Shown: one piece after another, positions 1 through 64,000 of the stretch | Layout of the letters: every line of letters starts with the position of its first letter | Numbering within the stretch: the first letter of the stretch is position 1 | Assembly: GCA_002706765.1 (NCBI GenBank) | Contig: PAJV01000033.1 | Span: forward strand, 1 to 64,000 | Source of the DNA: Gimesia sp. | GTDB lineage: Bacteria; Planctomycetota; Planctomycetia; Planctomycetales; Planctomycetaceae | DNA length: 64,000 nucleotides | Direction: 5' to 3' | The notes under the pieces: model-generated | Database searches by the model: none | Told to the model about the DNA's origin: nothing | The model's input: only the letters and a program-made list of their open reading frames with translations | Translations under genes and position numbers: made by a program

Positions 1-321
1 ACCAGCCGTGGAGATTTCGTTGTCTGTGTCATGCAATGTGGTATATCATGACTTATTAATTTCGAAAATAGCAATCAAAGGGAGCTTTTCTACAGAGCAA
101 AACTGAGGGGTTTTATCTAATAGAAGTCGCAAAAGCTGTTCCGCTTTGAAATGCGGCAGCCCTTTTCAGTATAGTCAGGCCAAACTCAAAAGTCTGGGAT
201 TTTGTTTTAGAAGCAGAGATGAAAAAAGCGTCAGTGCTGTCGAAAAAAACGTCAGGCTGAATCTGGTCTGTAAGCGGGGCTTTATGAATCGAGTATTTCT
301 TTGACGACATAATTGTCGATG

Positions 322-564
322 TCAACGGACTGATCGGGGAACTGACTGATCGTGGTCACGCTGCCCCGTACATTGTCGCCAGCGAGCCAGCAGGAGTGCG
401 GCGACCGACTGGTCGACACGAAGGGCGTATTTATCAGCAGGCCAGGGGGCACCTTCGTCAATCCAGGGTTTGAAATGGGCGATAGTTTCTGGCGGGAGTG
501 GCAGCCAGAGACAGGAGCAGCACGAATTGCTGAAATCGACAGTGCTGCCCCATAGATGATTCAT
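322..564 (-). pseudogene. Possible remnant of a PSCyt-type cytochrome-like protein
   Basis: An 80-codon minus-strand frame contains LPPETIAHFKPWIDEGAPWP. This matches the end of the planctomycete cytochrome-like PSCyt1 domain, which typically reads as a conserved helix followed by WIDxGAxWP; compare LLRAWIDQGAKWDF in the intact protein at 36694. No CxxCH haem motif is visible upstream in any of the three frames, and the frame ends soon after the motif, so the gene appears decayed or truncated. The rest of 1-588 shows no other convincing gene. A chance match cannot be excluded. Confidence 0.3.
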
Positions 565-588
565 TTGTGTCCAGGTTCAATAAACAGT

Positions 589-1524
589 TTAACCTCGTTT
601 GATTCCCGCCTGTACGAAAGCGGGGGCTAGGTTCCGGTAGCAGGTTTTTGCAGCGGCAACGGGATCGTAGCCTTTCTGCCGAAAGACCATACTGCTGACT
701 TCACAGCAGATGTCACCCCGATAACCGCCTGCGACGGCCAGTTTCAGCAGTTGAACGTAGTCAATTTCACCACTTTCACCTGGCAACACGAAACTGACTT
801 TCCCGTCTTTCATAATCGTATCTTTGACCTGGATGAAACTGGTGTAAGGCAGCATGGTCTGCAGCGATTCTTTGAGTGAGATATTCCGATGTGTAAAATG
901 GCTGTAGTCAAAATCGAGACGAATCCAGGGGCTGTTGACCTGTTCGACCAGCCAGACTCCCTGCTCGGGGTGATCGACCACACCGCCCCGATGCGGTTTG
1001 ACAGCGATCACCGTTTTCGTACTGGCGGCGACCTGGGCCCACTCACCCAGGTTGTCGCGCATTTCGTTTTTGAGGGTTTCCCATTTGCCACTGCCGGCGA
1101 CTGTTTCGATGAGCGGTGGCTGATCTGGTCGCAGGTCATGCCCGACTTCGGCCGCTTTTTTGAGTCGTTCCAGAACTTTCTGCTGGCTGGCCTGGGAGCC
1201 GGTCAGAATACAGTGCTCCATCAGTGAGGTCAGTTTTAAGTCAGTGTCATTAAGAGTTTTGGAAATCGCTGCGCGACGTTCCGAATTCAGTTTGGCGGGT
1301 GTGGCGTCCCAGTCATCCATCAGAGCCAGTTCCACCGAGTCATAGCCGATGTCGGCGACAATACGAAGTGCCTCTTCGGTTTTCAGGTGAGGCATGCCAT
1401 ACAGGCTGAAGCCGAGAGTGAGTTCCGGCCTGGATGGTTTTGCCTGCAGTCTGCCAAGGCCCAGCAGGCCGACTGTGCCGACACTGGCGGTGGTGAGAAA
1501 CTGGCGTCTGGTGAGCGGCTGCAT
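589..1524 (-). CDS. Secreted TIM-barrel sugar isomerase/epimerase family protein
   Basis: The protein belongs to the xylose-isomerase-like TIM-barrel family (AP endonuclease 2 superfamily), whose members isomerise or epimerise sugars and inositols. The N-terminus carries a twin-arginine-type signal, TRRQFLTTASVGTVGLLGLG, so export in folded form is likely. The barrel begins at LTLGFSLYGMPHLKTEEAL and includes GYDSVELALMD, KPHRGGVVDHPEQ, RLDFDYSHFTHR and FIQVKDT, matching the family pattern of acidic and His metal ligands. I chose the ATG at 1524 over the longer frame to 1590 because AGAGGA lies a few bases upstream and the Tat signal then starts the protein. It follows the sialidase-like gene on the same strand across a gap of about 410 bp. 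The substrate is unknown. Confidence 0.8.
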   Translation of the reverse strand: MQPLTRRQFLTTASVGTVGLLGLGRLQAKPSRPELTLGFSLYGMPHLKTEEALRIVADIGYDSVELALMDDWDATPAKLNSERRAAISKTLNDTDLKLTSLMEHCILTGSQASQQKVLERLKKAAEVGHDLRPDQPPLIETVAGSGKWETLKNEMRDNLGEWAQVAASTKTVIAVKPHRGGVVDHPEQGVWLVEQVNSPWIRLDFDYSHFTHRNISLKESLQTMLPYTSFIQVKDTIMKDGKVSFVLPGESGEIDYVQLLKLAVAGGYRGDICCEVSSMVFRQKGYDPVAAAKTCYRNLAPAFVQAGIKRG

Positions 1525-1935
1525 ATCTGTTTGTCCTCTTTGACCAGGTGTGTGATTCAGTCTAATCAGGGAACTGGCGAACTGATTCACCAGACGTTAA
1601 ATGAGGTTCGAGGGTCAAGTCAACATTGGCGATCGTGTTGTCCATCGTCAGGCGGATTTTCAACGGCCCGCTCGCGAGCCGATCACTGTCATGCGCGACG
1701 CTGTCAGACGTCGTCAGTTATGCATACAGGGCGGTATTCAATGCGTGGTCATTGTTGCCGGAAATCAGATAGATCCCTGGAAACCATTTTAAATAGAGCT
1801 GAACAGGAAGCAAGAATGAAAGACGCGAATAGATTCGATTTGCGTTGGCTGGGATTGAGAGAAAGCACGCATGCGAAGGCAAACAGTGATTCTGAGGGAG
1901 TCGAGTGAAAGTGACTGACCGAGTGGTATCTGCGG
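1525..1935. other. Intergenic gap with possible decayed coding remnant
   Basis: This gap of about 410 bp lies between two leftward genes. Minus-strand translation of roughly 1590-1790 gives protein-like text (for example GNNDHALNTALYA and KIRLTMDNTIANVDLTLEP) interrupted by a stop. It may be remains of a gene. No family was recognised, and a plus-strand frame over the same stretch looks like a shadow. Confidence 0.25.
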
Positions 1936-3000
1936 TTAGTTCAAAAAATCTTCTTCTTTCAAACTCAGTCTTACAGGGCCCTGCATGGTGGTGATCCAGA
2001 GTTCTCCGGGAGTGATTTCCGTAACATAGGGATAAGAGACACGATTTTCGTATTTCTTTCCGGCTGGTGTCAGATCACGGGCGATGACCACCGGTTCGCT
2101 CCAGGTTTTGCATTCATCGTCAGAGAATGCGATAGAGAGTTCCTCACGTCGCCCGAGTTTGCGTTCGGGGTCACGAAAGCGGTTCCAGAGCATTACGATG
2201 CGTCCACTCTCCAGTCGCTGCAGGATGGCCGGCGAACTGCTGGCCTGGATCTGCGAAGGCTGAATGGTGCGCCAGGATGCGCCTTCGTCGGTGGAGAAGG
2301 CTTCCCAGAAACGACCGAATTTTGTGCGGATCAAAGCGTAGATGCGGCCGTCCTTTAACTCGACGATCGTCCCTTCCATCGCGCCGTCATGATCTCCTGA
2401 GCCTCCCAGGTCAATCATGTTGCTGTGGTTCCAGGTGGCTCCTTCATCATCGGAGTAATAAGTCAGCATGACATGGCGGCCCGGATTGGCTATGGTTTGC
2501 GAGACGACTACGATGATGCGACCAGAGTCGGTCTGAATGATACTGCGAACCGCGCCACACCAGCCATGATCCTGCAGGATCTGGGGCGGAAGCCACGATT
2601 TTCCCTGATCGGTACTGCGGACGATATACACGGGCAGATAACAGTCGGATTGCGGACCTCCCTGTTTGTCATCCCAGTGAAATTTCTTTTCTGCCAGATT
2701 CATGAATGCAAGGACAATGGTTCCCTTTTTTGTCTGCAGCAGTGCGCGTTCATTGCTGGTTTGGAATTTTGCCGGTTCCTGATACAGGGGCGTGGGTTCC
2801 CAGGTTTTTCCCTGATCAGTGCTGAGCAAAGACTGTTTTGCATCCGGGGCCAGCAGGCTGCCGTTTTGAAGTTTGATGAAGGGCCCCAGGTGCTGATGCG
2901 GCAGTTTTTTCGTCTGGGGGTGGTTCCATTCTGCCTGTGAGACGATGTTAAAACAGAAGATTGAGGCAATGGTACCGATAATCAGTAAACGCTGCTTCAT
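1936..3000 (-). CDS. Secreted BNR/Asp-box sialidase-like protein
   Basis: This 354-residue protein has a Sec signal peptide (MKQRLLIIGTIASIFCFNIV, cleaved near SQA) followed by a six-bladed sialidase-type propeller. Five Asp boxes of the S-x-D-x-G-x-[TS]-W type are readable: STDQGKTW, STDQGKSW, YSDDEGATW, STDEGASW and FSDDECKTW, the last with Cys in place of Gly. Proteins of this fold include exo-alpha-sialidases and many planctomycete glycan-binding or glycan-cleaving proteins, so sialic acid need not be the substrate. The gene lies about 100 bp downstream of a lipoprotein gene and a DUF1559 gene on the same strand. The same order recurs at 21316-23912. Extracellular or periplasmic action is inferred from the signal. 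Confidence 0.85.
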   Translation of the reverse strand: MKQRLLIIGTIASIFCFNIVSQAEWNHPQTKKLPHQHLGPFIKLQNGSLLAPDAKQSLLSTDQGKTWEPTPLYQEPAKFQTSNERALLQTKKGTIVLAFMNLAEKKFHWDDKQGGPQSDCYLPVYIVRSTDQGKSWLPPQILQDHGWCGAVRSIIQTDSGRIIVVVSQTIANPGRHVMLTYYSDDEGATWNHSNMIDLGGSGDHDGAMEGTIVELKDGRIYALIRTKFGRFWEAFSTDEGASWRTIQPSQIQASSSPAILQRLESGRIVMLWNRFRDPERKLGRREELSIAFSDDECKTWSEPVVIARDLTPAGKKYENRVSYPYVTEITPGELWITTMQGPVRLSLKEEDFLN

Positions 3001-3102
3001 TTCTTTCTACCTTGTTTGAAAAGTGTGGTTTTCATCCGACGTCAGCAGGGAATGCTCTTTTTCTATTCAAAGTCGACTATGAATTCTGAATTAAGGGGTT
3101 GC

Positions 3103-3537
3103 TTAATCGAGCTTAAAATTTTTCGTGATCGGTGCACTTCCAGATTCGATGATCAGCTCTTCGAGTTCGGACTTCTCGTTATATTTCTCAGGCAGGATCT
3201 GTTCACGAGGTTTGGGTCGATTTTTTTCAGACTCGGCATCAGAGACAGGGTAGATTTTCGTGTCGGCAGGCTCGCCGATGTAAGCCAGGATTTCAACCTT
3301 GTAGGTACCTATACCAAGAGCAGCTCGATCCGAGGCATTGTATTCTCCATCTTTGACAACGACCGTTCGTCTTGGTGCCTTGCTGTCTTGGGTTGGTACA
3401 AACTTGATTACACCGTCCTTGATCGGTTCTGATTGATAAGTGACTGTGCCTTTGACATTAATTAATTCAGGTCCCGATGAACTCCCACAGCCCAGAAGCA
3501 GCATCGTCAGTCCAGCGCCCATCGTCGTCAATCGCAT
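3103..3537 (-). CDS. Small lipoprotein with carboxypeptidase-regulatory-like fold
   Basis: This is a 144-residue lipoprotein. A short hydrophobic stretch ends in the lipobox LLLGC, followed by a Ser/Gly linker. The body, VKGTVTYQSEPIKDGVIKF to GTYKVEILAYIGEP, matches the beta-sandwich carboxypeptidase-regulatory-like (transthyretin-like) domain common in planctomycete lipoproteins. Such proteins often neighbour DUF1559 genes, as here. An ATG at 3537 is preferred over the GTG at 3543 because GGAG lies 9 bases before the ATG but only 3 before the GTG. It resembles the lipoproteins at 22430 and 44848. The role is unknown; membrane anchoring on the outer face is inferred. Confidence 0.8.
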   Translation of the reverse strand: MRLTTMGAGLTMLLLGCGSSSGPELINVKGTVTYQSEPIKDGVIKFVPTQDSKAPRRTVVVKDGEYNASDRAALGIGTYKVEILAYIGEPADTKIYPVSDAESEKNRPKPREQILPEKYNEKSELEELIIESGSAPITKNFKLD

Positions 3538-3678
3538 TATCACTTACTCCACGTATTATAGAGTTTAATAAAAAAGTTTGCGTTATCGGAGTTCATTCCA
3601 GATAGGTTTCCGACATGAACGTCATGGCGAGCTACCCTCAGTATGGAAGGCAATTCACCATGATGGGGGGAGCTGGAA

Positions 3679-4572
3679 TTAAAATTCACCCACGATTTCT
3701 CCACCGGCACGCGTGGTCAGACTGGTCAGTACTGTCTGGCTCATATTTTCAGAAAGAAACCTCACACTCCCATCTCCCAAAGTGAAATGACAACCCCCTT
3801 CGTGAAAGCTTGCTGGACCGCTAAACGCATCTCCATTATACATGTTATGTGTGAGCGGAAGTATCCCGCCATTGGTTTGCCACGGTGCATTAATACCGTT
3901 GACCGTTCCAATACCATCTCCATAGGCAATCCAGGCTGGTGGAGCATATTTTCCAGCCCCTTGCGAAACGACCTCGCAAAAAGCGAGGGTATTACTGGCG
4001 CCATCAGTGATATCACGAATCTTGACTTTAGAGTTCCAGAAGAAGAGTCCATTCCCGTTCGATACTACGATACTTGACGTTCCTCGTCGCCCGATGCCGG
4101 AATCTGAGATGCCTTCATAATGAGTCCGTGCTGCATCCGGACCTGGATTACCTCCCGTATAATCAACGCCTTCCGTTATCGGGTTGGAAGGGCATAGAAA
4201 AGCGGGCAGAACAGTCTGCCCCAACGCAAAATTCGGGGCGCTGTTAAAGCCGACCGTAAAATTCATTTGATTGTAAAGAGTTGCCTGGTCGATATAGGGT
4301 AAAATCATGGTCTGCGTGCTGTGTCCCAGGTAATCGCTGGCTGTTGTTCTCATCCGTCCGGAGGGAAAGGCGCCATGTACGTCGTGGTAATTGTGTAACG
4401 CCAGTCCGATTTGCTTCATGTTATTCTTACATGTCGAACGTCGTGCTGCTTCGCGCGCCTGTTGTACTGCAGGCAGCAGGAGAGCAATTAAGATTGCAAT
4501 GATGGCAATGACCACCAGTAATTCAATTAATGTAAATCCACGCGATCTTTTGTCTGAGTTGATCTGTAGCAT
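3679..4572 (-). CDS. DUF1559 prepilin-type N-terminal cleavage protein
   Basis: The N-terminus has the type IV prepilin / pseudopilin signature [19 protein letters not shown]: a Gly before the Phe cleavage point, a Glu at position +5 and a long hydrophobic helix. The segment [15 protein letters not shown] then leads into the DUF1559 body. The C-terminus has the family's H-G-G and DGSVRFLSEN signature (HEGGCHFTLGDGSVRFLSEN). At 297 residues the length is usual. Function is not established; assembly into or association with a cell-surface pseudopilus-like structure is inferred. GGAG 8 bases before the ATG supports the start. It is the first gene of a leftward group with the lipoprotein and BNR protein, and gaps of 100-140 bp allow co-transcription. 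Confidence 0.93.
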   Translation of the reverse strand: MLQINSDKRSRGFTLIELLVVIAIIAILIALLLPAVQQAREAARRSTCKNNMKQIGLALHNYHDVHGAFPSGRMRTTASDYLGHSTQTMILPYIDQATLYNQMNFTVGFNSAPNFALGQTVLPAFLCPSNPITEGVDYTGGNPGPDAARTHYEGISDSGIGRRGTSSIVVSNGNGLFFWNSKVKIRDITDGASNTLAFCEVVSQGAGKYAPPAWIAYGDGIGTVNGINAPWQTNGGILPLTHNMYNGDAFSGPASFHEGGCHFTLGDGSVRFLSENMSQTVLTSLTTRAGGEIVGEF

Positions 4573-4796
4573 AACAGCGTCTCCATTAAACGAAACACAG
4601 AAAATAAAACAATATAATCACCTTGGCACACAGGCGTGTATTCGAGTTCAACTGCAGATCCAAGTCGTCGTTTGTGTTGAGATTTGCAGGTAGCAGGTCA
4701 ATCAGTATTAATCTATTGTTTTGAATTCGATAGCCGCGCCGGCGTATCGTAATTCTCATTTATTTATTTCGTTAAAGAGCGATTCGTTCGTCTCCG

Positions 4797-5543
4797 TTAT
4801 TGCTGGGTTGGTGCTTTTAATTGCGGTTTCAGGTGATCGGTCAGATGTTTCGTTGCCTGGTCGGTGTCCCGATCGGCAATCGCATTGGCGATGAGTTCGT
4901 GTTCGCGGAGTCCTTTTGCTGTGGGAGTCTGACCATACAGGTCACCTGCGTGGAAGTAGTCCAGCAGGACACCATGAAACTGTTTCACGAAGTTCCCATG
5001 CGAGGCTGCCAGAATCGTCTGATGAAACAGGCAATCCATCTCTTTATATGCTTTGCTGGTCCCCTGGGGGTCCTGCTTTATTTTTTTCATCACGCGTTTC
5101 ATCTCAGAGACGATGGTCTGCAGACGGATGATTTCTTCTGAAGTGATCAGATCGACGGCCAGTGCGATTGAACCGATTTCGATCACCGCCCGCAGCTGTT
5201 GTAATTCCCGCCAGCCCTGGGGACTGGCAACCTGTGGTACGAGTGCTTTCCTGAGGACATCGGAAAAATTATCGGCTTCTGCCACACACAACCCACGTCC
5301 CTGTCGACCAATAACAACGCCCAGACCCCTGAGAGAGCCAACGGCTTCACGTACCACGGTTCGCGAGACGCCGAACTGGTCTGCCAGTTCTGCTTCGGTT
5401 CCCAGGTGATCGCCGGGAGCCAGACGTTTGCTGCGAATACGTTCGCAAAGGTGGTCTGCGAGTTCGGCACTCAACGTTCGGGATTCCGTTGCTGCAAGAG
5501 AGATATCGTCACGCGATAATTCCATCGTTACACTGCTTTCCAT
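4797..5543 (-). CDS. FCD-domain GntR family transcriptional regulator
   Basis: This 248-residue regulator has an N-terminal winged helix (LADHLCERIRSKRLAPGDHLGTEAELADQFGVSRTVVREAVGSLRGLGVV). After it comes an all-helical FCD ligand-binding domain (about residues 90-235) with ELQQLRAVIEIGSIALA and FHQTILAASHGN. FCD regulators usually sense sugar acids, organic acids or amino-acid derivatives. A perfect dyad at 5670-5686 lies between this gene and the divergent PLP-enzyme operon, so it probably represses itself and that operon. The ligand is unknown. A shorter start at 5525 is possible, and ribosome-binding evidence does not decide between them. Confidence 0.9.
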   Translation of the reverse strand: MESSVTMELSRDDISLAATESRTLSAELADHLCERIRSKRLAPGDHLGTEAELADQFGVSRTVVREAVGSLRGLGVVIGRQGRGLCVAEADNFSDVLRKALVPQVASPQGWRELQQLRAVIEIGSIALAVDLITSEEIIRLQTIVSEMKRVMKKIKQDPQGTSKAYKEMDCLFHQTILAASHGNFVKQFHGVLLDYFHAGDLYGQTPTAKGLREHELIANAIADRDTDQATKHLTDHLKPQLKAPTQQ

Positions 5544-5845
5544 TGAGCGCCGTAGATGACAGTAGAAGTGTAATTCAGAGCGACAGCCTGGCGATCAGTT
5601 TAATATCTGACATGAAATTCCAGAAGAAGAGTTCATTGTCGCTGCCGTCGCGTTATACTATAAATCGAAAGATTGTATGACAATCTGGTTAATTATCATA
5701 TAACTGCTTATTTAGGCGTCAAGACTTTTCATGAAGATTTGCCGAAGATTGCTGATGTTGAGAACGAGATACTGATTTAATAACCGTGAAAGGAATCAGT
5801 AAATCAGAAGGAATCCTGGTTGGCATCTCTGCTAGAGGAAGAGAT
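5544..5845. promoter_or_regulatory. Divergent promoter region of GntR and PLP-enzyme operon
   Basis: This region of about 300 bp separates the leftward GntR gene from the rightward threonine-synthase-like gene. A rightward promoter candidate has ATGACA at 5677-5682 and TATAAC at 5699-5704, with a 16-base spacer. Leftward, TTGTCA (5683-5678) precedes a weaker TAGTAT or TATAGT. Both -35 boxes fall inside the dyad at 5670-5686. Nothing else is recognisable. Confidence 0.5.
5670..5686. promoter_or_regulatory. Candidate GntR operator
   Basis: The sequence AGATTGTATGACAATCT is a perfect inverted repeat with 7-base arms and a 3-base centre. The core TTGTATGACAA fits the TxGTxxxACxA pattern recognised by FCD-type GntR regulators. 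It covers the predicted -35 boxes of both divergent promoters, an arrangement expected for simultaneous repression of both. Confidence 0.65.
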
Positions 5846-6898
5846 ATGGAGTCGGCGAATTTTACGCTGGGGGAGGGGCACACGCCTCTGATCAAGTCGC
5901 GTCGGATTGGTCCTGACGCGGGGCTGGCCCATTTATATTTTAAGCTGGAAACGGTGAATCCCACAGGTTCCTATAAAGATCGTTTCGCAGCGGCTGCCCT
6001 CACCGACATGCTGCATCAGGGGAAGAAGCGGGTCGTCACCTGTTCGAGTGGAAACGCGGGTTCAGCGCTGGCGGCTTATTGTGCAGCAGCAGGAATGACC
6101 TGCCAGGTTGCTGTTTTTATCGGTGCTCCTGAAAACAAACTGAAACAGATGCTGGCTTATGGCGCTACGGTCTGGCGGATTGAGGGCTTTGGTGCCGATC
6201 CGGAAATCTCGGGGAAAGTGTTTAAGTATCTGAAACACCTGGGAGCCGCCCCGGATACTGAGCTGCAGGTCAGCAGTTATCAGTTCAATCCGATTGGCAT
6301 GGCGGGTGTCGAATTCATTGGACGGGAACTGGTCGAGCAGATCTCTGCAGAGCAGGGGGCTGTCGATCATCTGTTCTGCTGTGCCGGAGGGGGAGGGCTG
6401 CTGCTGGCCGTGTACCGCGGATTTCAGACGGCGTTTCATGAAGCGAAAATTGAACGACTGCCGGCATTTCATTGTGTGCAGCCCACAGGAAACAATACGA
6501 TTGCCGGACCGTTACAGGAGGGCTGCGATCGCGCGCAGACCTGTCAGAGTACAACGAAGATTGGTGGACTGCAGGTAGCCAGTGTGCTGGATGGTAATGA
6601 AGTGATTGCCGCCTGTCGGGAAACCGGAGGCAGTGGATATCTGGTGGAAGACGATTTCGTGTATGAGGTCCAGGCGCTGCTCGCGCGGCAGGAGGGCATT
6701 TTCTGTGAACCTGCTGCTGCAGTATCGCTGGCAGGAGTACTACAGGCAGCCGCTGCGGGGAAAATACAGAGTGAAGAGACCGTCGTCTGTGTAATTACAG
6801 GCAGCGGATTTAAAGACCAGGGTTCTATTGATCGCATGTTAGCGGATACGGCCTGTCCCGTTATTTCTTTGTCGGAATTTATCGAACAGACAGCTTAA
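5846..6898 (+). CDS. Threonine synthase-like PLP-dependent enzyme
   Basis: This is a fold-type II PLP enzyme of about 350 residues. The start has LGEGHTPLI, the pattern of threonine synthases. The PLP lysine lies in GSYKDR (K44 from the chosen start). A substrate loop TCSSGNAGSALAAY and a phosphate-binding CAGGGGLLL follow. The ATG at 5846 has AGAGGAA 5 bases upstream and is preferred over a GTG at 5786. The next gene, an aldolase, begins 24 bases after the stop, so the two form an operon facing a GntR regulator. A catabolic PLP lyase or dehydratase acting on an amino-sugar or hydroxy-amino acid would fit the context as well as biosynthetic threonine synthase, so thrC is not assigned. Confidence 0.78.
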   Translation: MESANFTLGEGHTPLIKSRRIGPDAGLAHLYFKLETVNPTGSYKDRFAAAALTDMLHQGKKRVVTCSSGNAGSALAAYCAAAGMTCQVAVFIGAPENKLKQMLAYGATVWRIEGFGADPEISGKVFKYLKHLGAAPDTELQVSSYQFNPIGMAGVEFIGRELVEQISAEQGAVDHLFCCAGGGGLLLAVYRGFQTAFHEAKIERLPAFHCVQPTGNNTIAGPLQEGCDRAQTCQSTTKIGGLQVASVLDGNEVIAACRETGGSGYLVEDDFVYEVQALLARQEGIFCEPAAAVSLAGVLQAAAAGKIQSEETVVCVITGSGFKDQGSIDRMLADTACPVISLSEFIEQTA

Positions 6899-6922
6899 TT
6901 CATCATTTAGAAAGTAAACAAC

Positions 6923-7837
6923 ATGACGCATTCGTTGAAAATGATTACGGCTCTGGGAACACCTCTGACAGCGGAAGAAGATCTGCATCCAGTGGGTCTG
7001 GAAGCGCAGATTCAGGACCAGTTGTCGCATGGAATCAATGGTTTTCTGGTCGCCGGAACGATGGGACTGATGCAGCTGCTGAAAGATACCACTTATCGTG
7101 AACTGGTCGAGCAGAGCGTGCGCTTTAATGCAGGGCATGCCGAACTGCTGGTGGGCGTGGGGGATACCAGCTTCGTACGTACGCGTGAGCGAATTCGCAT
7201 GGTTGAAGACTGTGCCATCGATGGAGTGGTGGTGATCTCTCCCTACTTTCTCAAGTACAGTCAGAGTGATCTGATTGCATATTTTGAGGCGCTCGCCGAC
7301 CTGAGTTCCAGGCCACTGTTTCTCTACGATCTTCCACAGACAACCGGTACAAAACTGGAGGTAGAGACCGTATTGCAGCTGGCGAAACATCCGAATATTC
7401 GGGGTATCAAATGTTCGGATCACTTCACGACAATTCGTCCTGTGATTGATCGTATCGGTGAAGAGTTCCGCGTGATCGTCGCGCAACCCAATCTGATGGA
7501 TGTGTTGCTGCAGGCAGGGGTCCGTGAGCATCTGGATGGAATTTATATAGTCGTGCCGGAATGGATCGAAGCCATGGTGGAAGCAACCCTGGCAAAAGAC
7601 TGGAATCGGCTGGCGCTGGTGCAGCAGGATCTGTCAGCATTGCTGAAAGTGCTGACGACGTTCTCTGCCCCCCTGTTTTCGACAGTCACCACGCTGATGA
7701 ACCAGAGGGGGATCCGCGGGAACTTTGCTCCGCAGCCGATGCGACCTGTGACTGCAGCAGAGCGAGAACAACTGTTCGCTCACCCGCTGATACAAAAGGT
7801 TCTGGCAGGCAAACCGGTCGCTTCGGTCGAAGCATAA
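6923..7837 (+). CDS. DapA/NanA family (dihydrodipicolinate synthase-like) aldolase
   Basis: This 304-residue class I aldolase of the DHDPS/N-acetylneuraminate lyase family has the usual length. The Schiff-base lysine is K163 in IRGIKCSD, and the conserved Tyr is Y135 in LFLYDLP. The N-terminal substrate loop reads GTMGLMQLL instead of the GTTGE of true DapA, so a different keto-acid substrate is likely. Family members cleave or form bonds between pyruvate and aldehydes, including sialic acid and keto-deoxy sugar acids. It is the second gene of the GntR-controlled operon. Given the BNR sialidase-like genes close by, cleavage of a sialic-acid-like or sugar-acid substrate is plausible but unproven. 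Confidence 0.85.
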   Translation: MTHSLKMITALGTPLTAEEDLHPVGLEAQIQDQLSHGINGFLVAGTMGLMQLLKDTTYRELVEQSVRFNAGHAELLVGVGDTSFVRTRERIRMVEDCAIDGVVVISPYFLKYSQSDLIAYFEALADLSSRPLFLYDLPQTTGTKLEVETVLQLAKHPNIRGIKCSDHFTTIRPVIDRIGEEFRVIVAQPNLMDVLLQAGVREHLDGIYIVVPEWIEAMVEATLAKDWNRLALVQQDLSALLKVLTTFSAPLFSTVTTLMNQRGIRGNFAPQPMRPVTAAEREQLFAHPLIQKVLAGKPVASVEA

Positions 7838-7853
7838 GTTGTTTCGAAAGCGA

Positions 7854-9266
7854 TCAGTCAGATTTGTGCTCCACCTGTTTGACGAGTTTGTCAACGGTGT
7901 CGGAGATCAGTGTTTCCGTATCCGGTCCCCAGCGGTATGCCGGGCGACCGTATTCATACAGATTGGAACCCCCTTCATAACCCCCTTCGAGCCAGACGCG
8001 CCTGGAGGGGATGTAAGAGATCATGTCATCAGCATAACCACAGACCCAGGTGCCGGGACCGAATTCGCGTTTGAATTTCAACGCATAGTCAACGACGGTT
8101 TCCGCGCCCATGCCGATCATCAGCATTTCACTGCCCAGACGCCAGGCATGGAGTGGATAGGGGTAGCTGGCTGGGAATGTCTCTCCGGCGTCCAGTTTTT
8201 TCAGCAGTCGTTCCGCCCAGCGTTTTTTGATGGCACTGCTGCTGTTGAGGTCGGCTTCCAGGTCAGCACGGGTGACCGTTTTCTGATAGGGGAGCTCGAC
8301 GTAATTAAAGGCGGTCGCTAAACCATCTGAAATGGGCTTGAGTGGTTTCTGTAAGACTTCTTCGACAGCCACTGCCAGCATGTGTCCGTATTTTTCACAG
8401 AGTTCCACTTTGCGGCGGGGCAGGGGATTCTGATCTCCTCCACAGGTATTCACAAACATGGCGGTGACGCCGGGATGTTTCTGTTCAAGTTCCAACTGGG
8501 CAAAGCCGGGATAGTCGCCGCAGACTTTGGTGAAGCTGAGCGTGGTCGGGTGGCAGGCATAACCGAACAGGACTGCATCCAGTTTGCCATCCGGGCGTGT
8601 GACTGTCATAACGGGGACATCGTGGTCGACCGGACCCACCAGTTCTTTCCCCGCCTTCAGAAGGTTGGGAATATCAGCTTCGCGATTATTACGACGGTTC
8701 ACAGCGAAGGTGGTGTGGCCGTTACCCGTCTGGAGTTGAGCTGGTGCAAGATTTTTCAGAGACTCGCCGATCATGTCTACCGTTTTGAGAACCATGCGGT
8801 CTGTATATTCATTGACCAGTTTGACCTGCATCGGATCGACGGGATAGTAATCGTACAGATCGTCACCGAGCCGGGGACCACAATGATTATGGGAAAACGT
8901 AAACATGATCTGGTGACGTTCCAGCTGGAACTTCTGTTTGATCTCTGCGAAAACACGGTCGCTCATACTGCGGGGCACACCTTGAAAATCACTGGTGATC
9001 AATACCGCGCGGTGGCCTTTGTCATCTTCCAGAGCCAGTGCTTTCATCCAGATATCATGCAGCTTTCCATCGGGCAGTCGTTTGCTTCCATAACCGGCCA
9101 GCCAGACCCCTGTTTGAGGCGTGATGATGACTTTGGCGATCCCTGCTTTCCACTGTGTTTCGGCGTGGGCTTCAGAACGTCCGATTGAAAAAAAACTGAC
9201 GGATAATACACACAACCAGAGGGCAACTCTGTTGATTGTCTCCAGGCAGGTGACCGATTTATTCAT
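7854..9266 (-). CDS. Secreted neutral/alkaline ceramidase-like protein
   Basis: This 470-residue protein has a Sec signal peptide ending near SEAHA. It has the neutral/alkaline non-lysosomal ceramidase N-terminal domain: WKAGIAKVIITPQTGVWLAGY, the metal-site motif FSHNHCGP, and a later NTCGGDQNPLP. In true ceramidases the last block carries the Ser nucleophile (GDVSPN type). Here the Ser position is occupied by Asn, as in many planctomycete members, so amide hydrolysis of ceramide is doubtful. The gene is convergent with the aldolase gene, with only 16 bases between stops and no clear terminator. AAGGAA before the ATG supports the start. Its substrate is unknown. Confidence 0.8.
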   Translation of the reverse strand: MNKSVTCLETINRVALWLCVLSVSFFSIGRSEAHAETQWKAGIAKVIITPQTGVWLAGYGSKRLPDGKLHDIWMKALALEDDKGHRAVLITSDFQGVPRSMSDRVFAEIKQKFQLERHQIMFTFSHNHCGPRLGDDLYDYYPVDPMQVKLVNEYTDRMVLKTVDMIGESLKNLAPAQLQTGNGHTTFAVNRRNNREADIPNLLKAGKELVGPVDHDVPVMTVTRPDGKLDAVLFGYACHPTTLSFTKVCGDYPGFAQLELEQKHPGVTAMFVNTCGGDQNPLPRRKVELCEKYGHMLAVAVEEVLQKPLKPISDGLATAFNYVELPYQKTVTRADLEADLNSSSAIKKRWAERLLKKLDAGETFPASYPYPLHAWRLGSEMLMIGMGAETVVDYALKFKREFGPGTWVCGYADDMISYIPSRRVWLEGGYEGGSNLYEYGRPAYRWGPDTETLISDTVDKLVKQVEHKSD

Positions 9267-9808
9267 GCGGATTTCCTTGTGTGCGGGTTCTGATAAATAG
9301 CTGCGACAGAGAGTGGAGACCGAATTTTCTAATTTAGATTAAGAAAGAGGGGATCGCAAGCAGGAAGGCCGCTTTCGTAAAGAAACGGAAACAGAAAGGA
9401 GATGAATCGCGCATCGGGAAAGGTGAGATGGTGGTCTCGTCCAGGTCGGGTTAATTTGGTACGTGAGAGTATTATTGATGCGTTAAACATTATTTAGCTT
9501 TCTTGAATAAGCCATGTACACTGTTAATGCACTGTACGGGAGCCTTTATTTTGAACTACTCTGTGAATTAACGAATTCTACTTATTGCCTGCGCTGAAGA
9601 AAAACCTAGAATTCTTGTTAGATTAACAAACGAAGAGTGCTGCTTTACTTAATACTTTTTTGAGTGTGTTGGTGTTCCCTCCAATTGTTAAGCCATTCTT
9701 ATTGGCCCCGCTTTAATTTACTAAGGCGATTGACCCGGGCTCTTATTTCAGTACCAGTGATTCCGGTATTGTCTCCAATCATATTTTCATAGTTAAAGGG
9801 TTGAATTC
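9267..9808. other. AT-rich divergent intergenic region
   Basis: About 540 bp separate the ceramidase-like gene and the rightward DUF1559 gene. The stretch is AT-rich with no coding frame of note. It contains the dyad TTGTTAGATTAACAA at 9615-9629 (6-base arms, 3-base centre), which could be an operator. No regulator gene is adjacent to test that idea. Confidence 0.4.
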
Positions 9809-10783
9809 ATGCGATCAAAGAACGTCTCTCTCAAGCGAGGTTTTACACTCATCGAATTGCTGGTGGTGATTGCCATCATCGCGATTCTGATTGCCCTGCT
9901 CCTTCCCGCTGTGCAACAGGCGCGTGAAGCGGCCCGCCGCAGTACCTGTAAGAATGCACTGAAGCAGGTAGGTCTGGCGTTGCACAATTATCACGATTCA
10001 CATCGCACATTTCCTCCGGGAGCTGTGTGGTATGGGAACGGCTCAGCACCAGCTGACGGGCGGCATGTCAGCTGGGGAACGACCTGGGTTGTGCAGGTTC
10101 TGCCCTTCATGGATCAGTCTCCGCTGTACAATAAATACAATATGAGTTTGCCTGCTCAAAGTGCGAACTCAGACACCACGGACAGCGTACTCCAGGCAAC
10201 GATCCCGATTCTGCGCTGCCCCTCACAATCAGGCATTGATCGATCCTTGCTGACTCAACCTGCTGATGGCAACTTTTCGAAAATTTCCTATGCTGGTTCT
10301 GTAGGCGCTGGTTCAATGCTGAATATTTCAGACTACAACGGCGCCCGACGTGGTATTTTCAGTCCGATCGCCCAGAACGGTGCAAAAATCCGTGATATTA
10401 CAGACGGTACTTCAAATGCCATCATGCTCGGAGAAATCGTCGTCGGCACGAGTACGGCAGACGATAAAGGTGCCTGGGGCTGGTGTACGGGGGCCTTGTT
10501 CAGCGGGAGAAATTCCAATGGGATCCTGACTCCCAATACGACGAACGTCACCGATGGGACTCCCTATGCTTCGAACAATACCTCCGATAATAATTTTAAT
10601 CGACGTAATAATCCGGACATTACAGGTTCGGGAGCCGGCCAGGGATTACGCAGCTCTCACGTTGGTGGTGCGCATGTAACTTTGGCCGATGGTTCGGTGC
10701 GGTTTATCTCCGAAAACGTAGACCAGAATACTTATCTGAATCTCCTGTCGATTGACGATGGAAACGTACTTGGTGAGTATTAA
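9809..10783 (+). CDS. DUF1559 prepilin-type N-terminal cleavage protein
   Basis: This is a 324-residue DUF1559 protein. The N-terminus [13 protein letters not shown] is a prepilin signal with Gly before the Phe cleavage point, and [15 protein letters not shown] follows. The C-terminus carries HVGGAHVTLADGSVRFISEN, the H-G-G / DGSVRF signature. It is followed by a strong terminator-like hairpin and then a small lipoprotein gene. The pair therefore parallels the DUF1559-lipoprotein order elsewhere in the window but without a BNR gene. Surface location is inferred; function is unknown. Confidence 0.93.
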   Translation: MRSKNVSLKRGFTLIELLVVIAIIAILIALLLPAVQQAREAARRSTCKNALKQVGLALHNYHDSHRTFPPGAVWYGNGSAPADGRHVSWGTTWVVQVLPFMDQSPLYNKYNMSLPAQSANSDTTDSVLQATIPILRCPSQSGIDRSLLTQPADGNFSKISYAGSVGAGSMLNISDYNGARRGIFSPIAQNGAKIRDITDGTSNAIMLGEIVVGTSTADDKGAWGWCTGALFSGRNSNGILTPNTTNVTDGTPYASNNTSDNNFNRRNNPDITGSGAGQGLRSSHVGGAHVTLADGSVRFISENVDQNTYLNLLSIDDGNVLGEY

Positions 10784-10817
10784 TCGATCAGAGGCACTGA
10801 CACAATAGCTTGAATCT

Positions 10818-10853
10818 GCAGCTCCCGTGTTTTACATTGGAGCTGCTTTTTTT
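10818..10853 (+). terminator. Rho-independent terminator after DUF1559 gene
   Basis: The arms GCAGCTCC (10818-10825) and GGAGCTGC (10839-10846) are perfectly complementary and are followed by seven T residues. It lies 34 bases after the DUF1559 stop and 22 bases before the next ATG, so the lipoprotein may need its own promoter or rely on read-through. Confidence 0.85.
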
Positions 10854-10875
10854 AATTACAAACAGGAATGAAAGA

Positions 10876-11256
10876 ATGAAAAAAAACAGCCCAGGACTCT
10901 GCGGGCGACTAGCCTGCTTTGCAATGTTGCTTCTGTTCTCGTCGGTATTAACTGGTTGTGGAGGGCCTTCAGCGCCACCACCGTCCGAGACACAGAAAAG
11001 TGAAGTTGCGAAAAAATCGATTGATGATTTCGTCGCGGCGGCAAAAAAAAGTCCCAGGACGGCTGCTCAGGATCTGACGATTCTGATGGAGTCCCTCGAT
11101 GCTTACGCCAGCGAATATGGTGGCCCCTACATCGAACTGCGAGATGCGGCCAAAGAGCTGTTAGCACTGTATCAGAGTTCTGCTGCAAAAGATAAAATCG
11201 ATGCCCAACTGGAAGTGCTGCAGCAAAAAGCAAATGCCCTCTCCTCCGCCGACTGA
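10876..11256 (+). CDS. Small lipoprotein of unknown function
   Basis: This 126-residue protein starts at ATG 10876 with AGGAA 7 bases upstream. The signal peptide is MKKNSPGLCGRLACFAMLLL, and the lipobox is VLTGC followed by GGPSAPPPSE. The mature part is helical and charged (KSIDDFVAAAKKSPRTAAQDL to EVLQQKANALSSAD) and lacks the beta-rich carboxypeptidase-regulatory-like fold of the other DUF1559-linked lipoproteins. No family was recognised. It follows the DUF1559 gene across a terminator hairpin and may be an anchored helical partner. Confidence 0.7.
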   Translation: MKKNSPGLCGRLACFAMLLLFSSVLTGCGGPSAPPPSETQKSEVAKKSIDDFVAAAKKSPRTAAQDLTILMESLDAYASEYGGPYIELRDAAKELLALYQSSAAKDKIDAQLEVLQQKANALSSAD

Positions 11257-11280
11257 TGCCTGGATGATTTGAATCGGCTT

Positions 11281-11320
11281 TCGGTGATCGCATACAAAAT
11301 CAGACAGGTGCGATCACCGA
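11281..11320. terminator. Bidirectional terminator-like hairpin
   Basis: TCGGTGATCGC (11281-11291) and GCGATCACCGA (11310-11320) form a perfect 11-bp stem. It sits between two convergent genes that stop at 11256 and 11326. No long T tract follows on either side, so it may act with Rho or only protect the 3' ends. Confidence 0.55.
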
Positions 11321-11325
11321 GATCA

Positions 11326-12195
11326 TCATTCTACGATCGTCAAAGATTTGATGCTGCCGTTCCTGGAAAAATCCTGACTGAATTCGAGAGTGGCTTGGAC
11401 TTTCACTTCTGCATGGCCTGCGATCATGACAGTAGGAGGGGAGAGGTAACCTGATCCCGCATGGGTGATCTTCAAGCCGGTGACCTTTCCCTCTTTGATG
11501 ATGGCCTTGGCACTGGCTGGCGTGTGTTTCCAGAGCCCCCCGCGCTCAGGCTGATAGCGATAGTAATTGGAAACGGTATCCAGCCGATCGTTGGTGATGC
11601 CCTGTTTTCCCAGGGCTGACATCAGCACTTCTTTGTTCGCGCGTACCCGTGCAGCGGAGGGAGCGCCACCCCGCGCCGGTTTCACATTACTGAATGCCTG
11701 TCGAAAGACTTCCGGTTCTACACCCAGGGCGGCGGCAATCAGTGCGACCGGACGTCCGTGATCACGCAGATCGGTTTCGTATCCGCCTGTGAAAACGACA
11801 GAGTCTGCAGGCACATTTCTTAAATCGGCATTCTGTCTCTGTTGATCTGGCAGAGCCTCAATTCGCGAGTGAGGGGGACGACCTGCTTCCGGTCGTGGAT
11901 GCTCGTCCCTGTGCGGAGGGTGATGTCGCGGAGGATGAGGAGGCCGCGGCAGTTCATCGCGTGTCAGCGTGCCACTCTGGTCACGATCCAGGTTCCTGAG
12001 TACACCCGAAGCCTGTTCGATTTCCTGTGTGGAAATCTCGCCATTCCGGTCTGTATCAAACAGCATCATAAAAGGATCACGAGGAGGGCCCTCCGGTCGC
12101 TGATTGTCATGGTCTTCATTTCCCCCCGGTGGGTGAGAAGCGACTCCTGTCGCAATCAGTGCAACGACAGCTGCGAACACAATCAGATATTTCAT
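11326..12195 (-). CDS. Secreted EF-hand protein
   Basis: This 289-residue protein has a short signal peptide (MKYLIVFAAVVALIATGVAS). Two canonical EF-hand calcium loops follow, DTDRNGEISTQE and DRDQSGTLTRDE, each with the acidic, Asn/Ser, Gly and final Glu positions. A His/Pro/Arg-rich linker (PRPPHPPRHHPPHRDEHPRP) follows and may bind metal or act as a spacer. The C-terminal half, from LRNVPADSVVFTGGYETD to KSLTIVE, was not recognised. Calcium-dependent extracellular binding is inferred from the loops. Confidence 0.75.
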   Translation of the reverse strand: MKYLIVFAAVVALIATGVASHPPGGNEDHDNQRPEGPPRDPFMMLFDTDRNGEISTQEIEQASGVLRNLDRDQSGTLTRDELPRPPHPPRHHPPHRDEHPRPEAGRPPHSRIEALPDQQRQNADLRNVPADSVVFTGGYETDLRDHGRPVALIAAALGVEPEVFRQAFSNVKPARGGAPSAARVRANKEVLMSALGKQGITNDRLDTVSNYYRYQPERGGLWKHTPASAKAIIKEGKVTGLKITHAGSGYLSPPTVMIAGHAEVKVQATLEFSQDFSRNGSIKSLTIVE

Positions 12196-13023
12196 CAGCT
12201 TCGATCTCCCTGCTGGGGGCCCGTTAGTTCGATTTACCAGAGTTCCATGAGTTGAGACAAAGGGAACAGTGACCCGTCAGGAACCGTAACGCAAGCGTTC
12301 CTGCAGAGCTACCGGATAAATTTCAATTTATCGAGATTCCACTGGTTTACTTCGATTTCGGGGCTTATGTCTTTTCATTCGCTACCCTCCAATGCAAACC
12401 AGGCCTGCATCTGGTAGGAGCAGTTGCACTGGGATGAACCGTTTCTCCCTTTTTTAGAAAGGGGCTCCAGAACGACGCCCCAGGCATCACGCTGCTCGTG
12501 GTCAACGCAGGCCTCACCACCCACGCCGCCATTCGCCTGCAGGACTGAACTTCCCACACCTGCTGCTACACATTTCCGCACTCCCGCTGCATAAAATGAA
12601 CTTGACCGCTGCGTGCCGACAGCGATAAGCGCTGTTTTGGGTCGCGCGCGTGCCCAGTTTACAGAGCACCGAAACACGCGACAGCTGTTATTGATCTTCA
12701 CTAAAAATGAGCCTGTTTTTTCCCGATTTGCACTGCCTGAAAGCACACTCGTTCGTGATGTCACCCTGCGTGTCGCCACACATCGCAAAGCTTCGCCCCG
12801 GCACCGCCCCGACGTCGCAGCAGGTCGGTCCCCTGTCAACCCGTATCGCCACATGATATTGTTCATCCCTCTTGACCTCCCCACGCACTTCCACAAAATA
12901 ATCCAATATGCAACGGAACCACAAACCCCCAGCCAACGGACTCCAGTTCAACAGCTCGAACACAAGAATTAACCCCACAAAAATGACAAAAATTCAATGT
13001 CCTCTTACCCTTGCGGGTGCCAT

Positions 13024-13042
13024 CTGTCGGCTTGCCCGACAG
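13024..13042. repeat. CTTG-loop hairpin, copy 1
   Basis: CTGTCGG and CCGACAG form a 7-bp stem around the loop CTTGC. The stem sequence differs from that of the other copies while pairing is retained. Confidence 0.6.
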
Positions 13043-13175
13043 TGTTTTGGGTAACCATCCCAACTCAGAAAAACAGGGTGAGCCCGAATACAATTCGGGC
13101 CGAGCACAGCGAGCAGGAGGTCACAGCTGCCACGCACAATTCGGAACCAGGCTCCCCCACGCATTCAGCGGGTGG

Positions 13176-13198
13176 CACCGTTGGCTTGCCCAACGGTG
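13176..13198. repeat. CTTG-loop hairpin, copy 2
   Basis: CACCGTTGG and CCAACGGTG form a perfect 9-bp stem around the loop CTTGC. Compared with copy 1 the pairs change on both sides together, which points to selection on, or mobility of, the folded form. Confidence 0.6.
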
Positions 13199-13767
13199 AA
13201 GGTGATCACGGCTCCCTTACCCGTTTCACAAAGCATTATAAAAGAAACGCCCCACGCCCCGCAGATGAAAATCCCGAACCACTGAAAGATCAAAGGAAGG
13301 ATCAGAAAGGTGTCATCGATATTCACCATAGAACGTCCCACCTGAGCCATTGAGCTTCAGCCGCGGTTTTATACCTCGCTCGCAAAAAACCGCAGCTAAC
13401 ACCGTTCGGCTACTACGAAAGAAAGAAATGCGAAAGAAAGAGGGGGGGGTAGCCCCGGATGTAATCCGGGGTCGCCAAAGGCGACAGGAAACTGTCAGTG
13501 CAGACTCACAAATCAGAACAACAAAGCCAACCCTATCGTCGTAGGGTGCGGACCCATGTGTCCGCCCGCCTGGCGAGTATCAACCCGGCATCGCGCACAA
13601 TGGGAACAGAATGAAACATCCCTGTCAGACTTTTGAACCACGAAAAACACAAAACGCCACGAAAGAAAAAAGAGGGTGAGCCCGGATAAAATCCGGGCCG
13701 AGCGCAGCGAGCAGGAGGTCACAGCTGCCACATTTAATCCGGAACATAAACCCCCCCCACTCGACAC

Positions 13768-13784
13768 GGCCGGACAAGCCGGCC
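13768..13784. repeat. CTTG-loop hairpin, inverted copy
   Basis: On the minus strand GGCCGG, loop CTTGT, CCGGCC forms a 6-bp stem. The orientation is opposite to the copies at 13024 and 13176. A degenerate further copy with the same loop lies at 13847-13870. Confidence 0.5.
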
Positions 13785-13890
13785 ATGGCACCCCGAAACC
13801 TCTATCTTAATTGCACTGTCTCCTGTAAAATCTGAAGTGCGCGGTCCACAGTTCGGCTTGCTCGACAGTGCTTGTACTTACGTTGTCTTG

Positions 13891-13984
13891 CACGTTTCAT
13901 AAAGCATTATAAAAGAAGCCCTCACTCCCCGCAGATGAAAATCCCCAGGGTTATAATGGGGGCAGAATAAAAAAAGTCCAGACC
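13891..13984 (+). repeat. Direct repeat, left copy
   Basis: A stretch of about 94 bp beginning CACGTTTCATAAAGCATT and including GCAGATGAAAATCCCCAGGG closely matches 16547-16640. A shorter copy lies at 13222-13276. The two long copies flank the orphan gene and the insertion sequence. Confidence 0.75.
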
Positions 13985-14019
13985 CATACTAAGCTATCCG
14001 GAATTTCTAAGGTGCTATA

Positions 14020-14886
14020 ATGAGACCTGATTCTGAGTATTCATACTATGTATTACCAGGCCAGGATATAAGTTCAGATGATTTATCGGTACAAGATCCA
14101 GGGAAACTCCCCTGTCAGATGCCTGAAGGCTTGGAGTTCCTTCCAATTGAATATCCTTTAAAGATATTGACGGCAGTGGCTGTCCACGTACCTCCACCTT
14201 TGATTTTCACAGGAATACGAGCGGCTGTTGTCTCAACTGACTATCGAGGGCCTGTGCTAGCTTGTGAGGGAGGGTGGGTTACAGAAATGGAGTTGGAGTT
14301 TGAGATTGGTGGTGAAGCCGGTCAATCTGATTCAGATAGGAGCAGCGTAGCTTCGATCGCGTGTCGGTCGACTGATCTTGCTCTTCCGAATTCAATAGCC
14401 GAGCAAGCGATTGGAAAATTCGTAACAACGAATCGAGATCAGCTACATTTCCAGGTTTCGTGTAATGTGCTATTGCATCTAAAATTCTGGGACCAGGTAC
14501 ATGGCTGGCGGACTTGTTGGGAGAAAGTTATTGAACCTATATTTGGTCCACTTTCTGATAACGCCATCGATGATCCGTTTTTGGCAAAATTTGACGCGCA
14601 GACTGAAGACGCCTTCCGCTCAAATATCAAAATGGAAGCAAAGTCAACTGGTCCGGAAGTTGGTTCTTTTATACCTTGTGCTCTCGTTGACAACAATTCT
14701 GTGATCGAGCCATGTTGTGTTTACGAGATTCAGAATATGTCATCCAGCGACGAAGTGACATCGGGAATTCTGCATATTCTCTCTCCTGAAGCACCTGTCA
14801 ATATTCGCAATTTGCGATTATTGACCCGTTGCCTTGAGCTGGATCGCAGTTTAAGGGATTCGTGTCTTCTTGGCATAATAGAGTAA
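14020..14886 (+). CDS. Hypothetical protein, orphan cargo gene
   Basis: This 288-residue protein has no family I recognise. There is no signal peptide or membrane helix. It has several Cys residues and two blocks that look globular (FLPIEYPLKILTAVAVHVPPPL, split by a loop, and VIEPCCVYEIQNMSSSDEVTSG). AAGGTG lies about 5 bases before the ATG. Base use appears more AT-rich than in neighbouring genes, with many ATA, TTA and AGA-type codons, suggesting acquisition. It lies alone between the direct repeats at 13891 and 16547, just left of the IS4 element, so it may have arrived by recombination between repeats. It should be treated as a real but uncharacterised gene. Confidence 0.6.
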   Translation: MRPDSEYSYYVLPGQDISSDDLSVQDPGKLPCQMPEGLEFLPIEYPLKILTAVAVHVPPPLIFTGIRAAVVSTDYRGPVLACEGGWVTEMELEFEIGGEAGQSDSDRSSVASIACRSTDLALPNSIAEQAIGKFVTTNRDQLHFQVSCNVLLHLKFWDQVHGWRTCWEKVIEPIFGPLSDNAIDDPFLAKFDAQTEDAFRSNIKMEAKSTGPEVGSFIPCALVDNNSVIEPCCVYEIQNMSSSDEVTSGILHILSPEAPVNIRNLRLLTRCLELDRSLRDSCLLGIIE

Positions 14887-14997
14887 ACGAAGAGCAGAAA
14901 AGGCGTCAGCAACTGTCATAATGTTTGACTAGTTTGACTGTCTTAACCGTCTGTCGGATGTATAAGGGGTCAGGAGTCTTTAAAAAGAGTCCTGACC

Positions 14998-16519
14998 CAA
15001 TCCTGTTCGGCACGGTTTATGCTACCTGTAAAAAATCACCACGAATAGAGAGGTTTCGTGTATTTCGTGACGTTCGTGGTTTGTAAATTGGTCAATTTGC
15101 AGGCAGGAAGGTGCGTTGACCGCTTGAGATATCTGTCATGCCACAAGCGAAGCGCGCCGAGATTGAAGAACAGGACATCACCGGACTGAAGTACTTCCGT
15201 CAGTTGGGAAGTCTGCTGCAGGAACTGCATGACGTCGGCTGTGAACGTGATCGCGCTGGCAATCGCAGTCTGCACATGGATCAGTATTGTACGATGATCC
15301 TGCTCTACCTGTTCAATCCCATCGTGACGTCTCTCCGTGGCCTGCAGCAGGCCAGTGAACTCAAAAAGGTTCAGAAAAAACTGAAGTGCCCCCGTGCTTC
15401 TCTTGGTTCACTCTCTGAATCTGTCGCTGTTTTTGATTCCGAATGTCTGAAACCGATCATTGCCGCCCTGGGGGATAAGCTGGCGCCGATTGCGAAAGAG
15501 AGCCGACTGCAGGAAATCAGGCACACAATGACCCTGGTCGACGGCACCGTGATTACCGCTTTGCCCCGCATCGCCCAGGCTTCGTTCCTCGAAACACAAT
15601 CCGGTCATTCCAACCTGATGAACTGGACGCTGCACACGCACTTTGAAGTGGACCGCCACGTGCCGACGCGGATCGACGTCACCCCCACCGGCGGAGGAGA
15701 ATTCGATGAACGGGCCGTTATGGACCGTGCCGTTGAATCGGACCGAACGTATGTGATGGATCGCGGGTATGCGAAATTCGAACTCTTTAACCGCATTGTT
15801 GATGCCGGTAGTAGCTATGTCTGCCGGATCCGGGATAACAGTGTCTACGATGTTCTGTCAGAACAGGAACTGACAGACGCAGACAGGGCTGCCCATGTGA
15901 TGAGCGATGAGATCATTCAACTCGGATCAGTTCAAGCAAAATCAAAACCGAACCATCGCCTGCGGCTGATTCTGATCGAGATGGAACCGCATCAGAAGCG
16001 CACCCGCTATGGCGGCAAGAGCACGGGGCCGAACTGCGATGGCGTGTTACGGATCGCGACCAATCTGCTGGACGTTCCCGCGGAAATCATTGCGCTGATG
16101 TATCGTTATCGCTGGACGATTGAGATTTTCTTCCGTTTTTTCAAGCACACGCTGGGCTGCCGTCATCTGTTGAGCAGGTCGCAGAACGGCATTGAGATTC
16201 AGACTTACTGTGCGATCATCGCCAGCATGCTGATCAGTCTGTGGACCGGTCGTAAGCCGACGTTGCGTACCTATGAAATGATCTGCTGGTACTTCACCGG
16301 CATGTGTGATGAAGAAGAGCTGTTGTCGCACATTTCAAAGTTGCAAAAACAGAACAGTTGATTCGCGGGCCGCCGATGCGTCTCGTCTGCCTTACTTAAC
16401 GCTGCGCCGATTTCTCTGAGAGCCAGCACTCGCATCATCTCCCCGCAGATTTTACAATCACTCAATGCCCTGATCCTGAAATCAGCCGCCGAGAGCAACT
16501 AACGGGCCGAACAGGATTG
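14998..16519 (+). mobile_element. Complete IS4-family insertion sequence
   Basis: This 1522-bp element has terminal inverted repeats that match perfectly over 14 bases (CAATCCTGTTCGGC at the left end, its complement GCCGAACAGGATTG at 16506-16519) and partly beyond. The 9-base sequence GTCCTGACC flanks it on both sides (14989-14997 and 16520-16528) as a target duplication. Removing the element and one duplication restores a palindrome of the form AAGGGGTCAGGAGTCTTT...AAGAGTCCTGACCCCTTT, which also exists as diverged copies at 20755 and 21201. The single gene inside is intact, so the insertion looks recent. Confidence 0.9.
15138..16361 (+). CDS. IS4-family DDE transposase
   Basis: This 407-residue transposase catalyses cut-and-paste movement of its own element. 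The DDE triad is readable: D135 in TLVDGT, D208 in YVMDRGY and E329 in MYRYRWTIEIFFRFFK. The last block is the Y-R-E-K signature of IS4-type enzymes (Tyr322, Arg325, Glu329, Lys336). No frameshift or stop interrupts it, and it lies within matched terminal repeats, so it may still be active. Confidence 0.92.
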   Translation: MPQAKRAEIEEQDITGLKYFRQLGSLLQELHDVGCERDRAGNRSLHMDQYCTMILLYLFNPIVTSLRGLQQASELKKVQKKLKCPRASLGSLSESVAVFDSECLKPIIAALGDKLAPIAKESRLQEIRHTMTLVDGTVITALPRIAQASFLETQSGHSNLMNWTLHTHFEVDRHVPTRIDVTPTGGGEFDERAVMDRAVESDRTYVMDRGYAKFELFNRIVDAGSSYVCRIRDNSVYDVLSEQELTDADRAAHVMSDEIIQLGSVQAKSKPNHRLRLILIEMEPHQKRTRYGGKSTGPNCDGVLRIATNLLDVPAEIIALMYRYRWTIEIFFRFFKHTLGCRHLLSRSQNGIEIQTYCAIIASMLISLWTGRKPTLRTYEMICWYFTGMCDEEELLSHISKLQKQNS

Positions 16520-16546
16520 GTCCTGACCCCTTTATCCCTTTTCTTT

Positions 16547-16640
16547 CACGTTTCACAAAGCATTATAAAAGAAGCCCTCACTCCCTGCAGTTGAAAATAC
16601 CCAGGGTTATAAAGGGGGCAGAATAAAAAAAGTTCAGCCC
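16547..16640 (+). repeat. Direct repeat, right copy
   Basis: CACGTTTCACAAAGCATT and the following bases align with 13891-13984 with only a few substitutions. Together they bracket about 2.56 kb containing the orphan gene and the IS. Confidence 0.75.
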
Positions 16641-16645
16641 CCTTT
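16611..16645 (-). terminator. Terminator-like hairpin after M56-TlpA gene
   Basis: AAAGGGGGC (16611-16619) and GCCCCCTTT (16637-16645) form a perfect 9-bp stem about 75 bases after the stop of the leftward M56 gene. Runs of T on the minus strand occur within the loop and not after the stem, so termination is only probable. Confidence 0.45.
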
Positions 16646-16719
16646 GGCCCTCACTACACACATGAAGAACTCGTACCTTTTTGCGGATTCAGGCATAATA
16701 TAAAGTTCGTACATTCGAT

Positions 16720-19700
16720 CTATTTTTGATCGTTATGATAGAGAACATTTCTTCGAAGAATCGGCAGTAACTCTGCAGTGCTGATTTCCGTTGCAATGAT
16801 TCTTCCGTCACGGCCAATCAAAATCTTCGTCGGATAGCTGTTCACATTATAATTGCCGCAAGTTTCACCAGACAACGTATCGACTCCTATCGGAAAGGTC
16901 AGTCCCCGTTTTTTTACGAACGCTTTTACTTCGTCTGTTGAAACGGAATTATGGTGAAGGCCAATAATCACCAATCCTTTTTCCCCGTAAAGCTCATGCG
17001 CCAATTGAAGCCTGGGCAAATCTGCCATACAAGGTCCACACCATGTGGCCCAGAAGTCCAGTAAAACAACTTTGCCGCGGAGTGAATCCAGATTCAGTTC
17101 GTCCGAATTGATCCAGTCACGGCACACGATCTCCGCAGCCGAAGCCGGGGGTTGACTATCATTACGATAGATCTGGGAATCAAGTTTGATTGGTGCCAGG
17201 CGTTGTACTGGTTTTAGAAGTTGAGTCGTATCGGATTTGACGCTGACGAATCCAGGTAATTGGGTATTATCCGTTACGCTGACCGATGCCTGATACTTTT
17301 GATGTCTGCTTAATCCCCAAGTGCGAAATTCACCTGAAGCATCCGTTTTATGGGTCGAGAGCCTTCTGAATTCACTTCTTTTTTTAGCACCATAGACTGA
17401 CCAAAGTGTCACATCTACATCTTCCAGCGGAGTTCCTGCTGCGTCGACGACTGAGCCGATCAACATTGATTCCGGCTCAAGTTGAATGCGTGCTTCAGTC
17501 CCCTCTTCCAGGCTGGAAACCGAGAGGCTCACTCCCGAGCTTAACTTTTCAGTCAAATGGCACGCCATGATATTTGCGACCCATGGCTTATGCATCATTT
17601 GCAATTTGAACCGTCCATTCTCATCGGTTAAGACGGACTGAGGTTGCTGATCGCCCTGCATCACCAATGCATTGACGGCAGGTTGACCATTCGGTAAAAG
17701 CACGACACCGCGAATCAGAGGAAGCCGTTTGGCTTTTAGATCTTCCAGCTCCGTCGTTTCGCCAGGTTTAATGCGGACGTCTTTCCAATACTTGTCTTCC
17801 CCATAGAAACCATTTCCAGTTCCCACAATAATTCCAAATCTGCCGGACGGCGGGGTCATTTCGAAGCGTCCCTCACTGTCGGTGTAACTGCGTAGAATAA
17901 TTGACCGGTTGCTGATGAGTTGCACCTGCACTCCGGAACACGGCATCTGGTTATCTGTGCTCAATACACGTCCGCGGACTGCTCCTCGGCGGTATAGCTT
18001 GAATTTATACTTACTGTGAGCCGTTCCATCATGTACTCGAGCCCATTCAGTTGTTGCCAGCGATGGATGTCGCTCACTGATATCGACGAGATTCGAGATG
18101 ATCGGGAATCGAGTGTGATACTTGCCTTCCGAATCTACGGGAACGTTTCTTACGTTAATACTTTTCGGATAACCTGAGATGTTGACGATGGCTTCTGTCG
18201 CAGGCTTCCCAGTTTCTGCCTCGATTGCCTGAATTTCTACAGGCACTCCTTTTTCCAGAGTGATTGTGTTCTCTTTTGATGTTCTGGCGTTTTCGATTAA
18301 ACCGTTGACATAGTCCCGGTGTTTGACGAGCACGTTACAATCAACATCTGCTGGAATTCCTTCGATCACAAGCCTGCCCTCCGCATCTGATGTGGGACAG
18401 GCAATTTTCATTCGGTCAAGCCACTCCTGCTGAAGCCACCATCGACTTCCGCCACGTACATTCCAGCTGACGTAGGAAAACTCGGCCCCGGCAATGGGTT
18501 TTCCCAGTTCATCCTGAATCTTGAGAACCAGTGATTCGGGACGAGAAACAATGAGCTTCAGATTCCGTTCGATCTGCCCCGGTTGAACAGAGACGTACGT
18601 GCCGGTGTAACTTTTCCCTGCAGCAGCGACTGTTAATGTGTATCTGCCTGCTGAAATATCATCAAAATGGAAACGACCATCTGCAGCTGTCCTCGTTGAC
18701 TGGTAGTCAGTAACGTTATTTATCACATGACTGCAATGCACGATTGCCTCTACGGGATTGCCTTTCTCGTCGAGAATCAAACCACCGATTTCGGCGTGGT
18801 CGGGATTCGATGCTATCACCGCCTGGTCATTCTCTTGCTGCTCACTTTTATTCGTTGTGGGAACATCTGCTACAGCGTCTCCAGACCGTAAGGCAAGACC
18901 TGGAAGTATGGCAGCACACAAGAATATCACGATTCCCCAGGCAAGCTTTGATAACCTGGCCGAACGACGGACCCGTGGATTCAGAACACGTGTGATACGA
19001 GACTGAAGCGGTCGCATCTGCAATGCAGATAATTGTAAAATCCGTGTTCGCACAGAGCACCACTCCAGTGCACGGACTAATGCTGCACAATATTCGTCTT
19101 TCGTTACCAGATTCTCAACCACAATAAGATCATCGCAACATTGTTCCCGGACACGCTGCAGGTTTCGATGCAACATCCATACCACTGGATGAAACCACCA
19201 GAGAGCACGAATGAAACCTTGAATCCAAAGTGCAGCAGGATCCAAACGACGATGATGTGCCAGTTCGTGCGCAAAAACCGCACGCTGCTCAGTTGCCGAC
19301 AGTTGAGTTAGCATTGCTGCGGGAACAATGACGGTCGGCTGAATCACGCCACATGCCATCGGAGTCACGGGGGCCGGACTTAAAAGCAAACGTATGCGGC
19401 GGCGCAATCCCATTGAATGAGTCAGCTTTCTGAATTCTTCCCGCATCGAACCATCTGCTTCCTTACAGCAGGCAATGATTCGCATCAAATGAAAGCTGCT
19501 TTTCGCCATCCACAGCAGAAACGCCAGGGTTACGATGCCGGAGCCGATCATTAACCAGGCAATGGAACTGATACTGACCGTCAGTTCTTTCTGGATTTTT
19601 AATGATGAGGAAATTATCGAAACCGGGGAATCAGCTGTTTCGGTAGTCGATTTCACTTCTTTCTTCGGGTTATTCGGAACAGTAACAGGCAGATCACTTC

Positions 19701-20028
19701 TGTCACGTGTTACTGATTCGAAAGACGGCACTACCAGATTCTCACCTTCTGGTGGGAGTTCGGATACCATACGCGATGTCTTTTCAACCGAAGCACCGTT
19801 TGATATTTCCCACTGACTGAAAATTCCACCCGGCATTGCAAAAAACGGTGGCACAACAAACTTGATCAGAGCCAGCATCAGCAACGCATACCGAATATTT
19901 GCTGAAATACGATGCTTCCAGAAAACAACGACAAAGATAAGCAATGCGACGACAGTGGACTGCCAGGCCATGTGCTTCACAATAAAGAGCCACGCATCGG
20001 CCACGGAATTAATTGTATCAACGGACAT
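16720..20028 (-). CDS. BlaR1-like M56 peptidase with C-terminal TlpA-type thioredoxin domain
   Basis: This 1102-residue membrane protein has N-terminal helices (about residues 14-62 and 150-176), a M56 zinc-peptidase domain with HELAHH (H254, E255, H258) and a further helix near 362-380. A long extracytoplasmic region holds several carboxypeptidase-regulatory-like repeats (for example GGLILDEKGNPVEAIV, RGRVLSTDNQMPCSGV, RGVVLLPNGQPAVNAL). The last 130 residues form a TlpA/ResA-like thioredoxin fold with WATWCGPC (C997 and C1000). By analogy with BlaR1/BlaI, the peptidase should cleave or inactivate the BlaI repressor encoded just upstream. The start overlaps the BlaI stop as TAATG with GGAGGA upstream, so translation is coupled. 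A thioredoxin module on such a sensor is unusual and suggests thiol or redox sensing or repair. Confidence 0.85.
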   Translation of the reverse strand: MSVDTINSVADAWLFIVKHMAWQSTVVALLIFVVVFWKHRISANIRYALLMLALIKFVVPPFFAMPGGIFSQWEISNGASVEKTSRMVSELPPEGENLVVPSFESVTRDRSDLPVTVPNNPKKEVKSTTETADSPVSIISSSLKIQKELTVSISSIAWLMIGSGIVTLAFLLWMAKSSFHLMRIIACCKEADGSMREEFRKLTHSMGLRRRIRLLLSPAPVTPMACGVIQPTVIVPAAMLTQLSATEQRAVFAHELAHHRRLDPAALWIQGFIRALWWFHPVVWMLHRNLQRVREQCCDDLIVVENLVTKDEYCAALVRALEWCSVRTRILQLSALQMRPLQSRITRVLNPRVRRSARLSKLAWGIVIFLCAAILPGLALRSGDAVADVPTTNKSEQQENDQAVIASNPDHAEIGGLILDEKGNPVEAIVHCSHVINNVTDYQSTRTAADGRFHFDDISAGRYTLTVAAAGKSYTGTYVSVQPGQIERNLKLIVSRPESLVLKIQDELGKPIAGAEFSYVSWNVRGGSRWWLQQEWLDRMKIACPTSDAEGRLVIEGIPADVDCNVLVKHRDYVNGLIENARTSKENTITLEKGVPVEIQAIEAETGKPATEAIVNISGYPKSINVRNVPVDSEGKYHTRFPIISNLVDISERHPSLATTEWARVHDGTAHSKYKFKLYRRGAVRGRVLSTDNQMPCSGVQVQLISNRSIILRSYTDSEGRFEMTPPSGRFGIIVGTGNGFYGEDKYWKDVRIKPGETTELEDLKAKRLPLIRGVVLLPNGQPAVNALVMQGDQQPQSVLTDENGRFKLQMMHKPWVANIMACHLTEKLSSGVSLSVSSLEEGTEARIQLEPESMLIGSVVDAAGTPLEDVDVTLWSVYGAKKRSEFRRLSTHKTDASGEFRTWGLSRHQKYQASVSVTDNTQLPGFVSVKSDTTQLLKPVQRLAPIKLDSQIYRNDSQPPASAAEIVCRDWINSDELNLDSLRGKVVLLDFWATWCGPCMADLPRLQLAHELYGEKGLVIIGLHHNSVSTDEVKAFVKKRGLTFPIGVDTLSGETCGNYNVNSYPTKILIGRDGRIIATEISTAELLPILRRNVLYHNDQK

Positions 20029-20453
20029 TATTTGTCCTCCAGATTCTGATTCTGTTCAAGACGTTCGATGAGAGCCTTGAGTTCCTCAATTTCTTCCGGA
20101 CTGGTGGGTTGACTTTCCAGCAGGGATGCCACAATCGCGACTGAGTTTCCACCAAATATTCGTTGTCTGAGCTTCTGCAGAATTCGACGATGAGTGGATT
20201 TTGGACCTCGTGTCGCGCGGTAAGCAAATGATTTGCCTTGTCCTGACTTCTCTCGCTTCACAAGGTCCTTTTCAGACAATCGATTGAGCAGCGTAAGCAC
20301 AGAACCATGAGCCATCGGACGATATGACTCTAATTGATTTCGGATTTCGCCAGCCGTCAAAGCACCTGCATTCCAGAGGCAAGCCAGTACTTCAAGCTCT
20401 GCCTCAGGTAGATCTTGAGAAACGGGGTGACCACTCCTGGAATTCTTTGCCAT
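20028..20453 (-). CDS. BlaI/MecI/CopY family transcriptional repressor
   Basis: This 141-residue repressor has the winged-helix domain typical of BlaI (LPEAELEVLACLWNAGALTAGEIRNQLESYRPMAHGSVLTLLNRL) and a C-terminal dimerisation and cleavage region (GGNSVAIVASLLESQPTSPEEIEELKALIERL). It is expected to bind as a dimer to the two dyads at 20498 and 20525, repressing itself and the coupled M56-TlpA gene until the membrane peptidase is activated. AGGAG 7 bases upstream supports the ATG. A second operon of the same design starts at 51798. The inducing signal is unknown. Confidence 0.92.
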   Translation of the reverse strand: MAKNSRSGHPVSQDLPEAELEVLACLWNAGALTAGEIRNQLESYRPMAHGSVLTLLNRLSEKDLVKREKSGQGKSFAYRATRGPKSTHRRILQKLRQRIFGGNSVAIVASLLESQPTSPEEIEELKALIERLEQNQNLEDK

Positions 20454-20493
20454 CTAAAGCTCCTGAAGTAACTGGTGTTTCATATACATCACC

Positions 20494-20550
20494 AATTTAG
20501 ACAGACGTCTATTTGTGGTCAATGCATATTTAGACAAATGTCTAAATATG
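20494..20550 (-). promoter_or_regulatory. BlaI-controlled promoter with two operators
   Basis: Read on the minus strand, TTGACC (20522-20517) and TAAATT (20499-20494) are separated by 17 bases. The first operator, TAGAC-AGAC-GTCTA (20498-20511), fills the spacer. The second, a 26-bp dyad with 12-base arms CATATTTAGACA and TGTCTAAATATG (20525-20550), lies just upstream of the -35 box. The centres are 33 bp apart, close to three helical turns. The same arrangement is found at 51741-51790. Confidence 0.75.
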
Positions 20551-20754
20551 CCAAGAATAATCTGATCAATTCGAATGCAATCAAATAAAGGTGTCCGGAA
20601 CCGTTGATCTGCTTCTGCAGGCAGAACCGCAAAGCAGCAGCCTTACTAACTGACATCAGCACCCCAGAACCAACCATCCGAATCAAATATTTTAGTCTCT
20701 TTGCATACCCTTTGTTGGTAGCAGAAATACCTGGATAAAGATAAAGGGACAGGT

Positions 20755-20794
20755 AAAGGGACAGGACTCTTTGAATATAAAAAACCTGACCCCT
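20755..20794. repeat. GGGGTCAGG-type palindrome, diverged copy
   Basis: AAAGGGACAGGACTCTTT (20755-20772) and CCTGACCCCT (20785-20794) form an imperfect stem-loop related to the one split by the IS at 14964 and to the one at 21201. The stretch 20551-20854 around it holds no gene. Confidence 0.5.
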
Positions 20795-20854
20795 ATATGC
20801 CTTCTGCTGGTGATGGATAATCATTGAGCAACATCGGTGACGCACTTTCCTGAT

Positions 20855-21010
20855 TTAGGGTTTGCGGCTGAAAATGAGATTCAACACAAGGTTGACCACG
20901 ATCGTCAGGACGATACTGCCAAAGATGGAAATATGCAGTTGAAAGAAGAAATTTAACAGCACCAGCACGGCAACAAAGATCAACAGTGATAAAAAATAGT
21001 TTTGTTTCAT
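20855..21010 (-). CDS. Small membrane protein, hypothetical
   Basis: A 51-residue frame from ATG 21010 (MKQNYFLSLLIFVAVLVLLN to LVLNLIFSRKP) consists almost entirely of two hydrophobic helices separated by FFFQLHISIFGS. A longer frame to 21112 exists, but its extra N-terminus looks non-coding. No strong ribosome site is visible before 21010, so the call rests on the membrane-protein composition alone. Function is unknown. It lies alone upstream of the BlaI operon on the same strand. Confidence 0.45.
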   Translation of the reverse strand: MKQNYFLSLLIFVAVLVLLNFFFQLHISIFGSIVLTIVVNLVLNLIFSRKP

Positions 21011-21200
21011 TGGGGAAGACTCATGGCAAGGGTTGCGATGGCAGATGATAGATAATCTGGAGCGAAGTAATTTAAGGTCAGAATCAATTTTTGGATTGTG
21101 CCTGAAACTCATCCAGGAATTATTCAGTTTTTATTTTATCACTCATCCTGTGCCAAACATATGTTAAATTGTCTGGAATCCTCTTGCTGCTGAGAAAGGA

Positions 21201-21239
21201 AAAGGGGCAGGAGTCTTTGAAAAAAGACCCGCCCCCTTT
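21201..21239 (-). terminator. Palindromic repeat acting as probable terminator
   Basis: AAAGGGGCAGGAGTCTTT (21201-21218) and AAAGACCCGCCCCCTTT (21223-21239) form a long near-perfect stem. It lies 77 bases after the stop of the leftward BNR gene, and on the minus strand the stem ends in CCCCTTTTCC. It belongs to the same palindrome family as the copies at 14964 and 20755. The rest of 21011-21315 shows no gene. Confidence 0.6.
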
Positions 21240-21315
21240 AGCTCTTCTGATTTGTTTTTTTTTTTACTAAGTGTCACATCGGCCTCTAGCCTTAAAACCC
21301 TTTGGGGGCCTTGTA

Positions 21316-22416
21316 TCAATCCTGCAGCAGTTGTTTAACCGGAATCGACTGATAGCGCAGACCCCCTGGTCCATAGTAGACCAGATGCAGTGTGTCGTCG
21401 CGGAAGGCCATGCTGACATAACTGTAGGAGCCATTTTTGGTTTCTTCGATGTTTTTGAGCTGTTTCCAGGTTTCGCCTTCGTCGTCGGAAATTCCGATGG
21501 TCAGTGGTGTGCGCGGACCCTGGTGATCGGCTCCGGGGACCACCGCATTGTTCCAGATCAGAATCAGTTTATCGGTGCCGGGGATTCGCTGCAGCTGCAT
21601 GGGGGCTTCGGGGTGAACGATATCCGTTTTCTCAGAAGGGCTCCAGGTCTGGCCGCCATCGTTACTGAAGGCGCGATACATGCGCGTGGTCTGGGTGCGG
21701 ATCAGCATCAGGATGCGACCATCGTTCAACTGTTCGATTTCCGGTTCCATGGCGCCGCGCAGGGGGCAGTCGACCTCGTTGACTGATTTTTTCCAGCTTT
21801 GGCCTTCATCATCAGAATAATAGCTGTAGGATCGGAAATGCTCGTCTTTCTGCCAGGCGCTGGGTGAGCCATAGGCGGCCAGCAGGATGCGACCTGATTT
21901 CAGGCGGATGGCCGCGGAATTGACAGTGAAGATCACGCCTTCAGTACCTTGAGAAATCTGGCGGGGTTCACTCCAGGTCTTTCCTTCATCGGTCGATATT
22001 TTGCACCACAGATTGGCAAAACGGTTGCTGTCGATGCGAATGTAGGTCAACAGTAATTTTCCGCTCGTCGTTTTGATCAGACTGGTCGACATTACATTCA
22101 TCTTGCCGATGTTTTCCTGCACCGTCTGGGGAGCAGACCAGGTTTTGCCGCCATCATCAGAATGGATTTCGACCAGGCGTGCCGGATCATGGTCATCGCC
22201 GGCGCCATGGTACCATTGGGTATAGACGAGCAGCAGGCGACCGTTATCCAGGGTGATCAATGAACCTTCGCCATGTCGCGGCAGTTCTTTGGTGGCTTCC
22301 ACCAGTAACCGCGATTCCGCCCGCGTTTCTTTCAGGTTGGTGACGGAAATGACAGCCAGCAACAGCAGGCCGAATCCGAGTTTACAGAAGGCAGGAAAAT
22401 TCAAATGCATTTTCAT
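21316..22416 (-). CDS. Secreted BNR/Asp-box sialidase-like protein
   Basis: From the ATG at 22416 the protein has 366 residues with a Sec signal peptide (KLGFGLLLLAVISVTNLKE, cleaved near RAES). Five Asp boxes are readable: HSDDGGKTW, STDEGKTW, YSDDEGQSW, FSNDGGQTW and ISDDEGETW, consistent with a sialidase-type six-bladed propeller. It lies 13 bases after the lipoprotein stop, which indicates co-transcription with the lipoprotein and DUF1559 genes. The longer frame to 22563 overlaps the lipoprotein gene and is unlikely. It is the counterpart of the gene at 1936. Substrate specificity cannot be read from sequence; glycan cleavage or binding outside the cell is inferred. Confidence 0.87.
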   Translation of the reverse strand: MKMHLNFPAFCKLGFGLLLLAVISVTNLKETRAESRLLVEATKELPRHGEGSLITLDNGRLLLVYTQWYHGAGDDHDPARLVEIHSDDGGKTWSAPQTVQENIGKMNVMSTSLIKTTSGKLLLTYIRIDSNRFANLWCKISTDEGKTWSEPRQISQGTEGVIFTVNSAAIRLKSGRILLAAYGSPSAWQKDEHFRSYSYYSDDEGQSWKKSVNEVDCPLRGAMEPEIEQLNDGRILMLIRTQTTRMYRAFSNDGGQTWSPSEKTDIVHPEAPMQLQRIPGTDKLILIWNNAVVPGADHQGPRTPLTIGISDDEGETWKQLKNIEETKNGSYSYVSMAFRDDTLHLVYYGPGGLRYQSIPVKQLLQD

Positions 22417-22429
22417 GGCGGGCCTTTTT

Positions 22430-22846
22430 TTATTGAAGATTAAAATCATGCTGGACCGGGTCACTGTCCGGCGGAATGGTGAGTGGTTCAATCGTGGATT
22501 TTGTGTTGAACTGTTCCGGCAGATATTGTTTTCGGCTGGTGGAACTGCCGGCGGGTTGATCACCGGGCAGTCCCGTCTCTCCCTGGTAGGCGCTGATCTC
22601 CACCTGGTAGGTGCCCGGTTTGACTGCCGAGCGGTCGGCGAACAGATATGTTCCGGCGTTGATCTGGGTCGTTCTCGCCGGAGCGGTGTTTCCTTTCTCA
22701 GGCACGAGACGTATCACGCCTTCCTGGATCGGATCGCCCTGGTAGGTGACCGTGCCTTTCACGGCAGTAAGTTCCATTTCGTCAGTAGCCTGGCCGCAAC
22801 CGGTCAGGAGTAACAGGCAGCCGCAGAGGAATTTGAGTTTGCTCAT
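22430..22846 (-). CDS. Small lipoprotein with carboxypeptidase-regulatory-like fold
   Basis: This 138-residue lipoprotein has the lipobox LLTGC after a short hydrophobic signal. The body VKGTVTYQGDPIQEGVIRLVP to PGTYQVEISAYQGETG is a transthyretin-like beta-sandwich and aligns block by block with the lipoprotein at 3103 (VKGTVTYQSEPIKDGVIKF). It sits between a DUF1559 gene and a BNR gene in the same order as that paralogue. Surface anchoring is inferred and the molecular role is unknown. Confidence 0.82.
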   Translation of the reverse strand: MSKLKFLCGCLLLLTGCGQATDEMELTAVKGTVTYQGDPIQEGVIRLVPEKGNTAPARTTQINAGTYLFADRSAVKPGTYQVEISAYQGETGLPGDQPAGSSTSRKQYLPEQFNTKSTIEPLTIPPDSDPVQHDFNLQ

Positions 22847-22914
22847 ATGCTGATACCAGGTAGAAGAGGTGCCTTGGAATGGGAATGATATTCTGATAAA
22901 GCCAGGAAACTTCA

Positions 22915-22949
22915 GACGGTGTCCCGTTTTACTGTAGCGCCTTCAAGGC
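22915..22949 (-). repeat. Dispersed 35-nt conserved sequence, copy 1
   Basis: On the minus strand this 35-base stretch matches 41515-41549 at 31 positions, including 24 of 25 across a core that contains GCTACAGTAAAACGGGACAC. It lies between the DUF1559 stop and the lipoprotein start. Confidence 0.6.
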
Positions 22950-23003
22950 CATTTGGGCCACGTATAGTAGATTGAGAGACGCTATGGTTAAATGTGATGT
23001 ACT

Positions 23004-23912
23004 CTAGAACTCACCAATGACTTCGCTGCCGGCGCGTGTCGTCAGATCCTGCAGAGTTCCCAGGTCGATATTTTCTGACAGGAACCGGACTGCCCCGTCT
23101 GCCAGCAGGAAATGACAACCACCGGTGTGGTAGCTGCCCGGCCCGGTGAAGTCATCTCCATTCCAGCTCCAGCCGGTGAGCAGAGGGAAATTAGCGTTGA
23201 TGCCGCTGCGAACGCCAATGCCGCCGCCCCCATAGGCACCCCAGGCAAACAGTTCGTGTGAACCGGGCTTGTCGCCGACCGTTTCTGCAAAAGCCAGTGT
23301 GGTACTGGACCCATCCAGGATATCCCGAAAGCGGGTTTTTGAATTGCGATAAAAGACCCCATCCTTGTTAAAGCCGACGGCGTCCTGGCCATCACGGGCC
23401 GGGTTTCCGTCGCGGCCGCTATGTGCTACCGGCTGATAGTGACTGCCCCAGGAGTCGTCAGGTCCGCCGGCCCCGGTCCAGTTGAGTCCCTCGTCCTGTG
23501 GGTTGCTGGGGCAGAGAAACACGTTGATTTTCTGTTGCGTGACGGGGGCGTTCGAAGAGTGATTGAATGCATTCAGAAAATTGAACTGATTATAGATATT
23601 TGTCTGGTCAAGAAACGGGAGCAACATGGTGGAACACATCTGCGAGCCAAAGTTCTGCGGGGCAGAGGTGGAGTTATCGGTAAAACTGCGACCAAAGGGA
23701 AACATGCTGTGCGTCTCGTGATAGTTGTGCAAAGCCAGGCCAATCTGTTTGAGATTGTTCTTACAGGTACTGCGGCGGGCTGATTCCCGGGCCTGTTGAA
23801 CGGCAGGCAGCAGCAGTGCAATCAGAATCGCGATGATGGCGATCACGACCAGTAACTCGATTAATGTAAAAGCTCTTTGTGCTCTGTTCGGCTGCGAATT
23901 GTGTGACAGCAT
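23004..23912 (-). CDS. DUF1559 prepilin-type N-terminal cleavage protein
   Basis: This is a 302-residue DUF1559 protein with the prepilin-like N-terminus [16 protein letters not shown] and the C-terminal signature [20 protein letters not shown]. The residue before the Phe is Ala, where prepilin peptidase sites and the other three DUF1559 proteins here have Gly, which might slow or prevent cleavage. GGGGGA lies upstream of the ATG. It is first in a leftward group with the lipoprotein and BNR genes. A dyad at 23980, nearly identical to one upstream of the nearby GntR gene, suggests control by that regulator. Confidence 0.92.
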
Positions 23913-23978
23913 GGGTGTTCCCCCGAAACGGATGATACAGGAATGAGATAACGAGCGGATTCAATCTGATAGTAGTTA

Positions 23979-23998
23979 GATATATTATGATATATCAT
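23979..23998. promoter_or_regulatory. Candidate GntR operator upstream of DUF1559 gene
   Basis: The stretch includes ATATATTATGATATATC (23980-23996), which matches 26081-26097 at 15 of 17 positions, and the perfect palindrome ATGATATATCAT (23987-23998). It lies about 70 bp upstream of the DUF1559 start. The most economical reader is the GntR protein encoded at 25312-26031. Confidence 0.55.
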
Positions 23999-24161
23999 CG
24001 TGATGGTTGGTTATAATATCAATTAAAAAATGGAAAAAGTCTGCTGAATCACAAAAATAATATTTCAGCAGCAGCGGAGGCGAAGCGATACCTTCCTCAG
24101 AAGCCGGACCCTGGCACAGTCACTCTGCAGGCACAGGCAATGGTTGCGATTGAGGTAATAC

Positions 24162-25322
24162 TCAGCAGTTGACAGCAGATTGGCTGGTCTGAACAGAATG
24201 CTCGGGGTCTACCTGAAAACGGAACCAGCGAATGACGCTGACGCATTGTTCGTAACACCAGAAGGTGACAAACAATTCGCCATCGGGCAGTCGGGTGATA
24301 TGGGGCGCACCAAATTTGAGTGCGGCGAAATTATCTGACATGTTTTCGCCTGTGGACGTAATGCCTTCCAGCATGTTGTGTCCCCAGAGGGGCTGCTGAT
24401 CTCCGTTGATCCAGGTGCCTGTGTCATCTAAACGAGACAGGCAGGCCCAGAGCCCCGGTTGATCCATACGACGGTAAATATTCAGCAGGCTGCCATCTTC
24501 GAGCAGGCAGGGGGTTAAGGTCTGGCCTGCGATCTGAGTGGAAGCAGGTTCCGACCAGGAGTTTCCTCCGTCGTCGCTGACCGCATAATGATTGGGGAGA
24601 TCTGTCTGCGTCGCTTCGTCGTAACACCAGGCCACTGCCAGCAGGCGTCCGTCAGGATATTCCACCACCTTGGATTCCCAGAAGATCAGGTTGTTTTCCT
24701 CACTATGCATGATGTCGAGGTATTCATCCCAGGAGTGGCCCTGATCGGTGGAAACCAGCGCCAGCATGCGATTTCCGTTGGGTAAAAAGCCGGCCCAGTC
24801 GCGCCACGTGGAAGTCGGCCAGATCCAGCGACCATCAGTGAGTTGCGTGATCGGGCTGCACATTTCGAATTCGGGACCCTCCAGGGGGGGAGAGACAACT
24901 TCTGGTTCTGACCACGTCCGGCCCAGGTCGAGGGAGCGGATCAGTAACAGTTCTGAGGGGACCATGCCCAGAGTCTGGGGATTGCATAAGCCTTCGTCAG
25001 GGAAGTCGGTCCGATCAAATCGCACCAGATTCGCAATCAGCTCGCCTGATTCCGTCGCGGTGAGCCGCCCGAATGTAGAAGTCTGTCGCCCGGTGACACT
25101 GGTATTGATCGGCCCCTGGTATTCCCAGGTCAGCCCCTGGTCAAACGATCGGGACAGGTGCAGTTTGAGGTCGACTGCTTCAAAGGCTTCCCCCAGCATA
25201 TACATGGCAAGCAGAGAGCCATCGGGCAGAGCGGCAACCGAGGGGAAGTAAGCGTGCACGCTTTTCACATGCGGTTTCGCATTTTTGAACAGGATTCCTG
25301 TTTCCAGCTGTTTAAGTTGCAT
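24162..25322 (-). CDS. Cytoplasmic BNR/Asp-box sialidase-family protein
   Basis: This 386-residue protein has no signal peptide, unlike the other BNR proteins in the window. Asp-box-like motifs include RSFDQGLTW, RSLDLGRTW, STDQGHSW and VSDDGGNSW, giving a sialidase-type propeller. The C-terminal half contains PDGELFVTFWCYEQCVSVIRWF. Its start overlaps the end of the GntR gene by 11 bases, so the two are co-transcribed and probably translationally coupled. It could act on intracellular glycan fragments or be a sensor-like partner. Enzyme activity cannot be assigned from sequence. Confidence 0.83.
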   Translation of the reverse strand: MQLKQLETGILFKNAKPHVKSVHAYFPSVAALPDGSLLAMYMLGEAFEAVDLKLHLSRSFDQGLTWEYQGPINTSVTGRQTSTFGRLTATESGELIANLVRFDRTDFPDEGLCNPQTLGMVPSELLLIRSLDLGRTWSEPEVVSPPLEGPEFEMCSPITQLTDGRWIWPTSTWRDWAGFLPNGNRMLALVSTDQGHSWDEYLDIMHSEENNLIFWESKVVEYPDGRLLAVAWCYDEATQTDLPNHYAVSDDGGNSWSEPASTQIAGQTLTPCLLEDGSLLNIYRRMDQPGLWACLSRLDDTGTWINGDQQPLWGHNMLEGITSTGENMSDNFAALKFGAPHITRLPDGELFVTFWCYEQCVSVIRWFRFQVDPEHSVQTSQSAVNC

Positions 25323-26031
25323 TACGGCCTCGTTCCTGTTTTCTCATAAAAGCCAGGACGTCGCGACGGCCTGCCTGGATCTGTTCGCTCATGATCTGGC
25401 GCGCCAGATCTGCATCCCGGTTACGAAAGGCAGCCAGGATCTGTTCTTTGCCCGCACAGGTCTCTTCTGCACTTTGCGGAGTGATGATTTTATGTTTCAG
25501 CTGACGCAGGGCATAAAAGACATCGGTAATGGCCCGTTGCTCCTGGATGACTTTTTTTAGCAGGCGATTCCGCGAGGCTTCGATCAGGATTTCATGAAAC
25601 TCGGTTTCGCAGTCAACCCAGCGATTGAACTGGGCCGGCGTGGTATGTTTCGCGTTCCGTTCGTTGAGTAAAACAGTGATTTCGCGCATCTCGTCAATGA
25701 GGAACTGCAGATCGTCCAGCTGCTGTGGAGTAATATACAGGGCCGCTTCCCCGGCGGCGAAGCTTTCGAGCAGATCACGCAACACGTACAGTTCATCCAG
25801 GTCTTCACGTCCAATCTCGCGGACGAAGGCACCGGAGCCCTGGATGTGTTCCACGAAACCTTCTGATGCCAGGCGGCAGATCGCTTCACGTACGGGAATC
25901 GCACTTACACCCAGTTCGGCAGCCAGTTTGCGGTTCACCAGGCGGGCGCCCGGCGAGAGCACATTCTGCTCCATCTGCTGTTTGATATACTGATACGAAT
26001 ATTCGGTGAGATTTTTTGAAGTGTCTTCCAT
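25312..26031 (-). CDS. FCD-domain GntR family transcriptional regulator
   Basis: This 239-residue regulator has an N-terminal winged helix (YIKQQMEQNVLSPGARLVNRKLAAELGVSAIPVREAICRLASEGFV). A FCD domain (LRDLLESFAAGEAALY, FHEILIEASRNRLLKKVI) completes it. The predicted promoter read leftward has TTGACG (26108-26103) and TATATT (26085-26080) with a 17-base spacer, and the dyad at 26081-26096 covers the -10 box and most of the spacer. Autorepression is therefore likely, and control of the DUF1559 group through the similar site at 23980 is a reasonable inference. It overlaps the following BNR gene by 11 bases. Confidence 0.9.
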   Translation of the reverse strand: MEDTSKNLTEYSYQYIKQQMEQNVLSPGARLVNRKLAAELGVSAIPVREAICRLASEGFVEHIQGSGAFVREIGREDLDELYVLRDLLESFAAGEAALYITPQQLDDLQFLIDEMREITVLLNERNAKHTTPAQFNRWVDCETEFHEILIEASRNRLLKKVIQEQRAITDVFYALRQLKHKIITPQSAEETCAGKEQILAAFRNRDADLARQIMSEQIQAGRRDVLAFMRKQERGRNAT

Positions 26032-26079
26032 CAGCGTCCACTGCTATCGCATTCGAGAAAGGGCTGGTTTGATGAATTT

Positions 26080-26108
26080 AATATATCGTGATATATCGGC
26101 GACGTCAA
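26080..26108 (-). promoter_or_regulatory. Promoter and dyad operator of GntR-BNR operon
   Basis: The minus strand shows TTGACG (26108-26103) and TATATT (26085-26080) 17 bases apart. ATATATC-GT-GATATAT (26081-26096) is an inverted repeat with 7-base arms that overlaps the -10 region. It nearly repeats the sequence at 23980. Confidence 0.65.
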
Positions 26109-26178
26109 GTTTTGAGATGAAAGCCGTCGATTCTGAATGCAGCAACCGGTATCGCTATGATACAGTGATGCGATAGCG

Positions 26179-26216
26179 AAAAAAAAGGGAAAGCCTCCCG
26201 CAGGACACTTTCCCTT
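26179..26216 (-). terminator. Rho-independent terminator after BNR gene
   Basis: On the minus strand AAGGGAAAG (26216-26208) pairs with CTTTCCCTT (26193-26185), and further T residues continue to 26179. It lies about 20 bases after the stop at 26239. Confidence 0.85.
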
Positions 26217-26238
26217 CTCGAACTCACTGGAATGGCAG

Positions 26239-27306
26239 TTATTTCAGTTTCAGATCGGCCATATAGATCGCGGTGATCGGTTTACCATCCTCGTCTTTTT
26301 CGTGACTTGAGTAATAGGATACCAGGGCGTGATCGGGACTCAGAATCAGGATGCCGGGATACGAGTTGTCTCCGCCACTGGGAAGTGAAGCGAATTCGTG
26401 CAGTTCATCATCCTTGAACCAGTAGAGAGAGGTTACATATTTCCCGTTTTTGCGCTGACGGCCGCCGACGAGATAGTGATCACCCCATTTGGCGAGCAGC
26501 GGTCCGCCGATATAACGGTCGAGTTGTTTGCGATCCCAGGTTTCGAAGGGGGGCCGTGATCGCATCACCCAGGCAGGATTTGAACCGCTGCGGCCGATAG
26601 CCAGCAGGTCGCCGTTCTCCTCGAAGAGAAACGCGGTTTCGTCACCCTGCTTTTCATTGAACAGCCCGGCGGTTTTCCAGACCAGGCCGTCGTCGCTTTC
26701 CAGAATGGCGGTTTCAATCAGTTCACGTCCCTGGTCGTCTTTCGCGAAATGGCGGATGCGGCGACCGCAGAGATAGGCTTTATCTTTATAAGCGGCGGCC
26801 CGCCAGATGTAATGGCCGTAGGTGCCTTCCAGCATGATCGGTTTTGACCACTGTTTACCGTCAGCAGACCAGACGGCGAAGCCCAGGTGCTCGTTGATGG
26901 TTCGTGTTTTCGGGGCTGAGTCGCCGCAATACCAGGTGCCAGAATAGACGAACAGTTTGTCTTTGAAAATCAGGAAATGTGGATCGCGGACATCCCGTTT
27001 GGGGACGGAGAATTCATCGACCTGCTGCCAGGTTTTTGCATCATCACTCTGCATGATCAGGATACGCGACGTCGGAAACAGCATGTGCCCCCCCGGGCAG
27101 GTGCGGAAGGTGAGGTAGTATTTCCCCTTGAATTCAATCATATCGGTAAACGCATTGTGTTCGCCGTTATCAAAAACCTGGTGGACATTGCTGACTTCCA
27201 CTTTGGGCAGGTCATTGTTCTCATCCGCAGCGAAAGCAGTGAGGGACATGATGCTGCAGCAGAGCAGAGGCAACAGGGCTATCAGGCAGGATTGTGTTTT
27301 CTTCAT
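26239..27306 (-). CDS. Secreted BNR-like / glycosidase-fold protein
   Basis: This 355-residue protein has a Sec signal peptide (MKKTQSCLIALLPLLCCSIM, cleaved near AFA-ADE). Degenerate Asp boxes (QSDDAKTW, SADGKQW, ESDDGLVW) and blades with RDVRDPHFLIFKDKLFVYSG resemble sialidase-family and five-bladed glycosidase propellers, so it could be either. It ends at a strong terminator. The gene lies 35 bases after the third GntR gene (27341), so the two probably share a transcript. Extracellular glycan binding or hydrolysis is inferred. Confidence 0.78.
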   Translation of the reverse strand: MKKTQSCLIALLPLLCCSIMSLTAFAADENNDLPKVEVSNVHQVFDNGEHNAFTDMIEFKGKYYLTFRTCPGGHMLFPTSRILIMQSDDAKTWQQVDEFSVPKRDVRDPHFLIFKDKLFVYSGTWYCGDSAPKTRTINEHLGFAVWSADGKQWSKPIMLEGTYGHYIWRAAAYKDKAYLCGRRIRHFAKDDQGRELIETAILESDDGLVWKTAGLFNEKQGDETAFLFEENGDLLAIGRSGSNPAWVMRSRPPFETWDRKQLDRYIGGPLLAKWGDHYLVGGRQRKNGKYVTSLYWFKDDELHEFASLPSGGDNSYPGILILSPDHALVSYYSSHEKDEDGKPITAIYMADLKLK

Positions 27307-27340
27307 GGTGATTCACTTTCTGAGATAGAGTGTCGGTTCT

Positions 27341-28054
27341 TCAGTCGATTTCCCGTTCCGGCATCAACAGGTATTTCAAGTGAGCCCGCATGACAGAGCG
27401 TGCCCGTTCCACATCGCGATCCTGAATCGCGCTGACCAGTTCAAAGTGCTGCCAGATGATGCGTTCGTTGACATCATCGTCCAGCATGGGAGATTTTCGC
27501 GTGGGATAGGATGTTTCGAAGAGAGCCGCCAGCAGTTTCTGCATGTCAGCGATCAGCGGCACGCCTGACATCTCCAGGATCAGGCCATGAAACTGCCGTT
27601 CCGTTTCAATGCGGCGCGGGCGGTCTTTTTTCTGGCGGGCGATCTGTTTGAACTGTTCGGCGAGTTCTGTGAGCGCTTCGATTTGAGCGTCACTGGCATT
27701 CTTAATCGCCAGTTCCACCGCACCGACTTCGAGGGCATAACGGAATGACGCGAGTTCGGCCAGCTTCTCCTGCGAACGCGCCAGTGAAGGCAGGCAGTTG
27801 GCCCAGACTTCAACCGGATCGGGATGGCGGACGATCAGCCCTTTGCGCTTGCGACCCTCCAGCAGTCCCAGGGCGCACAGGCGATTGACGGCTTCGCGGG
27901 CGATACGCCGCGAAACCTGGTATTCTTCCGCCAGTTCGGCTTCGGTCAGGAAAAAATCACCGTCCGTAAATTCCGCGGACTGTATCCGGTGTCGAATCCG
28001 TTCGGAGAGTTCCAGGGCCAGCGAATGAGGCGGTTCTTTTTGAATAAGTGTCAT
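27341..28054 (-). CDS. FCD-domain GntR family transcriptional regulator
   Basis: This 237-residue FadR/GntR-type regulator starts at ATG 28054. The longer frame begins at TTG 28075 and is less likely. The winged helix reads LSERIRHRIQSAEFTDGDFFLTEAELAEEYQVSRRIAREAVNRLCALGLLEG. The FCD domain includes FRYALEVGAVELAIKNA and FHGLILEMSG. A near-consensus promoter, TTGACA (28132-28127) and TATAAT (28110-28105) on the minus strand with a 16-base spacer, drives it. A 12-bp palindrome at 28073-28084 lies between promoter and start. Its targets are probably itself, the downstream BNR gene and the divergent oxidoreductase. Confidence 0.9.
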   Translation of the reverse strand: MTLIQKEPPHSLALELSERIRHRIQSAEFTDGDFFLTEAELAEEYQVSRRIAREAVNRLCALGLLEGRKRKGLIVRHPDPVEVWANCLPSLARSQEKLAELASFRYALEVGAVELAIKNASDAQIEALTELAEQFKQIARQKKDRPRRIETERQFHGLILEMSGVPLIADMQKLLAALFETSYPTRKSPMLDDDVNERIIWQHFELVSAIQDRDVERARSVMRAHLKYLLMPEREID

Positions 28055-28072
28055 TACAGATCGCAATATTAG

Positions 28073-28132
28073 CAATATATATTGAATAGTCAGTAGAAAA
28101 GGTTATTATATGCCATTTAAACGGGGTGTCAA
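28073..28132. promoter_or_regulatory. Overlapping divergent promoters with palindrome
   Basis: The leftward promoter has a consensus TTGACA (28132-28127) and TATAAT (28110-28105). A rightward candidate uses TTGAAT (28082-28087) and TATTAT (28104-28109). The perfect palindrome CAATATATATTG (28073-28084) overlaps the rightward -35 box and is a candidate operator for the adjacent GntR protein. Confidence 0.6.
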
Positions 28133-28155
28133 ACAATAAAGGGTCTGAAGTTAAA

Positions 28156-30039
28156 ATGTCGATTCTGGAAGAGCATATTCTGAATTCCGAGATTCTGATC
28201 GCCGGCGGAGGCATGGCGGGCTGCTGTGCGGCGCTGGCTGCGGCGCGGTGTGGCGCACGGGTGATTTTGTGCCAGGATCGCTCAGTGCTGGGCGGAAATG
28301 CCTCCAGCGAAGTCCGCATGCATATTGTTGGCGCGAATGGTACAGGGCGTTTTGATCGGGGGCGTGAACTGGAGACGGAGGCCCGCGAAGGGGCGATTAT
28401 TGAAGAGTTGCGACTGGAGAATTGCATCCGCAATCCGCAGCGATCGGCTTCAATGTTCGATCTGATCCTGTACGAGAAATGCCAGGCCGAACCCAATCTG
28501 ACACTCATGCTCAATACGTGTGTGACGTCAGTTCATTTGAATGGTGACCAGATTGAATGTGCGACTGCAGAACGGCAGAGTACGGAAGACCGCTTCACGA
28601 TCAACGCGAACATTTTTATTGACTGTACCGGCGATGGTCGACTGGCGGCTGAAGCTGGCGCGCGGTTCATGGAAGGTCGGGAAGGGCGGCAGCAGTTTCA
28701 GGAAAGTCTGGCTCCGGAGACGGCGGATCAACATCGACTGGGCTCGACGATTCTGATGCAGGCCCGACGGCATGAGCGGCCCATGCCTTTTGTGGCACCC
28801 GGGTGGGCGCGGAAGTTTGATCCTGCGGAGTTGAAGCTGCGATTGTATGCCACGCCGGGCGAAGAAGAGCCGACGCACGAGTATGGTTACTGGTGGGCCG
28901 AGTGGGGTGGTGTGCTGGATACGATCAAAGAGAATGAACGCATCAGGGATGAACTGCTGGCGATTGTGATGGGGATCTGGGATCATGTGAAAAACGGACC
29001 AGAGGGAACGCCCGCCGATGAAGATCCGTTTCAGGCGGCACACTGGGCGCTCGACTGGTTTGGATTCGTACCAGGCAAACGCGAAAGCCGCCGGTTTATC
29101 GGACAGCACATTTTAACCGAACACGATCTGCTTTCGTCCCGCGATTTTCCGGATGCGATTGCCTGCGGTGGCTGGTCGCTGGATCTGCATCCGCCCGAAG
29201 GCATCGATGCGCCCGGGCTGGAGCCCTGCACACAGCATCCGGTCCCGCATTTGTATAACGTCCCCCTGTCGGCCTGTGTTTCGGTGAACCGTAAGAACCT
29301 GATGTTTGCCGGTCGGAATATTTCTGCGACGCATGTGGCGTTCTCATCCACGCGGGTCATGGCGACGTGTGCGGCGATCGGGCAGGGAGTCGGGACGGCG
29401 GCAGCGCTGGCGATTCAACAGCGGCAGGAGCCGACTGAACTGAGTACGAATCCGCAAATCATGTCACAGATTCAGCAGCAGTTGTTGAAGGATGATACGT
29501 ATCTGGTGGGAATTCGAAATGAAGATACAACCGACGGTGCCCGTTCCGCACGAATCACAGCCAGCAGCGAGCAGGCTGGATTTGAAGCGACCAGAGTGAT
29601 TTCGGGTCAGACGCGGAGTGTGCACGGTTCAGCCGGCGCACCGGAGGGGCGTGCGTTTCCCGGCGGACACCGCTGGATGTCCGATCCAGCAGCAGGTTTG
29701 CCTGCGACGCTGCTGCTGGAATGGGAAACGCCGATGAGCGTGAATGTGATCCAGCTGATTTTCGATTCGGGCCTGCATCGTCATCTGACGTTGAGCCATC
29801 ATGATGGTTATACCGGGAAAATGCTGTGGGGCAGGCCTCAGCCGGAAACGGTGCGGGATTATCAGATTGAAGTGCACGATGGCTCTGGCTGGCAACAGGT
29901 GGTTAACGTCACGGGAAATTACCAGCGGCGGCGCGTGCATCGTCTGGAATCGGAGATGAGCGTGAAGAGGTTGCGAATTATTGTGACTGCTACGAACGGT
30001 GAAGATCAGGCGCGGGTGTGTGAAGTTCGGGTGTATTAA
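28156..30039 (+). CDS. FAD-dependent oxidoreductase with discoidin-like C-terminal domain
   Basis: From ATG 28156 this is a 627-residue protein. A GTG at 28126 is in frame but falls inside the divergent promoter. The N-terminus holds the dinucleotide fold ILIAGGGMAGCCAALAAA and LGGNASSEVRMH, placing it in the FAD-dependent family found near planctomycete glycan-degradation genes. IFIDCTGDGRLAAEAGA and FAGRNISATHVA continue the FAD fold. The last 140 residues resemble an F5/8 type C (discoidin) beta-sandwich (LLLEWETPMSVNVIQLIFD to ARVCEVRVY), a carbohydrate-binding module. There is no signal peptide. Divergent placement from a GntR gene suggests induction by a sugar acid or derivative. The substrate is unknown. 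Confidence 0.83.
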   Translation: MSILEEHILNSEILIAGGGMAGCCAALAAARCGARVILCQDRSVLGGNASSEVRMHIVGANGTGRFDRGRELETEAREGAIIEELRLENCIRNPQRSASMFDLILYEKCQAEPNLTLMLNTCVTSVHLNGDQIECATAERQSTEDRFTINANIFIDCTGDGRLAAEAGARFMEGREGRQQFQESLAPETADQHRLGSTILMQARRHERPMPFVAPGWARKFDPAELKLRLYATPGEEEPTHEYGYWWAEWGGVLDTIKENERIRDELLAIVMGIWDHVKNGPEGTPADEDPFQAAHWALDWFGFVPGKRESRRFIGQHILTEHDLLSSRDFPDAIACGGWSLDLHPPEGIDAPGLEPCTQHPVPHLYNVPLSACVSVNRKNLMFAGRNISATHVAFSSTRVMATCAAIGQGVGTAAALAIQQRQEPTELSTNPQIMSQIQQQLLKDDTYLVGIRNEDTTDGARSARITASSEQAGFEATRVISGQTRSVHGSAGAPEGRAFPGGHRWMSDPAAGLPATLLLEWETPMSVNVIQLIFDSGLHRHLTLSHHDGYTGKMLWGRPQPETVRDYQIEVHDGSGWQQVVNVTGNYQRRRVHRLESEMSVKRLRIIVTATNGEDQARVCEVRVY

Positions 30040-30063
30040 TGGGCGATTGGAAAATGAAGGGTG

Positions 30064-30246
30064 ATACCGGATGTAATCCGGTATTGCCGCAGGCAACAGG
30101 AGGTGGCAGAGTGAGTGCTGCGTGAGGAATGAGCGTGCCCCATTTTGTTTGAATTATTAGAGTAGGTTGCTGTGTTGTGAATTGTTAATTTGAGCTGCGA
30201 CCTCCTGCTCGCTACGCTCGGCCCGAATTGCATTCGGGCCCACCCA
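30064..30246. repeat. Intergenic structured element (185-bp family), full copy
   Basis: The left end is a hairpin of 9-base arms ATACCGGAT and ATCCGGTAT around GTA, then TTGCC-GCA-GGCAA, then CAGGAGGT. The right end mirrors this with ACCTCCTG and a hairpin GGCCCGAAT-TGC-ATTCGGGCC (30220-30240). It lies between two rightward genes. Confidence 0.75.
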
Positions 30247-30312
30247 TGATGTTTACCAATGATGTTTGCCCATGTTGTTTACCCATAATGTTGATACTGT
30301 TTGGGAAGTGAG

Positions 30313-31179
30313 ATGTTTTCGAAACGGTTTTTGAACAATCTGATGAGTGCTGGCCTGATGGTGGGGCTGTCGCTGTCTGCCTCTGTGGTGAGTGCTGCTG
30401 AGTTGGTAACTGAGGAACTCTTTCCGCGGATTGTTGCGGTTTCGTTTGAAAGTGCGAGTTTGAAAAAACGGAAGCGGGCGGTCGTCGTGTTGCCTGCAGA
30501 GTGGTCATCGATCAAACCTGCAGAGCGACGGACGCTGGTCATCCTGCATGGGCGCGGGCGGCATGAGCGATCGCTGATTGATGACAAGCTGGTCCGCCAG
30601 CAGTTGCTCGATTCGGGACTGTTTATCATTCTGCCGGACGGCGATGATGGCTGGTACATCAATTCGCCGCTGCGCAAGCAGGATGTGTATGAAACGTATC
30701 TGGAAGAGGTGCTGGCGATGGTCTCTCAACAGTATGAACTGCCGACATCACAAAAACAGTGGGCGATTGCCGGTTGGTCGATGGGGGGCTTTGGCTGCGT
30801 GCGTTTTGCTGAACGGCATCCCGGGCGGTTTGCCGCGGTGAGTTCAATCATCGGTCTGCTCGATTTTCCGCGCACGGGATTACCGGAAGGGCAGTCTTAC
30901 AAAGTGCCCCTTGATCGTTTCGGTGCAGATGAAGCAGTGTGGAGAAAGTTTAATCCGCTCCATGACACGGAAAAGCTACGCGGGGCATCGGTACTGATCA
31001 TCACGGCTGATAATGCCTTTGACCGCACGATGAATGAACATTTTCGCGACCGGCTGGTTGAGCTGAAACTGCCTCACGAGTATGTGGAACTCAAAGGCGG
31101 GCACACATTCCCGGTAGTGAGGGCAGCGATACCGCTGGTGCTGGCGCATACGAAGCGCGTGCTGGCTGCAGGGCAGTAA
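30313..31179 (+). CDS. Secreted alpha/beta hydrolase (esterase)
   Basis: This 288-residue protein starts at ATG 30313 with GGAAG upstream. A signal peptide ends near ASVVSAAE. It has the esterase D / feruloyl-esterase-like alpha/beta fold: oxyanion segment LVILHGRGRHERS, nucleophile elbow GWSMGGFG, acid candidate in TADNAFD and His in KGGHTF. It should hydrolyse esters outside the cytoplasm, possibly acyl groups on polysaccharides given the SGNH hydrolase downstream. The gene is bounded by full copies of the 185-bp element on both sides. Confidence 0.85.
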   Translation: MFSKRFLNNLMSAGLMVGLSLSASVVSAAELVTEELFPRIVAVSFESASLKKRKRAVVVLPAEWSSIKPAERRTLVILHGRGRHERSLIDDKLVRQQLLDSGLFIILPDGDDGWYINSPLRKQDVYETYLEEVLAMVSQQYELPTSQKQWAIAGWSMGGFGCVRFAERHPGRFAAVSSIIGLLDFPRTGLPEGQSYKVPLDRFGADEAVWRKFNPLHDTEKLRGASVLIITADNAFDRTMNEHFRDRLVELKLPHEYVELKGGHTFPVVRAAIPLVLAHTKRVLAAGQ

Positions 31180-31190
31180 TTGTTTCCACG

Positions 31191-31356
31191 ACACCGACCG
31201 CGGGCAATAGGAGGTGGCAGTGTAGACGATGTGGAGAGTACGTGTGCCTCAAGCTCACTTATTATCGAAGAAGTTGTCTGCTCTATTGTAAAACGATAGC
31301 GTGAGCTGCGACCTCCTGCTCGCTGCGCTCGGCCCGAATTGTATTCGGGCTTACCC
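31191..31356. repeat. Intergenic structured element (185-bp family), left hairpin lost
   Basis: The middle and right parts are typical (AGGAGGTGGCAGTG, then GTGGAGAGTACGTGTGCCTC, then ACCTCCTGCTCGCTGCGCTC and the hairpin at 31331-31350). The left outer hairpin is not recognisable. Confidence 0.7.
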
Positions 31357-31493
31357 CCTGATCTATATTCTGTCCTATTATTTTGTCCTATTCTGTTTTC
31401 TGTGTTGTATCGTCGTTGTGTTCTTGTGGTCCGTCTCTGAATCTGGCTATGATAAATTTACATTATTAATCACCAAGCTTAATTTCCCTGCCA

Positions 31494-33875
31494 GTGAGTC
31501 CTGCCGTGAAAAATGTGATTCACGTACTGCTGTCTGTTGTTGTCTGGTCTCTGGTTTCTACTATCTGTGCTGAGGAATCGGAGACAGTGCAGAATCTGCT
31601 CCAGAATCCCCAGTTTGGATTGCGGAACTCGGCTGACCCGGAGCCCGGTCGATCGATCCTCTGCTGGAATACCGATCGCTGGGGAGACGTGATGAGAGGG
31701 AACAGAGACGAAAAACTGAAGCCCAAGCCGTTTAGCAATGTGGTAGAGATTCTGCCAGGCAAGCGGATCTGGCAGTTTGCGACGCTGCCTGAACTGGAGC
31801 TTAAGTCGGGCGATACTGTCAGTCTATCGGTCAACGGGTATCAGGAACAGAGCGGGGCACTCCAGACGCGTCTCTGCCTAATGCTTATTGAAAGTTCTGA
31901 GGGACAGTGGTCGCCGGCGGACTTCGGGATGCCCGACAAGCGCACGTTTGCAAAGCACGGACGGGGGGAACTCGTCCGATCGTCGCAGTTGGAGACTTCG
32001 TCACAGGAGACGGAAAAAGAATTTGAGTTGCAGCTGAACGGACTCAAGATCGATCCCCGGTTTAAAGAGCAGCTCGAATCGGATGCTTCATTTCGCAATG
32101 TGGTAGGCGTGCTGGTTGAATTTGTGAATAATTCTGACAAGCGGGTCTGGGTGAACTCCCCCGCACTGGTCAAAGGGGAAACTGCCGCGAAGACAGCACC
32201 GACCACGTCCCGCGCACTCCCCGATCTGTATCAGAAGATTCCCCGCACGATGCAGAAGCTGACTACGGGAAAGCCGATTTCGATCCTGACGCTGGGGTCG
32301 AGCATCGACAGGGGGAGTGCGAATCCGCGGCTCTATTTTTATAATGAAGATCCAGCGAGCCCGCATTATAAGGAACCGTTGATTGAAGCTCGACCGGGTA
32401 ATCCGGAGGTGATGAAACGTCTGATCGCAGAACGCTTGGGGCGGCCCGATCTGCAGGATTATGTGGGCTGGTCACAGCACTATTTCATGTGTACGGGACG
32501 ACTGCGGCGGGAACTGCTGCGGAAGTTTCATTATCCGGTCGACAGGATGTTGCTGAACGTGATGGCCTGCGATGGATCGTCGATCGGCGAATCGCATAGC
32601 GGTTTCAAAGCATACGCAGAACTGGATCTTCCGCCGAATCCGAATGACAATGGACATCCGGCCGGGAAGACATGGCTGGAGCTGTACCCATACGGGTCGT
32701 GGCATAAAAGGTTTCCCGGGTTTTATCCGAATGCGAAATATTCGGGGCCGGACCTTGTGATCTTCGGACATGGTCACAATGAGCATATTGATCGGCCGGA
32801 TGAAATTGCCGCCTATGAAGGGGCGATCCGTTGGTTTCAGCGACACTATCCGGGTGTGGAGTTTGTCTCCTGCATGTGGATTCGGGATAAGGGGCATCCG
32901 AATTCGATGACCGAGCCGATGCAGAAGCTGTGTGAGTATTATGGTATTCCATTTGTGGACATGGGGCAGTTGATCTTCGATCTGAAAAAGACCAGCAATT
33001 ATTTTGCGATGGCTCCCGATGGTGGGCATCCTGCCGCCGGCAGTCATTATCTCTGGTTTAAACAGCTGGAGCAGGTGTTTGAAATACCTTACTCTGGACC
33101 TTATCTGTCGGCGATAAACTCTGCAGATTATATACCGTCGGGAATTTCCCAAAAGCAACTCCCCGTGCGGATGAATGTGTTTGCGCGGAACTGGGAAGGG
33201 GAGATGGTCCGCTTTGAGAAGGACAGCCCGCGGATTGTAGACGGGCGAATGATGATCCTGGAAGACGCGGCGTTTAATCTCTGGGCGGATAATAAACAGG
33301 AGATGATGCGGTTGCTAATCGACGGTCAGCCGGTAGAGAATGCGGGGCATGGCCGCCACAGTTTCACAGTTCCGAATCTGCGGAATTCGACGTTCGTGCA
33401 TGGACGGCTGGCGCGCGGTGATCGGCACATTATCGAGATTCCGAATTCGAGTGCGCGGCTGATTGCCGTGGACTGTAAGGTGGGATTGAACCGTCGGTTC
33501 TATGGTGTGGATGCGAAGGGCTGGCAGGGGGCCTCTACGGTGCAGGAATTCCAATCAAAGTGGGGAGCACCGTATGAAGAGCAGGCGTTCCAACTGCAGC
33601 CGGGAGAGACTCTGGAGATTGACGTCGAGGCGGATGAGCTGTCGATCGTCTGGCTGGATGATTCGGCCGGAGGAACGCTGGTGGCAGAGGTGGATGGCAA
33701 GCTGGCCTGGTCACAGCCGACGAATCAGCCGTTTACCGATTCGCAGGATCGGACCCATTTTATTGAAAACCGTCGTGGCGTGCTGGGGCTGCCGTTCGGG
33801 AAGCATCGGATTCGATTACAGGCAGCAGGAGAGTCGGTCCGTGTGATCGGGGTGTTTGGTTATGACGGGCGGTAA
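31494..33875 (+). CDS. Large secreted SGNH/GDSL hydrolase
   Basis: This 793-residue protein begins with GTG 31494 (GTG 31506 is also possible) and a signal peptide HVLLSVVVWSLVSTICAEE. Residues about 30-240 form a beta-rich region that resembles a carbohydrate-binding module. The SGNH core follows: block I LTLGSSIDRG with the likely Ser nucleophile, a Gly block near VMACDGSSIGESHSG, the Asn block FGHGHNEHI, and the Asp-His block PDGGHPAAGSH. The C-terminal part (from MNVFARNWEGEMVRFEKD) is another beta-rich region. Deacetylation or deacylation of glycans is the usual role. It lies between two copies of the 185-bp element and shows no clear operon partner. Confidence 0.78.
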   Translation: MSPAVKNVIHVLLSVVVWSLVSTICAEESETVQNLLQNPQFGLRNSADPEPGRSILCWNTDRWGDVMRGNRDEKLKPKPFSNVVEILPGKRIWQFATLPELELKSGDTVSLSVNGYQEQSGALQTRLCLMLIESSEGQWSPADFGMPDKRTFAKHGRGELVRSSQLETSSQETEKEFELQLNGLKIDPRFKEQLESDASFRNVVGVLVEFVNNSDKRVWVNSPALVKGETAAKTAPTTSRALPDLYQKIPRTMQKLTTGKPISILTLGSSIDRGSANPRLYFYNEDPASPHYKEPLIEARPGNPEVMKRLIAERLGRPDLQDYVGWSQHYFMCTGRLRRELLRKFHYPVDRMLLNVMACDGSSIGESHSGFKAYAELDLPPNPNDNGHPAGKTWLELYPYGSWHKRFPGFYPNAKYSGPDLVIFGHGHNEHIDRPDEIAAYEGAIRWFQRHYPGVEFVSCMWIRDKGHPNSMTEPMQKLCEYYGIPFVDMGQLIFDLKKTSNYFAMAPDGGHPAAGSHYLWFKQLEQVFEIPYSGPYLSAINSADYIPSGISQKQLPVRMNVFARNWEGEMVRFEKDSPRIVDGRMMILEDAAFNLWADNKQEMMRLLIDGQPVENAGHGRHSFTVPNLRNSTFVHGRLARGDRHIIEIPNSSARLIAVDCKVGLNRRFYGVDAKGWQGASTVQEFQSKWGAPYEEQAFQLQPGETLEIDVEADELSIVWLDDSAGGTLVAEVDGKLAWSQPTNQPFTDSQDRTHFIENRRGVLGLPFGKHRIRLQAAGESVRVIGVFGYDGR

Positions 33876-33965
33876 GAACCACTAAAGGCTCGAAATTTCT
33901 TTCTACCATGAAAAGTACGAAAAATTGTTGCCGCTGCTTCGTTGCTCTGTGGTGAAAATTCTTCT

Positions 33966-34020
33966 TGAGCTGCAGTTTCCTGCTCGCTGCGCTCGGCCCG
34001 AATTGTATTCGAGCCCACCC
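33966..34020. repeat. Intergenic structured element (185-bp family), right end only
   Basis: GAGCTGCAGTTTCCTGCTCG and the following hairpin GGCCCGAATTGTATTCGAGCC correspond to the right end of the family. The rest of 33876-34196 has no gene. It holds a TTTTACAA/TTGTAAAA dyad at 34029-34051, possibly a control site for the sigma-factor gene. Confidence 0.65.
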
Positions 34021-34196
34021 AGGGATATTTTTACAAGTGTTTGTTGTAAAATGTCTTATGTGAATTCTTTGGGCCTCTTCTCGTCGAAAAAATATCTTTT
34101 TATCAGAAACTGCGTTAGATTAGGTCTTGTTGATCTAATGAACTGATAGAGGACGAATTCAATCGATCGGAGTTTCCGCGGAGAAGGGCCTTTGTT

Positions 34197-34724
34197 TTGT
34201 CGGATTGTGATCTGGATGAAGAATATGTCGCGTTGATTGCCGGATGTCAGCCTGCGGTGCGGGGACTGTTGAGGGCGCTGATTCGTCGGGCTCCCGATGT
34301 CGATGATGTACTGCAGGAGACGAATACCGTGCTCTGGCGGAGGCGGCAGGAATATGATCGGGATCGACCGTTTCTTCCCTGGGCCTGTCGCATCGCGCAG
34401 TTGCAGACACTGGCATTTTTCAAACGGGTGCGCAATCACGGTCAGTCGACTGTAGACGAACAGACGCTGGAACAGATTGCTGCCGTCGCTACCAGCAGGG
34501 CGGTGGAGACACATGCTCACACTGCCGCGCTGATGCATTGCATGGAAAAGCTGCCTCTCGAACACCGACAACTGGTGGAGAGCCGCTACTGTGATGCGAT
34601 GCCTGTGATCCAGATTGCTTCGCAGGCAGGCCGCTCGGCGGATGCGGTTTCCATGACTTTATATCGAATTCGAAAAACGCTCATGGAATGTATTCAAAAG
34701 CGGGTGGCCCGGGAGGCACAGTGA
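34197..34724 (+). CDS. ECF-like sigma-70 family RNA polymerase sigma factor
   Basis: This 175-residue sigma factor is of the short planctomycete type. Region 2 includes APDVDDVLQETNTVLWRRR and DRDRPFLPWACRIAQLQTLAF; region 4 includes LPLEHRQLVESRY and QAGRSADAVSMTLYRIRKTL. The start is a TTG at 34197. The stop overlaps the next ATG by one base (TGATG), so the FecR protein downstream is translationally coupled and is the expected regulator. The operon leads into the PSCyt/DUF1549/DUF1553 and DUF1501 genes, which may be the regulon. Confidence 0.9.
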   Translation: MSDCDLDEEYVALIAGCQPAVRGLLRALIRRAPDVDDVLQETNTVLWRRRQEYDRDRPFLPWACRIAQLQTLAFFKRVRNHGQSTVDEQTLEQIAAVATSRAVETHAHTAALMHCMEKLPLEHRQLVESRYCDAMPVIQIASQAGRSADAVSMTLYRIRKTLMECIQKRVAREAQ

Positions 34725-36457
34725 TGAATTCATTAAACGAAGATATAAGCAAAGAACTCGCCGCGCTGACCTGTCGGGTCCTGGATCATAGCCTGACGAA
34801 TGAAGAAGATGTGCGGCTGACCGAGATTCTGTCTGAATATCCTGAACTGATCGAAGATTATACAAATCAGATCCAGGTTGATGCGGTGCTGACAGCGGAA
34901 CTCTATGCTGCGGTGCCGGAAGGAATCGACCTTGAAGCCCTGGAAATTACTGACTATCCGACTGTCGCCACGGAAGAATTGGCGACCGATCCGGGACGAT
35001 TCGTCTCGTTGTGGCAGTCGGTCACGGTGGTGTCCGTCGTGCTGCTGGTGGGTTTCGCTTTGTGGCTGAATGCGGGCTGGTGGGATGTGAAACCGGTAAA
35101 TCAGAGAGCTGCGATTCCGGAACCGGTACCGGTCGCATTGCAGTATGTCGGGATGCTGCTGGATACCGAAGATGCGGTCTGGGAAGATGAAGAACTGGGA
35201 GACGACATCGCTTATGGAACCCGGTTCGCGGCGGGAAAGAAACTGTGGTTGAAATCGGGGATTGGCCGCATTCGTTTCGAGAGCGGTGCCGGCATCGTGC
35301 TGGAAGGTCCGGCGCAAATCGAACTGTGTTCGCCGCTGAATGCGAAGCTGAACTATGGCAAGCTGGCTGCTTATGTTCCTGACGAAGCACAGGGATTCAC
35401 CGTGGATACTCCCAAGATTCAGATCGTCGACCAGGGAACGCGGTTCGGCACGGTTGTTGATCCGCTGGGTAAAGCGGAGGTCCATGTGTTTGAAGGGGAG
35501 GTGGATGTCAAACCGCAGTCCGCCGCAAAGATGCTGAATCTGAAAGCGAGTCAGGCGGTACTGTTCTCCCGACAGAATGAACTGGGAGCTGCGATCCGAC
35601 TGACGCCCGCCAAATTTGCTGATGTGCCGACGCTCGAACAGCTGACGGCAGCGAAATCAGGCTTCTATCCACCGGTGGAAGCGATCCCTTTTGATAGCGA
35701 AGAGCCTCGGAATGTGTATGCGTTGATTCAGATGCAGACCGCGTTGCCGAAAGGCATTCTGGCAGGCGAGGCATTTGAGTATCCGGCGACTTCGCTGTCA
35801 GGGCAGACGGGGGGCGTGGGCTTCAGCCATGAGGGCTGGTGGGCCGATGCGAATTTTACCCGACTGGTGGTACCCGAACAGATAATGGAGTGGGGCGAAC
35901 TGGAAGCAGGGCCGATGGTGTTGCAGTCGCGCGGGCATCATCACGCTTATCCGGCGCTGGCACATCGGATAATTCGCAAACTGGAAACGCCGCTCGCCGA
36001 TGATTTTTATTTCAGCATTCTTGTGAACTATGAGGGACTGGACGAGAACGACTTCTTTGCTCTGTGGTTTGACGATTCGCCGGGCGGCAAGGGGGCCAGT
36101 CATTCACGTGTGCCGAATTTCGGACTGAAAGAGAAACAGTTCTTTGCCCGTTTTGATGTGAATCAGGAAGGCTTTTTCTCAGGACCCGTTGATGGAGAGA
36201 CCTTTCTGCTGGTGGGGCACGTTTCGAAAGAGGACTCAAGCAGTTTCAATCGGCTGGACTTCTGGGTGAATCCTGTGGACGATCGGAGCGGGCAGCCGGA
36301 TGTGGTGGTGAAGCGAGCCACGGGGGCGAAGCTGCTGAACTCGATTCACTCTCTGGGGCTACGGATCGGACAGTACACGGAAGTGACCGACTCTCTCTGT
36401 ATCGATCGGCTGGTGATTGGTGATTCTTATGAATCAGTGACGCAACCATCAGAGTAA
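34724..36457 (+). CDS. FecR-type sigma regulator with C-terminal lectin-like module
   Basis: This 577-residue protein has a cytoplasmic N-terminus (residues 1-92) of the anti-sigma type and a transmembrane helix at about 96-119 (SVTVVSVVLLVGFALWLNAG). An external FecR domain spans about 150-285, with VLEGPAQIEL, GKLAAYVPDEAQGFTVDTP and IVDQGTRFGTVV. Residues about 340-570 form a beta-sandwich module (DFFALWFDD, RVPNFG, FLLVGHVSK, NRLDFWVNP) that aligns with residues 34-275 of the cytochrome-like protein at 36694. GGGAGG precedes the ATG. It probably controls the sigma factor encoded upstream in response to an envelope signal sensed by the external part. Confidence 0.87.
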   Translation: MNSLNEDISKELAALTCRVLDHSLTNEEDVRLTEILSEYPELIEDYTNQIQVDAVLTAELYAAVPEGIDLEALEITDYPTVATEELATDPGRFVSLWQSVTVVSVVLLVGFALWLNAGWWDVKPVNQRAAIPEPVPVALQYVGMLLDTEDAVWEDEELGDDIAYGTRFAAGKKLWLKSGIGRIRFESGAGIVLEGPAQIELCSPLNAKLNYGKLAAYVPDEAQGFTVDTPKIQIVDQGTRFGTVVDPLGKAEVHVFEGEVDVKPQSAAKMLNLKASQAVLFSRQNELGAAIRLTPAKFADVPTLEQLTAAKSGFYPPVEAIPFDSEEPRNVYALIQMQTALPKGILAGEAFEYPATSLSGQTGGVGFSHEGWWADANFTRLVVPEQIMEWGELEAGPMVLQSRGHHHAYPALAHRIIRKLETPLADDFYFSILVNYEGLDENDFFALWFDDSPGGKGASHSRVPNFGLKEKQFFARFDVNQEGFFSGPVDGETFLLVGHVSKEDSSSFNRLDFWVNPVDDRSGQPDVVVKRATGAKLLNSIHSLGLRIGQYTEVTDSLCIDRLVIGDSYESVTQPSE

Positions 36458-36504
36458 TGCCTGGTAGTATTTTTTAATTAGAATGCGTTTATGCAAATCG
36501 GAGG

Positions 36505-36592
36505 AACCGGGGCTAACGCCCTTCGGCTAATAAGTCATTTCAACTGGCAAAGTACCTGAAACAAGATCAGCCGCACGGCGTTAGCCGCGGTT
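36505..36592. repeat. Long imperfect inverted repeat
   Basis: Two 24-base arms (36505-36528 and 36569-36592) pair with three mismatches across a 40-base gap. The right arm contains GGCGTTAGCCGCGGTT. A shorter relative with AGCCGCGGTTTT lies at 13359-13411. It sits between the FecR gene and the next gene and could terminate or attenuate transcription there. Confidence 0.6.
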
Positions 36593-36693
36593 AAAACCGA
36601 CCAGGGTAAGGTTGCTGGTCAGAGAATCACATTTAAAACCATTAAATAAACGCTACCTGGCAGATATTCACGTTTTATAAAAATGAAAGCAGG

Positions 36694-39600
36694 ATGATGT
36701 ATCGGGCTCAGACATCGGTCAAAATATTCAGGCAGCTGATAATGGCACTATTGGTTAGCGGGCTGCTGTTCTGTCCCACACAGTCGTTTGCAGAAGAGGT
36801 CCCGCGCCTCGCACAGGGGCTGGTGAATCAACGTGTGGATACTGTCAAAAAAGACCAGAAGGGCTTTGGCTGGAACGGGGGCTGGATTCTTTCCCGGAGG
36901 CAACCGGCGCTGTTTGTCAAAGCGAAACAAAAGACATCAGAGGGGAATCAGCGGGCAGTTCAGCATGAAGCGTTGATTCAGGGATCATTAGATCGAAATA
37001 ATCCGTTGCGGCGGGAACTGCAGGAGACGTATCAGAATCAGGAACTGTTTCTACGGTTTCGTTTCCGCTATGCCGCCGATCAGAAACCACAAGATGAAGG
37101 AGAGTTCTTCGTCTTCTGGCTGGATCGCTATGAAGGCTCTGATCAAGCCGTGCATGCAAACCATACTCCAAACATTGGTGTGCACATCGCCTCCAGTGGA
37201 CCACAGAAGGGGAAGGTGGTTTTCATGGTGCGGATCGGTGCGCAGAAGACGGCCTGGAGTTCAGTGGAACTGCAGCGTGATCGGGATTACCTGATCGTGG
37301 GGCGATTGTCGAAGCCCGAGAAATCGTTGCGAGCTGGATTCACACGGTTTGATTTGTGGGTGGATCCCAAACCCGGTGATCGGGAAGCGCCGGTGGCAAC
37401 GACGGTAAATCCGCAGAGTGTGAATGGTGTGCGGTGGGTTGGTTTTGCAACCGGAAACAAAACGGAACTGGAAGACCGGATTTATGTCAGCGACCTGGTA
37501 TTGAGTCGTACGTGGAGCGATGTACTGGATGTCTCGCCAGAACAGATTCCGACCGCTGGTTCACAGCCGCAGACCGCGTGGCATAAACCGGTGCATTTTA
37601 AAGACGAGATTGTTCCGTTGCTCAAGCAAAACTGTTTCCACTGTCATGCCGGGACGAATCCGGATTCGGGATATCGTCTGGATGTGTACGATGAACTGCT
37701 GGGTTTCAGTACGGGCGAAAAACTGATTGTGCCGGGAGAAAGTAAGCAGAGTAAACTGATTGAACTGGTGAGTTCACAGATCGCAGAGGAGCGGATGCCG
37801 CCCGCTGATTCAGCGGCAGCGCTCACGAAAAAAGAGATCGCGCTGTTGCGTGCGTGGATCGACCAGGGAGCAAAGTGGGATTTTGCCGTGCTGCCGACGC
37901 CGCGTACGGAGTCGGATCACTGGGCATTTCAGACCATTAAACGACCGCAGATACCAGAAGTAACAGGGCCGAAGCCGCTGCGGACGCCCGTGGATGCGTT
38001 CATCACCCGTGCCTGGAAGCAGCAGGGGATCACACCGGCTGAGGAAGCAGACAAGGCGACGCTGATTCGGCGGCTGTCCCTGGATCTGACGGGTCTGCCG
38101 CCCACAGTGGCGGAGGTGGAAGCGTTTGAGAATGATCGTGATCCGCGCGTCTATGAAAAGCTGGTGGAGCGTCTGCTGGCGTCGAAACATTATGGCGAGC
38201 GCTGGGCGCGGTACTGGCTGGACCTGACCCGCTGGGCAGAAAGTCACGGCTATCAACATGATCTGCCTCGACCCTATGCGTGGCGGTATCGCGATTACGT
38301 GATCGAGAGTTTCAACGCCGACAAGCCTTATGATCAGTTCCTCAAAGAGCAACTGGCGGGCGATGAACTGACTCCTTATTCCGACGAGCATGTGATCGCA
38401 ACCGGTTTTCTGGCATCGGCCCGGATCAGCGGCAATCAGATGGACAAAGCAGCGCAGCGGAATGACGTGCTGGTGGATATTGTCAATGTAACGAGCAGTG
38501 CACTGTTGGGACTCACCTTGGAGTGCGCACAATGTCATAATCATAAGTTCGATCCATTAACACAGCGGGACTACTATCGGCTGCAGGGATTTTTCGTGAA
38601 TGGCCAGCTCGGGAACCTGTCTCTCCAGGGAGATGAACTTCCCAACCCGACGGATTTGAAGTCGTGGATGACAAAAGGGACGTTTGATTTTTATCAGCGG
38701 GAAGCGAAAAAGCTGATCAACCGGAAACGGTTTGCGCATACAAGGCAGCCCCACACGTGGGGCTACTTTTCTCCGTTGACGGGGCATGACAAAATTGAGC
38801 GGCTGCCGGTGGTGAACCGCGATCCGATTCCGTATTCCGCGGAACGGTTGAAGCAGATGAAGTCACAGATTCTGATTCGCGGCGATGTACATAAACCGGG
38901 TCTGGAAGTGGGCAAAGGCTGGCCCGCTGTTTTGGGCGCGACGACTGCTGATTCCGATCAACTCTCACGGACGGCGCTGGCAGAATGGATGAGCGACCGG
39001 AAGAATCCCCTGGTCTCGCGCGTGTGGGTGAATCGGTTGTGGCAGTATCACTTCGGACGGGGGCTGGTATCGACGCCCAGTGATTTCGGCGTGCAGGGAG
39101 AGCCGCCATCACATCCCGAGTTGCTGGACTGGCTGGCAATGGAACTGATGGAGCAGGGCTGGAGTACGAAACACATCCATCGACTGATTGTGCTGTCGTC
39201 AACCTATCGACAGGCTCGTACATTTGATGAAGCGAACTTTGTAAAAGACCCCGAGAACCAGTATCTGTGGAGCTGGCCGCGTCGACGGCTGGAAGCAGAA
39301 GCGATTCGCGATTCGATCCTGTGTTCCACGGGAGAATTGAAACGTGATCTGGGCGGACCGAGTGTACCTCAGGAGCGGGAAGAAGAGGATCTGCGACGCA
39401 CGATCTATCTGTTTCAGCGGCGGAGCGAGATGCCGTCGGTGATGGCGATGTTCGATGCACCGGACAGCATTGCCAGCTGCTCGCGTCGGCAGGTCTCGAC
39501 TGTGGCGCTGCAGCCTCTATACATGTTGAACAGTCAGTTCATGGACCGCCGGGCGCAGGTACTGGCGAAAAAGATAGTTGAAGAAACAGGCGACGATGCC

Positions 39601-39774
39601 AGTCTGCAGGTGCAAGCGGCGTTTCTGAGAGTCCTGGGTCGCAAGCCGAATCACGAGGAACAGGGGCGATCTGTATCGCTGCTGCAGAGTGGTTCAGGGA
39701 CAGACACAGAGCGGCAGTTATCGATGTTGTGCCATGCGTTACTGAATCTGAATGAGTTTGTTTATATCCCTTAA
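36694..39774 (+). CDS. PSCyt1/DUF1549/DUF1553 planctomycete cytochrome-like protein
   Basis: This 1026-residue exported protein has a signal peptide (IFRQLIMALLVSGLLFCPTQSFA). Residues 34-275 form a lectin-like module shared with the FecR protein upstream. The PSCyt1 cytochrome-like domain follows with CFHCH (C314, C317, H318). DUF1549 (PSCyt2) includes LIRRLSLDLTGLPPTVAEVEAF, RYWLDLTRWAESHG and a second haem-type motif CAQCH (611-615). DUF1553 (PSD1) includes NPLVSRVWVNRLWQYHFGRGLV, split around SRV, and the C-terminal LGRKPNHEEQ. The function of the family is not established; c-type haem binding is suggested by two CxxCH motifs. GAAAGCAGG precedes the start. The DUF1501 partner gene starts 14 bases after the stop. 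Confidence 0.92.
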   Translation: MMYRAQTSVKIFRQLIMALLVSGLLFCPTQSFAEEVPRLAQGLVNQRVDTVKKDQKGFGWNGGWILSRRQPALFVKAKQKTSEGNQRAVQHEALIQGSLDRNNPLRRELQETYQNQELFLRFRFRYAADQKPQDEGEFFVFWLDRYEGSDQAVHANHTPNIGVHIASSGPQKGKVVFMVRIGAQKTAWSSVELQRDRDYLIVGRLSKPEKSLRAGFTRFDLWVDPKPGDREAPVATTVNPQSVNGVRWVGFATGNKTELEDRIYVSDLVLSRTWSDVLDVSPEQIPTAGSQPQTAWHKPVHFKDEIVPLLKQNCFHCHAGTNPDSGYRLDVYDELLGFSTGEKLIVPGESKQSKLIELVSSQIAEERMPPADSAAALTKKEIALLRAWIDQGAKWDFAVLPTPRTESDHWAFQTIKRPQIPEVTGPKPLRTPVDAFITRAWKQQGITPAEEADKATLIRRLSLDLTGLPPTVAEVEAFENDRDPRVYEKLVERLLASKHYGERWARYWLDLTRWAESHGYQHDLPRPYAWRYRDYVIESFNADKPYDQFLKEQLAGDELTPYSDEHVIATGFLASARISGNQMDKAAQRNDVLVDIVNVTSSALLGLTLECAQCHNHKFDPLTQRDYYRLQGFFVNGQLGNLSLQGDELPNPTDLKSWMTKGTFDFYQREAKKLINRKRFAHTRQPHTWGYFSPLTGHDKIERLPVVNRDPIPYSAERLKQMKSQILIRGDVHKPGLEVGKGWPAVLGATTADSDQLSRTALAEWMSDRKNPLVSRVWVNRLWQYHFGRGLVSTPSDFGVQGEPPSHPELLDWLAMELMEQGWSTKHIHRLIVLSSTYRQARTFDEANFVKDPENQYLWSWPRRRLEAEAIRDSILCSTGELKRDLGGPSVPQEREEEDLRRTIYLFQRRSEMPSVMAMFDAPDSIASCSRRQVSTVALQPLYMLNSQFMDRRAQVLAKKIVEETGDDASLQVQAAFLRVLGRKPNHEEQGRSVSLLQSGSGTDTERQLSMLCHALLNLNEFVYIP

Positions 39775-39788
39775 ATCAGAGGGCCTGA

Positions 39789-41240
39789 ATGTTATTTGAT
39801 GCAAATCATAAAAACGGTGTTGCCTTTTCGCAGCCCAGTCGGCGATTGATGCTGCAAGAGAGTGTGCTGGGCTTTGGTGCGGTGGGGCTGATGTCATTGC
39901 TGGCAGAAGAGGGGCTGCTGTGTGCCGACGATGACACGTCTGTTCACACGGGGCAAAGTCACTTTCCGGCGACAGCGAAGAATGTGATCTTCCTGTTCAT
40001 GTCGGGAGGGCCGAGCCAGGTGGATACGTTCGATCCCAAACCTCTGCTGACGAAACTGGAAGGTCAGGCAGTTCCTGAAACCATTGCGGCGCGCGTTCCC
40101 AATATTCCGCGGGCCGGTCTGGGTTCAAAACTGATGGCGTCTCCGTTTACGTTTCAAAAATACGGAGAGAGCGGGATTCCCGTGTCGAATCTGTTTCCAG
40201 CGACGGCGGAGCTGGTGGATGAGCTGTGTCTGTTGCGCGCGGTGAATCATCGCGTGCCCGTGCATGGGCCGGGTGAGTGCATTGCGCTGACCGGTTCGGC
40301 AGTGGGAGACCGACCCAGCCTGGGAGCGTGGATGACGTATGGACTGGGCAGTGAAAGCCGTGACCTGCCCGCTTTTATTTCCATGTTGTCGAACAGCACC
40401 GGTCCGGCTCCACAGACTCCGGGCTGGGGTGCCGGCTTTCTGCCCTCGCGGTTTCAGGGGACGCTGGTGGATGGAAAACGGGGCATTCCCTATACCAAAA
40501 TGCCAGCCGGTTATTCGCAGGAGAACCGACGCGAACAGCTGGACTTTATCCGCTGGATGAACCGGGAACATCTGAATCAACTGGGAGAAGATTCGGAACT
40601 GGAAGCGCGAATCGCTTCCTATGAACTGGGGTTTCGCCTGCAGACGTCCGCGCCGGAAGTCTTCGACCTGGAAAGCGAAACGGCGGAGACAGCGAAGTTA
40701 TATGGTCTGGATGACAGGCCTACCGCAGAGTTCGGCAGGCATTGCCTGATTGCGCGGCGACTGGTTGAGCGGGGCGTGCGTGTCGTGCAGTTGCGAAACG
40801 GAGGCTGGGACGCGCACGGTTCTCTGAAAGGAAATCACTTGAAGCAGGCGCGGGCCACGGATGTTCCAATCGCGGGATTGCTCAAAGATCTGAAGCACCG
40901 CGGACTGCTGGACGAGACGCTGGTGATCTGGGGAGGCGAGTTTGGCCGGACGCCGACGACAGAAGGATCTGCCAAAGGAGATCGGCGCGGCCGCGATCAT
41001 CTGCCCACCACATACTGCATGTGGATGGCGGGGGGCGGTGTGAAGGGAGGACAGATTATCGGGCAGACGGATGAGCTGGGTTATACGCCGGTGGAACGTC
41101 CGGTTTCTCCCGCAGATCTGCATGCGACGCTGTTGCACGCGTTGGGGCTGGATCAGCACAAGCTGTTTTACAGGCATAACAATCGGAAAGAGATTGCCAC
41201 AGTGCTGGGCGGGGAAGTAGTGAGCGAGGTATTCGGTTAG
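39789..41240 (+). CDS. DUF1501 family exported protein
   Basis: This 483-residue DUF1501 protein of the alkaline-phosphatase-like superfamily has a Tat-like N-terminus ([20 protein letters not shown]). Core motifs are [29 protein letters not shown] and a C-terminal [11 protein letters not shown]. The family almost always follows a PSCyt/DUF1553 gene, and here the gap is 14 bases with GAGGG before the ATG. A sulfatase- or phosphatase-like role or a structural role alongside the cytochrome-like partner is inferred; no activity is established. Confidence 0.93.
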
Positions 41241-41309
41241 TTTCCGAATATCTCGAAACATTTCTACGACGAAAAGCACGAAAATTTCTGCAGGGAATGA
41301 AAGTGGGTG

Positions 41310-41446
41310 GTAACGGATGTAATCCGATATTGCCGCAGGCAACAGGAGGTGGCACAGCAGACGATGCGGAGCGTGGGTGTACCTCAAGCTCTTTTATTCG
41401 AGAAAAAAAGGGTTGCTCTGTTGTGAATTGATTTCGTGAGCTGGGA
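41310..41446. repeat. Intergenic structured element (185-bp family), right end truncated
   Basis: The left hairpin (CGGATGTAATCCG), TTGCCGCAGGCAA and CAGGAGGTGGCA are present. The middle part diverges and the right hairpin is missing after GTGAGCTG. Confidence 0.7.
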
Positions 41447-41514
41447 ACTAGAGAACGCATCACATTCGCATCACATTTCACCACAGCGTCGCTTAATTAG
41501 CCCCGGTTCCTTTT

Positions 41515-41549
41515 GCCCTGGAGACGCTACAGTAAAACGGGACACAGTC
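41515..41549 (+). repeat. Dispersed 35-nt conserved sequence, copy 2
   Basis: It matches the minus strand of 22915-22949 at 31 of 35 positions. Its position about 250 bp upstream of the sigma-factor gene differs from that of the first copy. Confidence 0.6.
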
Positions 41550-41800
41550 CGGGGCGAATTGGTCTCACCTCTCTGCCTGCCTTCTTGATTTCCAGTCAGT
41601 CGCCAGATTTGCGACCTCTTCGCAGGACGAACTGTATACGATACAGGTACCGTCCCCGTTATATCTGTGCCGGTTCCTTTTTTTAAAATTCACCCTGTTA
41701 TCACGAAAAAAAAACGTCAAACAGCGGCCGGTTCCGGAATTAGACCTTAGGCCATTATTTCGCCCATTTATCCATGCCTCAGGAGATGGCGTTGTAAGTT

Positions 41801-42316
41801 ATGATTACAGAAGAATTTATATTAAATGTCACAGAGTGCCAGGGACAACTTTACAGTTATATTTTGTCGTTGACTGGTAACAGTGATATTGCGCGCGATC
41901 TTCTGCAGGAAACCAATAAAAGTATTCTGGAAAAAGTCTCTGATTATACGCCGGGGACCTCGTTTTCTGCCTGGGCTTCAAAGATCGCTTTTTTCAAGGT
42001 CCTGTCTTTTCATCGTGACAGACAGCGGGAGCCGATGCTGTTCAGCGTAGAGCGGTTGCGAGAGATCTCTCAAAAAACGTTATCCAGAAATCAGGAATAC
42101 GATCGACGTCTTGACTTCCTGTTTCAATGTATTGAGCAGTTGCCCGACGACAAGCAGAAGCTGTTGAGGCAGCGTTACGAGCAGGATCTCCCGCTGGAGG
42201 AACTCGCCAGTCTATGGGGAAGGACCTACAACGCCACGGCCGCTTTGTTGTATCGTGTCCGATTGACTTTGATGGACTGTGTCAATAAATCACTCAAACT
42301 GGAGAAACAGATATGA
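41801..42316 (+). CDS. ECF-like sigma-70 family RNA polymerase sigma factor
   Basis: This 171-residue sigma factor is a paralogue of the one at 34197. Region 2 reads GNSDIARDLLQETNKSILEK and TSFSAWASKIAFFKVLSFHRD; region 4 reads LPDDKQKLLRQRYEQDLPLEELASLWG and YNATAALLYRVRLTLMDCV. The stop overlaps the next ATG as ATGA, coupling it to a FecR-type regulator. The genes downstream are a DUF1559 protein and a lipoprotein, so this pair may control surface pseudopilin-like proteins. Confidence 0.9.
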   Translation: MITEEFILNVTECQGQLYSYILSLTGNSDIARDLLQETNKSILEKVSDYTPGTSFSAWASKIAFFKVLSFHRDRQREPMLFSVERLREISQKTLSRNQEYDRRLDFLFQCIEQLPDDKQKLLRQRYEQDLPLEELASLWGRTYNATAALLYRVRLTLMDCVNKSLKLEKQI

Positions 42317-43635
42317 GTGATTCCGCGCAGGAGCAGCAGGCGCTTCAGGGAGATGAACTGGGGAAACTGATTTCACTCCATCTGGACAGTCGAATTACAG
42401 AGGAACAGTTTGCTCAATTACAGTACACGCTTGAAGTAGATGAATCGGCGCGAGATTTTTATATCGAGTTCCTGTCGACTCATGCCAGGCTGGAACAAAG
42501 CCTGAAAAATACCTTCTCGATCAAAAATCAGAATCACATTTCGGATCGAGAGCTGTTGAATGAACTTGTAGCAACAGGCAGGCAGCCTGCCAGAGGAACC
42601 TACTTCCTGTCTGGGGGACTGGCAGTTGCATTAGTAATAGCGATCTGTTTCCTGGTCCTGAAACAGGATGCTCCCGGTTATGCGACAGTGACCCATGTCG
42701 CCCAGGCAGAGACCCGTGACCAGATTCCCCTGGGGATTGGCAGTCAGTTAAAAACGGAAGTGCCTTACATCCTGGAGCAGGGAGAACTGGAACTCTTGTT
42801 TGTAACGGGGACGAAAGTTTTCATAACCGCTCCTGCCACCTTTGAAATTTCAGGGGAAAATGAAATACATATCTCCGCAGGAAAGCTGATTGCCAGAGTG
42901 TCTACTCCGGCAGGTAAGGGATTCATCGTCCAGACTCCTGGAGGGGCAGTGGTTGATCTGGGGACCCTGTTTGGTGTCGAGATCGAACCTTCGGGAGACG
43001 CCGGAGTGCAGGTGTTTCAAGGCGAAATCGAGCTGCATGATCTGCAGGGCGGGAAAGCAGTTCTTCCCGCGGGAAAAACCATGCGCTGCGTGGCAGGCAG
43101 TAAAAAGTGGGAGGCGGCTGAAAAACTTTCTCGTCAGTTTTATGCGGCATTGCAGGTAAAAAGACAAACGCTTCTGCCTGGCATGGTCATGATTGATGAT
43201 TCCCGACAGAGCATCTTTGGAATCGATGATTACCGGGGAATTCGATATCTCCTGTATTCAAAAATTCCGCTGAAAGCGCGACTGGACGCGCGCGAGACTC
43301 GATTGCCGGAATGGGATGGAGTGGCGCAGCATCTATGGATGGTCCATTTTGACGAAACCGCTCAGCGGTGGTTGCTGCAGGGCAATGAGCGGGCCATACC
43401 GTTCGAGCCGGATTCTACCGATCTGTTACTGGCGCGTATTGAAGAAGCGGATGCGGATGGCAGTTCCAACAGGAAAAACATTACTTATTTTTCGCAAACC
43501 TTTGATGCCATTCATGGCATCGCGAGTGGATACCAGGCAAGCGATATCAAAGTCCTTCCGGACTGGTTTGAGAAGAATGCAAACAGTGGAGATTATGCGA
43601 TTACGGGGTCTTATTTAATTCGTAAGCCGGAATAG
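42313..43635 (+). CDS. FecR-domain sigma regulator
   Basis: This 440-residue protein has a cytoplasmic N-terminus (1-95) with [16 protein letters not shown] transmembrane helix lies at about 98-117 ([20 protein letters not shown]). An external FecR domain follows, with [25 protein letters not shown] and [24 protein letters not shown]. The tail (from [21 protein letters not shown]) is unrecognised and does not carry the lectin-like module of the paralogue at 34724. It overlaps the sigma-factor gene by 4 bases and is its likely regulator. Confidence 0.88.
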
Positions 43636-43735
43636 TCTGAATTTCTATCAATGGAAATTCTGGCTGGCATTCATATTTATTAATGAATGGCTTTGCGATA
43701 TTTATTTTTCTTCTGATATTGAAAGTGGTGATATT

Positions 43736-44710
43736 ATGAATTTAGAACGTCCGATACAAAAGCGAAACGGTTTTACGCTGATTGAATTACTGGTAGTAAT
43801 TGCCATTATTGCGATCCTGATTGCCTTATTGCTCCCGGCAGTGCAACAGGCAAGGGAAGCGGCGCGACGGAGTACGTGTAAGAATAATCTGAAACAGCTC
43901 GGGCTGGCGATGCATAATTACCACGAAACATTCCGCGTTTTCCCTCCCGGGGCAATTGCTCCTTCTACCAACTGCACCACGCTGATGCCCACGGTTGCCT
44001 CCCGTACAATTCTGAACCATACGGCTTACCAGATGATGTTGCCTTACATTGAGCAGACCGCGTTATACAACAAATATAATTTCTCTTTGCCCAGTGGAAC
44101 TTCATATTACACCAGTGCTTCAGGTTGTTCGGCAACGCAGCCGACGACAGATCAGCTTTCTGTGGTGAGTTCACAGGTGCCTGTCTTTGTCTGTCCCTCA
44201 GATGCCGGTCCATCGAAGGGAACAGCCAACCATGCGTTTTCCCAGGCCATCGGTGCCTATCGAACCAGTTATGGATTAGTCTCACATCAGAATGACGGTT
44301 CCTGGAACAAAAACTGGGAAGCAGACACGAATATTGCGAAGGGAATCTGGGGACCCAATGGTGCAGCCCGTATTCGTGATGTGATTGATGGAACCAGCAA
44401 TACCGCAGCGATGGTGGAAGCGCCGTTTCAGAAGAAAACCGCTGAAGCCTGGACCGGTCCGTACTGGAATGCTTACACCTACATCTACTGGATTGATATC
44501 TATGGCACCAATACCGGTATCAATAATATCGTTGCTGATACACCCATTTCCGGTGTAGGTCGAAATGGTGCTGGCAGCTCACACGTGGGCGGTGCGCATC
44601 TGCTCCTGGTGGATGGCGCGGTTCGATTCGTCAGTGAAAATGTGGATCAGAACTCTGTGCTGAATGCGCTGGCTTCTGCCAAGGGAGGCGAGATCTTAGG
44701 CGATTTCTAA
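43736..44710 (+). CDS. DUF1559 prepilin-type N-terminal cleavage protein
   Basis: This 324-residue DUF1559 protein has the prepilin signal [16 protein letters not shown] with Gly before Phe, then [15 protein letters not shown], and ends with [20 protein letters not shown] and GGEILGDF. It lies 100 bp downstream of the FecR gene and upstream of a lipoprotein gene on the same strand. This is the fourth DUF1559 member in the window and the only one directly behind a sigma-factor pair. Surface assembly is inferred. Confidence 0.93.
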
Positions 44711-44847
44711 TCTGGTTTTTCCTGTTTCTATTCACGGCCAATCCCGGACTTTCTACGTGAGAGCCGGGGTTGCGACCGTTATTCAAAAATATGCTGACTG
44801 CGGTGCTGGTTGCATTCGCAGACTGATTTCTCAAAGGACCGTTACCG

Positions 44848-45270
44848 ATGAACTGTTTTTTAACTTCCCGCTGGAAGTGTCTTTGCCTGGTCAGTCTGTT
44901 GTTTGCAGGTTGCTCATCGGCTCCCCAGGATATGCCCGACGTCGCGCCGGTAAGCGGAACTGTGACATTGGACGGCAATCCTCTGCCTTATGCAACGATT
45001 GTCTTTCAGCCGACTGATGGGCGACCCTCCAACGGACAGACTGATGCGGAAGGGAAGTACGATCTGCATTTCAATCAGGATACCATGGGTGCAGAACTGG
45101 GATCACATCAGGTGATTATCACGACGTATCGGGAATTCGATCACCCCAGTGATTCCAACGTGAAAGCTTCGCCGGAACTGTTGCCCGCGAAATATCATTC
45201 GAAAAGTGAATTGACGGCAACCGTTGAACCCGGGGGGAATGAAATCTCCTTCGATCTGAAATCAAAATAG
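44848..45270 (+). CDS. Small lipoprotein with carboxypeptidase-regulatory-like fold
   Basis: This 140-residue lipoprotein has the lipobox LFAGC, then SSAPQDMPDVAPVSG. The body VSGTVTLDGNPLPYATIVFQP, with DAEGKYDLHF and GSHQVIITTY, is a transthyretin-like carboxypeptidase-regulatory domain. It follows the DUF1559 gene by about 140 bp, matching the DUF1559-lipoprotein pairing at 3103-4572 and 22430-23912. The precise role is unknown. Confidence 0.85.
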   Translation: MNCFLTSRWKCLCLVSLLFAGCSSAPQDMPDVAPVSGTVTLDGNPLPYATIVFQPTDGRPSNGQTDAEGKYDLHFNQDTMGAELGSHQVIITTYREFDHPSDSNVKASPELLPAKYHSKSELTATVEPGGNEISFDLKSK

Positions 45271-45293
45271 ATGAATGCCATCGGGAGTCTGTG

Positions 45294-46832
45294 TTACAGA
45301 TCGAACTTGATGCCCTGTGCCAGGGGGAGTTCGGTGGAGTAGTTGATCGTATTCGTGGCGCGGCGCATGTAGGCTTTCCAGGCATCGGAGCCGGACTCGC
45401 GACCGCCGCCGGTCTCTTTCTCACCGCCGAACGCGCCGCCGATCTCTGCCCCACTGGGCCCGACGTTGACATTCGCGATGCCGCAGTCGGAGCCTGTGGG
45501 AGAGAGGAACAGTTCCGCCTGACGGATATCATTCGTCATAATGGCAGAAGAAAGCCCCTGCGGGACTGCGTTGTGCATCTGGATGGCGTCTTCCAGATTC
45601 TGATAACGCATGACATACAGGATGGGAGCGAAGGTTTCCTGCTGCACGATCTCCGTCTGACCGGGCATCTCGACAATCGCGGGATGCACGTAAGAGCCGC
45701 CCGCGGGGATGTCTGCCAGAATGGGGTTGCCGAAATGCACTGTGCCCCCCTGTTCCTCAGCAGTGCGGAGGGCCTGTTGCATCGAGTCCAGCGCCCGCTG
45801 ATCAACGAGCGGGCCGACCAGGGTTCCTTCTTCCAGGGGATTGCCGATGGGCAATTTCCGGTAGGCTTTCTTCAATGAGGTGAGGAGTTTCTCAGCGATG
45901 CTTTCATGGACGATTAAACGACGCAGGCTTGTGCAGCGTTGACCGCAGGTACCGACGGCTGAGAACAGTGCAGAGCGAACTGTCATTTCGAGGTCGGCAG
46001 ATTCGGTGACGATCATTGCGTTGTTACCGCCCAGTTCCAGCAGACTGCGCCCCAGGCGACGCGCGACCGTTTCTGCAACAGCGCGTCCCATGGGAATCGA
46101 ACCGGTGGCAGAAATGAGGGGGAGATCCTGGTGTTCGGCGAGGGCCTGGCCGACCTCTGCGCCGCCAATCAACAGACTTGAAATGCCATCAGGTGTTTCG
46201 GGAAACTGGAGGGCAACCTGATTGACGATCTGCTGACAGGCGATTGCGCAGAGGGGTGTTTTTTCAGACGGTTTCCAGACGACGGTATCGCCGCAGATAA
46301 ACGCGAGCATGGCGTTCCAGGACCAGACCGCGACGGGAAAATTGAACGCACTGATGACGCCGATAGGGCCAAGGGGCTGCCACTGTTCCATCAGGCGGTG
46401 CCCTGGTCGTTCGCTGGCGATAGTTTTGCCATAGAGTTGACGAGAAAGACCGACGGCGAAATCGCAGATGTCGATCATCTCCTGCACTTCCCCCAAGGCT
46501 TCCTGGGTGATCTTGCCGGCTTCCCAGCTGACGATGGCGGCGAGATCGGCTTTGTGTCTCCGAAATGCTTCCCCGAGCAGACGCACAAATTCACCCCGCC
46601 GGGGCGCGGGGACCTGGCGCCATTGTAGAAAGGCGTTTTTGCTGGTTTTAACGGCCAGGTTGACATCGCCGCGGGTGGCCTGTGGCAGGCTGACCAGTGT
46701 CGAACCGTCGATGGGAGAGACTGCTGTCAACGGCTCTCCACTGCCGGCCTGCAAGGTATTGCCGAGCGCGACTGCTGCCGGCTGATCCGAAACGCCGATA
46801 CGTTTTAGAACTTCCTGAATGGGATGCGTCAT
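45294..46832 (-). CDS. Alpha-aminoadipate-semialdehyde dehydrogenase (ALDH7 family)
   Basis: This 512-residue aldehyde dehydrogenase resembles ALDH7A1 / AmaB. Catalytic Cys300 lies in GQRCTS and the general base Glu266 in LLELGGNN. Cofactor motifs GVISAFNFPVAVW and ATGSIPMGRAV are present. The C-terminal PSGAEIGGAFGGEKETGGG and SDAWKAYMRRATNTINYS are typical of the aminoadipate-semialdehyde group. It oxidises alpha-aminoadipate semialdehyde (in equilibrium with piperideine-6-carboxylate) to 2-aminoadipate with NAD(P)+. It starts 7 bases after the saccharopine-dehydrogenase-like gene, so the two enzymes act in sequence in lysine breakdown. AAGGA supports the start. Confidence 0.88.
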   Translation of the reverse strand: MTHPIQEVLKRIGVSDQPAAVALGNTLQAGSGEPLTAVSPIDGSTLVSLPQATRGDVNLAVKTSKNAFLQWRQVPAPRRGEFVRLLGEAFRRHKADLAAIVSWEAGKITQEALGEVQEMIDICDFAVGLSRQLYGKTIASERPGHRLMEQWQPLGPIGVISAFNFPVAVWSWNAMLAFICGDTVVWKPSEKTPLCAIACQQIVNQVALQFPETPDGISSLLIGGAEVGQALAEHQDLPLISATGSIPMGRAVAETVARRLGRSLLELGGNNAMIVTESADLEMTVRSALFSAVGTCGQRCTSLRRLIVHESIAEKLLTSLKKAYRKLPIGNPLEEGTLVGPLVDQRALDSMQQALRTAEEQGGTVHFGNPILADIPAGGSYVHPAIVEMPGQTEIVQQETFAPILYVMRYQNLEDAIQMHNAVPQGLSSAIMTNDIRQAELFLSPTGSDCGIANVNVGPSGAEIGGAFGGEKETGGGRESGSDAWKAYMRRATNTINYSTELPLAQGIKFDL

Positions 46833-46839
46833 GATGTCC

Positions 46840-47964
46840 TTACCTGTCTGAATTCAATGCTTCGAGTCCAAATGTTTCTGATTCATAGAACTGGCCAAAC
46901 CGGTTGGTGATGAACTGCTCGAAGGGGATTTCTTCCTGTCGAATCAGTCCCTGGCCTGTAAGGCTGTTTTGCTGAACCAGATCGACGACGGCGCAAATGC
47001 CGGCTCCCGTGGTGAGCTGAATGGCGCTCCAGATCTCGCCGTTGATTTCTTTCGCGTACAGTTTTCGCAAATCGCTTTTTTCGACGAACTGTCCATTCCG
47101 GGTGCCCCGTACGGTACAGAACACGACCACGACATCCTGGAAGGTGACCGGAATCGCATGTTCCATCACATCCTTGAGCAGGGCGCGGCGTTCTGAGAGT
47201 CTCAGGTCCTGCAGCAGAAACTTCATCAACATGTGATGGCCGGGATAACGGATCGTTTTATAATTGAGTTCGCGAACCTGACCATGCATCGTCTCACACA
47301 GTGTGCCCAGCCCGCCTGACGTGTTGAAGGCTTCGTAGACATTGCCATCAAGCGTAAACTGTTCCAGTCCCTCCAGGGGAAGATGGTTTTTGATGTGATG
47401 CGAATGGATGACTTCGCAGGGGTTACAGTATTCGTTGATCAGGCCATCTGTCGACCAGGTCAGGTTGTACGCCAGCGAGTTCGTGGGATGCTGGGGCAAG
47501 GCACCCACGCGCATCCGCACGGTGTCGATTTCGTCGAACCATTCCATGACATGTTTCGTGACAATGGTGACAAAGCCAGGTGCCAGCCCGGACTGGGGCA
47601 GGAAGACCTGACCAGGGGCAGCATCTGCGGCAATTTCCTTGACGGCGGCGGTGGTCTGGCGGTCTTCGGTCAGATCAAAGTAGTTGATACCCGCCTCCAG
47701 CGCAGCGCGGGCGACCCCAGGGTTTTCACGAAAACTGAGCGCAGAAATGACAGCGGTGCAACCCTGCATCAGTTGCAGGAGTTCAGCATGCGAATCGGCG
47801 TTCAGCGTACGCGTTTCCACCTCGGGCAGACGTTTCTGGATGCGTTCCAATGCGGCAGGGAACTGGTCTGCAATCCGCAATTGATAGTCACCGCTGGCAT
47901 CCAGGAGGCAGGCAATCATGCGACCGATTTTTCCTGCGCCGATTAATAAGATGGTCTGCGTCAT
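46840..47964 (-). CDS. Saccharopine dehydrogenase-like protein
   Basis: This 374-residue protein starts at ATG 47964, preceded by an ideal AGGAGG. The N-terminal Rossmann fold (ILLIGAGKIGRMIACLLDA) binds NAD(P), and the C-terminal dimerisation domain follows the saccharopine dehydrogenase fold (EAGINYFDLTEDRQTTAAVKE, SGLAPGFVTIVTKHVM). In the saccharopine pathway this enzyme yields glutamate and aminoadipate semialdehyde, the substrate of the neighbouring ALDH7. The glutamate-forming direction is inferred from the operon, since related proteins include carboxynorspermidine synthases. A lysine-ketoglutarate reductase gene is not in the window. Confidence 0.8.
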   Translation of the reverse strand: MTQTILLIGAGKIGRMIACLLDASGDYQLRIADQFPAALERIQKRLPEVETRTLNADSHAELLQLMQGCTAVISALSFRENPGVARAALEAGINYFDLTEDRQTTAAVKEIAADAAPGQVFLPQSGLAPGFVTIVTKHVMEWFDEIDTVRMRVGALPQHPTNSLAYNLTWSTDGLINEYCNPCEVIHSHHIKNHLPLEGLEQFTLDGNVYEAFNTSGGLGTLCETMHGQVRELNYKTIRYPGHHMLMKFLLQDLRLSERRALLKDVMEHAIPVTFQDVVVVFCTVRGTRNGQFVEKSDLRKLYAKEINGEIWSAIQLTTGAGICAVVDLVQQNSLTGQGLIRQEEIPFEQFITNRFGQFYESETFGLEALNSDR

Positions 47965-48150
47965 GTCGGGTCCTCCTGTCAGTGACTCAAAAGTGAAAAA
48001 TCGTCGAGAGACCTCACTGTGATTATATACGTTCAAAAGAACTTTTCTGATTGACTTTCTGTTTTTACTCCGTTTAGCGTAATAAGAGAAGAATAGCAAC
48101 TTGACTCTTCAGAGTGGCTTGAAACAATGAGTGCGTAAAGGAATTAAGCT
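47965..48150. promoter_or_regulatory. Divergent promoter region of lysine-catabolism genes
   Basis: This 186-bp AT-rich region separates the leftward dehydrogenases and the rightward VOC-like gene. It contains the dyads GTTC-AAAA-GAAC near 48029-48040 and ACTCT-TC-AGAGT at 48104-48115 (the second after a TTGACT). No regulator gene is adjacent, so these are candidates only. Confidence 0.35.
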
Positions 48151-49515
48151 ATGGTCAGTGAACAACTTACAGCATATGACTGGAAACGGTTTCCGGAAAC
48201 GGCTGCTTTTTTACATCAACGGATTACCGGGTTCTGCAAACGTTCCGCATTGATTCAGGAATTTGCCGATCAACTGCAGTTCAAAACCGGAACACGGTTG
48301 TCTGACTGGGTAGACCATCTGGAACTGAACTGGTCCGATGCGTTGCAGCAGCAACTGGTTGAATTGGGATATGTTGTTCTGGAAGGGGCGAAAACTCCCC
48401 TGTATCAGCATCCCGATGCGATGTTTCCCGCGATCCAGGCCAGTGATGCAGAAGTGGAGCGTCTGTTTGTTCGCGTGGAATCGGTGGCGGACTTTTTAAC
48501 CATTCATCAATGTAAGCTGGAACTGCCCATCACGGGTGAAATCGGTGCCGCAGTCCGTCAGCGTGTTGTGATCGCAGAAAATGGACTCGAACTGCATGTG
48601 ATCGAGCGACATGGTGCGCCGATTTTCGCAGCAGAAGTCCCTGAAGCTGATGTGCAACATTTGTGGAAACACGCCGAAGCGTTTCAATTACGCAGACGCC
48701 ATTTCGACGATGAGCTTGCCGGCTTTGCGGAAGCGGAAACTCTGATCAAAGCGGCTATCGACGATCTGGGAGTCGACCGGACCTGTGATCTGTTCTTTGC
48801 AGCCGAACGCGCATACTGGCAGCAGCGGAATGGTGTAGCGCGGATTCAGAAGGCACGTCAGGATTCCATGGGCATGGGGTGGGCGAATCACGATCATCAT
48901 ACCTATCGTTCCAGTCGCAAACATTTCGCGCGGCTGATTTCCGTACTGGAACTGCTGGGGTTCGAATTAAGGGAACGTTTTTATGCAGGCCGGGAAGCCG
49001 GTTGGGGCGCACAGGTACTGGAACAGCCAGCCGCGCGGATCGTGATCTTTGCCGATGTGGATCTGTCGCCGGAAGAAGTCTCGCAGGACTTCGCGCATGA
49101 ACCACTGCCCGCATTGAAACAACTGGGAACGGTGGGGCTCTGGTGTCGCCTGCATGGAGAAGCCTTTCTGCAGGCGGGCATGCATCACCTGGAATGCCAG
49201 TTCGACTTTGACGCCGCCCGGGAACAACTGGCTGAGAAAAATGCCGTCAAGACAATGAAGCCCTTTACGGATCTGCCTCATCTCAAGCAGGCGTTTACCG
49301 CGGGAGAAGTCTGGCCTGTTGAGGAATCTCGGATTGAGTCACTGCTGAAAGAGGGCTCAATCAATGAAGAAGCAGCCGACCGCTTTCGACTTCAGGGCGC
49401 CATTGGTTCGCATCTGGAAATACTGCAGCGCGAAGAAGGATTCAAAGGCTTCAACCAGACCGGCATCAACGAGATCATTCTGGAAACCAATCCGCTGAAT
49501 CAGCAGCAGAAATAA
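48151..49515 (+). CDS. Two-module VOC-like protein, DUF1338 (2-oxoadipate dioxygenase/decarboxylase) candidate
   Basis: This is a 454-residue soluble protein. Two stretches look like vicinal-oxygen-chelate half-barrels: WVDHLELNW...LVELGYVVLEG in the first half and NHDHHTYRSS...LELLGFELRERFYAG in the second. The His-x-x-x-Arg arrangement in DHHTYR resembles the metal and substrate site of DUF1338 enzymes (HglS), which turn 2-oxoadipate into D-2-hydroxyglutarate. GSHLEILQREEGF near the C-terminus could supply the Glu ligand. The match is partial and was not checked by search. Its position facing saccharopine and aminoadipate-semialdehyde dehydrogenases fits the next lysine-catabolism step. A structural relative with another role is possible. 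Confidence 0.5.
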   Translation: MVSEQLTAYDWKRFPETAAFLHQRITGFCKRSALIQEFADQLQFKTGTRLSDWVDHLELNWSDALQQQLVELGYVVLEGAKTPLYQHPDAMFPAIQASDAEVERLFVRVESVADFLTIHQCKLELPITGEIGAAVRQRVVIAENGLELHVIERHGAPIFAAEVPEADVQHLWKHAEAFQLRRRHFDDELAGFAEAETLIKAAIDDLGVDRTCDLFFAAERAYWQQRNGVARIQKARQDSMGMGWANHDHHTYRSSRKHFARLISVLELLGFELRERFYAGREAGWGAQVLEQPAARIVIFADVDLSPEEVSQDFAHEPLPALKQLGTVGLWCRLHGEAFLQAGMHHLECQFDFDAAREQLAEKNAVKTMKPFTDLPHLKQAFTAGEVWPVEESRIESLLKEGSINEEAADRFRLQGAIGSHLEILQREEGFKGFNQTGINEIILETNPLNQQQK

Positions 49516-49533
49516 CGGTCTGCACTACTGTTT

Positions 49534-51375
49534 CTATCTGATTTGTTCCCGCAGGCGATCCATATGGGGCAGCGGGCCTTGAGGATTGGCAGACTCGGCC
49601 CAGCCCAGTCCTCCCTGATGCGCTTTGAGCTCCCAGTCATTGGCGGCACAATAATCTTTCAGTTCCTGTTCCGTCGGAAATCGGGCGATCAGCACGGGCG
49701 CACGCCGATCAACGAGCAGCACGGTGGGCAGCGCGGCAAACTGCATGCGGTACAGAGTCGCCGGTTCGAATTGGTCTGTGATAAATGTTGCCTGGGAGAC
49801 GCGCGGGAACTTCAGTTCTTTCAGCTGACCAGCTTCAGCCATGGATTCTTGGGGGAAATCCCAGGGAAAGGCGTTGGTCTGAATCTGATACAGGCAGAAC
49901 AGCGGCCCGAGTAAAGACAGGCTCAAGAGTATTCCCAGACGCTTGGGTTGCGAACGCGGTGCAGCTGATTTGGAAACGTTCGAAGTGCAACAAAGTGCAA
50001 AGCCAAGCAGACAGAGTGCCGCCGGAGCGATGTGCAGCAGCAGGCGATTCATGGAGGTCGAAACATGCCAGTACGGATTGTACGGAGTCAGCAGATAGAC
50101 GGCGTAATAACCGCCCAGCTGAAACCCCACCGCTACCAGTAAACGCGGCAGCCGATGCTGACGCCAGAAAAAATTAACCAGAAACAGCACTGCGATCGAC
50201 CAGAGCAGAATCGCCTCGGTTTTCCAGTCAAGCAGTACGTTCCACAACTGGCTCCAGATAACCTGATGCCATTCGGGAGATTCCACCTGATCAAGGCGGA
50301 TCAGCAACCCATAGGGATTCATAAAGACTTCGGGCTGGATGACCTGACTGATTTCAAAGGCCCGCTGTGGTTCGATTAAATCATTGGGTGGTGCGAGGCT
50401 GGCTTTGAACCAGATCAGAAACACAAGCGGAATCGCAGCTCCTTTGAGCAGGGAAGGCAGCATTGAAGCATTCGATTCAGGTGGTGCTTCAATGTCAGGT
50501 GGTTGCAGGAAAGCATGGCTGAGTTTGATCAGAATCAGGGAAACCAAGCAGGCGAGCATCCAGAGCTGACCCTCATTTTTGACCAGGGTCGACCAGGCCA
50601 CCACGAAGCCGAAACAGGACCATGCCAGTCGCTGTGGATGAGTGGCCGCGTAGTGATACCAGGCGAGCGAAGCGAGAATCGCATAGGCGAGCATGAAGTC
50701 GAGTGATTTGACGGCGTGCAGGTAGATCAGAAAGGGAGTGCTGAGGATGACAGCCAGTGTGAAGGCAGCCCACAGAGAAGATTTTCTTTCGAGTGCCTCC
50801 CACCAGCCGGTGAGAATGAGAGTGAAGCCGCTGAAGCAGGGGATGGTGAGGGCGGCGACCGCCAGTGAGGAACTGCTGCCATCCAGGCTCCAGAGCGGAA
50901 CCAGCGCCCAGGAGAACAACGGCGGGTAATCGGGGTGGAGCAGGGCCAGGTCATTGCTGAAGCCCTGCGTCCACATCGCGCCGCCATCGACAAGGAAGCG
51001 GGCCCGCATGATCCAGGTAAACATCGGGTCCCAGCTCCCCCACGGAACGCGCGTGTGAACCAGTACGGAAACGCCGCATTCGGCGAGCACTGTTAATAGA
51101 AGGATCCAGAGTACCGGTGAAGGAAGCGAGACAGGTAATTTCTCCACAGTCTGCATGCGAAAGAGGTAATACAACATCCCAGCAAACAGCAGGAGCAAGG
51201 GAATCAACGACGACAGCCCGAGCAGTGTCTGCAGTAGACCACTGATTCCCAGCAGCGAAACCCAGGCAATCGGCAGACTGCCCCAGGTAAGCAGACGCGC
51301 CGCTGCCGGCACGCGGCGAAAGACAATCAGCCCCGCAATACTGTAGAACAGGAGTGTGATAATCAATGAAATCAT
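49534..51375 (-). CDS. Multi-pass membrane protein, GT39-like glycosyltransferase
   Basis: This 613-residue integral membrane protein has about twelve hydrophobic segments. GSWDPMFTWIMRARFLVDGGA and HPDYPPLFSWALVPLW resemble the first external loop of lipid-linked-sugar glycosyltransferases of the GT39/ArnT group, where an acidic residue is catalytic. The C-terminal soluble tail (ITDQFEPATLYRMQFAALP to LPHMDRLREQIR) is likely extracytoplasmic. It would transfer sugars from a polyprenyl phosphate donor to proteins or lipids. The gene stops 18 bases from the convergent VOC-like gene and has no apparent operon partner. Confidence 0.65.
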   Translation of the reverse strand: MISLIITLLFYSIAGLIVFRRVPAAARLLTWGSLPIAWVSLLGISGLLQTLLGLSSLIPLLLLFAGMLYYLFRMQTVEKLPVSLPSPVLWILLLTVLAECGVSVLVHTRVPWGSWDPMFTWIMRARFLVDGGAMWTQGFSNDLALLHPDYPPLFSWALVPLWSLDGSSSSLAVAALTIPCFSGFTLILTGWWEALERKSSLWAAFTLAVILSTPFLIYLHAVKSLDFMLAYAILASLAWYHYAATHPQRLAWSCFGFVVAWSTLVKNEGQLWMLACLVSLILIKLSHAFLQPPDIEAPPESNASMLPSLLKGAAIPLVFLIWFKASLAPPNDLIEPQRAFEISQVIQPEVFMNPYGLLIRLDQVESPEWHQVIWSQLWNVLLDWKTEAILLWSIAVLFLVNFFWRQHRLPRLLVAVGFQLGGYYAVYLLTPYNPYWHVSTSMNRLLLHIAPAALCLLGFALCCTSNVSKSAAPRSQPKRLGILLSLSLLGPLFCLYQIQTNAFPWDFPQESMAEAGQLKELKFPRVSQATFITDQFEPATLYRMQFAALPTVLLVDRRAPVLIARFPTEQELKDYCAANDWELKAHQGGLGWAESANPQGPLPHMDRLREQIR

Positions 51376-51501
51376 GTCAGTCAGTGTAACGCGGACGGCG
51401 ATGGTTTCAAAACGAAATCTGTCTTCCGTTTTCTTCTAACAGAGTCGGTACGAAAAGATACAAAAGTTTCCGGTTTGATATGCTGGGGAGAACTTGGATG
51501 G

Positions 51502-51683
51502 TACCGGATGTAATCCGGTATTGCCGGAGGCAACAGGAGGTGGCAGTGCAGACTGCGTGGAGAGTACGTGTGCCTCAAGCTCACTTGTTATCGAATAAGT
51601 TGGCTGCTCTATGGCAAAACGATAGCGTGAGCTGCGACCTCCTGCTCGCTGCGCTCGGCCCGAATTGCATTCGAGCCCACCCA
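51502..51683. repeat. Intergenic structured element (185-bp family), full copy
   Basis: The left hairpin is TACCGGAT-GTA-ATCCGGTA (51502-51520). TTGCCGGAGGCAA, CAGGAGGTGGCAGTG and the typical middle follow. The right end has ACCTCCTGCTCGCTGCGC and GGCCCGAATTGCATTCGAGCC. It lies just upstream of the second BlaI promoter. Confidence 0.75.
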
Positions 51684-51740
51684 CGGTTGACGCGCAGACT
51701 CTGTTTTATAGGCGAAGTTTACCACCGGCAAAAGAAAAAA

Positions 51741-51790
51741 GACAAATGTCGTGATAATTTAATTGACAAAAAGACAAATGTCGTTATTAA
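51741..51790 (+). promoter_or_regulatory. BlaI-controlled promoter with two identical operators
   Basis: TTGACA (51763-51768) and TATTAA (51785-51790) are 16 bases apart. The perfect dyad GACAAATGTC occurs at 51741-51750, upstream of the -35 box, and again at 51773-51782 inside the spacer, with centres 32 bp apart. The same 10-base core is at the centre of the large dyad of the first BlaI operon (20533-20542). Confidence 0.78.
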
Positions 51791-51797
51791 TGGGGGT

Positions 51798-52208
51798 ATG
51801 AACCAACACAAAGCTAAAATTCCGGATGCGGAACGTGATGTCCTGGCCTGTCTGAATCGACTGGGTGAGGCAACCGTCAAAGAGATCAGTGAAGAACTGA
51901 CGCCGACGCGGAAGCTGGAACCCTCGTCAGTGATGACGCTATTGAAACGACTCGAGTCCCGTAAGCTGGTCACGCGGCGGAAGGGAGACAAGGGGAAGGC
52001 GTTTGTCTTTCGCACGACTCCCGAATCGGTGCGAGCCTGTCGGCATCTGATGAATGATTTGTTTCAGAGTGTGTTCGGCGGAGATACGCTTTCCTTTATG
52101 GCTTCTTTTTTTGAAACGCGTAAACCTTCTGAAGAAGAGATTCAGCAACTGCAGCAACTGCTGGATGAAATGCGGTCTCCCGATACGAAACGCAAGAAAA
52201 AGGAATAG
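51798..52208 (+). CDS. BlaI/MecI/CopY family transcriptional repressor
   Basis: This 136-residue repressor begins at ATG 51798; the longer frame from 51480 runs through a repeat and the promoter. The winged helix (IPDAERDVLACLNRLGEATVKEISEELTPTRKLEPSSVMTLLKRLES) and C-terminal region (GGDTLSFMASFFETRKPSEEEIQQLQQLL) match BlaI. The predicted transcript starts almost at the ATG, so translation may be leaderless; only a GGGGG run lies before it. It should bind the dyads at 51741 and 51773. The M56 peptidase gene starts 5 bases after the stop. Confidence 0.9.
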   Translation: MNQHKAKIPDAERDVLACLNRLGEATVKEISEELTPTRKLEPSSVMTLLKRLESRKLVTRRKGDKGKAFVFRTTPESVRACRHLMNDLFQSVFGGDTLSFMASFFETRKPSEEEIQQLQQLLDEMRSPDTKRKKKE

Positions 52209-52213
52209 AGCCG

Positions 52214-55177
52214 ATGCAAGAAGTTCTCAACCAGGCAGCCGGAGACTGGAGCAACTGGTTTCTGCATGCCAGTTGGCAGGCAGCGGTAGTAGCCGGGATC
52301 GTATTCCTGCTCTTACAGGTGACGAAGCGTTTTACCAGTGCCCCCTTCCGCTATGCGCTGCTGCTGATCGTGCTGTTGAAATTTGCGGTGCCTCCGTTTC
52401 TGGATCTGTCCACAGGCTTGATTACTCAATCTGCGAAATATTACTCGACAATTCGTAACACTGTTGTCAGTGATCCGCCGCAGATTTCTGTTGCGGAAAA
52501 GACGTCTTCTGTCACCAGCGTTGCTTCTGAAGCGAGTCCTTCAAATCGAATTTCCCCCACTGCAGGGAGTTCAGTTGATCCCGTATCGAGGAGTGACAGT
52601 GCAACAGTTCCCACGGTGGTTGAGGCATCGGAAACCGCTGCCGAGTTTCCTTGGTCGCTGTTGCTGATGTCTGTTTATGCCTGCGGAATGCTGGTCTGCG
52701 GGGTTTTCTTAGTCCGCCGCTATCGAGCTATTTTACGGATCGTGCGATCAGGTGATATCCTGAATACTGGCGAACTACATGCTGAAATGGTCCGTCTTTC
52801 CACACAGTTAAATATGAAAAAAATCCCGGCGTTGCGTATTTCTGATGAAACCGATGCGCCATTTGCAATCGGTGTTTTCCGGCCGAGCATTTTGTTTCCC
52901 CGACTTCTGGTAGAGTCTTTACACCCGGATCAGCGGGCGATTGTATTGGCGCACGAACTGGCTCACATCCGCCGACGTGATTTACTGATGGGCTGGTTCG
53001 AGACAGTATTGAGCCTGGTCTGGTGGTTTCATCCGGGAATGTGGTGGTTGAAAAAATCGCTGCGGCAGACGCGCGAAGACTGCTGTGATGATCTGCTGCT
53101 GACTCATGGCCTGGCAAATCCAGAGCGGTATTGTGAAACACTGATTGATGCCGCAAGTCGCCAGTCTGTCAGGCTGGTGGAACCTCTTGTGCTGGGCTTT
53201 GTGCATCGTGAGCATCCCGTGGCGAGACGGATTCGCAGATTGATGGATCGTTCTCTGTTAAGAGTCGACCGCCTGCGTTTTTCCGCTTTGTGTGTGGTTT
53301 TGCTTCTGGCAGTTCTGATGTTACCTGGAATGCGTCCGCAACAGTTGCCAGTCAGTGAAACAAATCTGGCGTCCTCGGGTGTATGGATGAATCTTGATTT
53401 TCAGATAGATGCCGAAGAGACTGAAGCTGTCAAAAAATGCAATGAAATTGCCCAGTCTTATTTCAGTACAAAGAGTGACAAAAAGATCTTTGATCAACCA
53501 GAAACGCGTGAAGCACTGAAAGCAATTCTGCAGGAACGCCCGAATTTCTTTTATGCACAGCAGCTGCTGGGGACCTGGTATCGCAGGCACGGTGATCTCA
53601 AACGTTCCACCGCATTGCTGAATGCGGCACTGGCCAATGCGCCAGTTGTGCTCACGCAGAAATACCAGGCTGGTAATGGTGCTCCGATGCAGGGTTTGGA
53701 AATTCCGCAGCTGGAAATTGAATGCAATCGTGTTCAGAATCACTCACTGGATCCCAGCTTGAAGCTGAAGTATGTGGACCTGCTGACCGATGCAGACGGC
53801 AATATCAAACTGCCCGTCTATGATACAGTGTATCGGATCACAACACTGGGCCATCCTTCAGGCTATTCGATAGAGAATGATAATCTGGGCTGGTTTGAAT
53901 CGCAGGCTACGAATGGCGTTTTGCCCGATGTCCTGGTCTGGAAGACCTGGTCACAGCCCCGGAATTTCTCGCGGACTGCTGCTGAGTCCAATCTGCTCCG
54001 CAAAGCGAGGGGAACGGATACACTGCAACTGCAAACCGGAGGCAATACATACCAGGTTGGTGGAATCGCCCGTTGTGATGCGAACGGTCGTTTCAGTCTT
54101 GAAAACGGAAAAGGAGAGTCCATTTCGGAGCTGCCAACCGCATTGCCGAGCATTTCCAATGCGGCATTCATGGATCATGCGATCATTGAACTGTCTGAAC
54201 CAGTTGCTTCAATGTTTGAGATTGAAGAGATCAATGTTCTCGATTCACAGACGAAAATCCCGCTGCGAACATTTCAGGATGGCGCAGGGTTCACCTGGCC
54301 CAATGAGAAAAACTTTCATCTGTTTTCACTTTGGGACAAGCTGCCTGCGACTGTTGATCTGATCCTGAAAGTTTATAATTTTCAAGAGGATTCCTTCCGT
54401 TCCAAAATACCGGCTCAGACTGGGGCTACGATTTCTGAGCAGGGACTTAACCTGAAAATCACCCATCTGATCGCCGGGAATCATGTTGGCTGGAGTTCTC
54501 GCGATGGATTTTATGGGGAGCCTCAAAGCCCAGGCAATACTTCCGAAGTGATGTTTGACATCACGGGGAACAGTCAGCTGAAGTTTTCGCTATGGGTTGT
54601 GACGAAAGAGGGTCGCAAACGGAATCTGAAGGAGGGGGGCTGGTTTTCTGCCGGAATGGGAAGTATGCCAATACGGATCATGCTGCCTCTGGATGAGATT
54701 GACCACTTCGAAATGCGACCGTACGTGACGACGGAAACGATTTATTTTGAGAAGCTGCAACTGCCAACTCGTACCAGTGAATTAGCACAGACATTGCCTG
54801 AGATTGATTTCGCTATCGATGGCGAAGCACGCCAGTTTACCTCTGAGCTGTTCAGTCCATTGCGTGTTCATTTTAAAAGTCTGCCTGGTAAAGTGTATTC
54901 AGGCTGTAGCTGCAATCAGCTGGGGTATGAATTGATGGAACGTCCGCAGGAGCAGCGAGGCGTCGAGAGTAAATCAACGGTGGAGTGGCATTATTTCGCG
55001 GCAATTGATTTGGAACATCGGTTGGAATATATTCTGACTCCCGGTTCCAAAATCAATGGGGGACAAGGTGCGTTTAATTGTAGATCCAGCTGGGGGGAAG
55101 TGAGCGCCACATCGAAAGATGTACCTCTGGAACGTATTCAATCGGTGCGGTTACAGATCCTGCCGAAAAAAAACTGA
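52214..55177 (+). CDS. BlaR1-like M56 family membrane peptidase
   Basis: This 987-residue protein has N-terminal helices near 22-61 (AAVVAGIVFLLLQ, YALLLIVLLKFAVPPF) and 146-168. The M56 zinc-peptidase motif HELAH lies at 247-251, followed by WWFHPGMWWLKK and a helix at about 355-370 (LCVVLLLAVLMLPG). The large external part includes a TPR-like stretch (QERPNFFYAQQLLGTWYRRHG) and beta-rich domains, but no thioredoxin domain as in the paralogue at 16720. It is expected to sense an envelope signal and relieve repression by the BlaI protein encoded upstream. The signal is unknown, and a role in beta-lactam resistance should not be assumed. Confidence 0.87.
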   Translation: MQEVLNQAAGDWSNWFLHASWQAAVVAGIVFLLLQVTKRFTSAPFRYALLLIVLLKFAVPPFLDLSTGLITQSAKYYSTIRNTVVSDPPQISVAEKTSSVTSVASEASPSNRISPTAGSSVDPVSRSDSATVPTVVEASETAAEFPWSLLLMSVYACGMLVCGVFLVRRYRAILRIVRSGDILNTGELHAEMVRLSTQLNMKKIPALRISDETDAPFAIGVFRPSILFPRLLVESLHPDQRAIVLAHELAHIRRRDLLMGWFETVLSLVWWFHPGMWWLKKSLRQTREDCCDDLLLTHGLANPERYCETLIDAASRQSVRLVEPLVLGFVHREHPVARRIRRLMDRSLLRVDRLRFSALCVVLLLAVLMLPGMRPQQLPVSETNLASSGVWMNLDFQIDAEETEAVKKCNEIAQSYFSTKSDKKIFDQPETREALKAILQERPNFFYAQQLLGTWYRRHGDLKRSTALLNAALANAPVVLTQKYQAGNGAPMQGLEIPQLEIECNRVQNHSLDPSLKLKYVDLLTDADGNIKLPVYDTVYRITTLGHPSGYSIENDNLGWFESQATNGVLPDVLVWKTWSQPRNFSRTAAESNLLRKARGTDTLQLQTGGNTYQVGGIARCDANGRFSLENGKGESISELPTALPSISNAAFMDHAIIELSEPVASMFEIEEINVLDSQTKIPLRTFQDGAGFTWPNEKNFHLFSLWDKLPATVDLILKVYNFQEDSFRSKIPAQTGATISEQGLNLKITHLIAGNHVGWSSRDGFYGEPQSPGNTSEVMFDITGNSQLKFSLWVVTKEGRKRNLKEGGWFSAGMGSMPIRIMLPLDEIDHFEMRPYVTTETIYFEKLQLPTRTSELAQTLPEIDFAIDGEARQFTSELFSPLRVHFKSLPGKVYSGCSCNQLGYELMERPQEQRGVESKSTVEWHYFAAIDLEHRLEYILTPGSKINGGQGAFNCRSSWGEVSATSKDVPLERIQSVRLQILPKKN

Positions 55178-55802
55178 TTAAGGGTCTGAAAATCCAGCAG
55201 CCAGAAGTGTTCGTATTTGCTCTTTTATTGCTACCAGGAAAAAATTACGTAGATGTGCTGCAGAAAAAGCGGGCGATACCGGATGTAATCCGGTATCGCC
55301 GGAGGCAACAGGATGTGTCAGTGCAGACGGTGTGGAGAGTACGTGTGCCTTAAGCTCACTTATTATCGAAGAGGTCGGATGCTCTATTGTAAAACGATGG
55401 CGTGAGCTGCGTTCTCCTGCTCGCTGCGCTCGGCCCGCATTACATTCTGGCTCACCCGTGGTAGGTTTTTGGCTGGTCTGTCCTACCTGTTTTATTGCCG
55501 CTGATTCGTGAAAACTTGTGTGATCCAGCAGGTACGGGATTTCTTTATTTCGTTAATAAAAGTCTTTCGCCTGCGTTTCGTACTGATCTGGTAAGTTCTG
55601 CGTGAGAACTGGGTAAAACTGTGTGGAAATTGTGTTTATTTAGTTCATGGATGGGCGTTGATGCGTTATACTGGACGATGATTGAAATTCAGGCCTGATC
55701 AGTGGTTACTGATTCCCTCCCGCCTGATTTCTTTCCCAGAGTGTGAGCTTCCCTAAGCAGATTGAGTGCGTTCATCTGAAAGCTTCGAGAAGGAGAACTG
55801 CT
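55178..55802. other. Intergenic region with repeat copy
   Basis: This 625-bp gap between rightward genes contains a 185-bp-family element (55274-55457), followed by AT-rich sequence that may hold the promoter of the next gene. No coding frame of note is present. Confidence 0.5.
55274..55457. repeat. Intergenic structured element (185-bp family), full copy
   Basis: The left hairpin has 11-base arms CGATACCGGAT and ATCCGGTATCG around GTA (55274-55298). The middle is close to the copies at 31191 and 51502. The right end (CTCCTGCTCGCTGCGC, then GGCCCGCATTACATTCTGGCT) has lost some pairing. Confidence 0.75.
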
Positions 55803-58775
<2,973 letters not shown>

Positions 58776-58828
58776 ATTTCAGCGTGAATCTCCGTATTCA
58801 TGTGACTTTGAATAAAGATTGATCTGTT

Positions 58829-60238
58829 ATGGAAGCTCGCAATTTTTCACGACGTCAGATGTTAAAATCCTCGGCTTGCGGCTTTGGCTACATGGCGCTG
58901 GCCGGTTTGAGCGCGGAAGCTGCGTTGAAATCACAGTCACCGTTGATGTCAAAGACACCGCACTTTGAACCGCGGGCCAAACGGGTGATCTTCCTGTTTA
59001 TGCACGGCGGCCCGAGTCATGTGGATACCTTTGATTACAAACCCCGTCTGAATAAAGAAGATGGTCAGCGACTGCCGTTCAAGGCGGCAAAGAACATTGA
59101 GAAGTCGTCCCAGGAAAACCTGCGGCTGATGAAATCTCCCTGGAAGTTCAAGCAGCGGGGCGAGAGCGGACTGTGGATTTCAGAGTTGTTTGACAATGTC
59201 GCCGAACACGCCGATGATCTGTGCGTCATTAATTCGATGCACACGAATGGTCAGTCGCATGGTCAGGCAGTGATGAAACTGCATACCGGTTCGGACAGCC
59301 TGGTGCGGCCTTCTGTCGGTTCGTGGATGGTGTATGGTCTGGGAACCGAGAACAATAATCTGCCCGGCTTCATTTCGATCTGTCCTTCGCGGGGACATGG
59401 GGGCGTGCGAAATTACGGCAGCGCGTTTTTGCCCGCCGTCTACCAGGGAACTGCCATTGGTGATGCCGACACCGCAGCCCGGGAGGCACAGATCCGGTTT
59501 CTGGCCAACAACAGTTCGTCGGTCAGTCAACAGCGACAACAGCTGGGATTGTTACAGGCGATGAACGAACGGCATCTGGCACAGGTCCAGGTCGATAACG
59601 AAATCGAAGGCGTGATCAATTCGTATGAGCTGGCATTTCGGATGCAGTCCGAGGTTCCCACGCTGATGGATCTGAATTCGGAAACCAAAGAGACGCAGGC
59701 ACTGTATGGTATCGATGACAAAACAACCGAAAACTTCGGTCGCCAGTGCCTGATGGCACGTCGCTTTGCCGAAGCCGGGGTGCGATATATTGAAGTCGCG
59801 CTGGGGAATAATAAATGGGATCAGCATAGTGGCTTGAAAAACGGTCATGAACGGAATTCAAAAATGGTCGACAAGCCGATTGCCGGCCTGCTGGCGGATC
59901 TGAAGCAGCGGGGACTGCTGGAAGATACCCTGGTGGTGTGGGGAGGCGAGTTCGGACGGACCCCCATCGCGCAGGGAACAAATGGCCGCGATCATAATCC
60001 CCAGGGCTATTCCATGTGGCTGGCCGGAGCCGGTGTCAAACAGGGACACGTGCATGGGGCAACCGATGAGTACGGTTACTACGCGACCCGCGATAAAGTT
60101 CATATCCACGATCTGCATGCCACGCTGCTGCATCTGATGGGCATGGATCATAAACGGCTGACCTATCGTTATGCAGGTCGTGATTTCCGGCTGACCGATG
60201 TGTACGGCGAAGTGGTTACCGAGATTCTCAAAGGTTGA
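58829..60238 (+). CDS. DUF1501 family exported protein
   Basis: This 469-residue DUF1501 protein has a Tat-type N-terminus ([20 protein letters not shown]). Core motifs are [29 protein letters not shown] and [25 protein letters not shown] (the end of the domain). It lies 53 bases downstream of the cytochrome-like partner and mirrors the pair at 36694-41240. An alkaline-phosphatase-like fold is known for the family; the substrate is unknown. Confidence 0.93.
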
Positions 60239-60555
60239 TTCGCTGCGACCTTATCTCTTTGAAAATCACTGACGAGAACCTGTGATGCCGACAGACTGTC
60301 AGGCTCTATAAGGGGGCTGTTCTTTTTCTGTGCAACCCCCTGATCTCGCTAAACTTAAAGCTGTTCAGGGCTTCGGATGCAGGGGCAGTTAACCGAGTGC
60401 AGGCGTAGTTGCAGAATGCTGCGGGAATAGTTACAATCCCGGCCTCAGGCTGTCTTTGCGCGCAACTCGTTGTCTATCCTTGAGATATGAGCGAGTTGAT
60501 CTCGTGTAGAGTACTCAATCCACAAACAGAATATTCAAACATCTGAAGAATCAAA
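60239..60555. other. Intergenic region upstream of pheS
   Basis: This gap of about 320 bp contains AGGGGG (60311-60316) and CCCCCT (60336-60341) as a hairpin that may end the DUF1501 transcript. The remainder presumably holds the pheS promoter; no T-box-like or other known leader was recognised. Confidence 0.4.
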
Positions 60556-61539
60556 ATGTCTGACAATAATGACGCGCTGGTAGAAGCCGCCAAGGAGAGC
60601 ATCGCGGCGGCACAAACTCTTGCGGAACTGGACGAAGTGCGGGTCCAGTACCTGGGAAAAAAGGGAAAGCTGAAATCACTGCAGCAGCAGCTGAAGTCAT
60701 TATCGCCGGAAGAAAAACGGGAGTTTGGTAAGACACTAAACGCCGTCAAACAGAGTATCCAGACCGCGCTGACCGAGAAAAAAGAAGCGCTTGAAGCCAG
60801 CGAAAAAACCGGTCCTCAAATTGACGCCATCGACGTGACTCTGCCGGGGGTACGCTCTCTGCCCGGTCATCGTCATCCCCTGATGGCGACGATGGAAGAA
60901 GTGAAATCGATCCTGATCGGCCTGGGATTTCGCTACGATGATTATCCCGAAGTCGAAACGGAATTCTTCAACTTCGATGCGTTGAACACACCCGACTGGC
61001 ATCCCGCGCGGGATATGCACGATTCATTCTATACCACCGTCGGGAATGTGTTACGCACCCATACCTCGGCTTTTCAGACCCGGGCCATGAAACAGTTCGG
61101 GCCACCCCCGCTGCGGGCGATGACTTCGGGACGCTGTTACCGTCGTGATGAAATCGATGCTTCGCATTTTCCGATTTTCCATCAGCTGGACGTGATTGCC
61201 ATCGATCAGGATATCAGCTTTGCCGATCTGAAGTGGGTTCTGTATCAGCTGGCGAGTGCTTTATTTGGCGAAGATGTGCAGCTGCGTTTCCGCCCCAGTT
61301 ACTTCCCGTTCACTACGCCGAGTGCGGAAGTGGATGTGATGTTTAACGGCAAGTGGCTGGAGATCCTGGGAGCCGGCATGATTCGACCCGAAGTGCTGCA
61401 GGCCGGCGGCGTGGATTCGGAACAGTGGCAGGGCTTCGCCTTTGGTCTGGGACTGGACCGGATGGCGATGATTCGACACGGGATCAGTGATATCCGGCTG
61501 ATGTACGAAAATGAAGAAGCGTTTTTGCGTCAGTTTTAA
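60556..61539 (+). CDS. pheS: Phenylalanine-tRNA ligase alpha subunit
   Basis: This 327-residue alpha subunit attaches phenylalanine to tRNA(Phe) as part of an alpha2-beta2 cytoplasmic enzyme. An N-terminal coiled coil (LDEVRVQYLGKKGKLKSLQQ) is followed by the class II catalytic core: GHRHPLMATMEEVKSILIGLG, the motif 2 region GRCYRRDEIDASHFPIFHQLD and motif 3 GFAFGLGLDRMAMIRHGISD. The length is usual. The beta-subunit gene starts 55 bases downstream, as in most bacteria. Confidence 0.97.
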   Translation: MSDNNDALVEAAKESIAAAQTLAELDEVRVQYLGKKGKLKSLQQQLKSLSPEEKREFGKTLNAVKQSIQTALTEKKEALEASEKTGPQIDAIDVTLPGVRSLPGHRHPLMATMEEVKSILIGLGFRYDDYPEVETEFFNFDALNTPDWHPARDMHDSFYTTVGNVLRTHTSAFQTRAMKQFGPPPLRAMTSGRCYRRDEIDASHFPIFHQLDVIAIDQDISFADLKWVLYQLASALFGEDVQLRFRPSYFPFTTPSAEVDVMFNGKWLEILGAGMIRPEVLQAGGVDSEQWQGFAFGLGLDRMAMIRHGISDIRLMYENEEAFLRQF

Positions 61540-61594
61540 TCCACTTTTCCTGGTAAAACCTGGCACGAATTTTCTGGCATAAGAAGAGAGAACG

Positions 61595-64000
61595 ATGCGA
61601 ATTAATACTGGTTGGTTGCGCGATTACCTGGCGTCAGACTGTCAAGAACAGGAACTGCTCGACGCCTTCATGACCGTCGGCCTGGAAGTCGAAGAAGAAT
61701 TTCATCTGGCCGAGGCACTGGAGCCGATCCGCATTGGTTTTATTCGCGAGAAGAAGCCATTGGGTGATACCGGCGCGTTGTATGAGTGCCAGGTGGAAAT
61801 TGCCAAAGGCAAGTTGATAACTATCGTCTGTGCCTCTTCGCATCCCGTTGAAACTGGCTGGGGCGTACCTGTCGCGGTTTCCGGTACGAAGCTGCCGAGT
61901 GGTGCATTGATTGGCGAAGGCAAGTTCAAAGGCATCAAGTCAGAGGGCATGCTCTGCCTGGACGGTGAACTGGGGCTGATAGCCCGCTCAACCGGTTTAC
62001 AGGTTTTCAAAGATGAAGCCATGCTGGGAGCGAGCCTGCCTGCCGTCTCACCAATTCAGGAATCGCTGGTCGAAGTCTCGGTGTTGCCCAACCGCCCCGA
62101 CTGCCTGGGGATGATTGGTGTCGCCCGCGAAGTGGCCGCCGTGCTGGGTATGCAGCTGAAGTATCCCAGTGCTCGCGAATTGAATTCGCAGGCCGGTAAG
62201 GGTGATGCGGTCACCGTCGAAATCGCTGATGAGTCGCTCTGTTCGCGGTATGCCTGCCAGGTGTTTGATGGCGTGAAGGTGCGGACTTCGCCCCACTGGC
62301 TGCAGAGTCGTTTGCAGACTGCGGGTTTGCGGCCGATCAACAATGTGGTGGATATCACCAACTTTGTCATGCTGGAATGGGGACAGCCACTGCACGCGTT
62401 TGATTTCGATTCGTTGAAAGGAAACAGGATCGAAGTCCGCCGCATTCGGAATGGAGAAAAACTCAAGCTGCTGGATGAAGCGGAAGTGGATGCGACGCAC
62501 GAACCGCTGGTCATTGCCGATGGGGAAAAACCGATCGCGCTGGCCGGGATCATGGGGGGCTGGGATTCGCAGACCACGACCGAGTCCAAACGGATTCTGC
62601 TGGAAGCGGCCTGTTTTGATCCGGTCTGCATTCGTACCTCGGCCCGCAAACTGCGGATGGGCACGGATTCTTCGTATCGCTTCGAACGGGGCACCGATCC
62701 GAATGGCATGTTGAGTGGTGCCTTCAATCGCGCTGCCGAGTTGCTGCAGGAAACAGACCTGTCAGCGGCCCGTCCTGCTTCTGCCGTGACGGACAGCTAT
62801 CCGAGTGTCAAACAATCAACACAGTTCACCTTGAGTGCCGCGCGTGTCTCAAAGATTCTGGGAGCAGACATCAGTGGCGCACAGATTAAAGACTGTCTGA
62901 CCAGTCTGGATATGAAGGTCGACGATGATCTCACGGTTTCTGTTCCGACCTGGCGTGTCGACGTCAACAATGAAGTCGTGCTGGCAGAAGATGTGGCCCG
63001 CCTGCTGCGATATGACAGCATCGATATGAAACCGATGATGGCGACGACCACCAAGGGGCGTGTTTCAGATACCGACGGACTGCGAAACAGTGTGGCCGGT
63101 TTTCTGACGAGCAACGGTTTTCTGGAATGCCGCACTCCCCCCTTAACGACCGAACAGATTGCCCTCGCTTTCAGCCAGTGGCCCGGGGATGCGATTCAGG
63201 TACAGAACCCGATTTCCAAAGAGATGACAACGCTCCGTCAGAGCCTGGTCGGCAGCCTGATTGAAGTCGCCGAGCGCAATGCCAGGCGTGGTGCCAGCAG
63301 CTTCCGGTTTTTCGAAGTCGATCGCACGTTCCGACAGAACGATGAAATTGATGAACGCTGGATGCTGGGCGGCGTACTGGGAGGGCCGGTTAACGATTCC
63401 GCCTGGATTGCCTCGGAGAAAGACATTGATTTCCTGCGTGCCAAGGGGCTGGTCGAGAATCTGCTCTCACATCTGAATGTGGATGGTTGCACGTTTGCCC
63501 GCGATACGCCGGCAAACGGATATCGCGGTGAAGAGTTTGCCGTGATCAGCCATAGCGATCAGCGCATCGGGGCGCTGGGACGGATTGACCTGGATACGCT
63601 GGGTATTAAAGACCGGGCGCGCGTTCCACTGTATGGGTTCGAACTGGATCTGACGACGTTGATTACCGTGAAGTCACCGCCTGGCCTGTTCAAAGGACTG
63701 GCGCGGACGCAGGTGATTGCCCGCGATATTTCGATCGTGGTTCCCAGCGATCTGCATTATGCCGAAATCGAAACTTCACTGGAAAAGGCATTCGCAGCTG
63801 CGGTCGAAAATCTGGAAACGGAACCGCGTAAAGACGCTGGTGCGGATTTTGCATTGCAGCCGGAACTGGAGAGCGTGATCTGTGTAGATACCTTCTCTGG
63901 CGAAAGTGTAGGGGAAGGGGCGATGAGCCTGACGATTCGCATGCTGTTCCGTGATGCGCTGCATACCCTGACATCCGGGGAAGCACAGCAGTTGATGGAT
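61595..64000 (+). CDS. pheT: Phenylalanine-tRNA ligase beta subunit, partial
   Basis: The open frame from ATG 61595 runs 802 codons to the window edge without a stop, so the 3' end is missing. It begins MRINTGWLRDYLAS, carries the tRNA-binding EMAP-like domain with KSEGMLC, the B3/B4 editing domain (QPLHAFDFDSL, GIMGGWDSQT), the B5 region (LSAARVSKILGADISGAQIK) and the catalytic-like core (ITVKSPPGLFKGL near the end). AAGAAGAGAG precedes the ATG. It partners PheS in charging tRNA(Phe) and proofreads Tyr-tRNA(Phe). The remaining C-terminal anticodon-binding domain lies beyond the window. Confidence 0.97.
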   Translation, partial: MRINTGWLRDYLASDCQEQELLDAFMTVGLEVEEEFHLAEALEPIRIGFIREKKPLGDTGALYECQVEIAKGKLITIVCASSHPVETGWGVPVAVSGTKLPSGALIGEGKFKGIKSEGMLCLDGELGLIARSTGLQVFKDEAMLGASLPAVSPIQESLVEVSVLPNRPDCLGMIGVAREVAAVLGMQLKYPSARELNSQAGKGDAVTVEIADESLCSRYACQVFDGVKVRTSPHWLQSRLQTAGLRPINNVVDITNFVMLEWGQPLHAFDFDSLKGNRIEVRRIRNGEKLKLLDEAEVDATHEPLVIADGEKPIALAGIMGGWDSQTTTESKRILLEAACFDPVCIRTSARKLRMGTDSSYRFERGTDPNGMLSGAFNRAAELLQETDLSAARPASAVTDSYPSVKQSTQFTLSAARVSKILGADISGAQIKDCLTSLDMKVDDDLTVSVPTWRVDVNNEVVLAEDVARLLRYDSIDMKPMMATTTKGRVSDTDGLRNSVAGFLTSNGFLECRTPPLTTEQIALAFSQWPGDAIQVQNPISKEMTTLRQSLVGSLIEVAERNARRGASSFRFFEVDRTFRQNDEIDERWMLGGVLGGPVNDSAWIASEKDIDFLRAKGLVENLLSHLNVDGCTFARDTPANGYRGEEFAVISHSDQRIGALGRIDLDTLGIKDRARVPLYGFELDLTTLITVKSPPGLFKGLARTQVIARDISIVVPSDLHYAEIETSLEKAFAAAVENLETEPRKDAGADFALQPELESVICVDTFSGESVGEGAMSLTIRMLFRDALHTLTSGEAQQLMD

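Follow-up and report, generated by a model that had tools for sequence, protein, structure and literature searches.

SusCD-type polysaccharide utilisation loci of Bacteroidetes bring together a regulator, a surface binder and an enzyme for one substrate. For planctomycetes, dextran has been described on pili-like fibres (PMC5394234), and pilin-like "fishing rods" have been proposed (PMC12078418). In Planctopirus limnophila, no paralogue group is larger than that of the DUF1559 proteins, which has 68 members of unknown function, two of them essential (PMC10632474). According to the cited part of PMC8567305, planctomycete genes of this type frequently have neighbours whose products carry type I or type II signal peptides. 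Our literature search returned no paper joining Planctomycetes with pseudopilin, polysaccharide and lipoprotein, and none joining them with BNR, sialidase and GntR.

We analyzed a window of 64,000 nucleotides from a Gimesia genome. An earlier note had described in it two copies of the gene order DUF1559, transthyretin (TTR)-like lipoprotein and secreted BNR propeller, each with an FCD-type GntR regulator gene upstream, and had interpreted them as a duplicated glycan capture or degradation system. Here, we compare these modules with their paralogues and with related genomes.

Results

The gene order was confirmed in both copies, which lie on the minus strand (Table 1), and a third copy (module 3) occurs elsewhere in the same genome. 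Module 2 also contains an extra BNR gene, BNR3, outside the order first described. A longer frame of BNR2, to 22563, would overlap the lipoprotein gene of that module. In the genus genome G038, the TIM barrel gene after BNR1 is followed by PSCyt/PSD1 and DUF1501 genes, and BNR4 adjoins GntR3 in five genomes, including that of the window.

Table 1. Position, strand and supporting evidence of the window's features
Feature	Coordinates	Strand	Basis
Xylose-isomerase-like TIM barrel protein, downstream of BNR1	589..1590	-	Pfam; synteny
BNR1, secreted BNR/Asp-box propeller, module 1	1936..3000	-	Pfam BNR_2; signal-peptide-like N-terminus; five Asp boxes
Small TTR-like lipoprotein, module 1, lipobox LLGC	3103..3543	-	Sequence
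DUF1559/SBP_bac_10 protein, prepilin-type N-terminus, module 1	3679..4572	-	Pfam; tree and AU test
GntR1, FCD-type GntR regulator, module 1	4797..5543	-	Pfam GntR and FCD above cut-offs; syntenic in six genus genomes examined
Candidate GntR1 site ATTGT-CAT-ACAAT, between divergent PALP and GntR1	5672..5684	-	Part of a block that six genomes share, with changes
BNR2, secreted BNR/Asp-box propeller, module 2	21316..~22416	-	Pfam; gene-call start; five Asp boxes
Small TTR-like lipoprotein, module 2, lipobox LLTGC	22430..22846	-	Sequence; structure model
DUF1559/SBP_bac_10 protein, prepilin-type N-terminus, module 2	23004..23912	-	Pfam
Predicted operator copy 2, GATATATCATAATATATC, ~67 bp before module 2 DUF1559	23979..23996	-	Conserved palindrome
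BNR3, without evident signal peptide, overlaps GntR2 gene	24162..25322	-	Pfam; sequence
GntR2, FCD-type GntR regulator, module 2	25312..26031	-	Pfam
Predicted operator copy 1, GATATATCACGATATATT, ~50 bp before GntR2, overlaps promoter-like hexamer	26080..26097	-	Conserved palindrome
BNR4, BNR-like, signal-peptide-like N-terminus, without canonical Asp box	26239..27306	-	Below Pfam cut-off
GntR3, third FCD-type GntR regulator	27341..28075	-	Profile match; synteny

The families named earlier were recovered by Pfam above cut-off for six of the eight module genes, namely the DUF1559, BNR and FCD-GntR genes of both modules; the two lipoproteins had no model above it. PF07596 (DUF1559/SBP_bac_10) is nearly full-length in both modules (190.3 and 199.6 bits; cut-off, 23.3), and both proteins carry the prepilin N_methyl signature (PF07963), which agrees with their description as pseudopilin-like. 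In the NCBIfam scan, which covered the module 1 protein, its H-X9-DG tail was recovered (TIGR04294, 35.0 bits against 19). A DUF1559 structure model displays a long N-terminal helix, with a pLDDT of 41, too poor for use or search. The window's regulators combine a GntR helix-turn-helix with an FCD domain, placing them in the FCD subfamily of GntR.

The two lipoproteins, which the note had described as aligning block by block, can be aligned over most of their length with 44% identity. No Pfam model was found for that of module 1, and that of module 2 matched CarboxypepD_reg at 20.3 bits, below the cut-off of 32.3. The model of the module 2 protein is beta-rich (mean pLDDT, 78); Foldseek returned a single match at E ≤1e-3 (8.8e-4, an adhesin), a weak similarity; the matches listed include DUF3823, CnaB and TTR-type domains and have query-normalised TM scores below 0.5. 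Since the similarity of the model to adhesin-like, CnaB and TTR-type domains is weak, "TTR-like" is used here as a weak label.

GH33 sialidases have an N-terminal RIP motif with a catalytic arginine. BNR1 and BNR2 match BNR_2 above cut-off, have five Asp boxes each, and find their best PDB sequence matches in BNR/Asp-box sialidases (E ~1e-12 and ~1e-18, respectively). None of the four window BNR proteins scored above the cut-off of an NCBIfam neuraminidase model (the best, BNR2, had 39.7 bits against 900); the RIP motif is absent from BNR1, BNR3 and BNR4, and the only one in BNR2 lies at residue 276 of 365. As far as the NCBIfam scan and the position of this motif can tell, the sialidase-type activity initially suggested for the propellers is not supported, and we reject the sialidase assignment.

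Whole-module duplication did not hold either. Between modules 1 and 2, identity is 52% for DUF1559, 29% for BNR and 26% for GntR. Within this genome, the DUF1559 and TTR genes of the two modules are mutual nearest relatives, but GntR1 and GntR2 are each closer to other paralogues (the nearest to GntR2 being the module 3 FCD gene, at 56%), and BNR2 is closer to others than to BNR1. A segmental duplication of four genes, in which all components would be mutual nearest relatives, is thus rejected on the GntR and BNR genes.

Judged from sequence, DUF1559 and TTR form a widespread pair with correlated trees. The genome has 135 DUF1559 matches in 7.9 Mb; a lipoprotein partner lies beside 57 of the 113 DUF1559 genes examined, and a DUF1559 partner is present at 28 of the 30 best-match lipoprotein loci from the class. 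Over 54 pairs, the two trees correlate with an r of 0.40, a value reached by 0 of 2000 permutations. The DUF1559 proteins of modules 1, 2 and 3 and of another GntR-containing locus of the genome, C16, form one group of four among 108, with local support of 0.97 in the 54-pair tree. A BNR gene comes next in three of the four pairs of this clade and in 0 of 50 outside it (P 1.6e-4), and an FCD gene is nearby in three of four versus 5 of 50 (P 0.008); these P values are not independent, because two of the three BNR-linked cases were the starting observation. Third genes after a pair look very varied, with BNR in only 3 of 28 close cases. Carbohydrate-type genes lie near several clade pairs, including a weak glycosyl-hydrolase-like match.

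Proximity counts covered 111 of the 135 DUF1559 matches in this genome. Eight of its 17 FCD genes have a DUF1559 gene no more than 3 kb away (1.4 expected), or 6 of 14 once the window's contig is removed (1.1 expected), and at most 10 of 17 have any DUF1559 gene within 6 kb. In G038, for which 118 of 131 matches were used, 7 of 20 FCD genes have one within 1 kb (1.0 expected; a count reached in 0 of 2000 shifts). For BNR genes, 7 of 20 lie within 3 kb (1.6 expected), and without the window's contig the figure is 3 of 16 (1.3 expected; P 0.13), so BNR near DUF1559 is not enriched on its own.

The genomes G000, G038, G076 and G121, all of which have module 2, each contain the palindrome GATATATCAYRATATATY as an exact match twice and no more: once before GntR2 and once before the module 2 DUF1559 gene. 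Neither G106 nor G117, in which module 2 was not detected, has an exact match. With the reversed control pattern, each genome had 0 to 2 matches when up to two mismatches were allowed. Within the window, the two places account for four strand-matches, versus 0.01 expected. A palindrome common to the promoters of GntR2 and of DUF1559-lipoprotein-BNR2 in four genomes supports the proposed tie between regulator and module. Promoter-like hexamers, as seen at these predicted operators, occur no more often in the region than in shuffled sequence. For module 1, we infer that the site upstream of GntR1 (0.06 expected at up to one mismatch) belongs to this regulator; the interval between GntR1 and DUF1559 showed no conserved site. 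In the window, the module 3 palindrome TGTTATAACA is matched once, with one mismatch, against 0.73 expected.

Chance as the sole cause of the arrangement is rejected on the palindrome counts together with the FCD-DUF1559 adjacency in two genus genomes.

The gene order, whose conservation the note proposed to check in planctomycete genomes, is kept inside the genus and is not general outside it. No DUF1559 or TTR gene adjoins any of 14 BNR1 relatives from other genera (a few of them on short contigs), and among 29 FCD loci from outside the genus, only 1 has a DUF1559 gene within a flank of ~1.5 kb. A weaker BNR relative in another genus (G066) shows the order DUF1559, TTR, BNR. Clade members from three genomes, which belong to two other genera, adjoin DUF1501 genes or a POT transporter, and neither GntR nor BNR genes are adjacent to them (the upstream flank in G039 spans only 0.8 kb); in G030, a BNR gene lies ~8 kb from the clade member. 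A GntR-DUF1559 system common to the whole family is rejected, the linkage being rare outside the genus; the GntR/BNR link to the pair is seen mainly within the genus. A search for related loci with the module 2 DUF1559 gave four. One of them, in a metagenome-assembled genome titled uncultured Gimesia sp., has a BNR2 relative (80% identical in protein sequence) and a lipoprotein like that of module 2, together with DNA that matches the end of the module 2 DUF1559 gene.

The module 1 DUF1559 protein of the window is 64 to 69% identical to those of three genomes of two other genera and 49% identical to those of G038 and G076, while GntR1 and BNR1 reach 81% and 80%. Orthology of the pair to module 1 of the genus was rejected (AU P 3e-88 for DUF1559 and 0.006 for TTR), the DUF1559 gene being non-orthologous to that of the four other genus genomes compared. 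On these comparisons, module 1 of this genome is a case of replacement by a non-orthologous pair, with regulator and propeller retained; the slot is occupied by another pair, one that falls in the same wider clade. The sister species G076 has a module 3 without the pair but with intact FCD and BNR frames, and in G106 the module 1 DUF1559 gene is interrupted by a stop codon; the pair is therefore dispensable. Between G038 and G076, the GntR, DUF1559, TTR and BNR genes in modules 1 and 2 have dN/dS values of 0.02 to 0.07. In module 2, conservation is lower for TTR (61%) than for DUF1559 (81%).

Discussion

Our preferred explanation, which we hold tentatively and at slightly less than an even chance, is that DUF1559-TTR pairs are exchangeable cassettes in substrate-responsive surface units with a GntR regulator and a secreted BNR propeller. 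An FCD-GntR repressor would sense a small acid and switch on the propeller, the DUF1559 pseudopilin and the lipoprotein together. DUF1559 would be processed like a pilin into a surface fibre or pseudopilus, with the lipoprotein as its cap or anchor; the pair would hold a polymer for the propeller enzyme, and cassette identity would set substrate or surface specificity. Glycan capture by the pair is our inference; the pair is a candidate part of planctomycete polymer uptake and perhaps the proposed "fishing rod". A bolder version, which we find doubtful, makes the pairs, of which a genome has dozens, interchangeable, substrate-specific tips or subunits of a planctomycetal uptake fibre, each tied to its own regulators and enzymes. 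If so, pair swaps would retune what the cell can hold, and the "fishing rod" would gain its genes. With DUF1559 tied to one lipoprotein family and one pair sharing a conserved palindrome with a regulator's promoter, a small experiment becomes possible, with a bearing on polymer uptake by planctomycetes.

Alternatively, the numerous pairs may simply land by GntR-BNR genes and be transcribed there, without a functional tie to the enzyme. The 135 matches, the varied third genes, the intact frames beside the missing pair in G076 and the little linkage outside the genus would fit. Yet the palindrome is conserved at the module 2 pair's promoter in four genomes, FCD-DUF1559 adjacency exceeds chance in two genus genomes, three BNR-linked pairs fall in one small clade, and the module 1 slot is filled by another pair from the same wider clade, so we deem such a bystander role somewhat unlikely. 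Block duplication, in which both modules were copied from one ancestral four-gene block, is highly improbable: the nearest-relative status of the DUF1559 and TTR genes agrees with it, but it is already contradicted for GntR and BNR, which are not nearest paralogues between the two modules, and the module 1 pair differs from that in the rest of the genus.

The pairs could also be exchangeable surface antigens or adhesins that turn over to escape phages or grazers, or to alter attachment, regulator linkage setting only the timing of display. Large paralogy, in-place replacement, absence of pairs and the lower conservation of the module 2 TTR are consistent with this, which nevertheless seems quite unlikely given the low dN/dS between sister genomes, the carbohydrate-type genes near several clade pairs and the glycosyl-hydrolase-like match. 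The Pfam name SBP_bac_10 and the response of some Rhodopirellula baltica DUF1559 genes to salt, cold and heat, in the cited part of PMC2754498, might suggest that DUF1559 binds solutes in transport or osmoprotection, which we consider improbable. Against it stand the prepilin N-terminus, the H-X9-DG tail in module 1, the lack of an ABC transporter in the subset of neighbouring proteins scanned and the fractionation of T. immobilis proteins of like make-up with detergent-soluble material (cited part of PMC8567305).

Several described systems resemble the units that we favor. SusCD-type loci are comparable only in how they work: a pilin-type protein is present here, and no SusC or SusD was found among the scanned proteins. 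BNR1 and BNR2 have the Asp-box propeller in common with sialidases such as those of PDB entries 8gn6, 8feb and 8axi, without a neuraminidase-model match above cut-off or RIP at the usual place. With the planctomycete prepilin-type family (PMC8567305; PMC10632474), the window's DUF1559 proteins have N_methyl, SBP_bac_10 and large paralogy in common; relative to the cited parts of those papers, what is new is a type II partner that is one TTR-like family with a tree following that of DUF1559, predicted dedicated GntR sites, and in-place replacement. The fishing-rod hypothesis holds that surface fibres of dedicated pilin-like proteins bind whole polysaccharides (PMC5394234, PMC12078418); its cited passages name no gene, whereas the loci described here provide candidate pilins and a linked regulator.

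Gene content of the two modules

An earlier note had described two modules in which a DUF1559 gene, a transthyretin (TTR)-like lipoprotein gene, and a gene for a secreted Asp-box (BNR) propeller follow one another, each with an FCD-type GntR regulator upstream. All genes lie where they had been placed, their identities are mostly as named, and the repeated order holds as an observation. In module 2, the stated genes are present, but an extra BNR gene, BNR3, with no evident signal peptide, stands between GntR2 and DUF1559. Beyond module 2, one more BNR-like gene and one more FCD-GntR gene (26239-28075) form a second GntR-propeller pair in the window; BNR4 lacks canonical Asp boxes.

Features of the Gimesia window
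Feature	Position	Strand	Remark
BNR1 (module 1)	1936-3000	minus	
TTR-like lipoprotein (module 1)	3103-3543	minus	
DUF1559 (module 1)	3679-4572	minus	
GntR1 (module 1)	4797-5543	minus	
Genes beside module 1	5786-9266		Threonine-synthase/dehydratase-like PLP enzyme, DHDPS-superfamily protein, ceramidase-like protein
DUF1559 and short lipoprotein	9809-11256		Lipoprotein follows DUF1559
Unassigned frame	14020-14886		Between modules 1 and 2
DDE transposase	15138-16361		Between modules 1 and 2
Sensor and repressor	16720-20453		BlaR1/M56-type sensor with fused TTR-like repeats and thioredoxin-like end; BlaI-type repressor adjoining
BNR2 (module 2)	21316-~22416	minus	Start probably near 22416
TTR-like lipoprotein (module 2)	22430-22846	minus	
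DUF1559 (module 2)	23004-23912	minus	
BNR3 (module 2)	24162-25322	minus	
GntR2 (module 2)	25312-26031	minus	
BNR4	26239-27306		
GntR3	27341-28075		
Promoter-like element	28132-28105		TTGACA-16-TATAAT; with GntR3/BNR4 (whole 26239-28132)

DUF1559 and the TTR-like lipoprotein form a unit

The genome (7.9 Mb in 78 contigs) contains 135 DUF1559 matches, 17 FCD matches, and 23 BNR_2 match rows, some of which are pieces of a single gene. FCD-GntR genes number 17 to 20 in this genome and in its relatives G038 and G076, more than in the remaining 78 genomes sampled from the family, which have 0 to 9. Genes were called in 100 stretches (1.39 Mb including overlaps), chosen to cover the surroundings of 111 of the 135 DUF1559 matches as well as those of further FCD and BNR genes. 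This sample held 113 distinct DUF1559 genes, fragments counted, 94 of them with a same-strand next gene. In 57 of the 113, the next gene encodes a TTR-like lipoprotein of one same family; the lipobox pattern is satisfied by 36 of 71 matches to this family, a shortfall due partly to doubtful starts. The trees of the two partners correlate (r = 0.40, with 0 of 2,000 permutations that high; Spearman 0.26; 54 of the 57 pairs used), and the nearest DUF1559 relative falls within the three nearest TTR relatives in 37 of 54 pairs. The DUF1559-TTR pair is thus a unit.

The association extends across the class sample, where TTR matches occur in 57 of 59 genomes. Among 30 best-match TTR loci, which favor strong family members, DUF1559 lies directly upstream on the same strand in 28 (22 under a stricter first rule) and not in 2; the 21 loci with a genome shown each come from a different genome, and six of these genomes belong to the window's genus. 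Neighbors that encode a type I or II signal peptide are described as frequent around DUF1559 genes of this type (PMC8567305). The lipoprotein after the further DUF1559 gene in the window does not resemble the TTR family, so partner types other than TTR may exist.

What follows the pair varies: an opposite-strand gene in 18 cases, another DUF1559 gene in 6, a distant same-strand gene in 5, and a same-strand gene within 400 bp in 28. Three of these 28 are BNR genes: two belong to modules 1 and 2, and the other is on contig 76, where an FCD gene lies divergently upstream, making a third module. In a tree of 108 DUF1559 proteins of this genome, the pairs of the three modules and of locus C16, which has a GntR-family gene and a weak, below-cut-off glycosyl-hydrolase-like 10 match, form one clade (support of 0.97 in the 54-pair tree); the same four are not isolated in the TTR tree. 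Among the FCD proteins, those of modules 2 and 3 are each other's closest paralogues (56% identity) and that of module 1 groups elsewhere; the three modules' BNR proteins each belong to a different group. The modules are related through the pair only.

Conservation within the genus, with probable loss and replacement of the pair

Synteny of modules 1 and 2 extends to G038, G076, and G121, and module 1 is present in all six genus genomes examined, with a stop codon splitting DUF1559 in G106 and an abhydrolase gene between TTR and BNR in G117. The three genes beside module 1 are likewise kept in all six; the PALP and DHDPS genes are divergent from GntR1, and the three products possibly act in the same pathway as module 1. 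In the module 2 region of G106, GntR3, BNR4, and BNR3 are retained, and GntR2, DUF1559, TTR, and BNR2 were not detected. The sole G117 match at E ≤ 1e-90 in the DUF1559 search is of the module 1 type. The distance between the two BNR genes is about 3.3 kb shorter in G038 and G076 than in the window. In the comparison of these two genomes, the AP2 and PALP genes have a dN/dS of 0.17; values of 0.02 to 0.07 were obtained for GntR1 to GntR3, BNR1 to BNR4, and both genes of the pair in modules 1 and 2.

Module 3 is whole in our genome, G038, and G121. In G076, its FCD and BNR genes adjoin, with 68 bp between them, where G038 has about 1.55 kb containing DUF1559 and TTR. Since our genome carries the pair, as does G038, which is the sister of G076 (94% nucleotide identity over 12 kb), loss from G076 is the simpler explanation.

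In module 1, it is the pair that changed, while regulator and enzyme were retained: identity between the window and G038 is 81% for GntR1 and 80% for BNR1 versus 49% for DUF1559 and 35% for TTR. The window's DUF1559 clusters with genes from three genomes of two other genera (64 to 69% identity, support of 87 to 91), and those of G038, G076, G117, and G121 cluster together without it. Grouping the window's pair with the module 1 genes of these four genomes was rejected (AU P = 3e-88 for DUF1559 and 0.006 for TTR). Because G121, the nearest to our genome in the module 2 DUF1559 tree, carries the common type, the pair was likely replaced in our lineage.

Distribution outside the genus

The 14 BNR1 relatives in other genera (37 to 51% identity) have no adjoining DUF1559 or TTR gene, on contigs of which some are short (one of 3.9 kb); in one case, DUF1559 occurs at a distance of about 5 kb. 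One of the neighborhoods, in G050, holds DUF1501, sulfatase, ceramidase-like, and PSCyt2/PSD1 genes. A weaker BNR relative in G066 stands in the order DUF1559, TTR, BNR, and G047 and G077 carry a DUF1559 gene downstream of BNR genes; DUF1559-type neighbors of BNR thus occur in other genomes too. Of 30 FCD loci with about 1.5 kb of flanking sequence (shorter where a contig ends), 2 have DUF1559 within it, one of the two in the same genus. Members of the clade were also located in two other genera (three genomes), where the pairs adjoin DUF1501 genes or a POT transporter. At one locus of another genus (L258 in G011), an FCD-GntR gene is followed directly by BNR, and the stretch of DNA examined around them contains no DUF1559 gene. 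The full module with GntR was seen in the window's genus only.

Predicted operators and a model for the module

Near-identical palindromes, seen first in the window's own sequence, lie upstream of GntR2 and of the module 2 DUF1559 gene, at the same positions in G038, G076, and G121. Each of these four genomes contains exact copies of their consensus, GATATATCAYRATATATY, at two places, which both lie in module 2; the G106 and G117 genomes have no exact match. Other similar sites number one or two per genome, each with two mismatches; with up to two mismatches allowed, a reversed control pattern matched 0 to 2 times per genome. At that threshold, the window has four strand-matches, at the two places, versus 0.01 expected. 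Both sites overlap promoter-like hexamers, although shuffled versions of the region contain such hexamers at least as often. The two-site palindrome is the strongest support for one regulator that would be common to a pair and its propeller, and we infer that GntR2 itself binds both predicted operators. In module 3, a palindrome lies in the spacer by the FCD gene in our genome, G038, and G121, and still precedes BNR in G076. Module 1 has a conserved ATTGTNNNACAAT-like site between PALP and GntR1; no conserved site was seen between GntR1 and DUF1559.

The comparisons establish the pairing, the correlated trees, the replacement, the absence in one species, and the two-site palindrome. The earlier note had read the modules as a surface glycan capture or degradation system on a pseudopilin-like scaffold, a view that stands in part and can be sharpened to an exchangeable pilin-lipoprotein pair beside a secreted propeller, with, as predicted for module 2, a dedicated operator. 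A prepilin-type N-terminus is a trait of the DUF1559 family, and DUF1559-type proteins of T. immobilis occurred in detergent-soluble fractions (PMC8567305). The pair's products would assemble at the surface and capture a polymer there, which would then pass to the secreted propeller enzyme. Polysaccharide “fishing rods” of pilin-like proteins have already been proposed (PMC12078418), and fibers that bind dextran have been described (PMC5394234); the passages concerned do not name the genes, for which the pair may be a candidate here.
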